The notes beneath the pieces are model-generated. The model worked only from the letters and a program-made list of their open reading frames with translations. It made no database searches and had not been told where the DNA came from. Of a DNA stretch of 64,000 bases, positions 1 through 64,000 are shown piece after piece. A program made the position numbers and the translations under genes. The stretch comes from Kordiimonas pumila (GTDB lineage Bacteria > Pseudomonadota > Alphaproteobacteria > Sphingomonadales > Kordiimonadaceae), in the NCBI RefSeq assembly GCF_015240255.1, contig NZ_CP061205.1, forward strand, positions 1,819,501 to 1,883,500, read 5' to 3'. Numbering within the stretch: the stretch's first letter is position 1; every line of letters starts with the position of its first letter.

Positions 1-603
1 CTTGTTACCAAACCATATAGACGGGCTGGAAATGAGATAGTTTTGAAATTCCGATGTGGCGGTAAAGAGGGTGTAAAGTGCAAACAGCCCTCCATATGAA
101 TGGCCATAAAGCGACTGATCTTGTTTATTAATTTTATGGTCTTTTTCAATGACTGGCTTTAGGTCATGGGTGATGAAGTTTAGAAAACTTGATGCACCAC
201 CAGTACCTTCGGGCTGTTTGTTTTCATCAGGAAGAGGGATGGTTAGGTCTACAGCGCGTTCTTTGTTGGCCTCCATCGTCTCAGGGTATCCTATACCAAC
301 GATGACAGCAGGTGTTTCTTTTACGCCTGCGGCATAGCGTGCAGCGGGGCCGATAATTAAAGGGAACATCTGAGATGAATCCGTTACATAGATAACAGGA
401 AAGCCTTCCTCAGGAGCTTGCTCTTTAGGAGAATATACAGATATGCGGTAAATACGGCCATTTTCTGTGCCGGTAATATCAAACTGCGAGGTGTTTTCAA
501 GGGTAAGCGGGGCTGCATTTGTGCTTACATCGGTCAGGGCTAGGCATGCGCATAGTGTAACTAAATAGAGAGAAAAGCGCTTCCAATAGCTGGTGATTGC
601 CAT
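1..603 (-). CDS. Secreted alpha/beta-hydrolase esterase (IroE/Fes-like), 3' end missing
   Basis: The gene starts at the ATG complementary to 601-603 and runs off the left edge, so 201 codons are visible. Residues 1-31 form a signal peptide (basic start, then a hydrophobic stretch ending ...STNAA). The nucleophile elbow GHSYGG, with Ser about 169, and the following LFALYTLF helix are typical of the putative-esterase family PF00756, which includes the periplasmic siderophore esterase IroE. A paralogue of similar layout lies at 62657-63571 at the other end of the window. The catalytic acid and His would lie beyond the edge. The next gene on this strand is a HutX-like protein 107 bp upstream, so an iron or heme role is possible but inferred. 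The family is broad and the substrate cannot be read from the sequence. Confidence 0.8.
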   Translation of the reverse strand, partial: MAITSYWKRFSLYLVTLCACLALTDVSTNAAPLTLENTSQFDITGTENGRIYRISVYSPKEQAPEEGFPVIYVTDSSQMFPLIIGPAARYAAGVKETPAVIVGIGYPETMEANKERAVDLTIPLPDENKQPEGTGGASSFLNFITHDLKPVIEKDHKINKQDQSLYGHSYGGLFALYTLFTATSEFQNYLISSPSIWFGNK

Positions 604-667
604 ATGAACTACCTTGTTGCTTGTTTGTATAGATGCTTTGAACAGGGACAAAGCCCTGATGTTTTTT

Positions 668-697
668 AGTTTCCAGGCCTAAGCTGGCCTGGAAACT
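668..697. repeat. 12-bp perfect inverted repeat (terminator-like hairpin)
   Basis: The arms AGTTTCCAGGCC (668-679) and GGCCTGGAAACT (686-697) pair perfectly around a 6-nt loop, just after the stop of the HutX-like gene on the minus strand. On that strand the stem is followed by an A-tract rather than a U-tract, so it is not a canonical intrinsic terminator. It may instead be an mRNA 3'-end stabiliser or processing element between the two minus-strand genes. Confidence 0.5.
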
Positions 698-709
698 GCT
701 GGAATAGGT

Positions 710-1360
710 TTAGTGTGTCATGCAGGCTTGTGGCATGCTAGCAATCAGTTTCCATGTTTCTTCGAAGCCGTCAATGGCTGCTTTCTCGCCTTTGCCATTT
801 GCTTCACCTGCAATGAGCGCCCAAATAAGACCACCTTTGCTGTCATAGAATGAAAGAGTACGCGTAAAGCCGTCACCAGCAGGCAGTTTGGCGGCATAAA
901 TTGCTTTTACATCCGTTGGGTCAACATGAGAATGAATGCCATTGCCATTGTCCGCATATAAATCTGCGAGTGGCCCATCGCCAGGCTGTGTCATGGGTAC
1001 CAAGCTTGGGACAACAAAGGTGTGAACTTTGTTTTCAGTAAAAACCAGCCCAACAGATGTTTCGGCACCCCATGCTTCAACGCTTGCCCACACTTTTTTG
1101 AAAACTTCTGGGCTGCCAAGTGTGCCTACAGTTAAATCACTAGGAAGGCTTGTTGCGACTTTACCCTCAAGTATGTCGAGAGTACGTGCGGCAACTGGTA
1201 AGGGCTTTCCTGGGCGCTTGTTGGTGACAAAATCAGTGACAAGAGCTTTTTCATCGGCTGTTGCACAGAATTGTTGCTCATAATTTGAATGTGCCTTGGC
1301 TACGCCGCTGGAAGCGATCACCATTGCTATAAAGGGTATTGAATACGTAAGTTTTTTCAT
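710..1360 (-). CDS. Exported HutX/ChuX-like protein
   Basis: This is a 216-residue protein with a clear signal peptide (about residues 1-23, ending GVAKA), so it should act in the periplasm. From about residue 85 the pattern VFKKVWASVEAWG, then GIHSHVDPTDVKAIY, then TLSFYDSKGGLIWALIAG resembles the order seen in the heme-utilisation carrier family HutX/ChuX/HuvX: F-evW-dv--WG, then a conserved GH motif, then FFN--G--mfkiyvg. Known members are cytoplasmic and start without a signal peptide, which makes this one odd. It is divergent from the TRAP transporter across a promoter region holding two TTTCGAAA palindromes. The family call is by eye. An unrelated export-only domain with a similar fold is possible. 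Confidence 0.5.
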   Translation of the reverse strand: MKKLTYSIPFIAMVIASSGVAKAHSNYEQQFCATADEKALVTDFVTNKRPGKPLPVAARTLDILEGKVATSLPSDLTVGTLGSPEVFKKVWASVEAWGAETSVGLVFTENKVHTFVVPSLVPMTQPGDGPLADLYADNGNGIHSHVDPTDVKAIYAAKLPAGDGFTRTLSFYDSKGGLIWALIAGEANGKGEKAAIDGFEETWKLIASMPQACMTH

Positions 1361-1647
1361 GTTCTACTCCTGATTATTCTTCGGAAGCTCCGATTTTTAT
1401 TTTGTGTTATTTTTAGGGATGTACCGCAAATTTTAGCTGTACATTAGGGTCGTTTTTGCGAGCCTTACTATTATACAATTTCGAAATTATTCAAGGTAAA
1501 TACGAAACTTCGATAAAAAAACCTGCAAAAAAATGCAATTTTAAATGTATTTTTTTTGTTTAAATATTTTATTTCGAAATTAATTGACGAATGTGAGGTG
1601 GGCTTATAAGTTGATCTTTGGGGATTAATGGGAAGGGAATACTAACC
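1361..1647. promoter_or_regulatory. Divergent promoter region with two TTTCGAAA palindromes
   Basis: This AT-rich 287-bp gap separates the HutX-like gene (minus) from the TRAP transporter (plus). It holds a perfect 12-bp palindrome AATTTCGAAATT at 1477-1488 and a perfect 10-bp palindrome ATTTCGAAAT at 1571-1580. A weaker match, ACTTCGAT, lies at 1507-1514. The same core occurs before the TonB receptor at 4607-4614, which suggests a shared repressor or activator. The regulator is not identifiable in the window. Confidence 0.55.
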
Positions 1648-2625
1648 GTGCCAAAATGGTTTGTTGGCTGTATTTTTTGTTTTAGCGCGGCGATGACTTC
1701 TTTTTCTGCTGCGAGCGGCAATGGCGATGTTATGAGACTTGGTCTTATTACACCACCACCACATCAATGGACAAAAACAGCGACAGCTATAGCCGCTGAA
1801 CTCGAAAAGGATGGTTTTTCCAAAAAGCTTTCTGTGTTTCCTTCTGGCCAGCTTGGTAATGAGGCACAAATGCTTCAGTTATTACAAACTGGTGCTATGG
1901 ATATTGGCTTCTTTACAACATCAGAGCTTGCTAACCGGCTACCACAGTTTGCAGCTTTCTACACTCCCTATCTTGCAAAGGATGCGGCCCATGCTGCACG
2001 CATATTAAGCGGCACTGTGGCCGTGGAAATTTTAGCGTCAACACGTAAAATCGGCCTTGTGGGATTGGGATACGGTATGGCGGGTATGCGCCAGATTGTG
2101 GCGCGAGGACAGGTAAGTGGCTATGGCGACCTAAAGGGCTTGAAAGTTAGGGTGGTGCCGGATGCACCTTTGACAGACTTTTGGTATCTTGCAGGGACAG
2201 CGCCAACCGCGATCCCGCTATCAGTTCTCTATGATGCTTTTGCAAATGGGCAGGTGGATGCCATGCATATAGATTTTGAAAACACGTTGCGGCTGAAGTT
2301 TTATCAGCATGCAAAAAGCGTTTTATATACAGATCATATGATGTTTCCGATGGTGGCGCTTGCTTCGGCGAAGTCATGGGCTCGCATGAGTGAGGATGAT
2401 AAGAAATATTTGAATAACGTCTTTCAAAAGCATTTAGCTGTATTGCTAACCAGTTATGTGACAGCAGATCAGGGCTTTAAAGAAAAGCTGATCGAGGAAG
2501 GCGTTAATATCGTAAAGGTTGATAAAGACTTTTTTGGTGATGCTCCTGATAATTGGTATGATCGCTGGTCAAAACGATCGCCCTATGTACAAAAACTGAA
2601 AGAGGAAGCTGACAGTGTTCGGTGA
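1648..2625 (+). CDS. dctP: TRAP transporter substrate-binding protein (DctP family)
   Basis: This is the periplasmic solute receptor of a tripartite ATP-independent transporter, which binds an organic acid and delivers it to the DctQM membrane complex. A signal peptide (residues about 1-22) precedes the motif MRLGLITPPPHQWTK. QMLQLLQTGAMDIGFF and LKGLKVRVVPDAP match the DctP fold, including the substrate-carboxylate Arg region. I chose GTG 1648 because GGAAGGGA lies about 9 bp upstream. A TTG at 1618 in the same frame has no well-placed ribosome binding site. The stop overlaps the DctQ start by 11 bp, so the three TRAP genes form one operon. The ligand is unknown. The common promoter motif hints that it belongs with the TonB receptor at 4977. 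Confidence 0.85.
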   Translation: MPKWFVGCIFCFSAAMTSFSAASGNGDVMRLGLITPPPHQWTKTATAIAAELEKDGFSKKLSVFPSGQLGNEAQMLQLLQTGAMDIGFFTTSELANRLPQFAAFYTPYLAKDAAHAARILSGTVAVEILASTRKIGLVGLGYGMAGMRQIVARGQVSGYGDLKGLKVRVVPDAPLTDFWYLAGTAPTAIPLSVLYDAFANGQVDAMHIDFENTLRLKFYQHAKSVLYTDHMMFPMVALASAKSWARMSEDDKKYLNNVFQKHLAVLLTSYVTADQGFKEKLIEEGVNIVKVDKDFFGDAPDNWYDRWSKRSPYVQKLKEEADSVR

Positions 2626-3223
2626 GGGACAAAAGGTGGCCGGTAATGTGCCAAGGCTTCAGCTTATTAGTGCTTGCGTTGCCGTTGTGGAAAAGCGGTT
2701 GGCGGGTTTGATTGGCGTTGTTGTTTTTCTGCTGATTACAGCAAATATTATTTGTCGACTGTTGCGGTTACCAGTTTTCTGGATTGATGAATTGGCAATT
2801 TATGCCATGATATGGATGGCTTTTTTAGCTGCGTCGGCTGGCATTCAGGGGCGGGATCATATCGTTGTAACTCTTGTCGCGGACAGGCTCTCAGCGCAGG
2901 CACAAAAGTTTCTAAGTTATTTTGTTGATCTTGTGATGCTGGTGTTTGGTGGCATTCTTCTGGTTTTGGCGTGGGTGTGGTTTGCGCCGTATGATCTCAT
3001 TATTGCGGGTGGAGATGTTACTGAATTCTCAGAAAATACCTTAAACTTTATCTATAGCGAGCCAACATCTGCGATTGGGCTGCCTAAATTTTTGTTCTGG
3101 CTTATTATGCCGATTTTTAGTTTCACGATTTGCCTCCACAGCTTGGCGCATTTGCTTTCAGTTAGGATAGTGAATCTGCCAGAAAAAAGCAAAGTCAGTG
3201 CTTTTCAAAAGGAGGGTGAATAA
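2615..3223 (+). CDS. dctQ: TRAP transporter small membrane subunit (DctQ family)
   Basis: The protein has 202 residues and about four predicted transmembrane segments (near 24-46, 55-75, 95-120 and 145-170). The segment LPVFWIDELAIYAMIWMAFL and the following GIQGRDHIVV are the usual DctQ signature. It starts at GTG 2615 inside the end of the receptor gene and ends in the TAATG overlap with the large subunit, which indicates translational coupling. DctQ scaffolds the large subunit and helps dock the substrate-loaded receptor. Confidence 0.85.
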   Translation: MFGEGQKVAGNVPRLQLISACVAVVEKRLAGLIGVVVFLLITANIICRLLRLPVFWIDELAIYAMIWMAFLAASAGIQGRDHIVVTLVADRLSAQAQKFLSYFVDLVMLVFGGILLVLAWVWFAPYDLIIAGGDVTEFSENTLNFIYSEPTSAIGLPKFLFWLIMPIFSFTICLHSLAHLLSVRIVNLPEKSKVSAFQKEGE

Positions 3224-4479
3224 TGTTGCCCATTGGTTTTTTCCTGACACTGTTATTACTCGGTGTGCCAATTGCTTTTGTGTTGGTTCTCTCGGCTGTT
3301 TTTTTAGTGCTCATTAGCGGCGATCATGTTCTTTTTCTGTCGTTTCATCAGCAGTTTTTTGGAGGTATGGAGCAATACGGACTGCTTGCTTTACCTCTCT
3401 TTATTGTTGTTGGTGAACTGATGGGGGTTGGCGGTATGGCGCGGCGACTGGTTGCACTTGCTGGTTTATTCGTTGGGAATCTGCGTGGTGGTCTTGCCTA
3501 TGTGAACCTGCTTGCAAATGCCTTGATGGCTTCCATTCTGGGAAGTGCGGTCGCACAAATTTCTGTCATGAACAAGGTTATGACACCTGAAATGGAAAAG
3601 CAGGGGTATACAAGATTATATTCTGTAGCGCTTACCACGAGTGGCGGCCTTTTGGCCCCCATTTTACCGCCTTCAATGCTATTCGTTGTTTACGGTGTTC
3701 TGGCACAAATCTCTATTGGAGATATGTTTATTGCCGGGATTGTACCTGGGCTTATGCTGGTTGCTGGCTTTATTGCTGTTATATTTATTCTTGGATTTTT
3801 TTATGAATACCCTGATACAGAGCAAGCGGTAAGGGTTCACTGGCTAACTTGTCTGCGTGACGGTGTGCCAGCAGTTTTGGTGCCGGTTGTGATTGTTGCT
3901 AGTATTCTTGGGGGGATTGCAACGCCGACTGAAGCTGCTGCCCTTGCTGGTCTTACAGCTATTTTTGTGGGCTGTTTTATATACAAAGAGCTGACTGTAA
4001 AGGATATAGGACCTGTATTCGTGCGATCAGCAATGACGTCTGGTATGATACTTGTGCTTATTGGGGCTGCGCAAATATTTGGATTTGTTATTACTTTTGA
4101 GCAGATCCCGGGGCAAATTGTAAACTGGATTACATCTGTAGCATCGTCAGAATTACAGTTTCTGCTGCTATTAAACCTCTTGTTGCTGATGGTAGGTATG
4201 TTTATTGACGCCATTGCTGCATTGATTATTGTAGTACCGCTGTTACTGCCTGTCGCCGTGAATGTGTTTGGTTTAAGCCCGTTTCATTTTGGTGTTATTG
4301 TATGCTTGAACCTTGCATTAGGGCTTGTGACACCACCTATAGGCGCGGGGTTATTTGTTGCAGCCTCGGTTTCGGGTGAAAAGGCGGGTGCAATTGCAAA
4401 GGCAATTTTGCCGTTTGTTGCTGTCACTGTTTTAGTGCTTTTGTTGCTGTGCCTATTTCCAGCCCTTGTGATTATATAG
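3223..4479 (+). CDS. dctM: TRAP transporter large permease subunit (DctM family)
   Basis: This is a 418-residue, highly hydrophobic protein of usual DctM length with about 11-12 membrane segments. Family hallmarks are ALPLFIVVGELMGVGGMA, the NALMASILGSAVAQ stretch, GGLLAPILPPSMLFVVYG and the C-terminal LALGLVTPPIGAGLFVAAS. It couples sodium import to solute uptake. The start ATG 3223 shares bases with the DctQ stop (TAATG) and has GGAGG at 3211-3215. No convincing terminator follows it. It completes a full TRAP set, so the system should be functional. Confidence 0.9.
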   Translation: MLPIGFFLTLLLLGVPIAFVLVLSAVFLVLISGDHVLFLSFHQQFFGGMEQYGLLALPLFIVVGELMGVGGMARRLVALAGLFVGNLRGGLAYVNLLANALMASILGSAVAQISVMNKVMTPEMEKQGYTRLYSVALTTSGGLLAPILPPSMLFVVYGVLAQISIGDMFIAGIVPGLMLVAGFIAVIFILGFFYEYPDTEQAVRVHWLTCLRDGVPAVLVPVVIVASILGGIATPTEAAALAGLTAIFVGCFIYKELTVKDIGPVFVRSAMTSGMILVLIGAAQIFGFVITFEQIPGQIVNWITSVASSELQFLLLLNLLLLMVGMFIDAIAALIIVVPLLLPVAVNVFGLSPFHFGVIVCLNLALGLVTPPIGAGLFVAASVSGEKAGAIAKAILPFVAVTVLVLLLLCLFPALVII

Positions 4480-4976
4480 TCAGTGCCTTTTGATATGAGG
4501 TATGCTCCAAATCGGCCACATATATTCATGAAGACAATCTAATAAAATCGAAAATAATATGTTTTTAGGGCAACAATTGATATTATTTAGCATTATTCTA
4601 TAAAAATTTCGAAAATCTATATTGACCTAAGCTAAATGCTTATTATAGAGTTTGATTGTGGAGATGTATCCACATTGGGAACTTGTTAGCTGTGGGGCAT
4701 ACGGCGTAACAGTCAGTAACTAAAATGGTATGTGGTTTAAAGCGATACTAATTTTTCTTTGAAGATTGTTTCAAGGTAATTAGTAGAACATGAAACAACA
4801 TTCTATAGAAATATCGAAATTTAAAACTGACAGGTTCTGAAATTAGTCGCGGGTTAGTTAAGTGTTTTGTATTTGGAAGGCTTGTAAAAATACTAAGCAA
4901 TCAAATGTTTGTTGTTTTTAAAGCATTTTAAAACCTTAACTGGCTCTGTAACCAAATGAAAGTATGGGAGGAATGG
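4480..4976. promoter_or_regulatory. Long intergenic region and 5' leader before the TonB receptor
   Basis: This 497-bp AT-rich gap contains ATTTCGAAAAT at 4606-4616 (perfect core TTTCGAAA 4607-4614) and a half match ATATCGAAATTT at 4811-4822. A plausible sigma-70 promoter follows the first box: TTGACC at 4622-4627 and TATAGA at 4644-4649, 16 bp apart. A small hairpin lies at 4657-4674 (TGTGGA/TCCACA). If the promoter is real, the mRNA leader is over 300 nt. I found no riboswitch consensus that I recognise and no additional gene. Confidence 0.45.
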
Positions 4977-7931
4977 ATGAATAGAACACAATCTATTCTA
5001 GGGTTCAGTCAGAAAAAGCTTATTAATAAAGCACTGAGTGGCGTTGCACTGGGGGCAATGATGTCCACAGTATCTGCTGTTTATGCACAAGAAAGCGATT
5101 CAGATGAATCGTTTCAGTTTGAAGAAATTGTTGTTACCGGTTCTAATATTCGCGGCGCTTCTGTTGTTGGCGGCGCGGTTCTGACAATTGGCAAAGAAGA
5201 GCTAGAGAAAAGTGGCCGCGCTACTGTGGCGGATTATCTTCGTGAATTGCCATCAAACCTTGCCGGCGGTGTTGGTATGTCTGATGAAGGCATGAGCGGG
5301 CAGGACACTGGTGCAGAGGGGGCTAACCTCTCTGGTGGTCAGGGGGTTAACCTTCGCGGGCTTGGCGCTTTGTCTACACTTGTACTTGTAAATGGGCGTA
5401 GGCTGGCCGCGTCTGGTCAGTTTGGCGATTTTGTTGATGTCAGTAGCATACCGTCTGCAGCGATTGAGCGTGTAGAAGTTCTACAGGACGGTGCTTCAGC
5501 AATTTATGGTTCTGATGCAGTTGGTGGTGTTGTAAACTTTATCCTTAAACGCCAACTTGATGCACCTGTTTCTACGGCGCGTATTGGCACGGCAACAGAA
5601 GGTGGCGGCACCGAGTTGATGCTCAGCCACATTCACGGCTTGAACTGGGATACCGGGCATGCTGTTATTGGCGCAGAATATTACACGCGCGGTAATGTGG
5701 CGGCTACTGACCGTGATCGTTATGCAAGTGGAAGTGACTTTAGTGCGGTTGGTGGTGTTAACTGGCCAGATTATACACTTCATATTGGCGAAGCTGCTAA
5801 TATTTTCCAAGGCGGTGTGGGTAGTATTGCATCACCTGTTGGTGCAACGGTTCCTCAGGGTACAAATGCAAGTCTTACAAATGCTGACTTAATACCTGCA
5901 ACAGGTGGTATTGGTAATACATATAATGTGTATGACCGACGTGATCTTTTGCCGGATGTTGAACGCAAAAGCATTTTTGCTTCTTTTGATCAAGATTTGG
6001 CAGAAGGCGTTACTCTGTTTGGTGACCTGCGGTATTCCGAGCGTGAATCTAAATACGAACTTGGATATTCAACTCTTGTTACACACCAGTTAACATCATC
6101 TAGCCCTTTCTATATCAACGATATAGATCCAAGCTTGGCAGCCGCGAACGGTAATATTGCTTTTGGTAAGGTTATTACAGATCGTCCTGAAACACGTGAT
6201 TCATCTTCAAAGCACCTTAGTGGTCAAATTGGTTTGAAAGTTGATCTTTTCTCTGATTGGCAAGCTGAAGCAATTTATTCATATGCAAAAGAAGACCAGT
6301 TCCGTCATACTGAGCAGATGAAAAATGCCAGTGGTTCAGCTGACTGGATGGCTTGTGCTCTTGGAAGTACGTCGACTGTTTGTGATGGCTACGACATTAC
6401 ACCTTATAATCCTTTCTCAACAGATGCTTTAACAGACGCGCAGCTTGAAGAATATTACGGCACTGAGGATCTGGAGTTTGATTCAAAAGTAAGTCAGGTA
6501 TCTCTTAAAGCTGATGGTTCATTATTCTCCTTGCCTGCTGGTGATGTAAAGCTTGCTGTTGGTGTTGATTACCGTGTTGAAACAATGGGCGGGTATCTAG
6601 TTTTTGATACGCTTTCTGTTGCTGGTAGTGAAGGCCCTTATGATGAGACACAGCGGAAGGCTTATTCAGCATTTGCAGAAGCATTTATTCCTGTAACGGA
6701 GATGCTTGATGTATCCATTGCTGGTCGCTATGAGGAGTTTTCTGGAACAGGTGACTATAATACTTTCGATCCTAAAGTAGGTGTGGATTTCCGCCCTGTT
6801 GAAGGTTTGAAGTTGACTGGTTCATGGGGTACATCTTTCCATGCTCCGCCAATGCGGTTTGAGAACGATTCACCTCAGCCACTTCCAGGTGGTAACGCAG
6901 CCTTCCTGCTGCCAGCATCGCGCTTTGGCCCCTGTGACAGCGATCTCTTGACATTTAACGGTGTTGTTGGAACGCCGGGTACTGCGGGTGAGCAATGTTC
7001 TTTCTCTGTGATCATTAACTCTGGTGGTGCTGGGCCGGGTGTTCTTCAGCCTGAAAGCGCTGAAACATGGACTGTTGGGTTTGATTTTGAGCCAGTAGCT
7101 GTTCCGGGTCTGAAGTTCAGTGCAAGCTACTTTAATATCAAAGTTGACGACCGTATTCAGCGGATACAGTCTAGCCAGCTTAATGATATTCTGGCTGAGT
7201 ACTTTGCAACAGGCGGAGGCGGACCATTTGCTTCTGCATTGAATGTAAATCCAAGTGTTGCTACTGCTCAGGCAATTATTGACAACCCGAAGTTTCTTGG
7301 AACTTTTGGTCCACCAGTTGCAAATACCGCAGCTGATGTTGCTATGATTGTGAATGCAACCCAGATTAATATTGCTTCTCTTAAAGAGCAGGGCTTTGAT
7401 TTTGCTATCACTTACGACTTTATGGTAGATGATATCGATGTTGGTTTGTTTGCCTATGGTACATACTTAACCAAGTATGCACTTCAAGCTGCACCTGGCC
7501 TCGCTTTTGAAGACCGGCTTGGCAAATATGACCCTGCAAATGGCTCACCTGTTAAGCTTCGTAGTAAACAGGGTGTGTCTCTTGCAAAAGGCCCGTTTGA
7601 TGGCCGTGTAACTGTTAACTATACAGACAGCTATGAATGTGATCTTTGTTATGTTCCTGACGCAACTGGTGCGCCTGTCATAACATCTACACCTCTTAAA
7701 ATTGATAGCTGGGTAACTGTTGATCTTGATATGTCATGGGATCTGTCTGACTTTGGCGGTATGGCCGATGGCACACGCCTTAATTTCCAGGTTACCAACC
7801 TATTTAACAGTGAAGCGCCCTTCCTTGATGGTGGTACAGGGGCAGATGATGCCTTACCAACAGCATATGATGCTGCGAACCACACCATCATTGGTCGTAC
7901 AGTTGCTCTGACATTTACCAAAACTTGGTAA
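4977..7931 (+). CDS. TonB-dependent outer-membrane receptor
   Basis: The protein has 984 residues from ATG 4977, which is preceded by GGGAGGA. An ATG at 4956 in the same frame has no ribosome binding site. A signal peptide ends VYAQ near residue 38. The TonB-box/plug start FEEIVVTGSNIRG follows, and the plug includes LRGLGALSTLVLVNGRRLA and VEVLQDGASAIYGSDAVGGVVNFIL. The rest is a long beta-barrel ending TIIGRTVALTFTKTW, with the usual terminal aromatic residue. This type is common in sphingomonads and related alphaproteobacteria and imports varied organic compounds. The TRAP operon upstream and the shared TTTCGAAA motif suggest that it feeds the same substrate to that transporter, which is inference. 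A terminator follows at 7954. Confidence 0.92.
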   Translation: MNRTQSILGFSQKKLINKALSGVALGAMMSTVSAVYAQESDSDESFQFEEIVVTGSNIRGASVVGGAVLTIGKEELEKSGRATVADYLRELPSNLAGGVGMSDEGMSGQDTGAEGANLSGGQGVNLRGLGALSTLVLVNGRRLAASGQFGDFVDVSSIPSAAIERVEVLQDGASAIYGSDAVGGVVNFILKRQLDAPVSTARIGTATEGGGTELMLSHIHGLNWDTGHAVIGAEYYTRGNVAATDRDRYASGSDFSAVGGVNWPDYTLHIGEAANIFQGGVGSIASPVGATVPQGTNASLTNADLIPATGGIGNTYNVYDRRDLLPDVERKSIFASFDQDLAEGVTLFGDLRYSERESKYELGYSTLVTHQLTSSSPFYINDIDPSLAAANGNIAFGKVITDRPETRDSSSKHLSGQIGLKVDLFSDWQAEAIYSYAKEDQFRHTEQMKNASGSADWMACALGSTSTVCDGYDITPYNPFSTDALTDAQLEEYYGTEDLEFDSKVSQVSLKADGSLFSLPAGDVKLAVGVDYRVETMGGYLVFDTLSVAGSEGPYDETQRKAYSAFAEAFIPVTEMLDVSIAGRYEEFSGTGDYNTFDPKVGVDFRPVEGLKLTGSWGTSFHAPPMRFENDSPQPLPGGNAAFLLPASRFGPCDSDLLTFNGVVGTPGTAGEQCSFSVIINSGGAGPGVLQPESAETWTVGFDFEPVAVPGLKFSASYFNIKVDDRIQRIQSSQLNDILAEYFATGGGGPFASALNVNPSVATAQAIIDNPKFLGTFGPPVANTAADVAMIVNATQINIASLKEQGFDFAITYDFMVDDIDVGLFAYGTYLTKYALQAAPGLAFEDRLGKYDPANGSPVKLRSKQGVSLAKGPFDGRVTVNYTDSYECDLCYVPDATGAPVITSTPLKIDSWVTVDLDMSWDLSDFGGMADGTRLNFQVTNLFNSEAPFLDGGTGADDALPTAYDAANHTIIGRTVALTFTKTW

Positions 7932-7953
7932 CTATTTCTGAGTAAGTATCTCT

Positions 7954-7986
7954 AACCCTGCTGCATGCGTGCGGCAGGGTTTTTTA
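7954..7986 (+). terminator. Rho-independent terminator after the TonB receptor
   Basis: The arms AACCCTGC (7954-7961) and GCAGGGTT (7974-7981) form an 8-bp stem with a 12-nt loop, followed by a run of T to 7985. It begins 22 bp after the receptor stop and separates it from the second TonB receptor. Confidence 0.8.
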
Positions 7987-8085
7987 ATTTCTTTGTTTAT
8001 GCTAGTGACAGCGCACACAGTGCGTATCTGTGTATTTTAGACATGTTAATTTCAAAAATGCCTTTCAGTTTGAAAATTATATCCT

Positions 8086-10179
8086 GTGAGAAAAAAATTG
8101 TTATATAAAAAACTTACCCCTTTTTTACTGACCTTACCCTTTGGGGGCGCGGTGTTTGCGACGACGCTGCCTGCTGATGAAATTCATGTAACAGCTACGC
8201 CCGTATCACTTGGCGGTGTGTCTGCCGCATACGGCATTCAAACCCTCACAGATGAAGACCTGAACGAGAGTCCAGAGCTTCGCTTGGATGAAAAACTAGC
8301 AACGCTACCGGCTTTTAGTCTGTTTCGGCGGTCAGGGAGTCAGATATCGCACCCTACATCGCAGGGCGTAACACTGCGATCCATTGGCCCAAATGGGGCG
8401 GGTAGAACCCTTGTTCTGCTTGATGGTGTACCGCAAGGTGACCCCTTTGGAGGCTGGGTAAACTGGGCGCGGTTACCACTGATAGATATTGAAACCATTG
8501 ATATTGTTAAAGGTGGTGGTACAGGCCCTTGGGGTAATGGGGCACTGGCGGGCGTTATTCTTATGAATACGCGGACCCCCGAAGAACCAGAAACAAGGTT
8601 TGAGGGTTCATATGGGTCTTTTAATACGGTTGATGTGACGGGCAGTACCTTTGTTGGGCAAAACGGCAATGGTATTAGCCTGTCTGCAAATTATTATAAT
8701 TCTGACGGGGCCTATATTGTTGATAAAGCCCAGCGCGGCGCAGCTGACACACGTGCGAGTGGTGAAGGCGGCTGGATGCGCTTAAAGGCCACGACTGCAC
8801 TTGGTGACCGTTATAGAGTTAGCTTTACAGGCGGGTTTTCAGACGAAGATAACCTCAATGGCACAGCTTACACAGGTAATGGCACACGTGTATGGGAAGG
8901 TGCTGTAGGGCTCGAGCGTATAGCAGAAGCTGGGGAATGGGCTGCTGAGGCAAATATATATGTACGGGACCAGTCATTTTACAGCCGGTTTTCAGGAGTC
9001 TCAGATGATAGGCAAACTGAAACACCTGCTCTTGACCAGTATGATGTGCCCGCAACCGCCAAAGGAGCAAACCTGGCGCTGAGAAAACAGCTGACAGAAA
9101 GTTTTCTTTTTGAAATGGGGGGTGATATTCGCCGTACAAAAGGGGCGACGAATGAACAGTATTTTTATTCAGGTGGCGAGTTTATTCGCGACCGCAGCGC
9201 GGGCGGCGTTCAAACGCTCGGTGGCATCTTTACAGAAGCAGCGATTACTGTAACACCTAAGCTTGATGTTTCTGTTGGGCTTCGTCTTGATTACTGGAAA
9301 AACAGTGGTGGGTATCGCCGTGAAGCAGACCTGACCATTAATGATCTAATCCTTGATGAAACATATGTAGGGGACAGTGATGTTTTGCCTGGTGGTAGGG
9401 CTGCCTTTAATTGGCACATGACAGATAGTATCAGCAGTTTTGGATCTGTTTATAGTGGCGTTCGCGCGCCCAGCTTGAACGAATTATACCGGCCCTTTAG
9501 GGTGGGCAGTGATATCACAGAAGCTAATGCCTCCCTTGATATTGAGAAACTGTACGGCGCTGAATTGGGCATGCAATACCAGAGTAAAGACGGGTTGCAG
9601 GCTAAAGTTACCTATTTTCGTAACTGGCTGAACGACGGCGTCGGTAATATAACTCTGGCTTCAACTGGGGGCTTTTATGCACCGCTGGGCATTTTTGTGC
9701 CAGCAGGAGGTTCCCTATCTCAGCGCCGAAATGTTGACCGGGTTATTGTGGATGGTATTGAAGTTGATATATCCATTCCTGTAACTGAAGCCGTGACCCT
9801 TGATACTGCTTATTTTTGGAATAATGCCCGTATTAGCAAAAATGCTGATGATCAGGGCCTTGTTGGTAATCGCCTTGCGCAAACTGCACAGCACTCTGGG
9901 TATTTGGCAATCCGCTGGACACCAGCAGACGCATGGCTTGTACGTGTATCAGCGGATATTGCATCTAAGCAATATGATGACGATCAGAATAGCCGTGTAT
10001 TGCCGGGTTATGTAACCGCAGATGTTTTTATCTCATATGCTTTGAGCACCGACATGCGTGTGTATGTGGCGGGGCAGAATATCTTTGATAAAAAAGTGCT
10101 AACAGGTTTGCGCTCAAATGGACTGCAGTCCATTGCAGAGCCTGCCAATTTTAGGGTTGGCATCAAAAGCGTTTTTTAA
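8086..10179 (+). CDS. TonB-dependent receptor, compact type
   Basis: This 697-residue protein starts at GTG 8086 and has a short signal peptide ending VFAT (about residue 26). The plug carries DEIHVTATPVSLGG, GVTLRSIGPNGAGRTLVLLDG and a PFGGWVNWARLPLIDIETID stretch. The barrel ends NFRVGIKSVF, with terminal Phe. The length is near that of BtuB and siderophore receptors rather than the long SusC-like or Oar-like forms. No cobalamin riboswitch consensus is visible upstream. It ends 7 bp from the convergent mobA gene. The substrate is unknown. A metal-chelate or cofactor role would fit the length but is only a guess. Confidence 0.9.
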   Translation: MRKKLLYKKLTPFLLTLPFGGAVFATTLPADEIHVTATPVSLGGVSAAYGIQTLTDEDLNESPELRLDEKLATLPAFSLFRRSGSQISHPTSQGVTLRSIGPNGAGRTLVLLDGVPQGDPFGGWVNWARLPLIDIETIDIVKGGGTGPWGNGALAGVILMNTRTPEEPETRFEGSYGSFNTVDVTGSTFVGQNGNGISLSANYYNSDGAYIVDKAQRGAADTRASGEGGWMRLKATTALGDRYRVSFTGGFSDEDNLNGTAYTGNGTRVWEGAVGLERIAEAGEWAAEANIYVRDQSFYSRFSGVSDDRQTETPALDQYDVPATAKGANLALRKQLTESFLFEMGGDIRRTKGATNEQYFYSGGEFIRDRSAGGVQTLGGIFTEAAITVTPKLDVSVGLRLDYWKNSGGYRREADLTINDLILDETYVGDSDVLPGGRAAFNWHMTDSISSFGSVYSGVRAPSLNELYRPFRVGSDITEANASLDIEKLYGAELGMQYQSKDGLQAKVTYFRNWLNDGVGNITLASTGGFYAPLGIFVPAGGSLSQRRNVDRVIVDGIEVDISIPVTEAVTLDTAYFWNNARISKNADDQGLVGNRLAQTAQHSGYLAIRWTPADAWLVRVSADIASKQYDDDQNSRVLPGYVTADVFISYALSTDMRVYVAGQNIFDKKVLTGLRSNGLQSIAEPANFRVGIKSVF

Positions 10180-10186
10180 GTGGGAC

Positions 10187-10705
10187 TTATTGCCATTTAG
10201 CTAGGTCAGAAACAGTGTTTATATTCGCAAACACTGTTTTTGCACTTTCTGGTAATGGTAAGCTAATCGCATTATGTGCCTGTAGTAGAGCGCGTATAGT
10301 CAATGGTCGGTCAGTTGTGGTTTCACTTGAAGCAATCGCTAAAAGCGGTAGTGGATTTTGGTTGTAATAAGCCCACTGCCTTTGTTCTATAAGCTGGTTG
10401 ATAATGGCTGTGTCAAGGTTAGGCATGTCGACAGGCACAATCAGATGCCTGCTGTTTTCTGGCTGTATGCGTAAATAGTGCCAAAGCCCGATAGCAGGGC
10501 CAGTATGGGGTTCTGTGTCGGGTATACCACCGGGTTCTGATGGTCGCCCCAGAACATTGATGTGGTTTATACCTGCGTGTTTTAGAATATCACGCATATG
10601 GTCGAGCATGCGCACACCCCGGATTTGCACTTCGGCTTTATCAACACCCATTCTGCTAGAGGCGCCACCCGCCAGAATAACGCCAGTGACAAGGGGTAGG
10701 CTCAT
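10187..10705 (-). CDS. mobA: Molybdenum cofactor guanylyltransferase MobA
   Basis: MobA transfers GMP from GTP to molybdopterin to make the dinucleotide cofactor in the cytoplasm. The nucleotide-binding signature ILAGGASSRMGVDKA sits at residues 10-24, HTGPAIGLWHYL follows, and PVDMPNLD (Asp about 93) is the metal-binding loop. The 172-residue length is slightly short of the usual 190-200, with a trimmed middle. The start overlaps the stop of the upstream ABC permease by 4 bp (ATGA), so it is the last gene of the 14817-10187 operon. No other Mo-cofactor gene is in the window, which makes the location unusual. Confidence 0.85.
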   Translation of the reverse strand: MSLPLVTGVILAGGASSRMGVDKAEVQIRGVRMLDHMRDILKHAGINHINVLGRPSEPGGIPDTEPHTGPAIGLWHYLRIQPENSRHLIVPVDMPNLDTAIINQLIEQRQWAYYNQNPLPLLAIASSETTTDRPLTIRALLQAHNAISLPLPESAKTVFANINTVSDLAKWQ

Positions 10706-11892
10706 GCCCCGCCTTTAAAGGCAAGAACAACAGGTAGCCTTGCTGCGCGCCACGCTGGGAAAAAGCCGCCAATGAGACCAATGAGCACAGCAAGAATAGC
10801 ACCGTTTACAAATAGCTCAGGTGATAGCTCAAAGGTGAATACAACCTGTGTGAAGCTTGCCCCCATTGTGGATGTGGACAGGCCGTCCATAAACAGGAAA
10901 GAGACTGTAGCCCCAATGAAGCCACCAATAATAGATAATATAAGCGATTCTGCGAGGGTCCCAAAAAATGCGGAAATATTGCTAAAACCGAGCGCCCTTA
11001 GGGTTGCGATTTCCTGTGTTCGGGCGGCAACCGATGTATACATAGTGTTCAAGGCACCGGCTAGGGCACCAAGTGCCATGATAATGCTAAGGCCCCAGCC
11101 AAAATAGACAATATAGTTTAGGGCATCACCTTGTTCGCGGAAGTAGTCTGCCTCGGTTTGCACATCAAGAATAAGGCGCGGGTCGTTTTTGATCATTTCT
11201 TCAATGCCGCTAATGTTTCCCAGCTCTGCAAGCCTTAGGCGAATTGTCTGAAAACTGTTTTGGCGTTGAAACTGGCTTTGCAGGACAAGAGTGTCTGCCC
11301 AAAGTTCGCTTTCAAAGGCAGAACCACCAGTTGAAAATATACCAACAACTTCCCATTCTGTTTTACCAAAGCGTATCTTTTTGTTTAGTTCAAAACCTGT
11401 AAATTCACGCTGAACACTTTCCCCCACAATAATTTCATTTTTACCAGGTTCAAAAACTCGGCCTTCTATAATTTCCACATGATCACGCAGTTCAAAACCT
11501 TTTCGTGAAATACCACGCATAGGCAGGTTGGCATCAGTGCCGGAAGAGCGTTTGGTACCGTCTACAATCACATATAACTCAGGAGAAAACTCAGGTGTGC
11601 CATCGGCGTTTTTGGCTATGCCGGGTGCTGTTGAAACAATATTCACTGTTTCGCCAGAAAGGACGCTGTTGAGTTCTGACTTTGATCCGCTACGGGTAAT
11701 AATTGCAACTGATTCAGACCCTGTTCCTTCAAGTGTGTCTTTGAAACCATTGGTCATTGACAGGAAAGATAATAAAACGGCGACAACAACAGCAATGGCA
11801 ATGATAGCTGCCAGAGACATCCAAAGCCTGCGAGGCAAGCTCAGAATATTCATCATAACAACGATCCAAATCTGTGAAATTTGTCTGGTCAT
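10702..11892 (-). CDS. ABC transporter permease, FtsX/MacB type (second permease)
   Basis: The protein has 396 residues. One transmembrane helix lies near 26-46. A periplasmic MacB-core-like domain spans roughly 50-260, and three helices of the FtsX domain follow (about 262-390), including ARTQEIATLRALGFSN and the C-terminal GGFFPAWRAARLPVVLAFKGG. Type VII ABC permeases of this kind do not import. They transmit mechanical force or export lipids, peptides or drugs together with a periplasmic adaptor. It lies 10 bp after the first permease and overlaps mobA by 4 bp. Having two different permeases with one ATPase suggests a heterodimeric membrane pair. Confidence 0.87.
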   Translation of the reverse strand: MTRQISQIWIVVMMNILSLPRRLWMSLAAIIAIAVVVAVLLSFLSMTNGFKDTLEGTGSESVAIITRSGSKSELNSVLSGETVNIVSTAPGIAKNADGTPEFSPELYVIVDGTKRSSGTDANLPMRGISRKGFELRDHVEIIEGRVFEPGKNEIIVGESVQREFTGFELNKKIRFGKTEWEVVGIFSTGGSAFESELWADTLVLQSQFQRQNSFQTIRLRLAELGNISGIEEMIKNDPRLILDVQTEADYFREQGDALNYIVYFGWGLSIIMALGALAGALNTMYTSVAARTQEIATLRALGFSNISAFFGTLAESLILSIIGGFIGATVSFLFMDGLSTSTMGASFTQVVFTFELSPELFVNGAILAVLIGLIGGFFPAWRAARLPVVLAFKGGA

Positions 11893-11902
11893 GGTGCGCT
11901 CC

Positions 11903-13057
11903 CTAGCTTTTCATGGCGGTAATAATATTGAGCCTCAGGGCATTAAAGGCTGGAATAATCCCGGTAACAAAACCCAGAAATGCCATGATGCCCAGTGCCT
12001 TTGCGGCAAGTAGGGGCGTGATAATCAGGTCTGGCAGGGGCATAGGGAGCTGATTAACAACAAAATGTAGCAGCATGTAGGCAACACCAAGCCCTAAAAG
12101 CCCACCAAGGAATGACAGCATCAAGGATTCTGCTAGCACCATTTTAAAAATACGTGGTGATTCAAACCCCAGTGTTTTCATAACACCAATTTCGCGTGTG
12201 CGCTCTCTAATAGCCAGCACCATGGAGTTGCCGACGATAACTAGAATGATAAAAAAGGCCGCAAATATAACTGACGATAAAATCAGGCTAATATCTCCGA
12301 TCTGCTCGACAAAGCCTGCATTAAAAACTTTTTCAGGGACTGTTTCTGTTTCGTAAGGAGAGTTTACAAACATATCATCGATTGTCTTGATAACATATTC
12401 GTTTACCGCCGGATCAATAGTCTTAATACCTATAAATCCAAGGTAATCAGCGTCGAATGACTTTGTTTCATTGTAATAGTCATAGTGCATATAAACCGAA
12501 TTGGTATCAACTTGCGGTGAGGTGCCTTTATAAATACCTTCAATGACAAAATCCCATGTACTGCTGCCATCGTCTTTTGAGAAAATGTTTGAGTTTAGAG
12601 GAATAGTGTCGCCGACCTTCCAGCCTTGTGCTTTTGCCTGCATTTCCCCAACCAGCAAGCCTCTGCGGTTCATTTTCCAATTTTTGGCCTGATCGTCTGG
12701 TATAACAAGATCAGAATATACATCCAGAAGGGTATCTTCGCTGACAGCAAATGTCATAACCTGATTTTGTGGGTCTTGGTAATAGCCACCGAACCAGTTT
12801 AGGTGAGCAGCTTCAGCCACGCCTTTCACTGCACGGATCTTATTATAATAGGAGACGGGTAGAGGCTGCGTAAAATTAATTTTGTTTACTGTTATCAGTC
12901 GGTCATCTGCCGCCAATTCAACACCAGCATCAAATGCCCCCATAAATGACCCAAGAACAGCATGGATCATAAAGGCAATGAAAATGGCAAAGGTTGTAAG
13001 GAACAGCCGCAACGGCTTTCTCACCAAATTTTTAAAGATCAGGTAAAAATCGTTCAT
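11903..13057 (-). CDS. ABC transporter permease, FtsX/MacB type (first permease)
   Basis: The protein has 384 residues with the same plan as its neighbour: an N-terminal helix near 17-40, a soluble periplasmic domain of about 200 residues, then three helices of the FtsX domain. The coupling motif RERTREIGVMKTLGFESPRI contacts the ATPase, and the C-terminus FVTGIIPAFNALRLNIITAMKS is typical. Its start overlaps the ATPase stop by 4 bp, so translation is coupled. It probably pairs with the 10702-11892 permease to form the membrane part of the exporter. Confidence 0.87.
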   Translation of the reverse strand: MNDFYLIFKNLVRKPLRLFLTTFAIFIAFMIHAVLGSFMGAFDAGVELAADDRLITVNKINFTQPLPVSYYNKIRAVKGVAEAAHLNWFGGYYQDPQNQVMTFAVSEDTLLDVYSDLVIPDDQAKNWKMNRRGLLVGEMQAKAQGWKVGDTIPLNSNIFSKDDGSSTWDFVIEGIYKGTSPQVDTNSVYMHYDYYNETKSFDADYLGFIGIKTIDPAVNEYVIKTIDDMFVNSPYETETVPEKVFNAGFVEQIGDISLILSSVIFAAFFIILVIVGNSMVLAIRERTREIGVMKTLGFESPRIFKMVLAESLMLSFLGGLLGLGVAYMLLHFVVNQLPMPLPDLIITPLLAAKALGIMAFLGFVTGIIPAFNALRLNIITAMKS

Positions 13058-13749
13058 ACCAGCATTTCCTTCTCAACAAACTGGCCTTTATCAAGATGAA
13101 CGGTACGTTTCGCGTATTTAGCCGCTTCGGGGTCATGCGTTACCATTACAATCGTTTTACCAAATTCACGGTTTAAAAGCTGTAACATGCTGAGAATTTC
13201 ATCGGCTGTAGCGCGGTCAAGGTCACCTGTTGGCTCATCGCATAGCAGGAGTTTAGGGTCAGAGACAATCGCGCGGGCGATCGCTACTCGCTGTTGCTGT
13301 CCGCCAGACATTTCATCAATCATGTGATTTGCACGGTCAGATAGACCAACAAGCTCAAGGGCTGCCGCTACACTTTTCTGGCGTTGGCTTTTACCAAGAT
13401 TGGTTAATAAAAGCGGCAGTTCTACATTTCGTGCAGCATTTAGCATAGGCATGAGATTATAGAACTGGAAGATAAAGCCAATGTTACCGGCACGCCACCG
13501 AGCAAGCTGCCCTTCATTCAATGTGTCAACACGACTGCCATCAAACCAAACTTCCCCGCCTGTTGGCTGATCAACACCGCCAAGCATGTTAAGGAGGGTG
13601 GTTTTGCCAGAGCCGGAAGGCCCCATGATAGCTAGAAAATCACCTTCTTTTATCGCCATATCGAGATTATCAAATACGGTGATTTTTTCCTTACCCTTTA
13701 CAAAACTTTTTTCAACATTCTTAAGGTTATAGAGGATGTCGTCTGTCAT
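13054..13749 (-). CDS. ABC transporter ATP-binding protein (LolD/MacB-like)
   Basis: The protein has 231 residues, a single nucleotide-binding domain. Walker A GPSGSGKT is at 43-50, the Q-loop in [13 protein letters not shown] near 91-103, the signature MSGGQQQR at 147-154, Walker [11 protein letters not shown] at 167-176 and the switch His in VTHD near 205. The [19 protein letters not shown] stretch is characteristic of the LolD/MacB/FtsE group that works with FtsX-type permeases. It lies between the adaptor gene (34 bp upstream) and the first permease (4-bp overlap). All catalytic residues are present. Confidence 0.93.
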
Positions 13750-13782
13750 GGTTTTGCCTTGCTGATAATGATGGTTTTCAGG

Positions 13783-14817
13783 TTATTCTTTGTAAAATGC
13801 CACTTTTATGCCCATGTCAGGCAGAATGCGGGTGTCTTTTGCTTCAATTGCTATACGCACTTTTACCGTCGCTTTGGCCCGGTCTGCTGTTGGAATGACG
13901 GCAATAACGCTAGCAGGTATTTTCCATTCTGGGTAAGCATCCAAACTTGCTTGCACGCGCTGCCCTGCAAATACACGGCCAATGAAGGCTTCGTTTACAT
14001 CAACCTCTATTTCGAGCGAGTCCATATCAACAATGGTGCAAATACCTGTACGGGTAAAGCCACCACCTGCTGATGTTGGGGCGACAATTTCACCGGGCTG
14101 AGCATTTTTAACAGTTACAACGCCTGCAAAGGGGGCTTTGATTGTATGATCATCAAGTCGCTCTTGCTGCCTTTGCACCTCGATGCGTGCAACAGCAACG
14201 TCGGCTTCTGCACTTTTCAAATTAGCTTTTAGCATGTCAACGTCAGCGTTTGCCTTTGTGACTGAGGCTTCGCTTGAAAAGTCAGCCGTTTTTAGGGCGG
14301 ATACACGTTTCAGAACACGCTCTGCTTCGGCGAGGTTGGCTTTTATGCTGCCAATGCGCGAAACCGAGGCCTTTACCTGCGCTTCTGCATAATTAAGGTT
14401 TGATGTTGCAATAGCGCTGTCTAGCTGGGCAAGTATTTGGCCTTCAGTTACAGTCATGCCTTCTTCAACAAAAACATCCGTAATCAGGCCCATAACTTCG
14501 GCAGAAACTGTTGCCATCCGGCGCGCTGTTACATAGCCGGAAGCATTCAAAATTTCAGTATTGGCAGGCGTGTTTTGAGTGTGCTCTGACTTGGCTTCAA
14601 GTATTGTTTGAAGGGCCGTCTTTTCGCGGACGATTGCTTCAGCGCGGTCTGCGATCTCTGCGTCTGATGGCGCAAAAAAATACAGCGCCGCTATGCCACC
14701 GGCAAAAGCAGAGATTATTATAAAGGTAATCAGCAAAGGTAAGGAGAGCCCCTTTTTTCCTGGGGCCTGATTGCGGTCAATCTTCAACTGATTGAGCAAA
14801 TTACTTTTGTCGCTCAT
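13783..14817 (-). CDS. Periplasmic adaptor (HlyD/membrane-fusion protein family)
   Basis: This 344-residue protein has one N-terminal membrane anchor (about 24-48). A short coiled coil follows, then the first half of a lipoyl-like domain (ILNASGYVTARRMATVSAEVMG), a long alpha-hairpin (about 130-215) and the second half-lipoyl segment DHTIKAPFAGVVTVKNAQPGEIV. A beta-barrel ends the protein. This is the order of MacA/HlyD adaptors. It is the first gene of the operon with the ATPase and two permeases, which together look like a tripartite-type efflux or lipid-trafficking system. No outer-membrane TolC gene is present here, so a TolC-like partner would be encoded elsewhere. Confidence 0.88.
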   Translation of the reverse strand: MSDKSNLLNQLKIDRNQAPGKKGLSLPLLITFIIISAFAGGIAALYFFAPSDAEIADRAEAIVREKTALQTILEAKSEHTQNTPANTEILNASGYVTARRMATVSAEVMGLITDVFVEEGMTVTEGQILAQLDSAIATSNLNYAEAQVKASVSRIGSIKANLAEAERVLKRVSALKTADFSSEASVTKANADVDMLKANLKSAEADVAVARIEVQRQQERLDDHTIKAPFAGVVTVKNAQPGEIVAPTSAGGGFTRTGICTIVDMDSLEIEVDVNEAFIGRVFAGQRVQASLDAYPEWKIPASVIAVIPTADRAKATVKVRIAIEAKDTRILPDMGIKVAFYKE

Positions 14818-15130
14818 ATATTCCTCACTTCGCTCATGGTCAGCATTCCTAATGGTTTGCCTAGTTTTTTATTGAAAACCACAGCATTTTTGAAGCTAAA
14901 GATCAACAATTAATCAGCAATTATATGGTTAATCTTTTGTATATGTTTTATATTTATGAATGTTTTTCGCTTTCCAAAGTATATCTTTTTACCTACGCTC
15001 CTTCAGGGGAATGAAATCTTTGATAAAATTTACTTTTTCCTAACGATACGTAGGCAAAGATGTGTGAATGAGGGTGGTTCTATCGTCGGTTCAAATGATT
15101 TTATAGTAGGGCTTTAGTTTTAATCAGCTT
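14818..15130. other. Intergenic region between divergent adaptor and EAL genes
   Basis: A 313-bp AT-rich gap must hold the promoters for the efflux operon (minus) and the EAL gene (plus). I see no strong palindrome, repeat or small gene in it. Confidence 0.4.
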
Positions 15131-16714
15131 ATGAAAAAAGTACCTGATAGATTTCTGGGTTACGCTTACTGTGTAGGTGATGTTCTGATGGAACTGGGGC
15201 CTGATTTTGTTATTCAAAATGCTGACGGGGCCGTGAAAAGTACATTTGGGGATGGGTTTTTAAAACCGGCGGGCACTAACTTTCTTGATTTGTTAACAGA
15301 ACGTGGGCGCGGTGTTGTTGAAAGCGCCGCTAAAACCCTGACTGGTGCAAATCGTTTGGGGCCTTTTACTGTTTCTGTTGGCCTGCCTGGCAGTGTTAAA
15401 GAGCAATTCGCCATTTTTATGGCCAAACTGCCCACCACGGTGGATCATTATTACATTGTCATGTCAAAGCCGTACCGGGTAGGCCTGAAAAGTGATAGCG
15501 ATATTACTACGCCCGCCAATAAACAGGAAAAAAAGCAGGATTTTTATGAGCGTCTGGAAGGTTTGTTTGAGGCAAACCCGGAAGCAGAAGAAAATATGCA
15601 GGTTACCGTATTGGAAACGGGCAGTGGAGAAGCGCTGAATCTAAGCCAGCAACGTGATCTTGAAGAATATTTAAAGTCATATTCTATCGGTGGCAACCAT
15701 GCAGCCATGCTTGGTGATGACAAGTTTGCATTTGTGCACGAGAAAACCTCCAAAGACGGCAAATTTATTGATTATGCAAACGAGATCAAGAACGCGACAG
15801 GCATTGCTATTAAGGCTGCTACTATTGATGCAGCTGATGCAAACCTGAGTGAACGAGATAGCATTCGTGCAATGGTTTTCAGCTTGCAACAGTTTGCTGA
15901 TGATAAAGAAGGCTTTGACGTTAGCCAGATTCAGGAAAACTGCACAACGCTTATTGGTGAAACTACTGAGCGTGTTAAGGCTTTTAGAAAAGTGCTTGCA
16001 GACGGTGCCTTTTCACTGGTGTATCAGCCAATTGTTGATCTGAAGAAAAAAACGACCCATCATTTTGAAGCATTGGCGCGGTTTGAACTGCCGGATGTTA
16101 TTAAAAGTCAGTGGGAAATGATCCGTTTTGCCGAAGATGTTGGTTTGATCAGTGATTTTGATAAGGCTGTGTTGAACCGTACAATTCAAAAACTGCGAGA
16201 ATTGATGCGCAAAGGGGTGGCACCAGGTATTGCTGTGAATGTTTCTGGTCGGTCTTTATCGGATTCTGAGTTTATTCTTGATCTTGTATCTACGCTAAAG
16301 GGTAATAAAGATCTGAAAAAATACCTTGCGATCGAAATAACTGAATCGTCTAAAATTCATGATCTGGATATGCTCTCAGATGCGCTTAACGAAATTCGGG
16401 CAGAAGGTTTCAGGGTGTATCTTGATGATTTTGGTGCGGGTGCAGCAGGCTTTCAGTATTTGAAAAAGCTGAAAGTGGATGCGCTTAAAATTGACGGCGA
16501 TTATGTTCGTAATGCCCTGGAAAGCCGTGAAGACAGAGCTTTTCTGAGGTCTATGGTAACTCTTTGTAAGGATTTAGGTATTGTTACTGTAGGTGAATGG
16601 GTTGAAACCAAACAGCATGCTGAACTTTTGACCGCAATTGGTGTTGATTACGGTCAAGGTTATTTCTTTGGCAAACCAAGTAATGCCTTTATTTCTGATA
16701 AAGAAGAAACATAA
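15131..16714 (+). CDS. EAL-domain protein (probable cyclic-di-GMP phosphodiesterase)
   Basis: The protein has 527 residues and no membrane segment. The N-terminal part (about 1-120) looks PAS-like. The middle resembles a degenerate GGDEF-like or linker region with no GGDEF motif. The EAL domain starts near 285, with YQPIVD at 298-303, EALARFE at 313-319, AVNVSGRSLSD, IEITESS at 401-407, LDDFGAGAAGFQYL from 431, DALKIDG, a WVET motif and GQGYFFGKP at 508-516. Most metal and substrate residues of active EAL enzymes are present. The usual DDFGTG is DDFGAG here, a conservative change. Hydrolysis of c-di-GMP is therefore likely but not certain. It stands alone, convergent with a GST gene 6 bp away. 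Confidence 0.88.
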   Translation: MKKVPDRFLGYAYCVGDVLMELGPDFVIQNADGAVKSTFGDGFLKPAGTNFLDLLTERGRGVVESAAKTLTGANRLGPFTVSVGLPGSVKEQFAIFMAKLPTTVDHYYIVMSKPYRVGLKSDSDITTPANKQEKKQDFYERLEGLFEANPEAEENMQVTVLETGSGEALNLSQQRDLEEYLKSYSIGGNHAAMLGDDKFAFVHEKTSKDGKFIDYANEIKNATGIAIKAATIDAADANLSERDSIRAMVFSLQQFADDKEGFDVSQIQENCTTLIGETTERVKAFRKVLADGAFSLVYQPIVDLKKKTTHHFEALARFELPDVIKSQWEMIRFAEDVGLISDFDKAVLNRTIQKLRELMRKGVAPGIAVNVSGRSLSDSEFILDLVSTLKGNKDLKKYLAIEITESSKIHDLDMLSDALNEIRAEGFRVYLDDFGAGAAGFQYLKKLKVDALKIDGDYVRNALESREDRAFLRSMVTLCKDLGIVTVGEWVETKQHAELLTAIGVDYGQGYFFGKPSNAFISDKEET

Positions 16715-16720
16715 CAACTA

Positions 16721-17404
16721 TTACCGGGTAATCATTGTCTGTGCGCCTTTAATAAAGGCGGCTTGTTTTTTTTCATCAGTATCGTCAAGGCGCCTTTCAT
16801 AAGGTATTTTTGTTCCTTTAACAGCGGCTGGGCGCTGGTAGATTGCATTAACCCATCGCTGTAAGTGGTCAAGGCCTTCAATGCTGATGCCTGACCATTT
16901 ATGGGTTTTAACCCAGCACCAGTTAGCAATATCTGCTATCGAATAGTCATCAGCCAGATATTCGTGGTTTGCAAGGTGGCCATTTAAAACTTCAAACAAG
17001 CGTCTGCCTTCGTTTTGGTAGCGCGATATGGCGGTTGGGATTTTTTCCTCCATATAGCGGGAAAAAACATTTGCCTGCCCCATCATAGGCCCTACGCCGC
17101 CCATTTGGAACATGAGCCACTCAATCACTTCCATGCGGCCTTTTGTGTCAGAAGGCATAAGCTTACCTGTTTTCTCGGCCAGATAAATCAGGATGGCACC
17201 TGATTCAAAGATGGTTAGATTATCGGCCTCTGTATCAACAATTACCGGGATACGGCCATTCGGGTTCATCTTTAAGAACTCGGGCTTTTTTTGCTCCTGC
17301 TCAGACAGGTTTATTGCTATGGCTTCGTAAGGTAAACCAAGTTCTTCCAGTGCAACACTTGCTTTCCAACCATTGGGGGTGGGGGCGGTATAAAGTTTAA
17401 TCAT
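16721..17404 (-). CDS. Glutathione S-transferase family protein, YghU/YfcG-like (Nu class)
   Basis: The protein has 227 residues. The N-terminal thioredoxin fold begins [20 protein letters not shown], and [11 protein letters not shown] contains the cis-Pro. [13 protein letters not shown] is the glutathione gamma-glutamyl binding motif. The all-alpha C-terminal domain contains [12 protein letters not shown]. The TPNGWK motif is characteristic of YfcG/YghU proteins, which act as disulfide-bond reductases using two glutathiones. Its start overlaps the stop of the second GST gene by one base (ATGA type arrangement), so both are co-transcribed. Confidence 0.88.
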
Positions 17405-18096
17405 TAGAGATCCTCCTCTTTATCAAGAGACACTTTTTTCAGTTCTGAAAGCACAAGCGCGGCTTCAATATGGAATTTGGTGAAACTTTCCTGTTTGCCA
17501 ACACGCTTCATAAAGGCTGCAAGGTTAGGCCAACGTGTGGCAGAGGGCACATACCCGGCAAAGGAAAGGTTGGCGTACTGTACGGCAACTGCAATATCCG
17601 CCACGCTGAACATATCACCTGTTAGCCATTTTTTACCAGTAAGGGATTTTTCAATATAGTCATGTATAGCGGGTAATTTCTCTCTAATCGTTGCTAAAGC
17701 TGTGTCAACATCTGGTTCTTTTCCCGCGCGCTGCGGAAACACAATTGGCCTGAATACGCCCAAACCAATTTTTGATGCCATTTCACTGTCAGCATACTCT
17801 TCAAACCAAACTGCTTTACCGTAGTCTGCGGCATCAGTAGGAAACATAGGTAATTCAGGATATTTACGCTCAATATATTGAACTATCGCGCTAGAATCTG
17901 CGAGGTAAAAGTCATCGGCAATATCACTGTCTTTCAAAACAGGTATACGCCGTGCCGGACTTATCAGGGTAAAGTCTTCACTTGCACCGAAGGGACTTAA
18001 GACTTCTGTTTGAAATGGAACCCCCTTGGCCGCCAGTAACGTACATACTTTTCGGTAAAAGGGGGAAGCGATTAGGCCGTATACTGTAAGTGACAT
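17404..18096 (-). CDS. Glutathione S-transferase family protein
   Basis: The protein has 230 residues. The thioredoxin-like domain has [20 protein letters not shown] with a Ser at the usual catalytic position, [11 protein letters not shown] with cis-Pro, and [16 protein letters not shown] for glutathione binding. The C-terminal helices include [18 protein letters not shown]. It is closer to the general beta/theta-like bacterial GSTs than to its YghU-like neighbour. First gene of a two-gene operon. The TetR gene upstream and the aldehyde dehydrogenase beyond it suggest a detoxification cluster, by context only. Confidence 0.87.
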
Positions 18097-18204
18097 TTGC
18101 CGGTCCTTTCATTGGCATACTTCGCTATAATGCATATAACAGGAGCTATGTCATTTTATGGAATGTCAAATATTAGTGAGCTATGCGGCCACTGAGAGAA
18201 TAAT

Positions 18205-18885
18205 TTACGCCGCTATAATAGCGAGCGATGTATCGACAAGAAATTCTGTAATTTGCTCTAGGGACATGGCCTTTTTCTTAGGCGTCATACACCAGCGTTT
18301 CAGAGTAAGAATTGTTATATCGAAGGCTGCATTCTGTTTGAGCAGCCGTTCCTCTTCGCTCAAATGGCACAGCAACTTGTCATAGTGTTCATAGCAGCGC
18401 TCCATGCCAGTGATATCAAAGTCGCGGATTATCTTTCTCAGTTCCCAGCTTGGGCGGGTTGCTGCTTGGGCAAGAAAGCTTAAATAGTTTTTACCGGCGG
18501 CATCGTTTTTAATAAGATCACGCAGCGGATATACGAGAGCTTGATATATCTGTCTTAGCGAGGGTTCATCAGGCATGCTTTCGAGCATTGTAAGCCTAAC
18601 TTTATCAATCTGTCTGGTGCGTTCATTAATGGTTGCACCAATCAGCCCGTCTTTTGACCCAAAATGATACTGGAGAGCAGATTGGTTTTTTTGCCCTGCT
18701 TCATCCAGAATTGCGCGCGTAGTGACGTTGGCTAAGCCTTTTTTGGCAATTAGCCTTTCTGCTGCCTCAATTAAGGCTATTTTAGTAAGATCAGCTCTTC
18801 TTGGTTTCCCAGCCGAACGCCGCGCTACTGGCGAACGCCGTTTCGCTTTAGGCTCGGTAGCTGAGCTTTTTTTTAATGGTGCCAT
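18205..18885 (-). CDS. TetR-family transcriptional regulator
   Basis: The protein has 226 residues from the ATG complementary to 18883-18885, preceded by AGGGAGGGG. A GTG 18 bp further upstream is less likely. A basic N-terminus (KRRSPVARRSAGKPRR) precedes the helix-turn-helix, ITLE-like KGLANVTTRAILDEAGQKN then SALQYHFGSKDGLI, which is the classic TetR signature. The C-terminal ligand domain is unremarkable. It is divergent from the aldehyde dehydrogenase at 19091. The sequence TGGTGCCATA covers its own start codon (18877-18886) and recurs twice before the dehydrogenase gene, which makes auto-repression and control of that gene likely. Confidence 0.87.
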   Translation of the reverse strand: MAPLKKSSATEPKAKRRSPVARRSAGKPRRADLTKIALIEAAERLIAKKGLANVTTRAILDEAGQKNQSALQYHFGSKDGLIGATINERTRQIDKVRLTMLESMPDEPSLRQIYQALVYPLRDLIKNDAAGKNYLSFLAQAATRPSWELRKIIRDFDITGMERCYEHYDKLLCHLSEEERLLKQNAAFDITILTLKRWCMTPKKKAMSLEQITEFLVDTSLAIIAA

Positions 18886-19066
18886 ATTCCCCTCCCTGAC
18901 CACGGGTAAGTTAATGGGCTGTATTAAAAATGCAATAACTTCTTTATCAAAATTTTAATTTGAAGCTTTAAATATATGTAAGCATCGCTAGGTGCCTTAA
19001 AGGGCCCATTTGGTGCCATAAACGCAACTTGTAATATTAAGCTTCTATCCCCATCTTGGTGCCATA
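18877..19066. promoter_or_regulatory. Three copies of TGGTGCCATA: candidate TetR operators
   Basis: Exact copies of TGGTGCCATA lie at 18877-18886, 19011-19020 and 19057-19066, with a partial copy AGGTGCCTTA at 18990-18999. The core TGG-TG-CCA is a near palindrome. Copy one overlaps the TetR start codon and copy three lies 25 bp before the dehydrogenase start codon. Position and repetition argue for operators of the adjacent TetR protein. Confidence 0.55.
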
Positions 19067-19090
19067 TCAATTGGATTGCAGGAGAGCAGT

Positions 19091-20524
19091 ATGCGTAAGC
19101 TTCATAAACATTATATCAATGGCACTTGGGTCGGCGTGCCTGGCGCCGCTTTTAAGGATGTCATTAACCCTGCAAACGAAAAAAAATCTGGCGAAATGGT
19201 GCTTGGAACAGTCGCAGAAGTAGACATGGCTGTTGCAGCGGCGCGCAAGGCCTTTGAAACATTCGCGTTCACAACTAAAGAAGAACGTCTAGATATTTTA
19301 GCTGCCATTATTGAAGAATATAAAAAACGTATTGGCGATATTGCTGATGCAATCACAGAAGAAATGGGCGCGCCGGTTCAGTTGGCGCGCGGTGCACATG
19401 CACCTGTCGGTGTTGGCCATATGTCAACAGCGCTTGAAGTTCTGAAAAACTTTTCTTTTTACCAAGACCGCGGCCTTACGCGTGTCTTGAAAGAGCCGAT
19501 TGGTGTGGTAGGGATGATCACACCGTGGAACTGGCCCATAAACCAAATCACCTGTAAGGTAGCACCTGCCATAGCAACAGGCTGCACTATGGTTTTGAAA
19601 CCCAGTGAAGTTGCGCCCTATAGCTGTCAGGTGTTCACAGAGATTATGCATGCGGCTGGCGTGCCTGCTGGTGTGTACAATGTTGTGTACGGGGAGGGTA
19701 TTCCTGTTGGGGAAGCACTCGCAAAACACCCTGATGTTGATATGATGTCTGTTACAGGTTCTACCCGAATGGGTGCAGCCGTTCAGGCTAATGCCGCTCC
19801 CACTATCAAGCGTGTTACGCAGGAACTGGGCGGTAAATCGGCCAATATATTGCTGGACGATGCTGATTTTGAAAAAGCCGTTACTCGTGAAACGCTGGCT
19901 GCTATGCGCAACACGGGTCAGACATGTACCCTTCTTAGCCGTATGTTGGTGCCTGCAAACAGAATGGACGATGCTATTGCCATTGCTAAAAAGGCTGTAG
20001 CAAAAGTTGTGACCGGTAACCCGCTTGATGAGGCAACTACTATGGGCCCCATTGCGAATGAGCGCCAGTACCAGACTGTGCAACGCCTGCTGCAAGTGGG
20101 TGTCGATGAGGGTGCGACCCTTGTGGCTGGTGGCCCCGGCAAGCCAGAGGGTATTAAAGAAGGGTATTTTGTAAAGCCAACGGTTTTTGGTAATGTAACG
20201 CCTGATATGACAATTGCGCGCGAAGAAATCTTTGGGCCAGCACTCTCCATTATTGGCTATGAAACCGAAGAGGAAGCCATTCGCATTGCTAATGATAGCC
20301 CTTATGGGCTTTCTGGGGCCGTGCAATCGGCAGACCCAGAGCGTGCCCGCCGTGTTGCTGCACGTCTGCGTACCGGGATGGTTTATATTAACGGAGCGGC
20401 TGGCGATATCTCGTCGCCGTTTGGTGGCTATAAGCAATCTGGTAATGGCCGGGAATGGGGCGAACATGCATTTCATGACTTCCTCGAGGTGAAGTCGGTT
20501 CTAGGCTACAATGCTGCCGAATAA
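19091..20524 (+). CDS. NAD(P)-dependent aldehyde dehydrogenase
   Basis: The protein has 477 residues from ATG 19091, with GGAGAG 5 bp before it. A TTG at 19076 is disfavoured. It oxidises an aldehyde to the acid. Visible motifs are TPWNWP (144-149) in the cofactor fold, VLKPSEVAPYS, the general base Glu in QELGGKSAN (Glu about 245) and the catalytic Cys in NTGQTCTLLSR (Cys about 279). EEIFGPALSIIGY and SPFGGYKQSGNGREWGEHAF come near the end. The substrate cannot be read from sequence. It is divergent from a TetR gene with shared repeats in the promoter, and the GST pair lies beyond, so the role may be detoxifying reactive aldehydes. Confidence 0.92.
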   Translation: MRKLHKHYINGTWVGVPGAAFKDVINPANEKKSGEMVLGTVAEVDMAVAAARKAFETFAFTTKEERLDILAAIIEEYKKRIGDIADAITEEMGAPVQLARGAHAPVGVGHMSTALEVLKNFSFYQDRGLTRVLKEPIGVVGMITPWNWPINQITCKVAPAIATGCTMVLKPSEVAPYSCQVFTEIMHAAGVPAGVYNVVYGEGIPVGEALAKHPDVDMMSVTGSTRMGAAVQANAAPTIKRVTQELGGKSANILLDDADFEKAVTRETLAAMRNTGQTCTLLSRMLVPANRMDDAIAIAKKAVAKVVTGNPLDEATTMGPIANERQYQTVQRLLQVGVDEGATLVAGGPGKPEGIKEGYFVKPTVFGNVTPDMTIAREEIFGPALSIIGYETEEEAIRIANDSPYGLSGAVQSADPERARRVAARLRTGMVYINGAAGDISSPFGGYKQSGNGREWGEHAFHDFLEVKSVLGYNAAE

Positions 20525-20535
20525 AATCTAATTAT

Positions 20536-20567
20536 GTGTCTAAAGCACTTTTGGGTGCTTTAGACAC
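20536..20567. terminator. Bidirectional hairpin between convergent genes
   Basis: Perfect 13-bp arms GTGTCTAAAGCAC (20536-20548) and GTGCTTTAGACAC (20555-20567) with a 6-nt loop lie between the aldehyde dehydrogenase and tdk. The right arm contains the tdk stop codon (20560-20562). T-tracts are weak on both sides, so termination is probable but not textbook. Confidence 0.65.
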
Positions 20568-21147
20568 CGGTTGCTCTCAAGCGTTCGTTAAAGTGTTTGC
20601 GGCACAGGGCTATATAACGGTCATTGCCACCAATCTCAATTGATGCCCCTTCCTGAACAGCCTTGCCTTTTTCATCAATGCGCAAATTCATGGTTGCTTT
20701 GCTGCCGCAAGTGCAGATTGTTTTTAATTCATGCAATTCGTCTGCAAGAGCAAGCAGCCACATGCTGCCTTCAAAAAGGTTGGCTTTAAAGTCTGTTCTA
20801 AGGCCGTAACATAGAACGGGGATACCCAAAAAGTCAGCGACAGCCCCTAATTGTTCGACATGGTCTTTGGTTAGAAACTGTGCCTCATCAACCAAAATGC
20901 AGTGTAAAGGTCGCGATTTCAGTTCGCTAGATATCTTGACAAAAAGGTCAACATCCGTGTCAAATAAATGCGCTTCAGCTTCCAGACCAATGCGGGATGC
21001 GATCATGGCTGTGCCAAACCTGTTGTCGATGGACGCGGTGAATAGCATGGTGTTCATGCCGCGCTCCCGGTAGTTGAAGCTTGACTGTAGAAGCGTTGTG
21101 GTTTTGCCAGCATTCATTGCGGAATAATAAAAATATAGTTTTGCCAT
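20560..21147 (-). CDS. tdk: Thymidine kinase
   Basis: The enzyme phosphorylates thymidine (and deoxyuridine) with ATP. The protein has 195 residues. The P-loop [12 protein letters not shown] is at 9-20, the catalytic Glu in LVDEAQF at about 88, and YGLRTDF at the lasso/flexible loop. The structural zinc site uses CTC (145, 147) and LCRKH (182-186). This is a type II (TK1-like) enzyme of usual length. It is divergent from the adenosine deaminase gene. The context is a nucleoside salvage region, so it likely recaptures imported thymidine before DeoA can degrade it. Confidence 0.95.
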
Positions 21148-21242
21148 GGCTGAAACCCTGTAAGATATTTTATGAGGACACTTTTATTTTGGTCCAGAGT
21201 AGGCACTTGCTTTTATCTCGGCAAGTATTTGGGGAGGAAAAA

Positions 21243-22790
21243 ATGCGTTTGTCTGTTGTGGGCTTTTTAATGTGTCTGTCCGTGTTGGGTGTAAGCACTG
21301 TAAATGCGCAGGATTCAGCTATTGCGGCGCGTATGACGGGCGAAGCGTTGCAGTGGTCCGCAGAAAACGGAAGGCTGAGGCAAGCCATGCAGTCCTTTCC
21401 AAAAGGCGGAGATTTGCACAGCCATTTGCGAGGAGCTGTTTATGCCGAATCGTGGCTTGAATGGGCGGCAGAAGACGGCCTGTGTGCAGATATGAAAAAT
21501 CTGGCTCTTATGTTTATGCAAAAAGATACATGTGAAGAAAGTGGATGGATAACGGCACGTGAGGCCCGCGCTGATGAAACCATGCGCCGGGAGTTAATAA
21601 ATTCTATGAGCACGCGCAGTTATGTTCCCACACTTAACTGGTCTGGACATAACGATTTTTTCTCAACATTTGAAAAAATAAATGCGCGCCCGTCACGACT
21701 GGGTGACGAACTGGCTGAAGTGGCGGAGCGTGCAGGCCACCAAAACGTCCTCTACCTTGAGCTGATGGAAACCCTTGTTTTACCAGAACTTATTCCACTT
21801 GTTAGGGATGTAAAGCTAACAGGCGATGTCGAGGCTGATTACAAAACCCTTATGGATAGCAGGTTCGGGATGCAGGTTTCCCGGCTTGTGAAATCGGTTC
21901 AAGCACAACTAACAGAAGCTAATGTGCGTAAAAATAAACTTTTGGGCTGCGATATGAACAGTGGTGCAATAGGCTGTGATGTTGAAATCCGGTTTTTACA
22001 TCAGGTGATACGTGAGTTTGATCCTAAAATGGTCTATGCACAAATTATTCTTGGCTGGGCCGTGATGGATAGCGTTCCGGGAGTTGTTGGGCTTAATCTG
22101 GTTGCGCCAGAGGATGGGTATATAGCACTTCGTGACTATAGCCTTCATATGCGCATGATTGATTATTTATACCGTAATCACGGTGAACATAATATTTCGC
22201 TTCATGCGGGTGAGCTTGCCCTCGGCCTCGTTCGACCCAAAGAGCTTAGGTTCCATATTCGGGAGGCGATTGAAATAGGGCACGCAAAACGTATTGGCCA
22301 CGGCGTAGACATTGCCTATGAAGATAAGAGCGAAGAGCTTGTACGTAAAATGGCTGCGGATAAGATTATGGTGGAAATTAACCTCACGAGTAACGATACA
22401 ATTTTGGGTGTTAAAGGAGCAGATCATCCTATTGTTCTATACCGCGACCTTGATGTGCCCTATGCCCTGAGCACAGACGATGAAGGTGTATCAAGGATTG
22501 ACTTAACGCACGAATACATGCGGTTTTATACCGACTATAAAGTACCGTACTTTGAAATGAAACATGCTTCGCGCAACTCACTGACCTATAGCTTTTTACC
22601 CGGCGGCAGCTTGTGGGAAAGCCAAGAGTGTGTGGCAGATATTAGCCAGAAAGGCAACGCTTCTGAGGCATGCAAACTATTTCTCGATAGCAGTAAAAAG
22701 GCGCAACTACAGTGGCGGCTAGAGGAAAACTTCCAGCGCTATGAAGCGACACTGCGCATTAAAGAACGCAAAACAACATCATTTAAATAA
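21243..22790 (+). CDS. Exported adenosine deaminase-family protein (ADGF/CECR1-like)
   Basis: The protein has 515 residues from ATG 21243, preceded by GGGGAGG. A reading frame open further upstream overlaps tdk and is not used. A signal peptide ends VNAQ (about 23). Metal and catalytic residues of adenosine deaminases are visible: DLHSHLRG (His 59 and 61), HAGE (His 321, Glu 324), GHG (His about 353) and STDDEG (Asp 412-413). Secretion and extra N-terminal length recall growth-factor-type deaminases rather than cytosolic Add. It would convert adenosine or deoxyadenosine to inosine outside the cytoplasm. A nucleobase permease gene follows after 21 bp, forming an operon. Confidence 0.88.
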   Translation: MRLSVVGFLMCLSVLGVSTVNAQDSAIAARMTGEALQWSAENGRLRQAMQSFPKGGDLHSHLRGAVYAESWLEWAAEDGLCADMKNLALMFMQKDTCEESGWITAREARADETMRRELINSMSTRSYVPTLNWSGHNDFFSTFEKINARPSRLGDELAEVAERAGHQNVLYLELMETLVLPELIPLVRDVKLTGDVEADYKTLMDSRFGMQVSRLVKSVQAQLTEANVRKNKLLGCDMNSGAIGCDVEIRFLHQVIREFDPKMVYAQIILGWAVMDSVPGVVGLNLVAPEDGYIALRDYSLHMRMIDYLYRNHGEHNISLHAGELALGLVRPKELRFHIREAIEIGHAKRIGHGVDIAYEDKSEELVRKMAADKIMVEINLTSNDTILGVKGADHPIVLYRDLDVPYALSTDDEGVSRIDLTHEYMRFYTDYKVPYFEMKHASRNSLTYSFLPGGSLWESQECVADISQKGNASEACKLFLDSSKKAQLQWRLEENFQRYEATLRIKERKTTSFK

Positions 22791-22811
22791 TCAGAATAAA
22801 GGGCGGACCTG

Positions 22812-24413
22812 ATGGCGGATAATAACCCGGCGATTGAAGAAATCGCAACTTCACCTCAGTATATTTCAGACATGAATGCGGGTTTTGCCTTCTTTTTGGA
22901 TGTTGTGGTTAATATGTTTGTTCTCGCGGGTATTTTGATTGGCGGGTTCAATTTCCCTACGGAAATTATTTTCGGGAAAATTATTCCGGGCGCGATTGTG
23001 GGCATACTGGTTGGCAACTTGGCCATGATATGGCTAACCAAACGGGCTATACGAGAAACTGGTAATGAAAAGCTCACTTCTATTCCGCTTGGTATCGATT
23101 TGCCAACGGTGTTTGGCATTGTATTTTTTGTGATTGGCCCAGTTTATACCCTTGGCCTTAACACGATGAGTCCTGCTGACGCTGCCCATAACGCATGGAT
23201 TATAGGCATGGCAAGTACGCTGTGGATGGCCGCTATCAAGTTCTGCCTTTCCTTTTTTGGCCGAGTTATGCAGCACGGTTTGCCGCAAATGGCGCTGATT
23301 GGCGCGATGGCAGGTATTGCAACTGTATGGCTCGGGGCCGAGGCTATATACGGTGTTTTTGAATTACCTGAAGTAGGTATTTTATCCCTGATGATTATGG
23401 CGTTTGCGTTGATAGCGGGCCACAAATTACCTTTCAATATGCCGGGTGCGATTGTGGCTATTGTCGCGGGGGCTGCCCTTTATTATGCGCTAGCGCTTGC
23501 GGATGTAGGCGGTGGCTATGTTGTACCTGTTATGCCTGCTTTGGAACCAGCCTTGCCGCAGCCAACGCTTGCTGGCCTGTTTGCCATGTTTGGTGATGTA
23601 ACCAATTACTTGGGTATTATCTTTCCCTTCGCGCTTTTGATCGCGGCAAGCTCTGTTAATGTCGTCACTGGTGCCCGCGTGATGGGGGACGAGTTCCATG
23701 CGGATAAAGTGGTGCGTCTCGATGCTATCACCACAGCCATTACGGCTTTTTTTGGCGGCGTTGTGCAAACCACCCCGTACTTTGGTCATGCCACCTATAA
23801 ACGCATGGGGGCACGCACAAATTATGCCCTTGGTGTAGCGGGTGTCGTAACGGTTGGCGGGTTTTTGGGTGTTATTGCGCTGGCATCACAGCTTATTCCA
23901 TCTGCTGTTCTAAAACCCATTTTGGTTGTTGTTGCAAGCGACATTTTACGGCTTGCCTTTACCGGGGGTGATGTACGCCATGCGCCTGCGCTCTTGTTTG
24001 CAATCGTACCCGCGATTATGAACTATGCTCATAATAAGGTCTCTACATTATATGGTATGCTGGATGCCAAAACTGCAGCAGCGTTAAGCCATGACTGGGT
24101 TACAAGCTATGTGCTATTGGGCGCTATGGCGCGCGGCTATATTCTCACGAGCCTTATTTGGGCAACACTCGTTGTATGGATCATTGACCGTAAACTTGTA
24201 CATGCAGCGTGCGCAGCCTTTGCCGCCGCTATTTTCACTGAATTTGGTATTATCCATTCTGTGCTTGCGTCTTCAGCTATGTATGTACCGTGGAATATAC
24301 CACTGATGGATGGGTACGAGAGCCTGCCCCATACTCTTGCAATTGGTTATGGTGTTGCGGGTGTCATGTTATTATTATTTTCTGCTGTTAAAGACGGTGC
24401 AACTCATAAATAA
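22812..24413 (+). CDS. NCS2/AzgA-like nucleobase permease
   Basis: This is a 533-residue integral membrane protein with about 12-14 hydrophobic segments. LGIDLPTVFGIVFFVIGPVY and SSVNVVTGARVMGDEFHADKVV are present. VQTTPYFGHATYKRMGARTNYAL resembles the conserved signature of the xanthine/uracil and AzgA hypoxanthine permease families. It should import a purine or pyrimidine base with cations. It follows the secreted adenosine deaminase, whose inosine product is one step from hypoxanthine, so a purine substrate is plausible. The stop at 24413 is 4 bp before a predicted RutR-type operator that belongs to deoC. Confidence 0.75.
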   Translation: MADNNPAIEEIATSPQYISDMNAGFAFFLDVVVNMFVLAGILIGGFNFPTEIIFGKIIPGAIVGILVGNLAMIWLTKRAIRETGNEKLTSIPLGIDLPTVFGIVFFVIGPVYTLGLNTMSPADAAHNAWIIGMASTLWMAAIKFCLSFFGRVMQHGLPQMALIGAMAGIATVWLGAEAIYGVFELPEVGILSLMIMAFALIAGHKLPFNMPGAIVAIVAGAALYYALALADVGGGYVVPVMPALEPALPQPTLAGLFAMFGDVTNYLGIIFPFALLIAASSVNVVTGARVMGDEFHADKVVRLDAITTAITAFFGGVVQTTPYFGHATYKRMGARTNYALGVAGVVTVGGFLGVIALASQLIPSAVLKPILVVVASDILRLAFTGGDVRHAPALLFAIVPAIMNYAHNKVSTLYGMLDAKTAAALSHDWVTSYVLLGAMARGYILTSLIWATLVVWIIDRKLVHAACAAFAAAIFTEFGIIHSVLASSAMYVPWNIPLMDGYESLPHTLAIGYGVAGVMLLLFSAVKDGATHK

Positions 24414-24417
24414 TTTC

Positions 24418-24433
24418 TTGACCAAAAGGTCAG
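24418..24433. promoter_or_regulatory. RutR-like operator before deoC
   Basis: TTGACCAAAAGGTCAG matches 12 of the 14 fixed positions of the published E. coli RutR consensus TTGACCANNTGGTCAA. It contains the perfect inverted pair TGACC/GGTCA. It lies 37 bp before the deoC start, and its left half could also act as a -35 box (TTGACC). A RutR-like protein is encoded at 42948. Confidence 0.6.
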
Positions 24434-24469
24434 GTTCTGACTTTCTACAGCTTGATTTGGTTTGACGGA

Positions 24470-25444
24470 ATGGTGATGCCTACGATGAACAGCGATAATG
24501 CGATAAACAGGGGTACTGGGTTTGAAGCTAGCTGGCTTGATGGTATTCGTGTTAATAAAAGTGCAGTTGAGCGCCGGGTTGGTAGCCTTGGTGGCAGGCG
24601 TGCCGTCAAGAAAGAGGCACAGATAGCCTTTATGCTGAAGGCTATAAGCTGTATTGACCTAACAACACTTGCCGGTGATGACACGCCAGACCGTGTGAAG
24701 CGCCTTTGCCATAAGGCCGCGAACCCTGTTCGTCGCGGTATTATGGAAGCACTAGGTGCGGGGGATATATGCCTGACCACTGGTGCTGTTTGTGTGTATC
24801 ACGAAATGGTGCCTACGGCTGTTACAGCCCTCAAGGGCACAGGCGTGCCGGTTGCGGCTGTCTCTACCGGTTTTCCAGCTGGCCTTGCACCCATGGAAAC
24901 CCGTCTAGAGGAAATCAAGCGTTCTGTCGCGGCTGGCGCAAATGAAATTGATATTGTTGTTACACGCGCCCATGTGCTGTCTGGCAACTGGGAAGCGCTA
25001 TACAATGAAGTGAAAGCCTTTAAGGCCGCGTGCGGCCCGGCGCTCATGAAATCTATTCTGGCAACGGGTGAGCATGGTAGTTTCACACAGGTCGCGAAGG
25101 CCTCGATGACGGCCATGATGGCGGGCGCTGATTTCATTAAAACATCAACGGGTATGGAAGGTGTGAATGCAACACTGCCAGTGTCCTTGGTGATGCTTAG
25201 GCAAATTCGTGATTTTTACGAGCGCACCGGCCAAATGGTTGGCTACAAGCCCGCTGGCGGCATTAAAACCGCGAAGGATGCTGTCATGTACCTAACGTTG
25301 GTGAAGGAAGAACTCGGCCGCGCGTGGCTGGAACCAGCACTGTTCCGTTTTGGTGCCTCCAGTTTGCTCGGCGACCTTGAACGTCAGCTCGAATATCATG
25401 CAACCGGCGGCTATTCTGCCAGTTACAGACATGCAATAGGGTAG
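24470..25444 (+). CDS. deoC: Deoxyribose-phosphate aldolase
   Basis: The enzyme splits 2-deoxyribose-5-phosphate into glyceraldehyde-3-phosphate and acetaldehyde. The protein has 324 residues, the longer alphaproteobacterial/animal-like form rather than the 259-residue E. coli one. Motifs are EIDIVV, the Schiff-base Lys in FIKTSTGMEG (Lys about 224) and the second Lys in GYKPAGGIKT (Lys about 260). The start is uncertain: ATG 24470, 24476 and 24485 are all in frame, and none has a strong ribosome binding site. ALDH16 follows 9 bp later and DUF924 after that, one operon downstream of a RutR-like box. Confidence 0.93.
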   Translation: MVMPTMNSDNAINRGTGFEASWLDGIRVNKSAVERRVGSLGGRRAVKKEAQIAFMLKAISCIDLTTLAGDDTPDRVKRLCHKAANPVRRGIMEALGAGDICLTTGAVCVYHEMVPTAVTALKGTGVPVAAVSTGFPAGLAPMETRLEEIKRSVAAGANEIDIVVTRAHVLSGNWEALYNEVKAFKAACGPALMKSILATGEHGSFTQVAKASMTAMMAGADFIKTSTGMEGVNATLPVSLVMLRQIRDFYERTGQMVGYKPAGGIKTAKDAVMYLTLVKEELGRAWLEPALFRFGASSLLGDLERQLEYHATGGYSASYRHAIG

Positions 25445-25453
25445 GGAACGAAC

Positions 25454-27862
25454 ATGACCGTGAAAGAAAAATTTGAAAGCATGGATTATAGCCCCGCCCT
25501 TGAGAGCCGTACGGCAGCGGACGAGTGGCTGAAGGCTAACAAAGGCAAGTTTGGCTTGTTTATTGACGGCAGCTGGATAAAGCCAAAGGGCGCGAAAAGC
25601 TTTGCGACCTATGCCCCCGCAACGGGCGAAAAGCTGGCAGATATTACAAGCGCCAGACAGGCTGATGTAGATGCCGCCGTGCAGGCCGCCCGCACAGCAC
25701 AAGGTAAGTGGGCAGCGATCGGCGGGCACGGACGCGCGCGGTACCTTTATGCGCTTGCGCGGCTGGTGCAAAAGCATTCGCGTATTTTGTCTGTTGTTGA
25801 ATCGCTTGATAACGGCAAACCGATTAGGGAAAGCCGGGATATCGATATTCCGCTTGTGGCACGCCATTTATACCATCATGCCGGTTGGGCGCAGCTCATG
25901 GACGAAGAATTCCCTGAGCATGAGGCCATCGGCGTTGCAGGGCAAATTATCCCGTGGAATTTCCCGCTGTTGATGCTGGCATGGAAAATTGCACCGGCCT
26001 TGGCGGCCGGTAACACTGTGGTTCTGAAGCCTGCTGAGTTTACATCCTTGACTGCCCTGATGTTTGCTGACTTGTGCCTGGAGGCAGGCCTGCCCAAAGG
26101 CGTGGTGAACATCATCACGGGCGAGGGTGATGTGGGCGCAATGCTGGTAGATGCTGACGTTGATAAAGTCGCCTTCACGGGTTCTACTGATGTCGGCAAA
26201 ACCATCCGCCGTGCGATTGCTGGTAGTGGCAAAAAACTAACGCTCGAGCTTGGCGGTAAATCCCCCTTCATCGTGTTTGAGGATGCGGACATTGACGGCG
26301 CTATTGAAGGGCTTGTGGACGCTATCTGGTTCAACCAAGGGCAGGTGTGCTGCGCGGGTTCGCGTTTGCTGGTTCAGGAAGGCATTGCAGAGGCATTTTA
26401 TACCAAACTAAAGGCGCGCATGGCAAAACTGCGCGTGGGTCACAGCCTAGACAAATGCATTGATATGGGCGCGGTGGTGGACGGTGTTCAGAAAACCCGT
26501 ATTGAGGAACTGATCGCAAAAGGCAAGGCAGAAGGCGCGGATGTGCACCACGCCCCGTGCGATATGCCAGCGGGCGGCGTATTTTATCCGCCTACACTGG
26601 TGACAAGCGTCGGGACAGAGAACACGCTGTATATAGAAGAAGTATTTGGCCCCGTGTTGACCGCTATCACGTTCCGTACGCAGGCTGAGGCCGTGGGGCT
26701 TGCGAACAACACACGTTACGGCTTGGCGGCAACTGTCTGGTCAGAAAATATTTCCCGCGCATTAGAGGTTGCCCCGGCCCTGAAGGCTGGCGTGGTGTGG
26801 GTAAATGGCACCAACATGTTTGATGCCGCCGTTGGCTTTGGTGGATACCGTGAAAGCGGCTTTGGCCGCGAAGGCGGGCGCGAGGGCATGCTTGCTTATC
26901 TGAAGCCAAAATATGAACGCAAGCTAAAAGAATGGAAGCCTATAGTGGTGCCAGCGGCGCTGCCATTAAAGGCAGGCACCGGCATGCCGGGGGTGGACCA
27001 AACAGCAAAGAATTATATCGGCGGTAAGCAGGCACGGCCTGACGGCGGCGACAGTGTGGTAGTGTTAACCCACAAGGGCGCGCATGCGGGCTTGGTGGGT
27101 GCAGGCAACTATAAAGACATCCGTAATGCGGTAGAAGCTGCCACAAAAGCACAGCCCGGTTGGGCCGCGAGCACCGCGCATCTGAAGGCGCAAATCCTTT
27201 ATTATATTGCTGAAAACCTGAGCGTGCGGGCAGGTGAATTTGCCGCGCGCCTTACGGCGCTGACAGGCGCGAGTAAAAAAGCGGCTGAGGTTGAGGTTGA
27301 CCTCTCTATCAAACGGCTGTTTTCGGCGGCTGCAATGGCAGACAAGCATGACGGTAGCGTGCACCAGCCGCCGCTGCGCGGTGTTGCAATCGCCATGAAT
27401 GAGCCTGTTGGCACACTTGGCATTGTGTGCCCTGACGATGCGCCATTGCTGGCGTTCATTACGCTGACGGCATTTGCTGTTGCAGCGGGCAACACGGCGG
27501 TTGTGGTGCCCAGTGAGCGCTACCCGCTTTTGGCGACAGATTTTTACCAAATTTTAGAGACTTCAGACGTGCCAGCAGGGGTTATTAACATTGTCACCGG
27601 TAAACGGGACGAGATGGCAACGCCGCTCGCGAAACATTACGGTATAGAAGGCTTGTGGTATTTCGGTAGCCGCGATGGCTGCGCGAATGTGGAAGCGCTG
27701 GCGGCAGACAATATGAAACGCACATGGCTGAATTATGGTATGGCGTATGACTGGGCATCAGACAAACAAATGGCGGCCCGCAGCCTGATGGACCGGGCAT
27801 CAGAAGTGAAAAATATCTGGGTGCCATACGGTGACGCCAATGAAGGCGGCAAGAGTTATTAG
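25454..27862 (+). CDS. ALDH16-type aldehyde dehydrogenase with C-terminal pseudo-dehydrogenase domain
   Basis: The protein has 802 residues. The N-terminal half is a complete aldehyde dehydrogenase: IIPWNFP at 165-171, general base in LELGGKSP (Glu about 265), catalytic Cys 299 in FNQGQVCCAGSR, EEVFGPVLTAITF and FGGYRESGFGREGG. From about residue 515 a second, degenerate copy follows (IGGKQARP..., EPVGTLGIVCPDDAPLLAF, GVINIVTGKRDE) that lacks the catalytic Cys and the ELGG motif. This two-domain plan is the ALDH16 family. Bacterial members keep the active Cys, whereas the human ALDH16A1 has lost it. It sits between deoC and DUF924, so oxidising DeoC-derived acetaldehyde is the likely role, inferred from context. 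Confidence 0.93.
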   Translation: MTVKEKFESMDYSPALESRTAADEWLKANKGKFGLFIDGSWIKPKGAKSFATYAPATGEKLADITSARQADVDAAVQAARTAQGKWAAIGGHGRARYLYALARLVQKHSRILSVVESLDNGKPIRESRDIDIPLVARHLYHHAGWAQLMDEEFPEHEAIGVAGQIIPWNFPLLMLAWKIAPALAAGNTVVLKPAEFTSLTALMFADLCLEAGLPKGVVNIITGEGDVGAMLVDADVDKVAFTGSTDVGKTIRRAIAGSGKKLTLELGGKSPFIVFEDADIDGAIEGLVDAIWFNQGQVCCAGSRLLVQEGIAEAFYTKLKARMAKLRVGHSLDKCIDMGAVVDGVQKTRIEELIAKGKAEGADVHHAPCDMPAGGVFYPPTLVTSVGTENTLYIEEVFGPVLTAITFRTQAEAVGLANNTRYGLAATVWSENISRALEVAPALKAGVVWVNGTNMFDAAVGFGGYRESGFGREGGREGMLAYLKPKYERKLKEWKPIVVPAALPLKAGTGMPGVDQTAKNYIGGKQARPDGGDSVVVLTHKGAHAGLVGAGNYKDIRNAVEAATKAQPGWAASTAHLKAQILYYIAENLSVRAGEFAARLTALTGASKKAAEVEVDLSIKRLFSAAAMADKHDGSVHQPPLRGVAIAMNEPVGTLGIVCPDDAPLLAFITLTAFAVAAGNTAVVVPSERYPLLATDFYQILETSDVPAGVINIVTGKRDEMATPLAKHYGIEGLWYFGSRDGCANVEALAADNMKRTWLNYGMAYDWASDKQMAARSLMDRASEVKNIWVPYGDANEGGKSY

Positions 27863-27871
27863 GAGTAAGGC

Positions 27872-28411
27872 ATGCGGTATGAGGATGTACTCTATTTTTG
27901 GTTTCAGGAAGCGGGCGTAGAGGCATGGTGGAAGAAATCAAAAACATTTGATGATCATGTGCGCCGCAGGTTTTTATCTGTGTATGAAAAAGCTGCTAAG
28001 GGCGAACTGTGGCAGTGGCGCGAAAGCCCAAGGGGGCGGCTTGCAGAAATTATTATTCTGGATCAGTTCCCAAGAAACATGTTTCGAGATACCCCAAAGT
28101 CATTTGCGACAGATTCGATTGCTCTTGTACTGGCACAGGAAGCTGTGCATGTGAAAGCAGACACTAGCCTAACGCCCGCAGAAAAACAGTTTCTCTATAT
28201 GCCTTATATGCATAGTGAAAGCCTAAGCACACATGATGTAGCCGTAAAGCTTTATTCAGCGCCGGAGCTGGTAAGTAACCTTGATTTTGAGCATAGGCAC
28301 CGAGACATCATTGCTCGTTTTGGTCGCTACCCGCACAGGAATGCTATTCTTGGCCGCGTCAGTACTGTTGAGGAAATTGCTTTTCTCAAGGAGCCGGGCA
28401 GTAGTTTTTAA
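27872..28411 (+). CDS. DUF924 family protein
   Basis: The protein has 179 residues. It begins YEDVLYFWFQEAG and contains WWKKSKTFDDHVRRRF, LAEIIILDQFPRNMFRDTP, FLYMPYMHSESLSTHD and FGRYPHRNAILGR, all typical of the DUF924 family (PF06041), a helical TPR-like fold with no established function. ATG 27872 has GGAGTAAGG just upstream and is 9 bp after the ALDH16 stop, so it is the third gene of the deoC operon. It is convergent with punA, 33 bp away. Confidence 0.88.
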   Translation: MRYEDVLYFWFQEAGVEAWWKKSKTFDDHVRRRFLSVYEKAAKGELWQWRESPRGRLAEIIILDQFPRNMFRDTPKSFATDSIALVLAQEAVHVKADTSLTPAEKQFLYMPYMHSESLSTHDVAVKLYSAPELVSNLDFEHRHRDIIARFGRYPHRNAILGRVSTVEEIAFLKEPGSSF

Positions 28412-28444
28412 GCGGCATATACTGAATTCAAAAAATTTCTAAAC

Positions 28445-29266
28445 TCATCCCACTTCCTGAATGAAGGCGCGCAGTAACTTATCGAGGTCTACTGCTGCTT
28501 TGGCACCGTATTCCATTGTCTCGTGGTGGGTTAGTTCGCCCGCAACCATCCCCGCAGCATAATTGGTGATGCTGCTGATGCCGCACACTTTCATGCCCAC
28601 ATGGCGGGCCACTAAGCATTCTGGCACGGTTGACATGCCCACGGCGTTTGCGCCCATGGTTCTGAAAGCGCGAATTTCGGCGGGTGTCTCAAAATTTGGC
28701 CCCTTTGCCATCAGATACACGCCTCTATGGAGCTTAAGGCCCAGCTTGTTTGCGCACTGGAAAAATACATCCGTTAGCGCTTTGTTCCATGCCTCTGACA
28801 TATCAGGGAACCGCACGCCGAAGCGGTCATCATTGACACCCACAAGCGGGTTAACGCCCGCAAAATTAATATGGTCAGTGATTGCCATCAAGCTGCCGGG
28901 GCCAGCGGCTTCATCAAGACTGCCAGCGGCGTTTGTTAGCACCAGTGTTTTAACACCGAGCGCCCAAAGAACCCGCACAGCATACCCAAGTTTTTCTTCC
29001 GGGTGGCCTTCATAGGCGTGTGCGCGGCCCTGCATGCAAATAACAGGTTTGCCTTCAAGGGTGCCTATCAGCATACGGCCAGCATGGCCTTGCACAGTAG
29101 GCTTTGGAAAGCCGGGCAGGTCAGCATAAGAAAATACTGTCGCATTCTCGACTGTGTCAGCAAGGTCATTCAGGCCGCTGCCAAGCACCATGGCAACCTT
29201 GGGAATAGCACCTTTGAACTGGGTTTTAATGTGGGTAGCGCAGGCCTGAACAGCTTCAAATGTCAT
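28445..29266 (-). CDS. punA: Purine nucleoside phosphorylase, trimeric type
   Basis: The enzyme cleaves inosine and guanosine (and deoxy forms) with phosphate to give the base and (deoxy)ribose-1-phosphate. The protein has 273 residues. Phosphate-binding VLGSGLNDLAD is near 27-37, and GRAHAYEGHP, LTNAAGSLDE, AKGPNFETPAEIRAFRTMGANAVGMSTVPE and ITNYAAGM cover the base-binding site. These are the signatures of the PNP/MTAP trimeric family (PunA/XapA). Third gene of the upp-phosphoribosyltransferase-punA operon, 23 bp after its neighbour. Its sugar product would feed DeoB. Confidence 0.95.
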   Translation of the reverse strand: MTFEAVQACATHIKTQFKGAIPKVAMVLGSGLNDLADTVENATVFSYADLPGFPKPTVQGHAGRMLIGTLEGKPVICMQGRAHAYEGHPEEKLGYAVRVLWALGVKTLVLTNAAGSLDEAAGPGSLMAITDHINFAGVNPLVGVNDDRFGVRFPDMSEAWNKALTDVFFQCANKLGLKLHRGVYLMAKGPNFETPAEIRAFRTMGANAVGMSTVPECLVARHVGMKVCGISSITNYAAGMVAGELTHHETMEYGAKAAVDLDKLLRAFIQEVG

Positions 29267-29289
29267 GATGGTTATCCCTTAGGGTGGTA

Positions 29290-29844
29290 TCAAATATCGA
29301 TTTCAGGCAGGTCAAGCCCTTTGAATTCGCGAATTTCGTCTTTGCTCATGTCAGCAAGCTCATGCGGGAACACGAGCCAGTCGTCTGTTTCATGGCAGAA
29401 AAAGTCTGGCGTTAGGTTTGTTACATTCCGCAAGGGCTTATAGAAAACAGTAGCTATTTTAATGGTCTCTGGCGTGTTGCGGCGGCAGCGTAGGTGCAAA
29501 TGTTCCACAATCGCGGCAATGGAGCGGCCACTATCAAACACATCATCAACAATAAGCAGGCTGTCTTCTGCGTTGATGTTTTTAATAATATATTCTAGTC
29601 CGTGAACTTTCACTTCTTTTTGCTGCTGCATTCCAATGTAGCTGGACGTGCGAATGGAGATATGGTCAGTATGGACACCGTAATAATCCATAATTTCCTG
29701 TACTGCGATACCGGTTGGGGTGCCGCCGCGCCAAACGCCGACAATAAACTTGGGGCGGAAATCACTTTGCAGGATTTTAAGGCCAAGCTGGAACGAATCG
29801 TCTAGCAGTTCCTGCGCAGTTACATACTTTTTTACAACAGTCAT
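29290..29844 (-). CDS. Purine phosphoribosyltransferase (hypoxanthine/guanine or xanthine type)
   Basis: The protein has 184 residues from the ATG complementary to 29842-29844. An open frame further upstream would overlap upp and has no ribosome binding site, whereas AAAGGGG precedes the chosen start. The type I PRTase fold is shown by FIVGVWRGGTPTGIAVQE and the PRPP-binding motif LLIVDDVFDSGRSI, followed by FYKP and the C-terminal DDWLVFPHE hood segment. The latter is typical of Hpt/Gpt enzymes, which make IMP, GMP or XMP from bases. It is 4 bp after upp and before punA, which supplies hypoxanthine and guanine. Exact base preference is not readable. Confidence 0.82.
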   Translation of the reverse strand: MTVVKKYVTAQELLDDSFQLGLKILQSDFRPKFIVGVWRGGTPTGIAVQEIMDYYGVHTDHISIRTSSYIGMQQQKEVKVHGLEYIIKNINAEDSLLIVDDVFDSGRSIAAIVEHLHLRCRRNTPETIKIATVFYKPLRNVTNLTPDFFCHETDDWLVFPHELADMSKDEIREFKGLDLPEIDI

Positions 29845-29848
29845 ATAG

Positions 29849-30487
29849 TTAAACCCCTTTAGTGCCAAACAGCCTGTCACCAGCATCGCCAAGACCCGGT
29901 ACTATATATGCCTTTTCATTCAGCTTTTCGTCAATGGCTGCTGTGATAATGGGTACATCTGGGTGCGCCTCTGTTAAGGCTTTTAGCCCTTCGGGTGCAG
30001 CCAGTAGGCAAACAAAGCGTACATCCTTTGCCCCGGCGTCTTTTATTTCCTGAACGGCGCGAATAGCGCTGTGGCCTGTTGCGAGCATGGGATCCAGTAT
30101 CACATTAACGCGGGACGCCGTGTCTTGCGGCACCTTGAAGAAATATTTGGTGGGCATAAGGGTTTCTTCATCGCGCGCGAGGCCAATTTGGCCAACACGG
30201 GCAGAGGGCACCAGCTCGAGCATGGGGCCAAGCAAGCCATCTCCCGCGCGCAGCACTGAAATGAAGGTTAGCTTTTTGCCAGCAAGTACTGGCGCTTCCA
30301 TCGTGCATACTGGGGTTTCGATCTGGATTCGCCCAAGGGGCAGGTCACGCAGGGCCTCATACCCCAGAAAAAGGCCAATCTCGCGCAGCAATGTTCTAAA
30401 CTCGGATGTGCTGGCTTCTTTTCTGCGTAACAAAGTTAGTTTATGTTGAACCAGTGGGTGATCTACAACAGTAACGGATTTAGTCAT
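29849..30487 (-). CDS. upp: Uracil phosphoribosyltransferase
   Basis: The enzyme makes UMP from uracil and PRPP. The protein has 212 residues, the normal length. Motifs are [54 protein letters not shown], the PRPP site [21 protein letters not shown] and [16 protein letters not shown] with the uracil-binding C-terminal loop. First gene of the three-gene minus-strand salvage operon. Divergent from the nucleoside importer, with a RutR-like site in the shared promoter. A uracil-responsive regulator would make sense here. Confidence 0.96.
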
Positions 30488-30558
30488 GTTATCGAGCCTC
30501 TGTGGAACCTGTGCTTCATCTTTTCATAGGGTGTGTTTTTGCAAATGTCGACTTAATC

Positions 30559-30574
30559 TTGACTAAAGTGTCAA
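30559..30574. promoter_or_regulatory. RutR-like operator between upp and the nucleoside importer
   Basis: TTGACTAAAGTGTCAA has perfect TTGAC/GTCAA arms and matches 11 of 14 fixed positions of the RutR consensus. On the minus strand its right arm reads TTGACA and could overlap a -35 box for upp. It lies 71 bp from the upp start and 92 bp before the BMP gene, so one site could control both directions. Confidence 0.55.
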
Positions 30575-30666
30575 AAGAGGTTGACGATGATCCTTTGCTC
30601 TGGTTCCTTAATGTCAAGATTTGGTGATACCATAAGCTAAATTCTATTTTCCTGGAGTGTTTAAAT

Positions 30667-31671
30667 ATGAAGAAATTATGTAAACGCCTAGGGCTTGGAA
30701 TTCTGCTAGCGACTTCAGGAATAGCCCCTTCTTTTGCCGAAGGTTTTGCCCCTGTACTTCTATACGATATTGGCGGCAAATTTGATAAATCGTTTAATGA
30801 AGCAGCTTACAGAGGCGCTGACAGGTTTACTGTAGAAACAGGCACGGCCTATCACGATTTTGAGCCAGCAAGTGAAACCCAGTATGAGCAAGCGCTTAAG
30901 CGGTTTGCACGCAAGAAGGCAAGCTTGATTGTTGCCGTGGGCGTTGGCTATTCGGTTGCAGTGCGTAATGTGGCTGCAAAATACCCTGATGTAAAATTTA
31001 CTGTGATTGATGCGGTGATTAATGCCCCCAATGTGCAGTCTATCACATTCAAGGAAAATGAAGGTTCATTTCTTGTCGGTATGATTGCAGCTATGAAAAC
31101 AGAAACCGGGGCAGTGGGGTTTATTGGCGGTATGGATATTCCCCTTATTCGCCGGTTTGAGCATGGCTACAGGCAAGGTATTCGCTATGTAGCGCGGGAC
31201 GATGTGAAGATTATAGAAAACTATGTAGGCACAACCCCCTCGGCATGGAATGACCCCATTAAAGCATCAGAGCTTGCCAGATCGCAGTATGCCCGGGGCG
31301 TTGATGTCGTTTTTGCTGCAGCAGGGCCATCAGGCCTTGGTGTTATTCAGGCGGCAAAAGAAAGCGGCAATTATGCGATTGGTGTGGATAGCAACCAGAA
31401 CCATGTGGCGCCAGGTACAGTATTAACCAGCATGTTAAAACGTGTAGACCTTGCTGTGTATAAAGCGATGCTGGCAGGTAAAAATGGCACATGGGCTGCA
31501 GGCCATACCGTGATGGACCTAGCGGCAGGCGGTGTAGACTATGCTGTTGATAGTAATAACGAGGCACTGATCACCGATGCTATACGAAAACGGCTGGAAG
31601 AGGCCCGGGCTAAAATTATCAAAGGGGAAATTATTGTCGGCGATGTTGAAGGCAGTAATACAAGCCACTAA
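30667..31671 (+). CDS. BMP-family nucleoside-binding protein of ABC importer
   Basis: The protein has 334 residues with a signal peptide ending SFAEG (about 25) and no lipobox Cys. The BMP/PnrA family is shown by VLLYDIGGKFDKSFNEAAYRGA at the ligand site, followed by VGVGYSVAVRNVAAKYPDVKFTVID, KENEGSFLVGMIAA, GFIGGMDIPLIRRFEHGYRQG and AAGPSGLGVIQAAKE. Relatives bind purine and pyrimidine nucleosides. It is followed by a double ATPase and two permeases with 0-4 bp gaps, a complete importer. ATG 30667 has GGAG 8 bp upstream. Confidence 0.92.
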   Translation: MKKLCKRLGLGILLATSGIAPSFAEGFAPVLLYDIGGKFDKSFNEAAYRGADRFTVETGTAYHDFEPASETQYEQALKRFARKKASLIVAVGVGYSVAVRNVAAKYPDVKFTVIDAVINAPNVQSITFKENEGSFLVGMIAAMKTETGAVGFIGGMDIPLIRRFEHGYRQGIRYVARDDVKIIENYVGTTPSAWNDPIKASELARSQYARGVDVVFAAAGPSGLGVIQAAKESGNYAIGVDSNQNHVAPGTVLTSMLKRVDLAVYKAMLAGKNGTWAAGHTVMDLAAGGVDYAVDSNNEALITDAIRKRLEEARAKIIKGEIIVGDVEGSNTSH

Positions 31672-31674
31672 TAT

Positions 31675-33240
31675 ATGATGACAACAGCAAGTGAACATAC
31701 CTTTGCTATTGAAACATGCGACCTTTCCAAAAGCTTTGGGGCCGTTAAGGCAAATGATCGCATAAGCCTGAAAATTAAAAAAGGTGATGTACACGGCATT
31801 GTAGGGGAAAACGGTGCTGGTAAATCGACACTTCTGAAAATGTTGTTTGGGTTTTACAGGCCTGATAGTGGCAGTATTCTTGTGAATGGGGATGACACAG
31901 AGTTTAAATCTCCCTCTGCTGCCATGAAACGAGGTATTGGCATGGTACACCAGCACTTTATGCTGGTTGAAACATTCACTGTTCTGGAAAATATTATTTT
32001 AGGGGCTGAGGGCAGCAGCAAGCTAGGCTTGGCAAAACAAAAGGCTCGCACTGAGTTATTGAAGCTTGAACAACAATTTGGGTTTAATCTTCCGCTTGAT
32101 AGTGTAGTGGCTGACTTGCCTGTTGGAACGCGGCAACGGGTGGAGATTTTAAAGGCACTATACCGTGGTGCTGAAATTCTAATTCTTGATGAACCAACGG
32201 CGGTTTTAACACCGCAGGAATGTGACCAGCTTTTTAGCCTGATCAGGCAATTGAAGGCTGATGGAAAAACCGTACTTTTTGTAACCCATAAGCTGCATGA
32301 AATTATGGCTGTAACAGATGCTGTCACAGTTATGCGGGCAGGGCAGGTTGTGTCAGAACATGTGACCGCTGAAACATCGGCCGAGGTACTGGCTGAATGT
32401 ATGGTGGGCGCAAAGGTAACACGGCAAGTGATGCGTGCGGGAACCAGCCATTATATTCCGCGCCTAAAGCTTGATGATGTTAGCATGATAAGCGGTAGCG
32501 GCAGTTGCGCGCTGAAAAACATATCATTTGAGGTTTCAGACGGCGAAGTTCTAGGAGTGGCGGGTGTTGCTGGGAACGGCCAAACAGAGCTGCTTGAAGC
32601 AATAACAGGTTTAAATACCATTTCGAGCGGTGTCATAACTTTTTCAGGAAATGTTATAGCGCAGAATAATGCAGCGCTAAGCCCTATTATGCTACGCCGT
32701 ATGGGGATGGCCCATGTAGCAGAGGACAGACAGAAAACAGGCATGGTGGAAGCCATGTCTGCGGAAGAAAATATTATTCTTGGCTACCAACGGGACATAA
32801 GTATTTCGCGCTTTGGTGTGCTACGTAAAAAAGCGATTGCTGAAAGTGCGATAACCTGTTTCGAAAACCAAGATGTGCGCCCCAGAAATACAGCCTTGCA
32901 AGCAGGGCGGTTTTCAGGGGGCAACCAGCAAAAAATTGTTATCGCGCGGGAGCTTATGCATGAACCCGTTTTGCTTGTGATCGGGCAGCCCACCAGAGGG
33001 GTGGATATTGGCGCCGTTACTAAAATTCATGACCAGCTTACGGCCCTTCGAAATGCAGGCAAAGCTGTGCTTGTTGTCTCTGCTGATCTTGATGAGCTGC
33101 TTGCCATTTCAGATCGCATCGCGGTTATGTCTGAAGGCGAAATAACCGGCATTGTTAATGTGGAGGATGCTGACGAGCAAACGCTGGGGCTGATGATGGC
33201 TGGTGAGCGCCTATCCAGTATTAGGAAAGGCTCTGCCTGA
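31675..33240 (+). CDS. Nucleoside ABC importer ATPase (two nucleotide-binding domains)
   Basis: The protein has 521 residues with two ATPase halves. The first has an intact Walker A (GENGAGKSTLL), Walker B ILDEPTAVLT and a switch His (VTHKLHE), but its signature is the degenerate PVGTRQR. The second has the degenerate Walker A GVAGNGQTELL, a good signature FSGGNQQK and VIGQPTRGVD where the catalytic Glu is replaced by Gln. This asymmetric pattern is normal for the NupA/YufO branch of sugar-like (RbsA-type) ATPases that import nucleosides. It starts 3 bp after the binding-protein stop, and its stop shares bases with the next gene. Confidence 0.93.
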   Translation: MMTTASEHTFAIETCDLSKSFGAVKANDRISLKIKKGDVHGIVGENGAGKSTLLKMLFGFYRPDSGSILVNGDDTEFKSPSAAMKRGIGMVHQHFMLVETFTVLENIILGAEGSSKLGLAKQKARTELLKLEQQFGFNLPLDSVVADLPVGTRQRVEILKALYRGAEILILDEPTAVLTPQECDQLFSLIRQLKADGKTVLFVTHKLHEIMAVTDAVTVMRAGQVVSEHVTAETSAEVLAECMVGAKVTRQVMRAGTSHYIPRLKLDDVSMISGSGSCALKNISFEVSDGEVLGVAGVAGNGQTELLEAITGLNTISSGVITFSGNVIAQNNAALSPIMLRRMGMAHVAEDRQKTGMVEAMSAEENIILGYQRDISISRFGVLRKKAIAESAITCFENQDVRPRNTALQAGRFSGGNQQKIVIARELMHEPVLLVIGQPTRGVDIGAVTKIHDQLTALRNAGKAVLVVSADLDELLAISDRIAVMSEGEITGIVNVEDADEQTLGLMMAGERLSSIRKGSA

Positions 33241-34352
33241 TGGCTTTGCAGGGCTCGCAAAAACTCCCTTTTTGGGCAGATGCAGTTTTGCTGCCATTTC
33301 TTAATTTGTTAGCAGCGTTTGCGGTTTCAGGCCTTGTTATTTTGCTGCTTGGTGAAGACCCTCTTGAGGCGCTTTCTATTATGTTTGAGGGTGCCTTTGG
33401 CTATGATGAAGCCATTGGTTACACCTTTTATTATGCTACAAACTTTATATTTACCGGCCTTGCCGTTGCAGTTGCGTTTCATGCCGGCCAGTTTAATATT
33501 GGCGGTGAAGGGCAGGCAATGATCGGCGGTGTTGGCTTAACGCTCGCGGTATTTGCTTTTGGTACAACTGCGCCGTTGCTAGCGGTATTGCTCGCTGTTG
33601 CTGGGGCTGCTGTGTTTGGCGCAGTGTGGGCTTATGTGCCTGCGTACCTGCAGGCAAAGCGAGGTAGCCATATTGTTATCACTACCATTATGTTTAATTT
33701 TATCGCTTCTGCTGTTCTTGCGTATTTGCTGGTGGGACCTCTTCAGCGCCCTGGCGGGCAAATGCCTGAAAGTGCAGACTTTCCTGACGGTGTAAGGCTA
33801 ACGCATCTGCATGAAATTCTAAATACGGTGGGCATTGGTTTTGAAGAAAGCCCGATGAATGTTTCTTTGCTGATTGCGCTTATCTGTGCTTTTGGAGTGT
33901 GGTTTCTACTTTATCGTACCCGCTTCGGTTATGAACTGCGGGTAAGCGGGGCCAACCAGAATACAGCAGCTTTTGCAGGCATTAATGTTCCCCGCATGAC
34001 AATTTATGCAATGATGCTGTCGGGTGCGCTTGCTGGTATGATGGGCCTTAACGAGCTGCTTGGCGAGCAGCTAAGGTTGCTTGGTAACTTTACTCTTGGT
34101 TACGGCTTTGTGGGGATTGCCGTTGCCTTTATGGGGCGTAATCACCCTGTTGGTATTGTATTAGCGGCGGTTTTGTTTGGCGCCCTTTATCAAGGCGGTG
34201 CCGAGCTTGCGTTCGAAATGCCCGCTATTAGTCGTGACCTTATTGTGTTGGTACAAGGACTGGTTATTTTGTTTGCCGGAGCAATGGAACATATGTTCCG
34301 CACCCCGGTTGAACGGTTTTTTCATATGCTTAGTATCAAGAGGGCAGACTGA
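33240..34352 (+). CDS. Nucleoside ABC importer permease 1
   Basis: The protein has 370 residues and about 8-10 membrane segments. AFHAGQFNIGGEGQAMIGG and the loop YRTRFGYELRVSGANQNTAAFAGI, which contacts the ATPase, are typical of YufP/NupB-like permeases in the branched-chain/sugar permease superfamily. ATG 33240 overlaps the ATPase stop by one base, and its own stop overlaps the second permease, so the subunits are translationally coupled. Confidence 0.92.
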   Translation: MALQGSQKLPFWADAVLLPFLNLLAAFAVSGLVILLLGEDPLEALSIMFEGAFGYDEAIGYTFYYATNFIFTGLAVAVAFHAGQFNIGGEGQAMIGGVGLTLAVFAFGTTAPLLAVLLAVAGAAVFGAVWAYVPAYLQAKRGSHIVITTIMFNFIASAVLAYLLVGPLQRPGGQMPESADFPDGVRLTHLHEILNTVGIGFEESPMNVSLLIALICAFGVWFLLYRTRFGYELRVSGANQNTAAFAGINVPRMTIYAMMLSGALAGMMGLNELLGEQLRLLGNFTLGYGFVGIAVAFMGRNHPVGIVLAAVLFGALYQGGAELAFEMPAISRDLIVLVQGLVILFAGAMEHMFRTPVERFFHMLSIKRAD

Positions 34353-35323
34353 TGGACTGGCTGATTGATAGTGTTCTGCTGGTAGATTCAACTTTCAGGG
34401 TAGGGGCGCCGCTTGTGCTTGCTGCGCTTGCGGGCCTTGTTGCTGAACGTGCTGGTATTGTAGATATTGGGCTTGAGGGCAAAATGCTGGCTGCTGCATT
34501 TGCTGCTGCCGCCACCGCAGCAATTACAGGGTCACCTTGGGCGGGGCTGATCGCTGGTATTACCGCATCTGTGTTGATTGCTCTGTTACACGGCTTTGTC
34601 TCAATAACCCAGCGCGGTAACCAAATAGTATCAGGTATGGCACTTAATATTGCTGTAGCAGGCCTTGCACCAACGCTTGCAAATTTCTGGTTTTCGCAGG
34701 GCGGGCAAACCCCGCTTTTAAATGATACTGAAAGGTTTACTGCGATTACACTCCCCTTTGCGGAAAGCTTAAATAGCGTGCCTGTTTTGGGGCATGTGTA
34801 TAGCGACATTATTTCAGGCCATACTGTGATAACCTATATAGCAGCGTTTGCAGTGCCGTTTACGGCATGGATGCTCTATAAAACCCGGTTTGGCTTGCGA
34901 CTGCGTGCCGTTGGTGAAAACCCCGAGGCAGTTGATACCGCTGGTATTTCTGTACAGAGACTTCGGTACTATGCCGTTATGATTGGCGGTGTGCTTTGCG
35001 GTCTTGCCGGTGCGGCGCTTTCAACGGGGCTTGGGGCCGCTTTTATACGTGATATGTCAGCTGGGAAAGGCTATCTGGCTTTGGCGGCCATGATATTTGG
35101 TAAATGGAAACCCGTCCCCACTTTGCTTGCTTGCCTTTTGTTTGCTTTTGTAGAGGCGCTACAAGGAAGATTGCAAGGTGTAGATCTGCCAATTGTTGGT
35201 GAAATTCCTGTACAATTTACAATGATGTTACCCTATGTGCTTACTGTCATAATTTTGGCAGGCTTTGTTGGTAAAATTCAGGCTCCAAAAGCGAGTGGCA
35301 TACCTTATGGGAAAGGCGAATAA
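34352..35323 (+). CDS. Nucleoside ABC importer permease 2
   Basis: The protein has 323 residues and about eight membrane segments. It carries ERAGIVDIGLEGKMLAAAFAA, ITQRGNQIVSGMALNIA and the ATPase-contact loop YKTRFGLRLRAVGENPEAVDTAGI, the counterparts of the motifs in permease 1, and resembles YufQ/NupC. It overlaps permease 1 by one base and is followed 1 bp later by cdd. Importer and catabolic genes therefore share one transcript. Confidence 0.92.
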   Translation: MDWLIDSVLLVDSTFRVGAPLVLAALAGLVAERAGIVDIGLEGKMLAAAFAAAATAAITGSPWAGLIAGITASVLIALLHGFVSITQRGNQIVSGMALNIAVAGLAPTLANFWFSQGGQTPLLNDTERFTAITLPFAESLNSVPVLGHVYSDIISGHTVITYIAAFAVPFTAWMLYKTRFGLRLRAVGENPEAVDTAGISVQRLRYYAVMIGGVLCGLAGAALSTGLGAAFIRDMSAGKGYLALAAMIFGKWKPVPTLLACLLFAFVEALQGRLQGVDLPIVGEIPVQFTMMLPYVLTVIILAGFVGKIQAPKASGIPYGKGE

Positions 35324-35324
35324 G

Positions 35325-35747
35325 ATGATGAACAAGACTGAGGCACTGATTAAGGCTGCATGCAAAGCGCAGCTCAATGCCTATACGCCTTATTCGAGCC
35401 ACCCGGTAGGAGCCGCGCTTTGCACGGCTGATGGCGCCATATATGCGGGCTGTAATGTTGAGAATGCGGCTTACCCCCTTGGTATGTGTGCTGAAGCTGC
35501 GGCCATTTCTGCTATGGTTGCAGGCGGCGGCCGCACGGTCGAGCATATTATTATTGTGGGGCCGGGGTCGCACACTTGCACGCCTTGTGGCGGATGTCGT
35601 CAAAAAATTCGTGAATTTACAAGCACCAAGGGCACCACTATTACGGTGTGTGATAGCAAAGGCGAAGTGTTAATGAGCACAACACTTGATACCTTGTTGC
35701 CCTATTCTTTCGGGCCTGAAAACCTGAGTGAGAGCAGTGATGGCTAA
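35325..35747 (+). CDS. cdd: Cytidine deaminase
   Basis: The enzyme converts cytidine and deoxycytidine to uridine forms. The protein has 140 residues, the compact tetrameric type. I chose ATG 35325, 1 bp after the permease stop. An open frame back to 35265 lies inside the permease. The zinc site is visible as CAEAAAI (the Cys-Ala-Glu variant used by tetrameric enzymes) and PCGGCRQ. YTPYSSHPVGAAL and GCNVENAAYPLGMCAE form the substrate pocket. The end overlaps the deoA start by 8 bp. Confidence 0.94.
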   Translation: MMNKTEALIKAACKAQLNAYTPYSSHPVGAALCTADGAIYAGCNVENAAYPLGMCAEAAAISAMVAGGGRTVEHIIIVGPGSHTCTPCGGCRQKIREFTSTKGTTITVCDSKGEVLMSTTLDTLLPYSFGPENLSESSDG

Positions 35748-37083
35748 TAAAGGGTTTTTGCCGCAAGAGGTTATTCGTTTAAAGCGTGACGGGGCTGAAC
35801 TCTCTGCGGTTGATATTCAAAATTTTGTCGCGGGCATAACAGATGCTGCTGTATCAGATGCTCAGATTTCTGCTTTTGCCATGGCGGTGTTTTTTAATGG
35901 TATGACCCCAGCAGAGGGTGCAGCGCTTACACTTTCCATGCGCGATTCTGGTTCTGTTATTAACTGGCAGAATTATGGCTTTGATGAAGGTGCACCAATC
36001 ACAGACAAGCACTCCACTGGCGGCGTTGGTGATAAGGTTAGTTTGATGCTTGCCCCAATAGTTGCAGCGTGCGGTGGTTTTGTGCCGATGATTTCAGGGC
36101 GCGGCCTTGGGCATACCGGTGGCACACTTGATAAATTTGAGGCTATTCCCGGTTATAACCCATACCCATCTATTGAAGACTTTGCCAAAACAGTCAAAAG
36201 GGTGGGGTGTTCTATTATTGGCCAAACAGGCAGCCTTGCACCAGCGGACAAGCGTTTTTATAGCGTGCGCGATGTGACGGCAACGGTTGAATCAATACCC
36301 TTGATTACAGCGTCTATCCTCTCAAAAAAGTTAGCGGCAGGCCTTGGGTCTCTGGTGATGGACGTAAAGTTTGGTTCTGGGGCATTTATGGCGAATTTTG
36401 AGAAAGCAAAAGAACTCGCTGAAAATATTGTGCGGGTTGCCAATAGGGCAGGTACGCCGACAACTGCGGTTATGACAGACATGAATGCTGTTCTGGGGCG
36501 TACAGTTGGTAATGCAGTTGAAGTTATTGAATCTGCGGAGTTTCTGATAAACACCAAAGAAGCAGATACGCGCCTTGTCGAGGTAACACTGGAGCTTGCA
36601 GCCCATATGCTTGTGGTGTCAGGCAGGGCGGGCGATCTAGACACGGCTAAAAGCTCAGCGAAGGCCGCACTTGATAGCGGGCGGGCGGCAGAGGTTTTTG
36701 CAAAAATGGTGGCAGCGCAAGGTGGTCCTAGTGATTTCATGGAAAAATACACGGTATATTTACCCGTTACTGATACACTAAAGGTTATACCGGCCAAGCG
36801 TTCTGGTTATGTAACTGCAATGGATGCTAGAGCGGTTGGTATGGCTGTGGTTGCACTTGGCGGTGGCCGAACAGATCCTGCTCAATCTATTAACCATGCG
36901 GTGGGTTTTAAAGGTTTTTGTCAGATTGGTGACTGGGTAGAGAGCGGTGAACCTCTGGCCTATGTGTATGCCGATACAGAAATGGCGGCGGAGCAGGCGA
37001 CCCATACTATACAAAAGGCAGTGCAGCTGTCTGACCAAGCCCCGCAGAAAATGCCTGTTGTGGCACAGATTATAAGGGAGTAG
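35740..37083 (+). CDS. deoA: Thymidine (pyrimidine-nucleoside) phosphorylase
   Basis: The enzyme cleaves thymidine, deoxyuridine and perhaps uridine to base and sugar-1-phosphate. The protein has 447 residues from ATG 35740. The signature DKHSTGGVGDKVSLMLAPI binds phosphate. SGRGLGHTGGTLDKFEAIPGY, QTGSLAPADKRFYSVRDVTATVESIPLI and MDVKFGSGAFM cover the pyrimidine site. It is of normal length and all family blocks are present. It overlaps cdd and is followed 3 bp later by deoB, giving the order cdd-deoA-deoB. Confidence 0.96.
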   Translation: MANKGFLPQEVIRLKRDGAELSAVDIQNFVAGITDAAVSDAQISAFAMAVFFNGMTPAEGAALTLSMRDSGSVINWQNYGFDEGAPITDKHSTGGVGDKVSLMLAPIVAACGGFVPMISGRGLGHTGGTLDKFEAIPGYNPYPSIEDFAKTVKRVGCSIIGQTGSLAPADKRFYSVRDVTATVESIPLITASILSKKLAAGLGSLVMDVKFGSGAFMANFEKAKELAENIVRVANRAGTPTTAVMTDMNAVLGRTVGNAVEVIESAEFLINTKEADTRLVEVTLELAAHMLVVSGRAGDLDTAKSSAKAALDSGRAAEVFAKMVAAQGGPSDFMEKYTVYLPVTDTLKVIPAKRSGYVTAMDARAVGMAVVALGGGRTDPAQSINHAVGFKGFCQIGDWVESGEPLAYVYADTEMAAEQATHTIQKAVQLSDQAPQKMPVVAQIIRE

Positions 37084-37086
37084 GTC

Positions 37087-38307
37087 ATGGCACGCGCTTT
37101 TATTCTTGTCCTTGACAGTTTTGGTATTGGTGCCGCACCTGACGCTGGCACATTTGGTGACACAGGTGCCGACACACTGGGCCATATTGCGGCTTGGTGT
37201 GCCGCTGGTGGCACAGCAGTTGAACGCCCGAATGCTAGCCCATTGCATTTACCTGTTATGGCAAAACTTGGCCTTGGGAAAGCTGCAGAACTGGCAACAG
37301 GAGCCGTGCCTGTTGGGCTTGAAACAGATACCGGTATTACAGGGTTTTATGCAGCGTGTGCAGAACAGTCATATGGTAAGGATACACCATCCGGGCACTG
37401 GGAGATGGCAGGGTTGCCTGTCTTGTTTGAATGGGGCTATTTCCCCCCAGAATACCCAAGTTTTCCAGAACAGTTACTGAGTAGCCTCTGTGATCGCTGT
37501 GGCTTGCCGGGGGTGCTTGGTAATAAAGCAGCGTCGGGCACTGTTATTCTTGACGAGTTGGGCATGGAGCATATCGCGACAGGCAAGCCCATAGTTTACA
37601 CGTCAGCGGACAGTGTGATGCAAATAGCCGCACATGAAAAATACTTTGGCCTTGAGCGGTTGCTTGCTGTGTGCGAGGTCGCACGCGAGCTTGTGGACGA
37701 GTATAATATAGGACGTGTTATTGCGCGGCCTTTTGTGGGAGAAAATGGTCATTTTGACCGTACAGGCAACCGCCGCGATTATGCAACGCCGCCCCATGCA
37801 CCAACGCTACTTGAAAAACTTGCCGGTGCAGGCAGAGAGGTTATTTCTGTCGGGAAAATCGCTGATATTTTTGCCCATAAAGGCTTGACCAGAAAAGTGA
37901 AAGCAAACGGTCTTGATGGCCTTTTTGATATTACCCTTGAGATGCAAAAAGAAGCCCCTGATGGCTCGCTCACCTTTGTGAACTTTGTAGACTTTGACCA
38001 GTCATTTGGCCACCGGCGCAATGTTGCGGGGTATGCCGCAGCGCTTGAGTATTTTGATAAACGCTTGCCTGAGTTTATGGCGGCAATGAAGCCGGATGAT
38101 ATTATGATTTTAACGGCGGATCATGGCTGTGATCCAACATGGCCGGGAACAGACCACACTCGCGAGCATGTGCCCTTTATTGGATACGGCCCTGCATTTC
38201 CTGTTGGTAGCGGCGGTGTTCGTAAAAGTTTCGCAGATATCGGGCAAACTGTTGCCAGCCATTTGGGAATAGCGCCGCTTGAATACGGTGCAAGTGTCAT
38301 AAAGTAA
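37087..38307 (+). CDS. deoB: Phosphopentomutase
   Basis: The enzyme converts (deoxy)ribose-1-phosphate to the 5-phosphate, the substrate of DeoC. The protein has 406 residues of alkaline-phosphatase fold. Metal ligands are in [14 protein letters not shown] and [23 protein letters not shown]. The phosphorylated Thr is in [12 protein letters not shown], and [16 protein letters not shown] is also present. It follows deoA by 3 bp and precedes a secreted nuclease by 12 bp. It links the phosphorylases (DeoA, PunA) to the deoC operon. Confidence 0.96.
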
Positions 38308-38319
38308 GGGTTATAGAAG

Positions 38320-39102
38320 ATGTTTTTTTTCCGCACCGTTTTGTTGTTAGGAACCATGTTTTTGAGTTCGGGAAGCTTGCAGGCTTATGGGCCTACGGGT
38401 CACAGGGTTATTGCAGCGATTGCGGAAAAGCACCTAACACCCCAAGCGAGAACTGCTGTAGACGCCATTCTGGGCGATACTTTTATGGCAGAGGCTGCTT
38501 TCTGGCCAGATGAAATGAAGTCAAGCCCTGATCCATTTTGGCGCACAGAATCGTACACTTACCATTTTATAAATTTTCCCGACGGCGTTACATATGAAGA
38601 AAGTGAAAAGAACCCGGCGGGGGATGCCTATACGGCTCTTGAAAAATATACGGCAGTCCTTAAAGACACCACTGCAGCACAAGAGGAACGCTATAAAGCG
38701 CTCGCATTTGTATTACATATCGTGGGGGACCTGCACCAGCCACTTCATGCCGGGCGCGCAGAAGACTGGGGTGGTAATAAAATTCAGGTGGTATGGTTTG
38801 AGGAAATGACCAACCTGCATATGGTGTGGGATGAACATCTTATAGATCATAAAAAGCTGTCTTATTCAGAGTGGACGGCATTTCTTGATAAGAAGATAAC
38901 CCCAGAAGAAATCGCCGTGTGGCAAAACAGTACCCCGCTCACATGGGTGCATGAACTGGCTGCTATGCGGGGTGATATATATGCAAACGGGAAAGGCATT
39001 TTATCGTGGGACTATGTCTATCAAAATACACCCCTGCTTAAAAGCCAGCTCTCAAAGGGGGGGATTCGGCTTGCAGGCTATTTGAATGCAATTTTCAAGT
39101 AA
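38320..39102 (+). CDS. Secreted S1/P1-type nuclease
   Basis: The protein has 260 residues with a signal peptide ending LQAYG (about 22-23). This family cuts single-stranded DNA and RNA and can remove 3'-phosphates using three zinc ions. Ligand motifs are seen in order: GPTGHRVIAAIAE, AAFWPDEMK, YTYHFINFP, HIVGDLHQPLHAG, DWGGNKIQVVW and LHMVWDEHLI. Most family members begin the mature chain with a Trp zinc ligand, and here the predicted mature end is near Tyr-Gly-Pro, a small deviation. Co-transcription with deoB suggests that it supplies nucleotides for the import pathway. Confidence 0.92.
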   Translation: MFFFRTVLLLGTMFLSSGSLQAYGPTGHRVIAAIAEKHLTPQARTAVDAILGDTFMAEAAFWPDEMKSSPDPFWRTESYTYHFINFPDGVTYEESEKNPAGDAYTALEKYTAVLKDTTAAQEERYKALAFVLHIVGDLHQPLHAGRAEDWGGNKIQVVWFEEMTNLHMVWDEHLIDHKKLSYSEWTAFLDKKITPEEIAVWQNSTPLTWVHELAAMRGDIYANGKGILSWDYVYQNTPLLKSQLSKGGIRLAGYLNAIFK

Positions 39103-39476
39103 AACGCAGAGCGAATCAGCCTCACCGTTTTCCCGGTTATGCCAAAAGAAACACCAGTGAGCTCTAGTTTAGGGGTTTTGTGACATATATATGACATATA
39201 TGTGTCATTCGCTTCCCGATTGCACTGTTATAGCCCTGAAATATTCTTGATTTCCTGACTTTTTCGTCAAAAAATCAAATCCTGACGGTTTCGTCAAAAA
39301 ACTGAAAAAAAAGAAGCCTAAAAACAGTTTTGCACGTGTAAGGGGGATTCTTACATGAATATTGACTTTTTGGTCAATATTTACCCCCTAACAGGTATGC
39401 GCGAGGAACTTATTGATTTGATTGTGCACAACCGGGCAAGGGGTCCAGTGTGCTTATTGCTTTTGGGAGCTAGGGA
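39103..39476. promoter_or_regulatory. Promoter region of the Oar-like receptor with three RutR-like boxes
   Basis: This 374-bp gap contains three TGAC-N6-GTCA palindromes. Two are in 20-bp direct repeats at 39255-39274 and 39282-39301 (shared frame CTGAC-NN-TTTCGTCAAAAAA). The third is at 39358-39381, with perfect 9-bp arms AATATTGAC and GTCAATATT. The third matches 12 of 14 fixed RutR positions and lies just after a weak promoter (TTGCAC 39330-39335, TACATG 39352-39357). Further upstream, TGACATATATA/G is directly repeated at 39181-39202. No gene is apparent in the gap. Confidence 0.6.
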
Positions 39477-42400
39477 ATGAAACGCCAATTTAGAGCTGCA
39501 CTATGTACTAGTGTTGCGCTCGCCGCTATGTCGGCAAGTGTACCTGTCATTGCACAGGAAATTACATCGTCTATTCGAGGTACTGTTACAAATGAGGCAG
39601 GCACACCACTTGCTGGTGAAACAGTGTCTGTTACAGATACACGCACGGGCGCTACTAAAACTGTTAATACAAATGATTCTGGCGCTTTTAGCATTAGAAG
39701 CCTTGGTGTTGGTGGCCCATTTACAATTCGTGTTGTTTCTGAAAAATACCAAAACTCTACTATTACAGATGTTTATACAGGTCTGGCAGGGGCTAGCAGT
39801 TTCAATATCGTACTCGCTGAGGCAGATGCGGATGTTGAAGAAATTTCTGTTGTCGCTCAAAAGCTCACCCAGACAACTGTTGCTGTAGGCCCAAGCTCTT
39901 CTTTTGGAATTGAAAAGATTGAAGGTATGCCTTCTATCAGCCGTCAGGTGCGCGATGTTGTTCGGCTTGACCCACGGGTAAGCATTGGCCGCTCTAGTGG
40001 TGGCGATGGTTATGGCATTAACTGTATCGGTGGTAACAACCGTTCCAACTCATTTACTATTGATGGTGTGCGCAGCGCTGATGGCTTTGGCCTTAACGCT
40101 TCTGGCAACCTTGCACGTAATACATTCCCTATACCTTTTGATTCAATGCAAGCTGCTTCTGTTGAATTTGCACCCATCAGTGTAGAGTACGGCCAGTTTA
40201 CAGGTTGTAATGTGAATGTCGTTACAAAGTCTGGTACTAATGAATTCCACGGTTCTGCATTCTATGTTTACAATGATGGCGGCTTAACAGGCACAAAGCT
40301 TGACGGTGATGTTGTTCGCACTGAACCTTTTACAGACAAGAACTGGGGTGCTGAGCTTGGTGGCCCAATTATTAAAGACAAATTATTCTTCTATGTTTCT
40401 TATGAAGAAACCAAAGGTGCCGACAACCAGAATACTGGCCCAGCAGGTGCTGGTTTTGCGAATGACGAAGAAATAACTCTTGATGAAGCCAATCAGATTA
40501 GTGACATTCTTTCTGCGAACTATGGCCGTGATACACTTGGTCTAATGACGACACTTCCAGAAACAAGCACACGTTACTTTGCTAGAATTGACTGGAATCT
40601 GAATGATAACCATCGGTTGGCAGCAACATATGCTCGTTTGGAAGAAGAAAATGTAGAGCCGGATGATTTTGGCTTTGGCGGCTTTACATTCGGTGATAAC
40701 TTTGAAGTTGAGGGTTCTGAATCTAATACATATTCCGTTCGTTTGTTCTCTGATTGGACCGACAACTTCTCCACAGAAATTCGCCTGTCACGTAATGAGG
40801 TTACTGACCTTCAGGATCCTTTAGGTGGCGGTGAAGCACAAGACAATAATATCCCGAGGATCGAAGTTGAAGATGGTGCTGGTAACGTGTTCTTCACGAG
40901 TGGACCGGGTGAATTTCGTAGTGCAAACGGGTTAAACTATACACTTGATCAGGTAAAGGTTGCTGGTGATTATGTTGCCGGGGATCATACAATTTCATTT
41001 GGGTATGAACTTGATAAACTTGAGGTTTATAACCTGTTCGTTTCAAATGGTACTGGTACGATAACTTTTGATGACATTGCTGCTCTTGAAGCTGGTCTGG
41101 CCAGTTCAATTAGTGGCTACGGCTCATTCAGTGGTGATATTAATGATGCCGCTGCACGCTTTAAGCGTAGTATTCACTCTCTTTATGCACAAGATGAGTG
41201 GCAAGTTAATGATGCCCTAACATTTACTGCTGGGGTGCGCTATGATTGGTATTCTTCAAGCGATGTACCAACAGAAAGCCAAGCCTTCGTAGACCGTTAT
41301 GGTTTCTCAAATGCTGTTGGTTTTAGTGGACTTGATGTTTTGATGCCGCGTGTTGGTTTAACGTATGTTCTGCCGGAAGATACGTTTGGTGATACAAAAA
41401 TATCAGCAGGCTTTGGTATCTTCTCAGGCGGTGACCCTACCGTATGGTTCTCAAATGCTTTCTCTAACTTTGGAAGCGCTGTAGGCTTTGGTAGCTCGTC
41501 CGGGGCAGGGTGCGATGTATCTGATCTGCAGGTCCTAAATGGTGGCTCGTTCACTGGTATTCCAGATTGTATTGCGGCACAGCAACAGGCTGATGCTTTA
41601 GCTGGTACTGGCCGGATTGATGCCGTTGATCCTGACCTCAAGCTTGCTACACAGCAGCGCTGGAGCTTGGGTATTGCACATTACACGCAGGATACTGGTT
41701 CTGACTTCTTTGATAATTGGGATATCAAGTTAGACTTAATCTACAGCAAAACTAAAAATGCCTTTGATTTTGTTGATCTGACACTTTCACCAAATGGCAC
41801 AACATTGCCTGATGGACGTGACCAGTTATTTGCGGTTGATCCCTTACTTGCTGGTTGTAATGCAGTATTTGTTGGACCACGGACAGGCTTTTCAAATGCC
41901 GATCCTGTTCTATGTAATGCGGGCGGTGATGATCAGGATATTCTTCTGACCAACACTGACAAAAGTGGTTCAACCAAATCGCTTTCACTCCAGTTCTCTA
42001 AGAACTTTGAAATTTCTGACAGGACATTCTTTGATTTCAGAATGGGGTATGCTTACACCGATGCAACCAATGCTAATCCCGGTAATAGCTCTACTGCTAC
42101 ATCAGGGTTTGAAGAAGTTGCGCTTGCACAAATCAACTACCCTACAGTTGGACCAGCTCAATATGCGAACAAGCATAATATTGTGATTGCAGGTACTTTG
42201 GATCATGATTTTGTTGAGGATTACACCACAAGTGTGAGCTTCTTCTTTAGAGCACGTTCTGGCCGTCCATTTAGCTATGTGTATGATAACAATACACCTA
42301 CTACACTGTTCGGTGATTCAGATAATGAAGAGCGGAACCTGTTTTATGTGCCAACAGGAGCAAATGACCCACTGGTAGACTTTTCTGCACTGGAAGCTGC

Positions 42401-42827
42401 AGGTACACTCGATGATTTCTTCGAGTTTCTTGATGCTTCTGGCCTGAGCAACTATGCAGGTGAAATTGCACCCAGAAACGGTTTTGAGCAAAACTGGTCA
42501 ACAGATCTCGATATACGTTTCCAGCAAGAGCTGCCAACATTCTTCGAGGGCCACAAGCTTGAGCTGTTTGTTGACTTTGAAAATATCTTGAATTTGCTGG
42601 GTAATGGTAAAAATATTCAGAGGTACGCAGACTTTGGTGACGTTGGTGAAGGTGTTCCTATCCTTGACGCGGCTTTAAATGCTGATGGCTCACAGTATGT
42701 TTACTCTAACTTTAATCCTGGTAACTCTAGCGCAGCACTTAGTGAGCTTGGTTATAATGTTAATAACCAAATTGATGTAGACGATTCACTGTGGCGCATT
42801 CAGGTTGGTATTAAATACAAATTCTAA
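39477..42827 (+). CDS. Oar-like TonB-dependent receptor with N-terminal carboxypeptidase-regulatory-like domain
   Basis: The protein has 1116 residues. A signal peptide ends VIAQ (about 27). Residues about 30-110 form a CarboxypepD_reg-like beta-sandwich (SSIRGTVTNEAGTPLAGETVSV, GAFSIRSLGVGGPFTIRV). The plug follows (VEEISVVAQKLTQT, SRQVRDVVRLDPRVSIG, SNSFTIDGVRSAD, SVEFAPISVEYGQFTGCNVNVVTKSGTNEFHG), and then a large barrel ending IQVGIKYKF. This is the Oar group of TonB receptors. The gene lies between the nucleoside catabolic operon and a RutR-like regulator, and has three RutR-like sites in its promoter. I infer that it imports nucleosides, nucleotides or oligonucleotides across the outer membrane. 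Confidence 0.9.
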   Translation: MKRQFRAALCTSVALAAMSASVPVIAQEITSSIRGTVTNEAGTPLAGETVSVTDTRTGATKTVNTNDSGAFSIRSLGVGGPFTIRVVSEKYQNSTITDVYTGLAGASSFNIVLAEADADVEEISVVAQKLTQTTVAVGPSSSFGIEKIEGMPSISRQVRDVVRLDPRVSIGRSSGGDGYGINCIGGNNRSNSFTIDGVRSADGFGLNASGNLARNTFPIPFDSMQAASVEFAPISVEYGQFTGCNVNVVTKSGTNEFHGSAFYVYNDGGLTGTKLDGDVVRTEPFTDKNWGAELGGPIIKDKLFFYVSYEETKGADNQNTGPAGAGFANDEEITLDEANQISDILSANYGRDTLGLMTTLPETSTRYFARIDWNLNDNHRLAATYARLEEENVEPDDFGFGGFTFGDNFEVEGSESNTYSVRLFSDWTDNFSTEIRLSRNEVTDLQDPLGGGEAQDNNIPRIEVEDGAGNVFFTSGPGEFRSANGLNYTLDQVKVAGDYVAGDHTISFGYELDKLEVYNLFVSNGTGTITFDDIAALEAGLASSISGYGSFSGDINDAAARFKRSIHSLYAQDEWQVNDALTFTAGVRYDWYSSSDVPTESQAFVDRYGFSNAVGFSGLDVLMPRVGLTYVLPEDTFGDTKISAGFGIFSGGDPTVWFSNAFSNFGSAVGFGSSSGAGCDVSDLQVLNGGSFTGIPDCIAAQQQADALAGTGRIDAVDPDLKLATQQRWSLGIAHYTQDTGSDFFDNWDIKLDLIYSKTKNAFDFVDLTLSPNGTTLPDGRDQLFAVDPLLAGCNAVFVGPRTGFSNADPVLCNAGGDDQDILLTNTDKSGSTKSLSLQFSKNFEISDRTFFDFRMGYAYTDATNANPGNSSTATSGFEEVALAQINYPTVGPAQYANKHNIVIAGTLDHDFVEDYTTSVSFFFRARSGRPFSYVYDNNTPTTLFGDSDNEERNLFYVPTGANDPLVDFSALEAAGTLDDFFEFLDASGLSNYAGEIAPRNGFEQNWSTDLDIRFQQELPTFFEGHKLELFVDFENILNLLGNGKNIQRYADFGDVGEGVPILDAALNADGSQYVYSNFNPGNSSAALSELGYNVNNQIDVDDSLWRIQVGIKYKF

Positions 42828-42857
42828 ACTGAAGTGTATTTAATACTTTAAACACTA

Positions 42858-42886
42858 CTACGCCCGAGGGTTTACCTCGGGCGTAG
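42858..42886 (+). terminator. Strong GC-rich hairpin after the Oar-like receptor
   Basis: Perfect 12-bp arms CTACGCCCGAGG (42858-42869) and CCTCGGGCGTAG (42875-42886) with a 5-nt loop lie 30 bp after the receptor stop. The following sequence is only mildly T-rich. It probably terminates or attenuates the receptor transcript before the regulator gene. Confidence 0.65.
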
Positions 42887-42947
42887 GCGTTTCAGGGATG
42901 GACAGATACATAATTACGCATTATTAGGTTCACGCGTGAGGTGAGGA

Positions 42948-43601
42948 ATGACAAAAGTTCAGAAGGTCGAAACTGCTCATAAGGCAGGTATTCGGCGTGA
43001 AAACGAAGCAAAAATCCTAGCTGCGGCAGAGAGTGTTTTTGCGGAAAAAGGCTTTAAAGGCGCAAGTGTTGGCCTAATTGCCGAGCGCGCTGGCGTGCCT
43101 AAACCAAATGTCTATTATTATTTCGGTGCTAAAATTGACCTTTACCGCCGTGTTGTTGAAGATGTGTGCTCTATCTGGCTTCGTGCCGCGGACCTTTTTG
43201 ACGAAACAGAAGACCCTAAAACCGCTGTTAAAATGTATGTCAGTTCCAAGATGGATCTAGCACGTATGCGCCCACATGGTTCGCGCCTGTGGGCGATTGA
43301 AATGGCAAGTGGTGCCCCTTTCATTCAGGATTATTTGCGCGATACGGTAAAGCCTTGGCTAGAGAGCCGCGAGGCAGTGCTGAAACGCTGGATCAGTGAA
43401 GGTAAGCTGGCGCCGATTGAGTCCCGCTACCTGTTTTTTATGATTTGGGCTACAACCCAGCACTATGCAGATTTTGAAGCCCAAATTATTGCCATGAATG
43501 ATGGTTCACCGCTGTCTAATGAGCAGTTTGACAAGGCGAAAGAAACAGTGATTAAGCTTGTGGTGGCCAGCTTGAACCTTGAGCCTGACACTGAATCCTA
43601 G
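42948..43601 (+). CDS. rutR: RutR-like TetR-family regulator
   Basis: The protein has 217 residues. The helix-turn-helix reads AESVFAEKGFKGASVGLIAERAGVPKPNVYYYFGAK. The ligand domain contains ASGAPFIQDYL and APIESRYLFFMIWATTQHYADF, very close to the corresponding stretch of E. coli RutR (APIDPQHLIFMIWASTQHYADF as I recall it), which binds uracil and thymine. RutR represses or activates pyrimidine genes through a TTGACCANNTGGTCAA operator. Matching sites occur in this window before deoC, between upp and the ABC importer, and before the Oar-like receptor. The gene ends in a 4-bp convergent overlap with the next one. No rut operon is present in the window. Confidence 0.82.
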   Translation: MTKVQKVETAHKAGIRRENEAKILAAAESVFAEKGFKGASVGLIAERAGVPKPNVYYYFGAKIDLYRRVVEDVCSIWLRAADLFDETEDPKTAVKMYVSSKMDLARMRPHGSRLWAIEMASGAPFIQDYLRDTVKPWLESREAVLKRWISEGKLAPIESRYLFFMIWATTQHYADFEAQIIAMNDGSPLSNEQFDKAKETVIKLVVASLNLEPDTES

Positions 43602-45313
43602 TTTTTGTACCCAGCATCTTGTCTGATAATGCCAAGCAACTCGGCTGCTGCTTTTGCCTGCTCATTTGCTTCTTCTTTTGATGCTGGCTTTTTTAAGGGT
43701 GTTAAGTAGCCTTCATCATAATCAAAATCTACTCTTTGTGTATTCTCTAAAACCGCAAAGCCGTGTGGGTAATCGTAGCTGCAATTGGCAAGAATAATTG
43801 GCTGTTCTTTTGTTTTTGTGGCGGTGTTTTTGCCTTCAATCGTGTTCAGCACAAAGGCTGGTACATCAACATGGCTGCGTACCCTTTTGGGGTTTTGTGA
43901 TCCCGCCCCAACAACAAGAAAGGGTACCATGACCTGCGTATCTGTGAGCGCATTGCCGTGGCCCACGATACCATCCTCATTAAAGGCTTCACCGTGATCT
44001 GCGGTAAGAATAACCAACGTGTTTTCTAGCAGGTTATTCTGCTCCAGATAGGTCATCAAGGTACCGAACTGTGCATCAAATGTCTGGATGGTTTTAAGGT
44101 AAAGTTGATAGTTTTCTGCAGTTGATACGGGCAAGCTGAAATTCAGCATATCTTCGGCTTTTGCGTAAGCCCAGTAAGGGTAATGGCTGCCGTAGAAATA
44201 TGCCAAATGGGCAAAGGGCTGTTTCTGGCTTGTATAAGCGCGCACCTTTTCAATCGTATTTTCAAGAACAAAGCTGTCTGCTTCTGCCCATTTGTCTGCG
44301 GGTGCAAGCGTGCGGGATGTGCTTGCTGGTAATAGGGTGGTTGCCAAGTCATACCAGTTTAGCTCGCTTGCTTCACTGGTGGAGATATTCCACCCTGAAG
44401 CCTGCATTGTATGCAGGAATGTGTGGGCATAGCCCTTGTGCCGGGCTTCACTAAAACCTGTGGGCAGTTGGCCTGTTAGCAGGCTATAAAAGCTAAAATG
44501 CGTGCAATTCGCTACACTGTAATGTTGCAGGTTGAGGCTGCCTCTTTGTGCCCATGCCATTATATTGGGAGCAAGGTTTGGGTCGGCGGCAATATCAGCT
44601 GCGCGCAGGCTGTCCATAACAATTAGTAATAGGTTTTTATTGCCGTTTATTATCTGCGTGGGTGCTGTATCTTTTGGGAGTGAGGTTTGCTGGTGTGTTT
44701 GGTCAGAAAAAGGGTTTTCTGCGCGCTTGCCTAGAATAGGTGTTAAAAGCTTGATCGCCACATGCGGGTGCGGTGCCGCAAAAAACGGCAAGCTTCGCTT
44801 CACTGACATAATTTCAGATGTGCCTGTGAAATAAAACACAGCGTAGCCCGCCTGCGAGATAAAGCCCGCAGCTAAAAGTATGGCGAGAAGCACCCTGCCA
44901 TTGAGGGTGTAGTTCTTTTTGTGCAGAAATTTGTTACCGTACCATGCGGCGAGTAAAAATGCCCCGGCAAGCACCCCAAAGGATTGTAGCGAAATGCCAA
45001 TATTGTTGCCTGCATTTTCCTGCAGCAGCAAGCTGATAACAAACCAGTTTGTGTGCAGGCCTGTATAATATTGCAGCAGCAGTTCAACGGTTAAAAGCAA
45101 GGTAGCAAGGGCAAATATAAACCGCCCCATACCTTCATGAATACGCCGTGCAAGCACACGAATAAGCAGATAACAGCTAATCAGCAATACGCAGTGCCCA
45201 ATGGCAACAATCATGGAGCCATCAAGGACAAATGCATTATGTGCTGCCAGCATCACCATGATAGTAATGAAGCATAGTTCAAACCAGCTGTGCTGACGGT
45301 TTATCGGTTTCAA
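43598..45313 (-). CDS. Membrane-anchored alkaline-phosphatase-fold protein (YejM/sulfatase-like)
   Basis: The protein has 571 residues. About five N-terminal membrane helices (to about 165) are followed by a periplasmic sulfatase/phosphoethanolamine-transferase-like domain. Metal-site motifs are LLLIVMDSLRAADI and ILTADHGEAFNEDGIVGHG. The segment LQHYSVANCTHFSFYSLLTG aligns with the YejM/PbgA nucleophile region (GNATR-like), with NCTH here, so the nucleophile would be Thr or Cys. Function could be phospholipid, lipopolysaccharide or phosphate-ester related. Unlike true sulfatases there is no C-X-P-S-R motif. It is the last gene of a run with an esterase 23 bp upstream. Confidence 0.78.
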   Translation of the reverse strand: MKPINRQHSWFELCFITIMVMLAAHNAFVLDGSMIVAIGHCVLLISCYLLIRVLARRIHEGMGRFIFALATLLLTVELLLQYYTGLHTNWFVISLLLQENAGNNIGISLQSFGVLAGAFLLAAWYGNKFLHKKNYTLNGRVLLAILLAAGFISQAGYAVFYFTGTSEIMSVKRSLPFFAAPHPHVAIKLLTPILGKRAENPFSDQTHQQTSLPKDTAPTQIINGNKNLLLIVMDSLRAADIAADPNLAPNIMAWAQRGSLNLQHYSVANCTHFSFYSLLTGQLPTGFSEARHKGYAHTFLHTMQASGWNISTSEASELNWYDLATTLLPASTSRTLAPADKWAEADSFVLENTIEKVRAYTSQKQPFAHLAYFYGSHYPYWAYAKAEDMLNFSLPVSTAENYQLYLKTIQTFDAQFGTLMTYLEQNNLLENTLVILTADHGEAFNEDGIVGHGNALTDTQVMVPFLVVGAGSQNPKRVRSHVDVPAFVLNTIEGKNTATKTKEQPIILANCSYDYPHGFAVLENTQRVDFDYDEGYLTPLKKPASKEEANEQAKAAAELLGIIRQDAGYKN

Positions 45314-45336
45314 AAATTTTGGCCTCTTTTAGGCGG

Positions 45337-46350
45337 TTATAGGCTTGCCAACTGATTACAAAGAAACTGTGACATTTCATCAATAGCTTCATCCGCTTCT
45401 GGTACTCGCGGGTAAAAATGCCAAACATGCCACATGGCTTCAAATACAGCGAGCTCAACAGGAACGCCGGCTTTTTTTGCTGCTCTGGCAAGCCGGGTAG
45501 AATCTGACATTAAAATTTCCCGTGTGCCAACATGAATAAGGGTAGGCGGTAAGCCCGTGAGGTCAGCAAACAGTGGGCTGATATAGGGGTGTGTCAACGG
45601 ATGCTCGCCGGCATAAAGGGCGGCAGGCTCTATCAAACCCTCCACACTAAGCCACGGGTCAGTATAGTGATTGCATGTCTGATGGCTATCGCCGCTGAAA
45701 GTCATGTCTGTCCAAGGTGAAATAAGCCCGAGTGCAGCAGGCATAGGAATATTTTGGTCGCGGAGTGCCAGCATGGTGGATAAAGCAAGGCCGCCGCCTG
45801 CAGAATCACCGAAAAGGGCAAGGTGTGTGTGGGCTGTACCACTTTCTTGTAAGGCCCTGATAACTGCTACCGCATCGTTTTGTGCGGCGGGAAACGGGTG
45901 TTCTGGTGCTAAACGATAATCAATTGAGATTACTTCAAGGCCGCTCTTATCAGCCATGCTAATGGCAATGCTAGCATTAGCCTCGGCAGAGCCAAGCCAA
46001 TAACTGCCGCCGTGCAGATACAAGAGTTTTTGGGTTTTATTCCTGAGTTTGTTTGGCGTAAAAATACGGCAGGATACACCACCAATTTCTTCTGTTCGAA
46101 ATGTGTGTTCTATACCAAGGTATGAGGCCGCCGCTTTCCAAACTGCCATGATCCCTTGACGAAAGGCCGCCCTAACGGCTTCATCACGAATATCAACACT
46201 GTCTCTTGGGCCCTTTACGTTCTCTAATAGTAGCTTTGTTTCTGCACTGGCCGCAGCCGGTGCAGGTATGATTTTCATATTTAAGGGTGCTGGAGCCAGC
46301 ATTGGCCCCATAACGTCCTTGAAAAAGGCATTAAATCCTGTCTCTGGCAT
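45337..46350 (-). CDS. HSL-family alpha/beta-hydrolase (acetyl esterase-like)
   Basis: The protein has 337 residues with no signal peptide. The oxyanion motif LYLHGGSYWLGS, DYRLAPEHPFPAAQNDA, the nucleophile elbow FGDSAGGGLAL and the catalytic His region EAMWHVWHFYP are hallmarks of the hormone-sensitive lipase family, which hydrolyses short-chain esters. The region between is ordinary. It lies 24 bp downstream of the M19 dipeptidase and 23 bp before the YejM-like gene, probably one transcript. The natural substrate is unknown. Confidence 0.9.
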   Translation of the reverse strand: MPETGFNAFFKDVMGPMLAPAPLNMKIIPAPAAASAETKLLLENVKGPRDSVDIRDEAVRAAFRQGIMAVWKAAASYLGIEHTFRTEEIGGVSCRIFTPNKLRNKTQKLLYLHGGSYWLGSAEANASIAISMADKSGLEVISIDYRLAPEHPFPAAQNDAVAVIRALQESGTAHTHLALFGDSAGGGLALSTMLALRDQNIPMPAALGLISPWTDMTFSGDSHQTCNHYTDPWLSVEGLIEPAALYAGEHPLTHPYISPLFADLTGLPPTLIHVGTREILMSDSTRLARAAKKAGVPVELAVFEAMWHVWHFYPRVPEADEAIDEMSQFLCNQLASL

Positions 46351-46374
46351 AATCCCTCCGTTTACCCTAAGCTA

Positions 46375-47577
46375 TTAATGGCCTTCGGCATATGCTTCTA
46401 CGGCTTGCCAAACCCGAAACAGATTCCCTGACATGATCTTTTCGATATCAGCTTTACTGTAACCACGCTTTAAAAGGCCTGCGATCAGGTTAGTGTATGA
46501 TGATACATCTTTCAGGCCTGTAGGCAGGCTATCACCAACACCGTCATAATCAGAACCAATGCCCACATGGTCAACACTGGTAAGACTTACGACATGATCA
46601 ATATGATCCAGTACATCTTCAATATCAGCATAAGGGTAGGGGTGGCTTAGCTTATATTCTTCTTCGAAGGCTTCTAATGTTTCTTCATTTTCTTCAGCGC
46701 CGCTTTCAGCAAGGTATGCTTTATAAGCGTCTGACTGGATAGAGCCATATTTGTTTGCTTCTTCAGTCAGGAAAGAGGAACCATAATTGATCATGATAAT
46801 GCCGTCATGCTCAGCAAGCTTTTTGATCATTTCATCGCTCATGTTTCTTTCGAAACCGGGTGTGAATTTGCGAGCTGAAGAGTGTGTCGCCAGTACGGGC
46901 GTAGCTGATACTTCTATTACGTCATAGAAGGCATCATCAGAAATATGGCTCACATCAACCATAATGCCAAGCTCATTCATATGTTGCACAACAGTTTTAC
47001 CAAAGTCAGAAAGACCATTCCACTGGTGGTGCGGGTCATATGAGCTATCTGATATTTCATTGGATTTTGCATGTGCGAGCGTGATGTAGCGAATGCCGCG
47101 TTCAAAAAAGTAATCCAGATTGGCAAGGTCACCAGAGATAGGGGAGCCATTTTCCATACCAAGCGGCAGTGCAATTTTGCCCTCTGCAACCGCAGCCTTG
47201 GTTTCGGCAACAGTGCGGACAATGATAAATTTATCAGGTGCTTCTGCTACCATACGCTCAACAATGTCAATCATCGCATCAGCGTTTTGTTTTGCCTTTG
47301 GCGTGCCGTCATATTCAGCAGGTGTATAAATTGACATGAAGGGAGCATCAAGGCCGCCAGCAACAGCACGGGGGTAATCAAAGTTGCCTGTTTCAGTGCT
47401 TCTACTTGTGTCTTCCCATTTGTCTTTCATGCGGTAAGGCACATCAATATGGGTATCGGCAATAATAATGGAATGCGCAATTTTATCAGCGTCAGCCTGA
47501 TAGTCATGCTGCGGCGCGTCAGGTGTTTCACTACATGCTGCAGCTAGAATTGATAGGCTTACGATTAGTTTTTTCAC
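46375..47577 (-). CDS. Membrane dipeptidase, peptidase family M19 (lipoprotein)
   Basis: The protein has 400 residues. The start MKKLIVSLSILAAACSETPD is a lipoprotein signal with Cys at about 15, so it should be a lipid-anchored periplasmic protein. The zinc-dipeptidase pattern is visible: DTHIDVPYRMKD, PLGMENGSPISGD with the bridging Glu, LTLAHAKSNEISD, VDVSHISDDAFYDVI, ATHSSARKF and GIGSDYDGVGD. M19 enzymes cleave dipeptides, including D-amino-acid forms. First gene of a run with two hydrolases downstream. A perfect palindrome ATATGTTT-A-AAACATAT lies 21-37 bp upstream of the start. Confidence 0.93.
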   Translation of the reverse strand: MKKLIVSLSILAAACSETPDAPQHDYQADADKIAHSIIIADTHIDVPYRMKDKWEDTSRSTETGNFDYPRAVAGGLDAPFMSIYTPAEYDGTPKAKQNADAMIDIVERMVAEAPDKFIIVRTVAETKAAVAEGKIALPLGMENGSPISGDLANLDYFFERGIRYITLAHAKSNEISDSSYDPHHQWNGLSDFGKTVVQHMNELGIMVDVSHISDDAFYDVIEVSATPVLATHSSARKFTPGFERNMSDEMIKKLAEHDGIIMINYGSSFLTEEANKYGSIQSDAYKAYLAESGAEENEETLEAFEEEYKLSHPYPYADIEDVLDHIDHVVSLTSVDHVGIGSDYDGVGDSLPTGLKDVSSYTNLIAGLLKRGYSKADIEKIMSGNLFRVWQAVEAYAEGH

Positions 47578-47597
47578 AGAATATCCCCCTGCTATAA

Positions 47598-47614
47598 ATA
47601 TGTTTAAAACATAT
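47598..47614. promoter_or_regulatory. 17-bp palindrome before the dipeptidase gene
   Basis: ATATGTTT and AAACATAT flank a single A in the 79-bp gap between feoB and the dipeptidase gene. The position close to the start codon fits an operator. A weak AT-rich hairpin of the feoB transcript is the alternative. Confidence 0.4.
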
Positions 47615-47656
47615 CTAGCGCATTAGTCTGACAGGGGCAAATACTGTAGTCGCTTT

Positions 47657-49495
47657 TTAAAGCAGAGCGCTCGCTGTTTGGTAGGTGATAAAACATGCAA
47701 TATAAGCGATGCCAAAAAGGTAAGCGACCATAAATAGGGGCCACTTCCAGCCACCTGTTTCCCGCCTTGCAACGGCTATGGTTGAAAGGCACTGCGGCGC
47801 AAAGACAAACCACACCAAAAATGAAAGGGCAGTAGGAAGGGACCATGCATTATTCAGCACAGTGACAAGGCCAACCTCCAGCATTTCATCGCTGCCTGAT
47901 AGAGAATAAACCGTACCGAGTGCTGCAATTGCGACCTCACGTGCTGCCATGCCGGGGACAAGAGCGGCGGAGATTTCCCAGTTAAAGCCAATTGGTGCAA
48001 AAATATTTTGTAGCCAGCCGCCAATGATACCTACAAAACTGTAGGCTACAGCTGGTTTGTCTGCGCCCTCTGGTGCAACCGGGTATATCGCTAAAATCCA
48101 TAAAACAATGGTGGATACAAGAATGATGCTGCCTGCTCTTTTCAGAAACAGTCTTGCGCGTTCAAAGAGACCAATAAGGACAAACCGCAGATTGGGCGTT
48201 TGGTACTTTGGCAGCTCGAGCATAAAGGTGTCGGCCGTACCTTTAACAACAAATCGCTTAAGAAGGGCTGCAGCAATTAGGGCGGCAACTATTCCGGCAA
48301 GATACAGACTAAAAAGCACAAGGCCTTGCAACCCAATACCTATTCCAACCGTTTTGTCGGGTATGAAGGCTGCAATAATAACTGTATAAACAGGTAGCCT
48401 TGCAGAGCAGGTCATGAGAGGCGCAATAAGTATTGTGGTTAACCGGTCTTTTTCGTTTGAAATGGACCGCGCGGCCATAATGCCGGGAATAGCACAGGCA
48501 AAGCTTGAAAGCAGGGGGATAAAGGCCCGGCCATTTAGACCAACGGCAGACATTAATTTATCCATCAGGAAGGCGGCACGAGCCATATAGCCCGTTGATT
48601 CCAATATTAGAATAAAGAAAAATAAAATTAAAATTTGCGGCAAAAACACAACCACAGCACCAACGCCTGAAAGTATACCATCGTTCAAAACACTTAACAG
48701 GAAACCATCAGGAAGGGTGTTTGCAAAATATTCCTGCAAGCCGCCAATGCCGGCTTCAATCATGTCCATTGGGGTTTCTGCCCAAGCAAAAACTGCCTGA
48801 AACATCGTAAACAGTAAGGTAAAAAGAATGATAAGCCCAATCACTGGGTGCAGCAGTATTTTGTCAAGAATACGGGTGGTTTTGTGGCCTATACCTTCAC
48901 TGAGTGTCACGTCAGCTGCTATCTTTCGGGCCGCTTTTTGTCTTTGTTTCAGGCTGTCACCGTAGTCGGCACATGATGGTGCTCCAACATTAATAACATG
49001 TAGAAGCTGTTCTGTTAGCTCGGGTAAACCTTTTTTGCGAACTGCCACGGTTTCAATGACGGGTATGCCCAATTTTTCCGAAAGCAGCTTGCTATCAATA
49101 GCAATGCGTTCGCGGGTTGCCATATCAATCATGTTGAGGGCAATGACAATTGGTAAACCCAGACCGCGTAATTCCAGAACAAAACGAAGGTGTTGTGCCA
49201 GATTAGTTGCATCAACAACACATAAAATGGCATCAGGTTTACGCTCAATAGAATGTGTGCCAGCAAGTACTTGTTGGGTTACGGCTTCATCTGGACTGCG
49301 CGGCGTTAAGCTGTAGGTCCCCGGTAAATCAATAAGTTCAATTTCAGCGTGGTGCAGAACCTTACCCGTCCGGCGTTCAACTGTTGCGCCAGGATAGTTG
49401 GCAACTTTTTGACGCAAGCCGGTGAGGGCATTAAATAATGCAGATTTACCGCAGTTCGGGTTCCCGACTACGGCGACCAAATGGGGTGAACTCAT
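47657..49495 (-). CDS. feoB: Ferrous iron transporter FeoB
   Basis: The protein has 612 residues, shorter than the 773-residue E. coli form because of a smaller C-terminal part. The N-terminal GTPase has GNPNCGKSALFNALTG (G1), DLPGTYSLTPRSPDE (G3 and switch) and ALNMIDMA (G4). The membrane domain has two Gate motifs (FACAIPGIMAARS and VPGMAAREVAIAAL), with PLMTCSARLPVY in between. It imports Fe(II) into the cytoplasm. The start overlaps feoA by 4 bp. No feoC is present. With Dps nearby, iron uptake and storage genes sit within 4 kb. Confidence 0.95.
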   Translation of the reverse strand: MSSPHLVAVVGNPNCGKSALFNALTGLRQKVANYPGATVERRTGKVLHHAEIELIDLPGTYSLTPRSPDEAVTQQVLAGTHSIERKPDAILCVVDATNLAQHLRFVLELRGLGLPIVIALNMIDMATRERIAIDSKLLSEKLGIPVIETVAVRKKGLPELTEQLLHVINVGAPSCADYGDSLKQRQKAARKIAADVTLSEGIGHKTTRILDKILLHPVIGLIILFTLLFTMFQAVFAWAETPMDMIEAGIGGLQEYFANTLPDGFLLSVLNDGILSGVGAVVVFLPQILILFFFILILESTGYMARAAFLMDKLMSAVGLNGRAFIPLLSSFACAIPGIMAARSISNEKDRLTTILIAPLMTCSARLPVYTVIIAAFIPDKTVGIGIGLQGLVLFSLYLAGIVAALIAAALLKRFVVKGTADTFMLELPKYQTPNLRFVLIGLFERARLFLKRAGSIILVSTIVLWILAIYPVAPEGADKPAVAYSFVGIIGGWLQNIFAPIGFNWEISAALVPGMAAREVAIAALGTVYSLSGSDEMLEVGLVTVLNNAWSLPTALSFLVWFVFAPQCLSTIAVARRETGGWKWPLFMVAYLFGIAYIACFITYQTASALL

Positions 49496-49761
49496 ATAAC
49501 CTGAACCTTGATAAGGTTTGCTTCACTGCGCCTTAAAGCAACAGTCATGGCACCAATACGCACCGCAATAGGGTCTTTACCAAAAGGGCTTTGGTGCAAT
49601 AATTCTACATCTAGTCCTTCAGAGAAGCCAATTTCCCGTAAACGGTCAATACGATCGCTGGTTTCCAAATCATGTTGGTCTCCAGAAAGTTCGGTTACTT
49701 TACCTCGGCTACCAATTAACAGGGCGCCTAAAGGTATGACTACATTACTCAGGTGGTTCAT
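49492..49761 (-). CDS. feoA: FeoA, SH3-like partner of FeoB
   Basis: The protein has 89 residues with one FeoA domain: a beta-rich N-terminus, then DRIDRLREIGFSEGLDVELLHQSPFGKDPIAVRIGAMTVALRRSEANLIKV, the usual conserved block. Residues before it (VIPLGALLIGSRGKVTEL) complete the SH3-like barrel. It overlaps the feoB start by 4 bp and is the first gene of the pair. The 130-bp region upstream shows no palindrome that I can assign to Fur or Irr. Confidence 0.9.
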   Translation of the reverse strand: MNHLSNVVIPLGALLIGSRGKVTELSGDQHDLETSDRIDRLREIGFSEGLDVELLHQSPFGKDPIAVRIGAMTVALRRSEANLIKVQVI

Positions 49762-49891
49762 TGAAGGCTCTTGTTTGCAAATGCTTCTTAATATTGTTTT
49801 GGTAATACCATGTAAAATTCACTGTAGCAAGCGGTAAGAAGGTTCAGTAATCTAAACGCTATCTGTATTTAACAAAAGGATATGGCCTGTT

Positions 49892-51172
49892 ATGGGGATA
49901 GAATACCCAGAAAGCTGGTATGCGGCATCATGTCACGCGGGAGCGCCGCTTGAGGCGCTACAAAGCCATGAGGCAGATGCAGATGTATGCGTTATAGGCG
50001 GCGGATATACTGGTTTGTCGGCTGCTTTGGCTTTAGCAGAAAAAGGCCGGAAGGTTGTTTTGCTTGAAGCGGTCCGCATCGGCTGGGGGGCGTCTGGTCG
50101 CAATGGTGGACAGTTAATACGAGGGTTTGTGGGCCAAGAGAGAATGGCCAGACATCTCGGCGAATCTTATAAGCAAGAAGTGGCAGATTTAACGTGGGCA
50201 GGGCACGATATTGTGCGCGAACGCATTTCTAAATACAGAATTAACTGCGAACTTCACAATGGGTGGCTGGAAGTTGCCCCAACAAAATATCAAGCAAAAG
50301 GTCTGGTCGCTTTATATGAAAAATTGCTTAAAAGTGAGCCAAATAAGGAATGGCAGCTTTACGAAAAGCAAGAGCTTCGTGATCTTATTGCAACGGATAT
50401 CTATGAGGTGGGGCTATTAAGTAAGGCTGATGCACATTTACACCCTTTAAAGCTGTGTCTGGGAATGCGCGACGCATGTTTGGGCGCGGGGGTCAGTATT
50501 TATGAAAATAGCAAGGTTATGCGCATTGTGCAGGGGGCTAAGAACTGTGAGGTCTTAACGGATACAGGTAAAGTGTCGGCAAAACATGTAGTGCTGGCCG
50601 CTAATGCGCACCATCAGCTTCTGAAGTCAAGGCTATCTGGCTATGCGTATCCTGCGGGTAGTTATATTATTGCTACAGAGCGCCTTCCGGAAGCTATTCT
50701 CAATGAAATTAATCCGCATGGGCATGCTATATGCGACACAAAAAAAGTATGTGATTATTTTCGTACTACAGAAGATGGTCGGGTGCTTTTTGGTGGGCGG
50801 GTGAATTATTCTGGAAATCGGCCTAAATCAATACAAGCGGCTTTATTGCCGAGAATGCTTAAAGTTTGGCCTCAACTGGATGGGGTGCCAATCACCCATG
50901 AGTGGGGGGGTAAACTCGCGGTCCCTGTAACTGAAGTGCCAATTGTTGGGCAAATATCGGACCGGATTTATTATTCTTTTGGGTACACAGGGCACGGCGT
51001 TAATACTGGTAACCTGCTTGGTGTTGTTCTTGCTGAAGCAATTACAGGCAGTACAAAAAGGTTTGATATGTTTGTTTCTGTGCCAAAATGGCGTCTGCCA
51101 TTTGGGCGCTGCATAGGGCAGCAAATGGTTGCTGCTGCAATATTCTACTATAAAATAACCGACAAAATATAA
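49892..51172 (+). CDS. FAD-dependent amine oxidoreductase (PuuB/OrdL-like)
   Basis: The protein has 426 residues. The dinucleotide-binding start VCVIGGGYTGLSAALALAEKG and the ATG-motif ASGRNGGQLIRGF are characteristic of the DAO-fold group containing gamma-glutamylputrescine oxidase (PuuB). The C-terminal part has FGGRVNYSG, HEWGGKLAVPVTEVPIVGQ and the FAD-closing SFGYTGHGVNTGNLLG. It probably oxidises a secondary amine such as gamma-glutamylputrescine, producing hydrogen peroxide. No other puu gene is near, so substrate assignment is uncertain. A terminator follows directly, and the peroxide-protective Dps gene is convergent. Confidence 0.87.
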   Translation: MGIEYPESWYAASCHAGAPLEALQSHEADADVCVIGGGYTGLSAALALAEKGRKVVLLEAVRIGWGASGRNGGQLIRGFVGQERMARHLGESYKQEVADLTWAGHDIVRERISKYRINCELHNGWLEVAPTKYQAKGLVALYEKLLKSEPNKEWQLYEKQELRDLIATDIYEVGLLSKADAHLHPLKLCLGMRDACLGAGVSIYENSKVMRIVQGAKNCEVLTDTGKVSAKHVVLAANAHHQLLKSRLSGYAYPAGSYIIATERLPEAILNEINPHGHAICDTKKVCDYFRTTEDGRVLFGGRVNYSGNRPKSIQAALLPRMLKVWPQLDGVPITHEWGGKLAVPVTEVPIVGQISDRIYYSFGYTGHGVNTGNLLGVVLAEAITGSTKRFDMFVSVPKWRLPFGRCIGQQMVAAAIFYYKITDKI

Positions 51173-51199
51173 AGGCCAGATATTACTTGCCTGGCCTTT
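51171..51199. terminator. Bidirectional terminator between the oxidoreductase and dps
   Basis: The arms AAAGGCCAG (51171-51179) and CTGGCCTTT (51191-51199) pair perfectly around an 11-nt loop. A and T runs border both sides, and the genes are convergent. The left arm overlaps the oxidoreductase stop codon region. Confidence 0.75.
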
Positions 51200-51214
51200 A
51201 TGTATGATTGGGTA

Positions 51215-51658
51215 TTATGCGATCATTGCTTTTAACATCCACTGTGCTTTTTCGTGGATTGCAAGCCTCCCTGTGAGCAGGTCTGCGGTTACATCATCGC
51301 CTGCATCTGCCGCTTTATTGATAATGGGGCGCATACGCTCTGCAACTATCTCGTGGCCTTTTACGAGAGCCTTGAGCATGTTTTCTGCGCTTGCATCTTC
51401 ATCGCCGTCTTCAATAGTGCCAAGGGCCGCATAAGCTTTATAGCTACCAGGTGCTTTTGAGCCAAGGGCACGGATACGTTCGGCAATGTCATCTACGGCA
51501 ACAGCCAGATCTGTATATTGCAACTCTGTCAGTGTGTGCACACTGTGAAACATCGGGCCTGTAACATTCCAGTGTACATTCTGCGTTAAAACATACAGTT
51601 GAGCAGTTTCTGCAAGTAAAGGTTTCAAGGCGTCAGCGATGGGGTTATTTGTGCTCAT
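51215..51658 (-). CDS. dps: Dps-family ferritin-like protein
   Basis: The protein has 147 residues. Dps cages oxidise and store iron using peroxide and protect DNA. The intersubunit ferroxidase residues are visible in LTQNVHWNVTGPMFHSVHTL (two His) and in LAVAVDDIAERIRALG (Asp and Glu). The C-terminal helix has RLAIHEKAQWMLKAMI. The N-terminus is short and not Lys-rich, so DNA binding may be weak. An inverted repeat TAATCGAT/ATCGATTA (51737-51755) lies 79 bp upstream. Confidence 0.9.
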   Translation of the reverse strand: MSTNNPIADALKPLLAETAQLYVLTQNVHWNVTGPMFHSVHTLTELQYTDLAVAVDDIAERIRALGSKAPGSYKAYAALGTIEDGDEDASAENMLKALVKGHEIVAERMRPIINKAADAGDDVTADLLTGRLAIHEKAQWMLKAMIA

Positions 51659-51736
51659 TGGTTTATCCTCTTGTTTGTCTCTATAGCCAATATAAGAGTT
51701 TTTATAAATTAATCCAATGACAGTTTTTTGTTATTT

Positions 51737-51755
51737 TAATCGATAAAATCGATTA
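51737..51755. repeat. Inverted repeat between sdpI and dps
   Basis: The 8-bp arms TAATCGAT (51737-51744) and ATCGATTA (51748-51755) are separated by AAA. The right arm includes the sdpI stop codon. It could be an operator for dps. No U-tract follows on the minus strand, so a terminator role is less likely. Confidence 0.4.
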
Positions 51756-52430
51756 TTTTTGTTGTATATCTTTGTTTTCTTGTTGCCAAATATACCATGA
51801 ATATAACACGGGTACTGCAACAGTTACGGCGATGATGCTGAAAAATAACCACTTGTAGATGACACCGTTGCCAAAGACCAGTGCGGTTAGTAACAAAGCG
51901 AAGCCTCCTGCGACAAAAGTTTTTCCGCCAAGACGGTGGGTTTTACGCCAAACAGTGTCACTGGATAGTGTCCACGGTGTGCGAATGCCGAGGATAAAAG
52001 AGGATTTTAATTTGCCAAAATAGTTCCCTATCACGATAAAAAGAAAGCCTATCAGGATTTGAATCGCGTTAATGGATGCTGGCATGCCTTTGGCTGACAA
52101 AAGCATGAAAATCTGAAGGCTAAAAAAGAGGGCAAATATGGCGGTTAAGATTGCAGAAACAGCCTTCGGTGAGGCTTTTAAGTTTTCTGCTCGTGGATCA
52201 AAAACATTAATTTTACAGGCAATAAGAAGAATAATTACCTGAATAATAGGCAGCACTGTTAAAGCAAGCAGAGGTGAATCATAATTGGTGATAGTGCCGT
52301 CAAAATCCCAGCTGGTAGGTACGGCTGTATTAAGGTCGACTGTTAGTATGCCGTATATACCTGCGAGTATTGTGAGGGCAGTTAAAACCAGTGCCCATTT
52401 AAAACTAACTTTTTTTTCCACATCAGTCAT
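51753..52430 (-). CDS. sdpI: SdpI-family membrane protein
   Basis: The protein has 225 residues and about six membrane segments. The DUF1648-type start TAVPTSWDFDGTITNYDSP and the conserved SSFILGIRTPWTLSSDTVWRKTHRLGG are the SdpI signature. In Bacillus subtilis SdpI gives immunity to the killing peptide SdpC and senses it to sequester SdpR. No sdpA, sdpB or sdpC gene is present here, so in this organism the pair may sense another membrane-active signal. It overlaps the upstream sdpR gene by 8 bp. Confidence 0.9.
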   Translation of the reverse strand: MTDVEKKVSFKWALVLTALTILAGIYGILTVDLNTAVPTSWDFDGTITNYDSPLLALTVLPIIQVIILLIACKINVFDPRAENLKASPKAVSAILTAIFALFFSLQIFMLLSAKGMPASINAIQILIGFLFIVIGNYFGKLKSSFILGIRTPWTLSSDTVWRKTHRLGGKTFVAGGFALLLTALVFGNGVIYKWLFFSIIAVTVAVPVLYSWYIWQQENKDIQQK

Positions 52431-52710
52431 GAGACTGATCCTCTTCCTCTTTACTGATAGACAGTATAGTAGCGACCATCGCGATCAATTCTTCTGCTAC
52501 GCTTACATTCAGGCTGTATGTTATTGTTGTAGCACTACGCGATGTAGATACAAGGTCTGCTGCTTTCAAAACGTTAAAATGCCCCGACAGGGTTGATTTC
52601 CCAACGTCGAGGCATTCTGCTATTTCCCCCGCTGTCATGTCTCGGGATTTTAGCATCGATAGTATTTTACGCCTGACTGGTGAAGACATGGCGTGGAAAA
52701 CATCAGACAT
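52423..52710 (-). CDS. sdpR: SdpR-like ArsR-family repressor
   Basis: The protein has 95 residues. A winged helix-turn-helix spans most of it: MSSPVRRKILSMLKSRDMTAGEIAECLDVGKSTLSGHFNVLKAADLVSTSRSATTITYSLN. No metal-binding Cys cluster is present, which fits the SdpR/autorepressor branch. In the known system it represses the sdpRI operon and is held at the membrane by SdpI. Two perfect palindromes lie just upstream (52738-52777), as expected for autorepression. Overlap with sdpI indicates coupled translation. Confidence 0.9.
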   Translation of the reverse strand: MSDVFHAMSSPVRRKILSMLKSRDMTAGEIAECLDVGKSTLSGHFNVLKAADLVSTSRSATTITYSLNVSVAEELIAMVATILSISKEEEDQSHD

Positions 52711-52737
52711 ATTTTTGTTTTTCTATCTATATTTCTG

Positions 52738-52777
52738 TATTTCGCTAATTAACGAAATATAATCAATTTCAATTGAT
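52738..52777. promoter_or_regulatory. Two palindromes upstream of sdpR: candidate autorepressor operators
   Basis: The first is TATTTCG (52738-52744) and CGAAATA (52753-52759), with the central CTAATTAA also nearly self-complementary. The second is ATCAATT (52762-52768) and AATTGAT (52771-52777). They lie 28 and 52 bp before the sdpR start, in the expected promoter position. Confidence 0.55.
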
Positions 52778-52802
52778 GTCAACAAAATAAAATCGCCTGA
52801 TA

Positions 52803-52835
52803 CACAAAAAAAGAGGCAGCTAAAGCTACCTCTTT
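52803..52835 (-). terminator. Rho-independent terminator of aatA
   Basis: Read on the minus strand, the arms AAAGAGGTAGC and GCTGCCTCTTT (one mismatch) with a 4-nt loop are followed by a run of seven T. It starts 25 bp after the aatA stop codon. Confidence 0.85.
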
Positions 52836-52859
52836 AAATTTGCATTAAATTACAACTGC

Positions 52860-54390
<1,531 letters not shown>

Positions 54391-55095
54391 TTAGAAGGAT
54401 GATGACAGCGAGAATACCACGCCAGCTTTACCTTCGTTTGTGTCTACGTTTGTATCAATATAGGCTACGCCGATTGAGTATGATTCAAAGTCGTAGTTAA
54501 CGCCGATTGACCAATCGAATTTATCATCGCCAAAAGCGCCGTCTTCGTATGCAATACGTGTTGCAAAAGAAACTGGTGTATCTTCAAGCGGAATTGACGT
54601 GTCCAGATACACATAAATGTTGTCTTGGTCGCCAATGCTGCTTTGGTCCAGTGCATATGCTGCGCCGAGTGTCCAGCCTATAGTGCCAACTGTTCCGCCG
54701 ATTGACGCATAAGGCTCCCAGTACGTTGTGTCGCTTGAGCCGGGGTATGTATATGCGAGAATGCCGACATCAATGTCGAGCTCGCCGAGTGTTGTAGCAT
54801 AGCCAGCGTATATATCGAGTTCCAGTTCTGAGCCAGCATATTGCTCAATAGATGAGCCCCAAGTGCCTACATAAAAACCGCTGCTAGTCGCAACGTCGAA
54901 ACCGCCTTGCAGGGCAATATCTTTGTCAGATAGAGATATGCCGCGGAAGCGGTAGTCAGAAACCAGAGCCGCGTTTGCTGAAAGAGAAACTGCAGGTTCG
55001 TCTTGAGCAGCAACTTGTGGTGCAGCCATCAAGGCGATAGAGGCAGAACAAGCAAGTAACACAGCACGTGGCGTCATTCTTTTAGTTATAGGCAT
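54391..55095 (-). CDS. TorF-like putative outer-membrane porin
   Basis: The protein has 234 residues from the ATG complementary to 55093-55095, preceded by GGAGG. A longer in-frame start at 55134 lacks a ribosome binding site. A signal peptide ends QVAAQ (about 31). VSLSANAALVSDYRFRGISLSDKDIALQGGFDV, YVGTWGSSIEQYAGSELELDIYAGY and the terminal VVFSLSSSF show an alternating beta-barrel pattern. They match the proteobacterial gcw_chp/TorF family. Family members are thought to be small porins with unproven substrates. The stem-loop array lies directly downstream and might be part of its 3' UTR. Confidence 0.87.
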   Translation of the reverse strand: MPITKRMTPRAVLLACSASIALMAAPQVAAQDEPAVSLSANAALVSDYRFRGISLSDKDIALQGGFDVATSSGFYVGTWGSSIEQYAGSELELDIYAGYATTLGELDIDVGILAYTYPGSSDTTYWEPYASIGGTVGTIGWTLGAAYALDQSSIGDQDNIYVYLDTSIPLEDTPVSFATRIAYEDGAFGDDKFDWSIGVNYDFESYSIGVAYIDTNVDTNEGKAGVVFSLSSSF

Positions 55096-55449
55096 TATTG
55101 TTTCCTCCAATTTTGTATATGATTTTTTTATCATTTTTTTTGGTAGTGCCTTCTAATAAGCAAAGGGTGTGCCAATTTTTATTGCAAGCTTAATATGCTG
55201 ATATTAAAGGATAATTTATATTGCCGTAGAAAATTTAAAAAATTAAATGATCAAAAAATAAACAATGATTAAAAAATATGCACAAAAGGTGTAATATTTT
55301 GGGCAGGCATGTTGCCCTAAATCAAAGGATGCGGGTATTTCTTAAATAATGCCAATGTGCATTGAAACAAAAAGAGAACATTGATATAGAAATGCCATAC
55401 CCTTTTATACTATTGTAGTATATCACCTGAACAAGAGCCACGCTGACGT
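55096..55449. other. AT-rich intergenic region between divergent porin and uvrB genes
   Basis: This 354-bp region is strongly AT-rich and must hold the promoters of the TorF-like gene and uvrB. I found no LexA-type box (alphaproteobacterial GTTC-N7-GTTC) and no other clear motif or gene. Confidence 0.4.
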
Positions 55450-57597
55450 ATGTCTGATTTAGAAATTGCGCCTTTAATGTTTAAGCCACACCGACCGGCC
55501 CGGCCGGAAAAATCGGAAGGAGGTAAGGCCTTTAAGCTGGTTTCCGAGTTTACACCGTCTGGCGATCAGCCAACAGCTATCAAAGAGCTGGTTGAGGGGA
55601 TTGAAGGAAAAGAGCAAGATCAGGTTCTGTTAGGGGTCACGGGGTCTGGTAAAACCTATACTGTAGCCAAAGTGATTGAGGCCACACAGCGCCCAGCGCT
55701 TATTCTGGCCCCCAATAAAACACTTGCTGCACAGCTTTATGGTGAATTTAAAAGCTTTTTCCCCGAAAACGCGGTGGAGTATTTTGTTTCCTATTATGAT
55801 TACTACCAGCCAGAAGCTTATGTGCCGCGCACAGATACCTTTGTAGAGAAAGAAGCGTCTATTAATGAGCAAATAGACCGGATGCGCCACTCTGCCACGC
55901 GGGCAATTTTAGAACGCGACGATGTGATAATCGTGGCTTCTGTATCGTGCATTTACGGCATTGGTTCTGTTGAAACATACACTGCCATGACCTTCACAGT
56001 TAAGACTGGGGATGAGATTGATAACCGCGACTTGCTGCGCCGTTTAGTCGCCATGCAGTACACACGAAATGATCAGGCTTTTCAGCGGGGCACATTCCGT
56101 GTGCGCGGTGATGTGATTGATATTTTCCCAAGCCACTTAGAGGACAGGGCATGGCGGCTGATGATGTTTGGCGACGAGGTGGAAGATATTGTTGAGTTTG
56201 ACCCTCTAACCGGGGAAAAGCTGAAGAGTATGGAAGCGATCAAAATATATGCAAACAGTCACTATGTAACGCCGCGCCCTACGCTGGATCAGGCTGTTAA
56301 AGGCATAAAGCACGAGCTAAAGCAGCGTCTTGCACAGTACCAGAAAGATAATCGGTTGCTTGAACTTCAGCGTATTGAGCAGCGTACCACCTTTGACCTG
56401 GAAATGATGGAGGCAACGGGGAGCTGTGCCGGTATTGAAAACTATTCACGCTATTTAACAGGCCGTAACCCAGGGGATCCACCACCAACCTTGTTTGAAT
56501 ATATCCCTGAAAACGCCCTTTTATTTGTGGATGAAAGCCATGTTAGTGTGGGCCAGATTAATGGCATGAGCAGGGGCGATGCAAAGCGAAAAGGCACACT
56601 TGCGGAATATGGTTTTCGGCTGCCAAGCTGCGTTGACAATCGTCCTCTCAGATTTTCTGAGTGGAACGCTATGCGCCCCCAGACTGTCTATGTGTCGGCG
56701 ACCCCCGGCGACTGGGAAATGGAGCAAACTGGCGGCGTGTTCACAGAGCAGGTTATTCGGCCCACAGGTCTTGTTGACCCGGAAATTGATATCCGCCCAG
56801 TGGAAACACAGGTTGACGACCTGATGCACGAAGCCCGCCTTATGGCAGAGCGGGGCATGCGGGTGCTGGCCACCACCCTCACCAAGCGTATGGCAGAAGA
56901 CCTGACTGAATACTTGCATGAAAATGGTATTAAAGTGCGTTATATGCACTCAGATATTGATACATTAGAGCGTATTGAAATTATCCGTGATCTTCGGCTT
57001 GGGGCCTTTGATGTGTTGGTGGGCATTAACCTGCTGCGGGAAGGGCTTGATATCCCTGAGTGCGGCTTGGTGGCGATTTTGGATGCTGATAAAGAAGGTT
57101 TTCTGCGTTCTGAACGCTCGCTTGTGCAAACCATTGGCCGCGCTGCCCGTAACGTGGATGGCCGCGTTATTCTGTATGCAGATAAAATAACGGGCTCTAT
57201 GGAAGCAGCGATCAGCGAGACAAATCGCAGGCGCGAAAAGCAGGTGGCCTATAATACAGCGCACGGCATTACCCCAACCACCGTTAAAAAGAATGTTGGT
57301 GATATCATCGAACATGTTGCCTCTGGCGATTATGTAACAGTTGATCTGGGAACAGATGCCAAGCATTTGGTTGGGTCGAACCTCAAGAAACATATCGAAA
57401 GCCTGACTAAACAAATGCACACAGCTGCTGAAAACCTTGAGTTTGAGGAAGCGGCAAGAATTAGGGATGATATTAAAAACCTTGAGGCCGGTGAACTGGG
57501 CCTTGGCACCACGCACGGCAAGCCAAAGGGGCGGTCAGCAGGCGGCAAACCAGGCACCCGCACCAAAAAAGCTAAAAGCCACAAAAAGATGTTTTAA
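55450..57597 (+). CDS. uvrB: Excinuclease ABC subunit B
   Basis: UvrB is the DNA-damage-verifying helicase-like subunit of nucleotide excision repair. The protein has 715 residues, with a short extra N-terminal tail (about 25 residues) and a basic C-terminal tail. Motifs are Walker [15 protein letters not shown], the beta-hairpin region [31 protein letters not shown] for Walker [25 protein letters not shown] and QTIGRAARN. The UvrC-interacting UVR motif [16 protein letters not shown] is near residue 665. It is followed by a YjbR gene after 8 bp. All catalytic motifs are intact. Confidence 0.97.
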
Positions 57598-57605
57598 GGA
57601 AAGCT

Positions 57606-57968
57606 ATGACACGGGATGAATTTGATGTCTTTTGTGCCGGCCTTCCTGCCACTACCCATGTTATTCAGTGGGGGAGTGCCTCTGTTTGGAAGGTGGGCGG
57701 CAAGATATTTGCCATTTGTTCCACATGGACGGAGGGCCAGCACGATAAATTCAGCTTCAAATGCACTGATCTCTCGTACCAGATACTTTGTGAATTAGCG
57801 GGTATTATTCCAGCACCATATCTGGCACGCGCAAAATGGGTTCAAGTACAGAAACCGGGCACGATTAGTGACGGTGATATGAAAAGCTACATTGAAGAAG
57901 CGTATGGTATTGTTGCACGTAAGCTTACCAAAGCAATGCAGCGCGAACTTGGCTTGCTAGATGTATAA
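57606..57968 (+). CDS. MmcQ/YjbR family DNA-binding-like protein
   Basis: The protein has 120 residues. It begins TRDEFDVFCAGLPATTHVIQWGSASVWKVGGKIFAIC and contains FKCTDLSYQILCELAGIIPAPYLARAKWVQV and DGDMKSYIEEAYGIVARKLTK. This is the whole MmcQ/YjbR (DUF419, CyaY-like fold) domain. Function is not established, though DNA binding has been suggested. It sits 8 bp after uvrB and may share its transcript. Confidence 0.9.
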   Translation: MTRDEFDVFCAGLPATTHVIQWGSASVWKVGGKIFAICSTWTEGQHDKFSFKCTDLSYQILCELAGIIPAPYLARAKWVQVQKPGTISDGDMKSYIEEAYGIVARKLTKAMQRELGLLDV

Positions 57969-58156
57969 ACTGACCAGTTTGCAGCAGTCAGATTTTATGG
58001 ATGTTTTATTGTGAGATAAGGTGCTTCTGATCGGGGGGTGCTATTTTCGCACCGCTATAGACATTTTAAGCATCTTTGCAGCAGACCTTATTTAAGGTTT
58101 ATAGGTCAATGCTGGCTAATAGGCCGTTTATAGACATGAATACAGGAGCCGACCAT

Positions 58157-58699
58157 ATGGCACAGTTTTACGACGATATAACACCGATGCTGCAAAAGTT
58201 TATTGAAAAGCAGCCGATGTTTTTTACGGCGAGCGCCTGTTCCTCGGGTCGTGTGAACCTGTCACCAAAAGGCATGGGCGGGTTTCGTATTTTAAACCCG
58301 AAGCTTTGCGGCTATATGGATATGGTGGGCAGCGGTAATGAAACTGCGGCTCATATCAAGAATGATGGTCGTTTGACATTTATGTTTAATAGCTATGGCA
58401 GGCAAGCCCTTATTGTTCGGCTGTACGGCCAAGGCAGGGTAGTGCGTACTGGGCACCCCGAGTTTGATACATTAGCACCTCTGTTCCCTGAGCGCCGTGG
58501 TCAGCGCCAGATTATTTTAATGGATGTTGAGAGCACTCAAACAAGCTGTGGTTGGGGGGTGCCTGAAATGGAATTAATACGCGAACGAAATGCGTATCAA
58601 AAGTTTCTGGATAAGACATCGGACGAAAAGATTGTATCCGATATGCAAATTGAAAATGTTTGCTCTATTGATGGCTTTGATACTGGCCTTAATGATTAA
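58157..58699 (+). CDS. Pyridoxamine 5'-phosphate oxidase-fold protein, copy 1
   Basis: The protein has 180 residues from ATG 58157, with CAGGAG 8 bp upstream. An open frame back to 58076 is rejected because the paralogue downstream has exactly 180 residues. The split-barrel FMN-binding fold is indicated by PMFFTASACSSGRVNLSPKGM, LCGYMDMVGSGNETAAHIKNDGRLTFMFNSYGRQALIVRLYGQGRVV and RQIILMDVESTQTSCGWGVPEM. Such proteins are flavin or F420 oxidoreductases or cofactor-binding proteins of unknown substrate. A tandem paralogue follows 268 bp later, with about 60 percent identity by eye. Confidence 0.85.
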   Translation: MAQFYDDITPMLQKFIEKQPMFFTASACSSGRVNLSPKGMGGFRILNPKLCGYMDMVGSGNETAAHIKNDGRLTFMFNSYGRQALIVRLYGQGRVVRTGHPEFDTLAPLFPERRGQRQIILMDVESTQTSCGWGVPEMELIRERNAYQKFLDKTSDEKIVSDMQIENVCSIDGFDTGLND

Positions 58700-58967
58700 G
58701 AGCAGGCCTATGAGCCGCAAGCCTTAAAAAAAGCCGGAAGATAACAGAAAATATATTAAAGAACCGCGGCAATTGGTTGCGGGTGCAGAAATTTGGCTTG
58801 TTTTCGGGTGAAACCTTAAAGGTTATTGCCTGCAAGGCACTGTACGAGTTTTGCCTGATGCACTAATCAAGAGGCTGCTATGCAAAGGATGCCAGATGTT
58901 TTTTCGGCCAGCTTGTTCTATGCTTAATATGTAATATGGCGGATAGCTGCAGGCAAGAGGTATAGAA
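58700..58967. other. Spacer between tandem PPOX paralogues
   Basis: This 268-bp gap contains no credible gene and no recognisable mobile element. An antisense open frame reaching into it (58823-59347) is a shadow of the second paralogue. Confidence 0.4.
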
Positions 58968-59510
58968 ATGGCTGAATTTTTTGAGTGTATCACCGATAAA
59001 ATGGCTGAATTTATAAAAGAACAGCCACTGTTTTTTGTTGCAAGTGCGTGTGCGGAAGGTCGTGTGAATGTATCTCCAAAGGGAATGGATACGTTTCGCA
59101 TTTTAGGGCCTACTCTCTGCGGGTATCTGGACCTTACCGGTAGCGGCAATGAAACAGCAGCCCACATCAAGAATGATGGCCGCCTGACTTTTATGTTTAA
59201 TAGCTTTGGCAGGCAGGCCCTCATTATACGGTTATTTGGGCAGGGACGTGTACTACGACCAAGCCATTCTGAATTCAACCAGTATGCAGCCCAATTTCCT
59301 GTGATGCATGGCTGCCGCCAGATTATTTTGATGGACGTGTCGAGCACACAAACCAGTTGTGGTTATACCGTGCCGCAGATGGAGCTGGTTGCTGAGCGCC
59401 AATCACTGATGAAGTGGTCAGCAGGCAAAAGCGATGCAGAACTGCAAGAATACAGGAATATCAAAAACACAAAATCAATTGACGGGCTTGATACTGGCCT
59501 GAATGATTAA
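58968..59510 (+). CDS. Pyridoxamine 5'-phosphate oxidase-fold protein, copy 2
   Basis: The protein has 180 residues and is collinear with copy 1, without gaps. The block SGNETAAHIKNDGRLTFMFNS is shared word for word, as are RQIILMDV, STQTSCG and the C-terminal DTGLND. Differences cluster at residues 140-170. The shared parts include the probable flavin phosphate-binding residues (NDGRLTFMF). ATG 58968 follows AAGAGG. It ends 13 bp from a convergent small membrane-protein gene. The pair is a tandem duplication whose copies have had time to diverge, so the two substrates may differ. Confidence 0.85.
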   Translation: MAEFFECITDKMAEFIKEQPLFFVASACAEGRVNVSPKGMDTFRILGPTLCGYLDLTGSGNETAAHIKNDGRLTFMFNSFGRQALIIRLFGQGRVLRPSHSEFNQYAAQFPVMHGCRQIILMDVSSTQTSCGYTVPQMELVAERQSLMKWSAGKSDAELQEYRNIKNTKSIDGLDTGLND

Positions 59511-59523
59511 GTTCATAGAGGGT

Positions 59524-59820
59524 TTATTCCGCTGGATTGTTGAAATTTTTGCTTGCGGTATCAGTTCGCTGTAGAAGTCGTTTCAAAAAATGTGGCATAT
59601 GGGGTGTGATACCGCGAATTTTTTTATTCACGCGGGGGAATTTTTTTCTGGTGCGTTTAATCCAACGCAATACCAGTGGGTTAAAGGCTGCAATGGCAAG
59701 TCCTGTAGCCATAAGGATAAGCCCTGTTGGTAAAGGCAAAGGAAAGGTAACCGCGCCGACTATAAAAATGGTCAGGCCCGCAGGCAGTGCAGCCCAGCGA
59801 AGAATACGTTTGCGGTGCAT
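59524..59820 (-). CDS. Small PGPGW-like transmembrane protein
   Basis: The protein has 98 residues from the ATG complementary to 59818-59820, with GGAG 7 bp before it. Longer in-frame starts up to 59868 lack a ribosome binding site. Two hydrophobic helices (about 9-27 and 32-50) flank PLPLPTGLILMATGLAIAAFNPLVLRWIKR, similar to the PGPGW putative transmembrane family. The C-terminal half is very basic (KRTRKKFPRVNKKIRG). Function unknown. Confidence 0.6.
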   Translation of the reverse strand: MHRKRILRWAALPAGLTIFIVGAVTFPLPLPTGLILMATGLAIAAFNPLVLRWIKRTRKKFPRVNKKIRGITPHMPHFLKRLLQRTDTASKNFNNPAE

Positions 59821-59979
59821 GTGAACTCCAATACTCATATGCGGCATTTCATACTTTGGAATTGCCAAACTTTTATGAACAAAATGAGGCAGGGTGTTTT
59901 TCTGTTCATTTTGAGCTAGTTGCCTTACTGTGCGACTGTTATATTGTCGGGCATTATCTAACTTTGGTTGAGGAACTTT

Positions 59980-60495
59980 ATGGCAAACTTCCTTCAGGTT
60001 GATAACCGACTGGTTACAATCAGGACGCGCGTAGACCGTTCTAATGCAGAAACGATAAAAGCTGTTTTAGAAGCTGCTGGTATAAAAACATTTCTGCATT
60101 CAGAGCAGGGTGGTATGGGCAATGGCCGTGCAACAGATGTGATGGTGCAGGCCCATAACTGGAAAGCGTCAGAAGAAGCGCTAAAAAATATTACTGTTCT
60201 GCCAATAGGCATATTTAATAAGAATATAGACGACGACGGAGAACATATTGATTGTGGCCAATGTGGCTCGCATTTTGTCAGGCCTTATGTTGGTGCTGTA
60301 CCAACGTTTATACCCGGTATTAAAATTGCTGCTGATAAAGAGGCTGGCTGGTTTTTTTGCCAGCACTGTGGCAGCCATTTCAGGAACAGGAAATCACGAT
60401 TTGCGGTTTTGCCTTTTGCCTTTGGGCTAGGCTTACTTGCAGGAGCTTTTGTATTGTGTATTTACTGGGTTATCGAATGGCTAAAGTGGCTTTAG
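59980..60495 (+). CDS. DUF2007-domain membrane protein with zinc-ribbon-like Cys pairs
   Basis: The protein has 171 residues from ATG 59980, with GAGGAAC upstream. Residues about 9-75 form the DUF2007 domain (LVTIRTRVDRSNAETIKAVLEAAGIKTFLHSEQGG), a small ferredoxin-like fold described as a putative signal-transducing domain. CGQCGSHF (about 93-100) and CQHCGSHF (about 128-135) look like a four-Cys zinc ribbon. One membrane helix lies at about 145-167. The stop overlaps the convergent STAS gene by 4 bp. Function unknown. Confidence 0.75.
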   Translation: MANFLQVDNRLVTIRTRVDRSNAETIKAVLEAAGIKTFLHSEQGGMGNGRATDVMVQAHNWKASEEALKNITVLPIGIFNKNIDDDGEHIDCGQCGSHFVRPYVGAVPTFIPGIKIAADKEAGWFFCQHCGSHFRNRKSRFAVLPFAFGLGLLAGAFVLCIYWVIEWLKWL

Positions 60496-60764
60496 ATAAG
60501 GGACACAAACACCCGTAAAGCATCCGGTACGTCTACAATGGAAAAAGAAATATTTTGCTCTTGCGCCTGATCTTTTGCGAGCTTTAAAAGCCCGGCTCCT
60601 GCGGAGTCCATATTTTGTAATTTGGCTAGAGATAACTCAACGCCAGATTTTTCTTCTTTCATCAGTGAAAGAATATTTTTAAAATCTCTGTAATGCTCAA
60701 AAACAAGATTTCCATGCAGTTCAATGAGCAGCCCCTTGGTTGAGGTCTTGACCTGATACTCCAT
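60492..60764 (-). CDS. STAS-domain protein (anti-sigma-factor-antagonist-like)
   Basis: The protein has 90 residues, a single STAS domain: GLLIELHGNLVFEHYRDFKNIL, then LSLAKLQNMDSAGAGLLKLA with the phosphorylatable Ser (about 54) in the DSAG loop, then FSIVDVPDALRVFVSLI. Such proteins bind a partner-switching kinase or another signalling protein and are controlled by phosphorylation. No anti-sigma kinase is adjacent in the window, so its partner must be encoded elsewhere. Confidence 0.82.
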   Translation of the reverse strand: MEYQVKTSTKGLLIELHGNLVFEHYRDFKNILSLMKEEKSGVELSLAKLQNMDSAGAGLLKLAKDQAQEQNISFSIVDVPDALRVFVSLI

Positions 60765-60955
60765 ATTCCCGCCTTATACACCAGTGAACCCGCGCCGCGG
60801 CCAATATTCATGGAATTGAGCAACAAGTAAATAAGTAAATTTTTGTTAACTATAAAAAATGTGTATTTTTAAATAAACACGGAGCCTTGTTATGTTTAAT
60901 ATAAAGCTCCGGCTATTACTTGATGAATAAATGAAAGGTTATAGTAATCAGTGCT

Positions 60956-62338
60956 TTAATAGCTGAGCTGATCAAATATTTTTGTGTAATCACCATTCCA
61001 TTCAGTGTTTAGTTTTCTGATAATACGATCAGCAGGCGTTTCCCCTGTTTTTACAGTATCCCACAAGGGGCTTAGGAAGCCTTGCTCCGTTTCGCCGCTG
61101 GTGGACAGGGCCTGCCGGTTTTTTAACCCTGTATTGGAAATTGTGAGAACTTCTTTTGCCCAATCTATGAGAGGTCTGCCTTTTAGCTGGGCATTAAGAC
61201 CTTGTCGCGGGGTATCCGCACGAAGGCTATCCATGTCTTCAATTGACCAGTCTTTTATCAGGTCTAGGGCAGCGTCCTGAGCGGTTTGGTCATAAAGCAA
61301 GCCAACCCAAAATGCAGGCAAAGCACAAAGCCGTGACCACGATCCGCCGTCCGCGCCGCGCATTTCTAGGAAAGTCTTGAGGCGTACCTCGGGAAATACA
61401 GTTGTTAAGTGGTCTTCCCAATCTTGCAGTGTAGGCAGCTCGCCGGGAAGGGCGGGTAATTTTCCTGCCATGAAATCGCGGAAGGATTGGCCAGACGCAT
61501 CAATGTAAACACCGTTTCGGTATGCAAAATACATGGGTACATCCAGCATATAGTCTACCCAGCGCTCAAAACCCATACCGTTTTCAAAGACAAAGGGCAG
61601 CATGCCGCAGCGGTCAGGGTCTGTGTCAGTCCAGACATGGCTTCTAAGGCTTTTAAAGCCATTTTGTGCCCTCTCACTCACTGGTGAGTTGGCAAAAAGC
61701 GCGGTTGCTATTGGCTGCAATGCAAGGCTAACGCGGAACTTTTCAACCATGTCGGCTTCGCTGGCAAAGTCAAGGTTTACCTGAACAGTGCAGGTGCGCA
61801 GCATCATATCAAGACCCATGCTGCCTTTTTTAGGCATATAGGACCGCATGATACCGTAGCGCCCTTTGGGCATTATCGGAACGTCCTCACGTTTGAGGGT
61901 CGGGTGAAATCCAAGCCCGAGAAAACCGATATTGAGTTCTTCACCAATTTCGCGAGTCAGACGCAAGTGTGTTGATGTTTCGTCGCAAGTGTTATGAATG
62001 GTTTTCAGCGGAGCCCCAGAAAGCTCGAACTGCCCGCCCGGCTCAAGCGTAATAGAGGCTCCCGCCTGTTTGGCGGCAATTAGCTTGCCTTTTTCCTGTA
62101 TAGGTTCCCATCCTCTGTCGACAAAAGCTTGCAAAACAGTTTTGATGCCAGGTTTGTTGTCCTCTGGCTCATAAGCAAGGGGGCTATAGTCAGGGCGGTA
62201 GAAAATGAATTTTTCATGTTCTGAACCAATGCGCCAACTGGCACGATCAGGCTTTGAACCTTTTTCCATATAGGCAATGAGATCTGCCTTGCTTTCGATC
62301 GGCATGGATTTTTCTGAGTTTATTGAAGCACTGGACAT
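60956..62338 (-). CDS. gshA: Glutamate-cysteine ligase, plant/alphaproteobacterial type
   Basis: The enzyme makes gamma-glutamylcysteine, the first step of glutathione synthesis. The protein has 460 residues, the typical length. WRIGSEHEKFIFY, SITLEPGGQFELSGAPL, the Cys-binding MLRTCTVQVNLDF, ALFANSPVSE and TFLEMRGADGGSWSRLCALPAFWVGLLYD are diagnostic of the GCS2-like plant-type group. The window also encodes two glutathione transferases. In many alphaproteobacteria this gene is next to rsmE, and here an esterase gene (62657-63571) lies between them on the other strand. Confidence 0.96.
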   Translation of the reverse strand: MSSASINSEKSMPIESKADLIAYMEKGSKPDRASWRIGSEHEKFIFYRPDYSPLAYEPEDNKPGIKTVLQAFVDRGWEPIQEKGKLIAAKQAGASITLEPGGQFELSGAPLKTIHNTCDETSTHLRLTREIGEELNIGFLGLGFHPTLKREDVPIMPKGRYGIMRSYMPKKGSMGLDMMLRTCTVQVNLDFASEADMVEKFRVSLALQPIATALFANSPVSERAQNGFKSLRSHVWTDTDPDRCGMLPFVFENGMGFERWVDYMLDVPMYFAYRNGVYIDASGQSFRDFMAGKLPALPGELPTLQDWEDHLTTVFPEVRLKTFLEMRGADGGSWSRLCALPAFWVGLLYDQTAQDAALDLIKDWSIEDMDSLRADTPRQGLNAQLKGRPLIDWAKEVLTISNTGLKNRQALSTSGETEQGFLSPLWDTVKTGETPADRIIRKLNTEWNGDYTKIFDQLSY

Positions 62339-62656
62339 AGGCTTAAGTGTTCCTGAATGATGTTAGAGCCGAACTTAAGTATTGTCCTGCGCAGTTTCAA
62401 GCAATGTAATTATACAGTGCAGCATATAAATGCTTAACTATTCAATAATTTGTGACAGCATTATAGCGAAAGCTTTTGCTGGTTTTCTGTATGGCCCACC
62501 AGCTGTGGCCTATATGTTGCACTTGGTATGGCACGTTTGCCGGGTAAAAATACTCTTTTCTGGGTAGAAGGCCATATGCATTCCTTAAACGCTTGTCGGA
62601 ACAGAGCCTATTTCATAAAAAAGCTTATGGCATTTGTAGAAAAAGTGGAGATAAAA
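62339..62656. other. Intergenic region between gshA and the secreted esterase
   Basis: This 318-bp gap separates the divergent gshA and esterase genes. The sequences CTTAAGT (62342-62348) and ACTTAAG (62373-62379) form a short inverted pair close to the gshA start. An open frame running from 62528 in the esterase frame has no ribosome binding site and is not used. Confidence 0.4.
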
Positions 62657-63571
62657 ATGGCACTTCTGTTGTGCAAGCAGGTTAAAGGGTTCGCTAGGGC
62701 GTGTGCTCTGGTGTCTTTGTTAATTTTTGGCATACCTGCTGGGGCTGATGAGGCAGCCACTTCTGTATTGCCAGCGTATAGCCTGCCTTCAACCGAGGTT
62801 TGGGATATCACGTCAGCAGAAGAGGCGCCGTACAGAGTTTTTGTTTCGATGCCAGAAGGGCCTGCACCTACTGGTGGCTATCCGGTACTATATGTGCTGG
62901 ACGGTAACGCTATTTTTGCAAGTTTCGCTGAAGCACGCCGTGTTCAGGAGGCTAGTGCACCTGAGGTGGCACAGTCTATCATTGTTGCTGTTGGCTACCC
63001 GACAGACAAAACCTATGATCTTGCGCGGCGCTTATATGACTTTACATCGCCGTACCCCCCAGTGATGCCGCCTTCACAGGAGGCCTTGAAAGATTACAAA
63101 GCTGGTGGGCATGAGAAATTTCTTGATTTTCTACTAAATACATTACGACCTGAAGTGGCCACGCGTTATTCAGTTAACCCCCACCGTCAGGCACTTTTTG
63201 GGCATTCGCTTGGTGGTCTATTTGCCTTACACGTTCTCTATACACATCCGTCTGCCTTTAATGCGATTATTGCCGCTAGCCCTTCTACTTGGTGGAATGA
63301 TCAGGAGCTTCTTACTGAAGAACGTGCCTTTACAAAAAGTCTGATGCAGATGAAGATCACACCTCCTATGAGCCGTATTATGGTGGTTGCGGGTGACCTT
63401 GAAGCGCATGTTGCGAATGTTTGGGATTCTGAATCTCTTGCCAAGAGACTGGAGCCTCTCTCTGCATATGGCCTTCGTAGTCGGTTTGAGATGCTCGAGG
63501 GTGAAACACATTTAACAGTGCCAAGCCGTGCGGTCACTGCGGCGCTCAGGTTCGCTTTTGCACTGCCGTGA
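62657..63571 (+). CDS. Secreted alpha/beta-hydrolase esterase (IroE/Fes-like)
   Basis: The protein has 304 residues from ATG 62657, with GTGGAG 6 bp upstream. A signal peptide ends PAGADEA (about 30). GYPVLYVLDGNAIF, the nucleophile elbow FGHSLGGLFAL (Ser about 184), IIAASPSTWWND and the catalytic His in GETHLTV (about 285) place it in the putative-esterase family that includes the siderophore hydrolase IroE. It is a paralogue of the truncated gene at 1-603. Substrate unknown: siderophore trilactones or other esters are possible. Confidence 0.88.
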   Translation: MALLLCKQVKGFARACALVSLLIFGIPAGADEAATSVLPAYSLPSTEVWDITSAEEAPYRVFVSMPEGPAPTGGYPVLYVLDGNAIFASFAEARRVQEASAPEVAQSIIVAVGYPTDKTYDLARRLYDFTSPYPPVMPPSQEALKDYKAGGHEKFLDFLLNTLRPEVATRYSVNPHRQALFGHSLGGLFALHVLYTHPSAFNAIIAASPSTWWNDQELLTEERAFTKSLMQMKITPPMSRIMVVAGDLEAHVANVWDSESLAKRLEPLSAYGLRSRFEMLEGETHLTVPSRAVTAALRFAFALP

Positions 63572-63577
63572 TGAGGT

Positions 63578-64000
63578 TTACCAATCCCCCAGAGCTGATT
63601 GCCACAGTGCGAGTGCAGACATAGCCGCAGTGTCTGCACGTAATATTCGGGGGCCAAGGGCAACAACAACTGTATTCGGGTGTGCTTTTATTCGCGCACG
63701 TTCTTCGTCTGTAAAGCCGCCCTCTGGCCCAATAAAAATGGCCCAAGGTGAAACAGAACCTTTTGTTTCTGCGCTTCTCAAGGCATCATGTGCTGCCACG
63801 CCAGATAGGTCTTCGTCGCAGAACATTATTTTGCGTTCATCTGGCCATGTATCTAAAAGTTTATCGAGCTTTACAGGATCTGCAACTGTGGGAACGGTTA
63901 GCCTTTCACACTGCTCAGCGGCTTCAACGGCGTTTGCTTGCAGGCGTTCTTCTTTAACGCGGTCAACAATGGTTCTTTGTGTATAAACAGGCTGTAGGTG
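63578..64000 (-). CDS. rsmE: 16S rRNA m3U1498 methyltransferase RsmE, 5' end missing
   Basis: Only the C-terminal 140 residues are in the window, and the gene continues past the right edge. The fragment starts HLQPVYTQRTIVDRVKEERL and contains EAAEQCERLTVP, FCDEDLSG, IFIGPEGGFTDEERARI and LGPRILRADTAAMSALALW. The last two blocks are the SAM-binding trefoil-knot motifs of RsmE, which methylates U1498 of 16S rRNA. It ends 6 bp from the convergent esterase gene. In related bacteria this gene often pairs with gshA. Confidence 0.93.
   Translation of the reverse strand, partial: HLQPVYTQRTIVDRVKEERLQANAVEAAEQCERLTVPTVADPVKLDKLLDTWPDERKIMFCDEDLSGVAAHDALRSAETKGSVSPWAIFIGPEGGFTDEERARIKAHPNTVVVALGPRILRADTAAMSALALWQSALGDW

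Follow-up and report, generated by a model that had tools for sequence, protein, structure and literature searches.

The window analysed here is a 64,000-nucleotide stretch of contig NZ_CP061205.1 from Kordiimonas pumila. It holds genes for nucleoside salvage and breakdown, a BMP/PnrA-type ABC importer, an S1/P1-type nuclease, an Oar-type TonB-dependent receptor and a TetR regulator, together with six short palindromes (Table 1). The membrane protein encoded ahead of deoC gave no match in Pfam or NCBIfam and nothing credible in the PDB, and its single-sequence model reached a pLDDT of 40. By eye it is transporter-like; it has 15 relatives at 59-72% identity, and at 26 of 30 deoC loci its gene comes before deoC, whether or not the genome has the regulator.

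Table 1. Genes and operator-like sites of the cluster, in window coordinates; bits given for sites are weight-matrix scores.
Feature	Position	Strand	Basis and remarks
tdk, thymidine kinase	20560..21147	-	NCBIfam NF003300, 296 bits vs cut-off 195
Operator-like palindrome in tdk	20937..20950		TTGACAAAAAGGTCAA with flanks; 24.5 bits
Adenosine-deaminase-like protein	21243..22790	+	PF00962; start chosen by eye; N-terminus resembles signal peptide
Conserved membrane protein	22812..24413	+	No family match; 533 residues
Putative operator	24419..24432		deoC upstream region; 25.3 bits; 22/22 genomes
deoC, deoxyribose-phosphate aldolase	24452..25444	+	TIGR00126 over cut-off; exact start unsure
Aldehyde dehydrogenase	25454..27862	+	Aldehyde dehydrogenase models, two matched stretches
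DUF924 protein	27872..28411	+	PF06041
Purine-nucleoside phosphorylase	28445..29266	-	NF006054 over cut-off
Phosphoribosyltransferase-like protein	29290..29892	-	PF00156 over gathering score
upp, uracil phosphoribosyltransferase	29849..30487	-	NF001097 over cut-off
Putative operator	30560..30573		Between divergent upp and BMP importer; 23.5 bits; 19/20 genomes
BMP/PnrA-type substrate-binding protein	30667..31671	+	PF02608, 213 bits
ABC importer ATPase	31675..33240	+	
ABC importer permease	33240..34352	+	
ABC importer permease	34352..35323	+	
cdd, cytidine deaminase	35265..35747	+	NF004064 over cut-off; start probably further in
deoA, thymidine phosphorylase	35728..37083	+	TIGR02643 over cut-off
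deoB, phosphopentomutase	37087..38307	+	TIGR01696 over cut-off
S1/P1-type nuclease	38320..39102	+	PF02265, 202 bits
Putative operator	39256..39269		Before receptor; extra copy in this genome; 20.9 bits
Putative operator	39283..39296		Upstream member of conserved receptor pair; 20.7 bits
Putative operator	39363..39376		Downstream member of receptor pair, +80 bp; 21.8 bits
Oar-type TonB-dependent receptor	39477..42827	+	CarboxypepD_reg, Plug, barrel domains; modelled TonB-receptor fold
RutR-family TetR regulator	42948..43601	+	TetR_N + TetR_C_3; five uracil-contact residues

A preliminary description of this DNA had listed five intergenic TGAC-N6-GTCA palindromes, one before deoC, one between upp and the importer and three ahead of the receptor. 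All five lie exactly where they were placed and outside genes, but the list was incomplete, as a sixth copy sits within tdk. Six copies in the window compare with a mean of 0.46 in shuffled sequence, and 0 of 100 shuffles reached that number. In the whole genome, a single contig of 4.04 Mb, there is no enrichment either of the bare core (55 matches versus 59 for the reversed control) or of TTGACN6GTCA (11 forward and 15 reverse versus control counts of 21 and 26). We therefore rejected the bare core as evidence, since alone it proves little, and it is the clustering that carries weight. Set against background density, as the preliminary description had proposed, the core does not rise above its control, and what stands out is the clustering of its extended form and of high matrix scores. 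The form with A/T tracts, TGACNAAANNGTCA, has 9 exact matches in the 4.04 Mb, 6 of them inside this 18.4 kb, and when one mismatch is allowed it is rarer than in the control (47 versus 74-76 matches). Likewise, 6 of the 21 distinct TTGACN6GTCA places found on either strand of the genome belong to the cluster.

A weight matrix was built from 56 sites drawn from other genomes only, with duplicates removed within each of three promoter groups. Scored with this matrix, the six cluster sites were the top six in the window (20.7 to 25.3 bits, the next position reaching 11.2), and 20 Markov shuffles yielded none. The matrix consensus, TCTTGACCAATTGGTCAAGA, fits the box recognised by RutR, whose operator consensus has the form TTGACCANNTGGTCAA; apart from TGAC and GTCA, which follow from how the sites were picked, the letters of the matrix consensus were free to vary. 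Sequences of the CTTGACCAAATGGTCAAG type, as in the RutR consensus, occur among the deoC sites of relatives, and the best match in a scored E. coli stretch lay in the rutA-rutR gap, at 12.9 bits. In the Kordiimonas genome itself we scored all 21 TTGACN6GTCA places, the first 15 places matching the core and another three stretches. Among the places scored, two outside the cluster are as high: 996038 (24.8 bits; L135:3039-3052), which lies upstream of a small bacterioferritin-associated-ferredoxin-like (bfd-like) ORF, as judged by eye, and of a bacterioferritin-like gene, and 820127 (22.5 bits; L134:3128), between two convergent genes. These two, and the weaker 2778082 and 1362172, were not taken as regulon members, as none has a recognised nucleoside gene next to it.

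Of 30 genomes searched, 22, including that of the window, carry the regulator clade, and in these the sites recur before orthologous genes. An exact core was found within 330 bases upstream of deoC in all 22, of the BMP gene in 19 of the 20 that have this gene, and of the receptor in 21 of 22, where chance would give approximately 0.005 per region; the two exceptions, in G079 (BMP gene) and G058 (receptor), have one-mismatch sites. The deoC sites lie 24-221 bases before the matched gene start and have spacers that by eye are poorly conserved, and those of the BMP gene lie 94-188 bases upstream of the matched start, ahead of a conserved GGTTGACC block. Two or more exact sites stand before 17 of the 22 receptors, and a single one before 4 more. 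Where there are two or more, the last two are separated by 79-83 bases in 16 cases and by 90 in the other, or about eight helical turns. Assignment of -10 and -35 elements from the alignments was not convincing. None of the 8 genomes without the regulator clade has the deoC site; among these 8, G038 and G031 have more distant RutR relatives (38-41%), and in G034 the DeoC match is itself distant (34%). In a tree of 29 genomes, all but G034, the presence of the regulator and that of the deoC site change once, together, which weakens their co-occurrence as independent evidence; it is consistent with a regulon, but amounts to a single event.

The site inside tdk encodes the peptide VDLFVK, and we first thought it a likely by-product of coding, a reading that was dropped on a codon test. 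From 19 stretches taken, 13 had an alignable tdk, 7 of them with the site and 6 lacking both peptide and site. With the window gene included, all eight aligned tdk genes with VDLFVK have the site, so that choosing genes by site or by peptide gives the same set. For the codon test the window gene was compared with six of the seven other site-bearing genes (L245, nearly identical to L244, was left out). In these 7 diverged genes the codons for D, F, V and K at the site are invariant, whereas only 12 of 125 invariant tdk residues keep a single codon (M and W left out), and no other invariant five-residue stretch has more than two fixed codons, save one that overlaps the site by four residues. We read the site as a candidate operator within the gene, apparently kept for its DNA letters.

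The regulator contains TetR_N (52.8 bits) and TetR_C_3 (151.7 bits) domains, both over their gathering scores, and its best matches among solved structures are the E. coli RutR entries. The near-identity to the RutR ligand domain that had been claimed for it applies to one stretch (MIWATTQHYADF versus MIWASTQHYADF) and does not extend to the whole protein, which falls below the curated RutR cut-offs of TIGR03613 (180.4 versus 368 bits) and NF011584 (158.9 versus 230 bits). The residues that contact uracil in RutR are W77, Y97, W167, Q171 and Q179 (PMC10891134, Fig. 5 legend). All five are present in the window regulator and in 15 of 15 close relatives aligned; position 77 is L or I in the 7 Pseudomonas and Marinobacterium cousins aligned, and a basal relative (L034) has E at 179. 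The recognition-helix stretch also resembles that of E. coli RutR. Relatives within the clade share 61-79% identity, and named carriers of close relatives include Kordiimonas gwangyangensis, K. marina and K. aquimaris. In all 22 genomes the regulator gene adjoins the receptor gene, and the gap upstream of the regulator gene itself holds no exact site. In one genome (G070) the regulator gene (L198) is reported with one internal TGA, which may represent recent decay or a sequencing error; the three promoter regions of this genome keep exact sites.

In a phylogenetic tree the Kordiimonas clade is supported at 99/97 and stands apart from E. coli RutR, which forms a long branch and clusters with a protein each from G038 and G031 (99/95). 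The label "RutR-type" given in the preliminary description suits the family membership and the uracil-contact residues, but the protein belongs to a sister clade and is not a RutR equivalog. Its proposal of one regulator over salvage, deoxyribose catabolism and the receptor draws support from site conservation, the matrix and the uracil-contact residues. Neighbourhoods elsewhere in the family are also informative. A RutR relative in G038 adjoins preA and a preT-like gene, and this genome, which has two RutR relatives outside the clade, carries GTTGACCAAATGGTCATT between upp and cdd. The protein basal to the clade (L034, from a MAG) is encoded divergently from a hydantoinase/carbamoylase-type amidohydrolase, with an exact site between the matched parts. 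In G031 the RutR-family gene closest to E. coli RutR shares a strand with ribokinase-like, iunH nucleoside-hydrolase and nupC-type genes (L269:4674-8518). Because of these neighbourhoods in G038, G031 and L034 the wider family looks like one of pyrimidine and nucleoside sensors, and the Kordiimonas clade has probably been rewired within that range. By eye, a P. aeruginosa cousin lies near genes resembling glyoxylate carboligase and its relatives.

We also searched for genes of pyrimidine ring breakdown. None of the 30 genomes has RutA above the cut-off, though 3 give weak matches, and a D-hydantoinase search of the window's own genome gave only matches under the cut-off. That genome has one full match to the DHO_dh family and one fragment under the cut-off. 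As a second DHO_dh-domain protein of approximately PreA size occurs in 11 of the 22 regulator-bearing genomes, ring reduction may exist in those. From the absence of RutA we infer that uracil and thymine serve here as signals and salvage substrates rather than as food, and the regulator probably senses one or the other as it is released by nucleoside catabolism.

Several other accounts of the palindromes deserve consideration. They could be ordinary -35 elements that are palindromic by chance, TTGAC being the -35 consensus and many sites holding it on the coding strand. We regard this as very improbable, as both half-sites recur at fixed spacing before three promoters in 19-22 genomes, against the small chance expectation per region given above, and one site lies inside tdk with conserved codons. 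It is also conceivable that a different regulator encoded elsewhere binds the palindromes and that the TetR gene is a mere neighbour. Binding by the TetR protein is a prediction, the gap before its gene holds no exact site and the co-occurrence of regulator and site reduces to one event on the tree; however, the constant adjacency to the receptor, the use by E. coli RutR of a box of the same form (by consensus and by the matrix match in the rutA-rutR gap) and the similar recognition helix make another regulator improbable. A further question is whether the regulator is an activator at certain promoters, such as that of the BMP operon, whose site stands upstream of a second conserved TTGACC, at the distance from the gene noted above and ahead of the GGTTGACC block. 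We think activation unlikely, given that a -35-like TTGACC lies within the deoC sites, in keeping with repression, and that the published account of RutR has it repressing rut and rutR and activating carAB indirectly (PMC10891134).

The receptor has the domains of the Oar type, namely PF13620, PF07715 (24.2 versus a threshold of 23.9) and PF25183. Its model (pLDDT 68) matched TonB receptors in Foldseek, the best being FusA at 11% identity, which indicates the general fold and nothing more specific. To learn what accompanies such receptors we took 36 chosen stretches of 19-20 kb around closer receptor relatives (30-57%), leaving out contig-end and several weaker matches, and as a control 20 stretches around weaker, partial matches taken as Oar paralogues (one of only 11 kb). 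A nucleoside gene from the same panel was found near 21 of 36 receptor relatives versus 1 of 20 paralogues (Fisher p 5.8e-5, for stretches that are not independent). The count becomes 22 of 36 if 5'-nucleotidase and AMP nucleosidase, added after looking, are included, and the panel genes are absent near the other 15. The gene sets vary and comprise deoB-deoA-cdd with upp-prt-pnp (G043 and G067), nupC-cdd with upp-tdk (G011), deoA-cdd with a BMP importer (G016), nupC with deoB and deoC (G027) and preA-preT (G031 and G026). In 13 loci of family f5 the set is nupC with a 2OG-Fe(II) oxygenase, followed in one of them (L289) by 5'-nucleotidase and AMP nucleosidase. The regulator clade was found in none of the 36 stretches, one of which (G031) has a 39% relative.

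Two features of these loci are noted in passing. The 2OG-Fe(II) oxygenase beside the Oar-type receptor and nupC (L289:7391-8314, and the equivalent position at 12 more f5 loci) is possibly a nucleoside or base oxygenase. At L270 (G031) and L272 (G026), the Oar relatives near preT/preA are accompanied by a second TonB receptor, and G031 also has a RutR-family gene there.

The excess of nucleoside genes beside receptor relatives points to nucleosides, nucleotides or oligonucleotides as the cargo, and the receptor probably brings these in. The regulon might be real and the receptor merely co-induced, with a cargo of peptides, proteins or a metal chelate that occurs alongside DNA or dead biomass. 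In its favour, the Oar protein of Myxococcus is described as secreting a protein (PMC11658791), and the best fold match, FusA, is a ferredoxin receptor. We consider this a tenable, if less favoured, reading, as nupC, cdd, deoA, upp, preA or 5'-nucleotidase lies next to the receptor relatives in several families, and much more commonly than next to Oar paralogues.

The best explanation of the cluster, and one that we consider likely, is a base-sensing RutR-family repressor acting on six sites, with a receptor that imports nucleosides, nucleotides or oligonucleotides. The TetR protein of the cluster would be the repressor and would bind TCTTGACC-N4-GGTCAAGA palindromes. When free of ligand it would occupy all six sites and keep low the expression of deoC and its aldehyde dehydrogenase, of the BMP importer together with cdd-deoA-deoB and the nuclease (perhaps also of the divergent upp side), of the receptor through an operator pair approximately 82 bp apart, and of tdk through its intragenic site. 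Given a supply of nucleosides or DNA, uracil and thymine would be set free by cytidine deaminase and thymidine phosphorylase; these bases would enter the conserved pocket and free the operators, so that a product of the pathway would report its substrate. The receptor would carry nucleosides, nucleotides or short oligonucleotides across the outer membrane, and the nuclease may trim nucleic acid before or after this step. A broader proposal, which we consider about as likely as not, concerns an Oar-type clade found in several alphaproteobacterial families. Its members would be TonB-driven outer-membrane importers dedicated to nucleosides, nucleotides or oligonucleotides, and in the Kordiimonadaceae the receptor would have passed to the control of a duplicated RutR relative that senses uracil or thymine and acts on deoxynucleoside catabolism too, via five promoter sites and the tdk-internal operator.

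On the evidence of sequence comparison, then, this appears to be a real, rewired RutR-family regulon that assigns a testable role to one clade of Oar-type receptors. To our knowledge the cargo is unknown for most large TonB-receptor families of marine bacteria, and we know of no established TonB-driven route for nucleosides; the wiring described here suggests what a poorly understood type of receptor carries. As the receptor clade, regulator, operator and likely signal can all be named, a small number of constructs would suffice to test cargo and control. The finding further suggests a pyrimidine sensor rewired away from ring breakdown and towards scavenging the components of DNA, for which the released base would act as a proxy. 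The top results of a literature search included no RutR regulon with a TonB receptor and no Oar-type nucleoside receptor, and joint RutR-type control of the import and breakdown of DNA building blocks and of an outer-membrane receptor appears not to have been described. The RutR regulons of RegPrecise, given as 68 regulators in 13 groups (PMC5343134), may overlap with ours.

Among known systems the closest is RutR of E. coli, with which the Kordiimonas regulator shares domain make-up, the five uracil-contact residues and operator form. Binding of RutR within genes is also on record (PMC9736018, citing Shimada 2008), like the tdk site here. The two differ in that the Kordiimonas protein belongs to a sister clade below both curated cut-offs, its sites stand before genes for deoxynucleoside breakdown, for a nucleoside-type importer and for a TonB receptor, no link to a rut operon was seen, RutA being below the cut-off or missing in all 30 genomes, and E. 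coli rutR has a site before its own gene whereas the Kordiimonas regulator has no exact one. In enterobacteria, where DeoR controls the deo genes, CytR and DeoR regulate deo and nucleoside uptake and thus the same kind of metabolic targets, but they are of other protein families. CytR is induced by nucleosides, cytidine and adenosine being its inducers (PMC4052901), whereas the Kordiimonas regulator likely senses the released base. Myxococcus Oar has the CarboxypepD_reg domain, plug and barrel in common with the receptor, whose neighbourhood and regulation point to nucleosides and not to protein secretion. Finally, the nucleoside-specific Tsx of E. coli would have the same proposed role of outer-membrane nucleoside entry, but Tsx is a porin (PMC11658791) and the receptor described here is of the TonB-driven kind.
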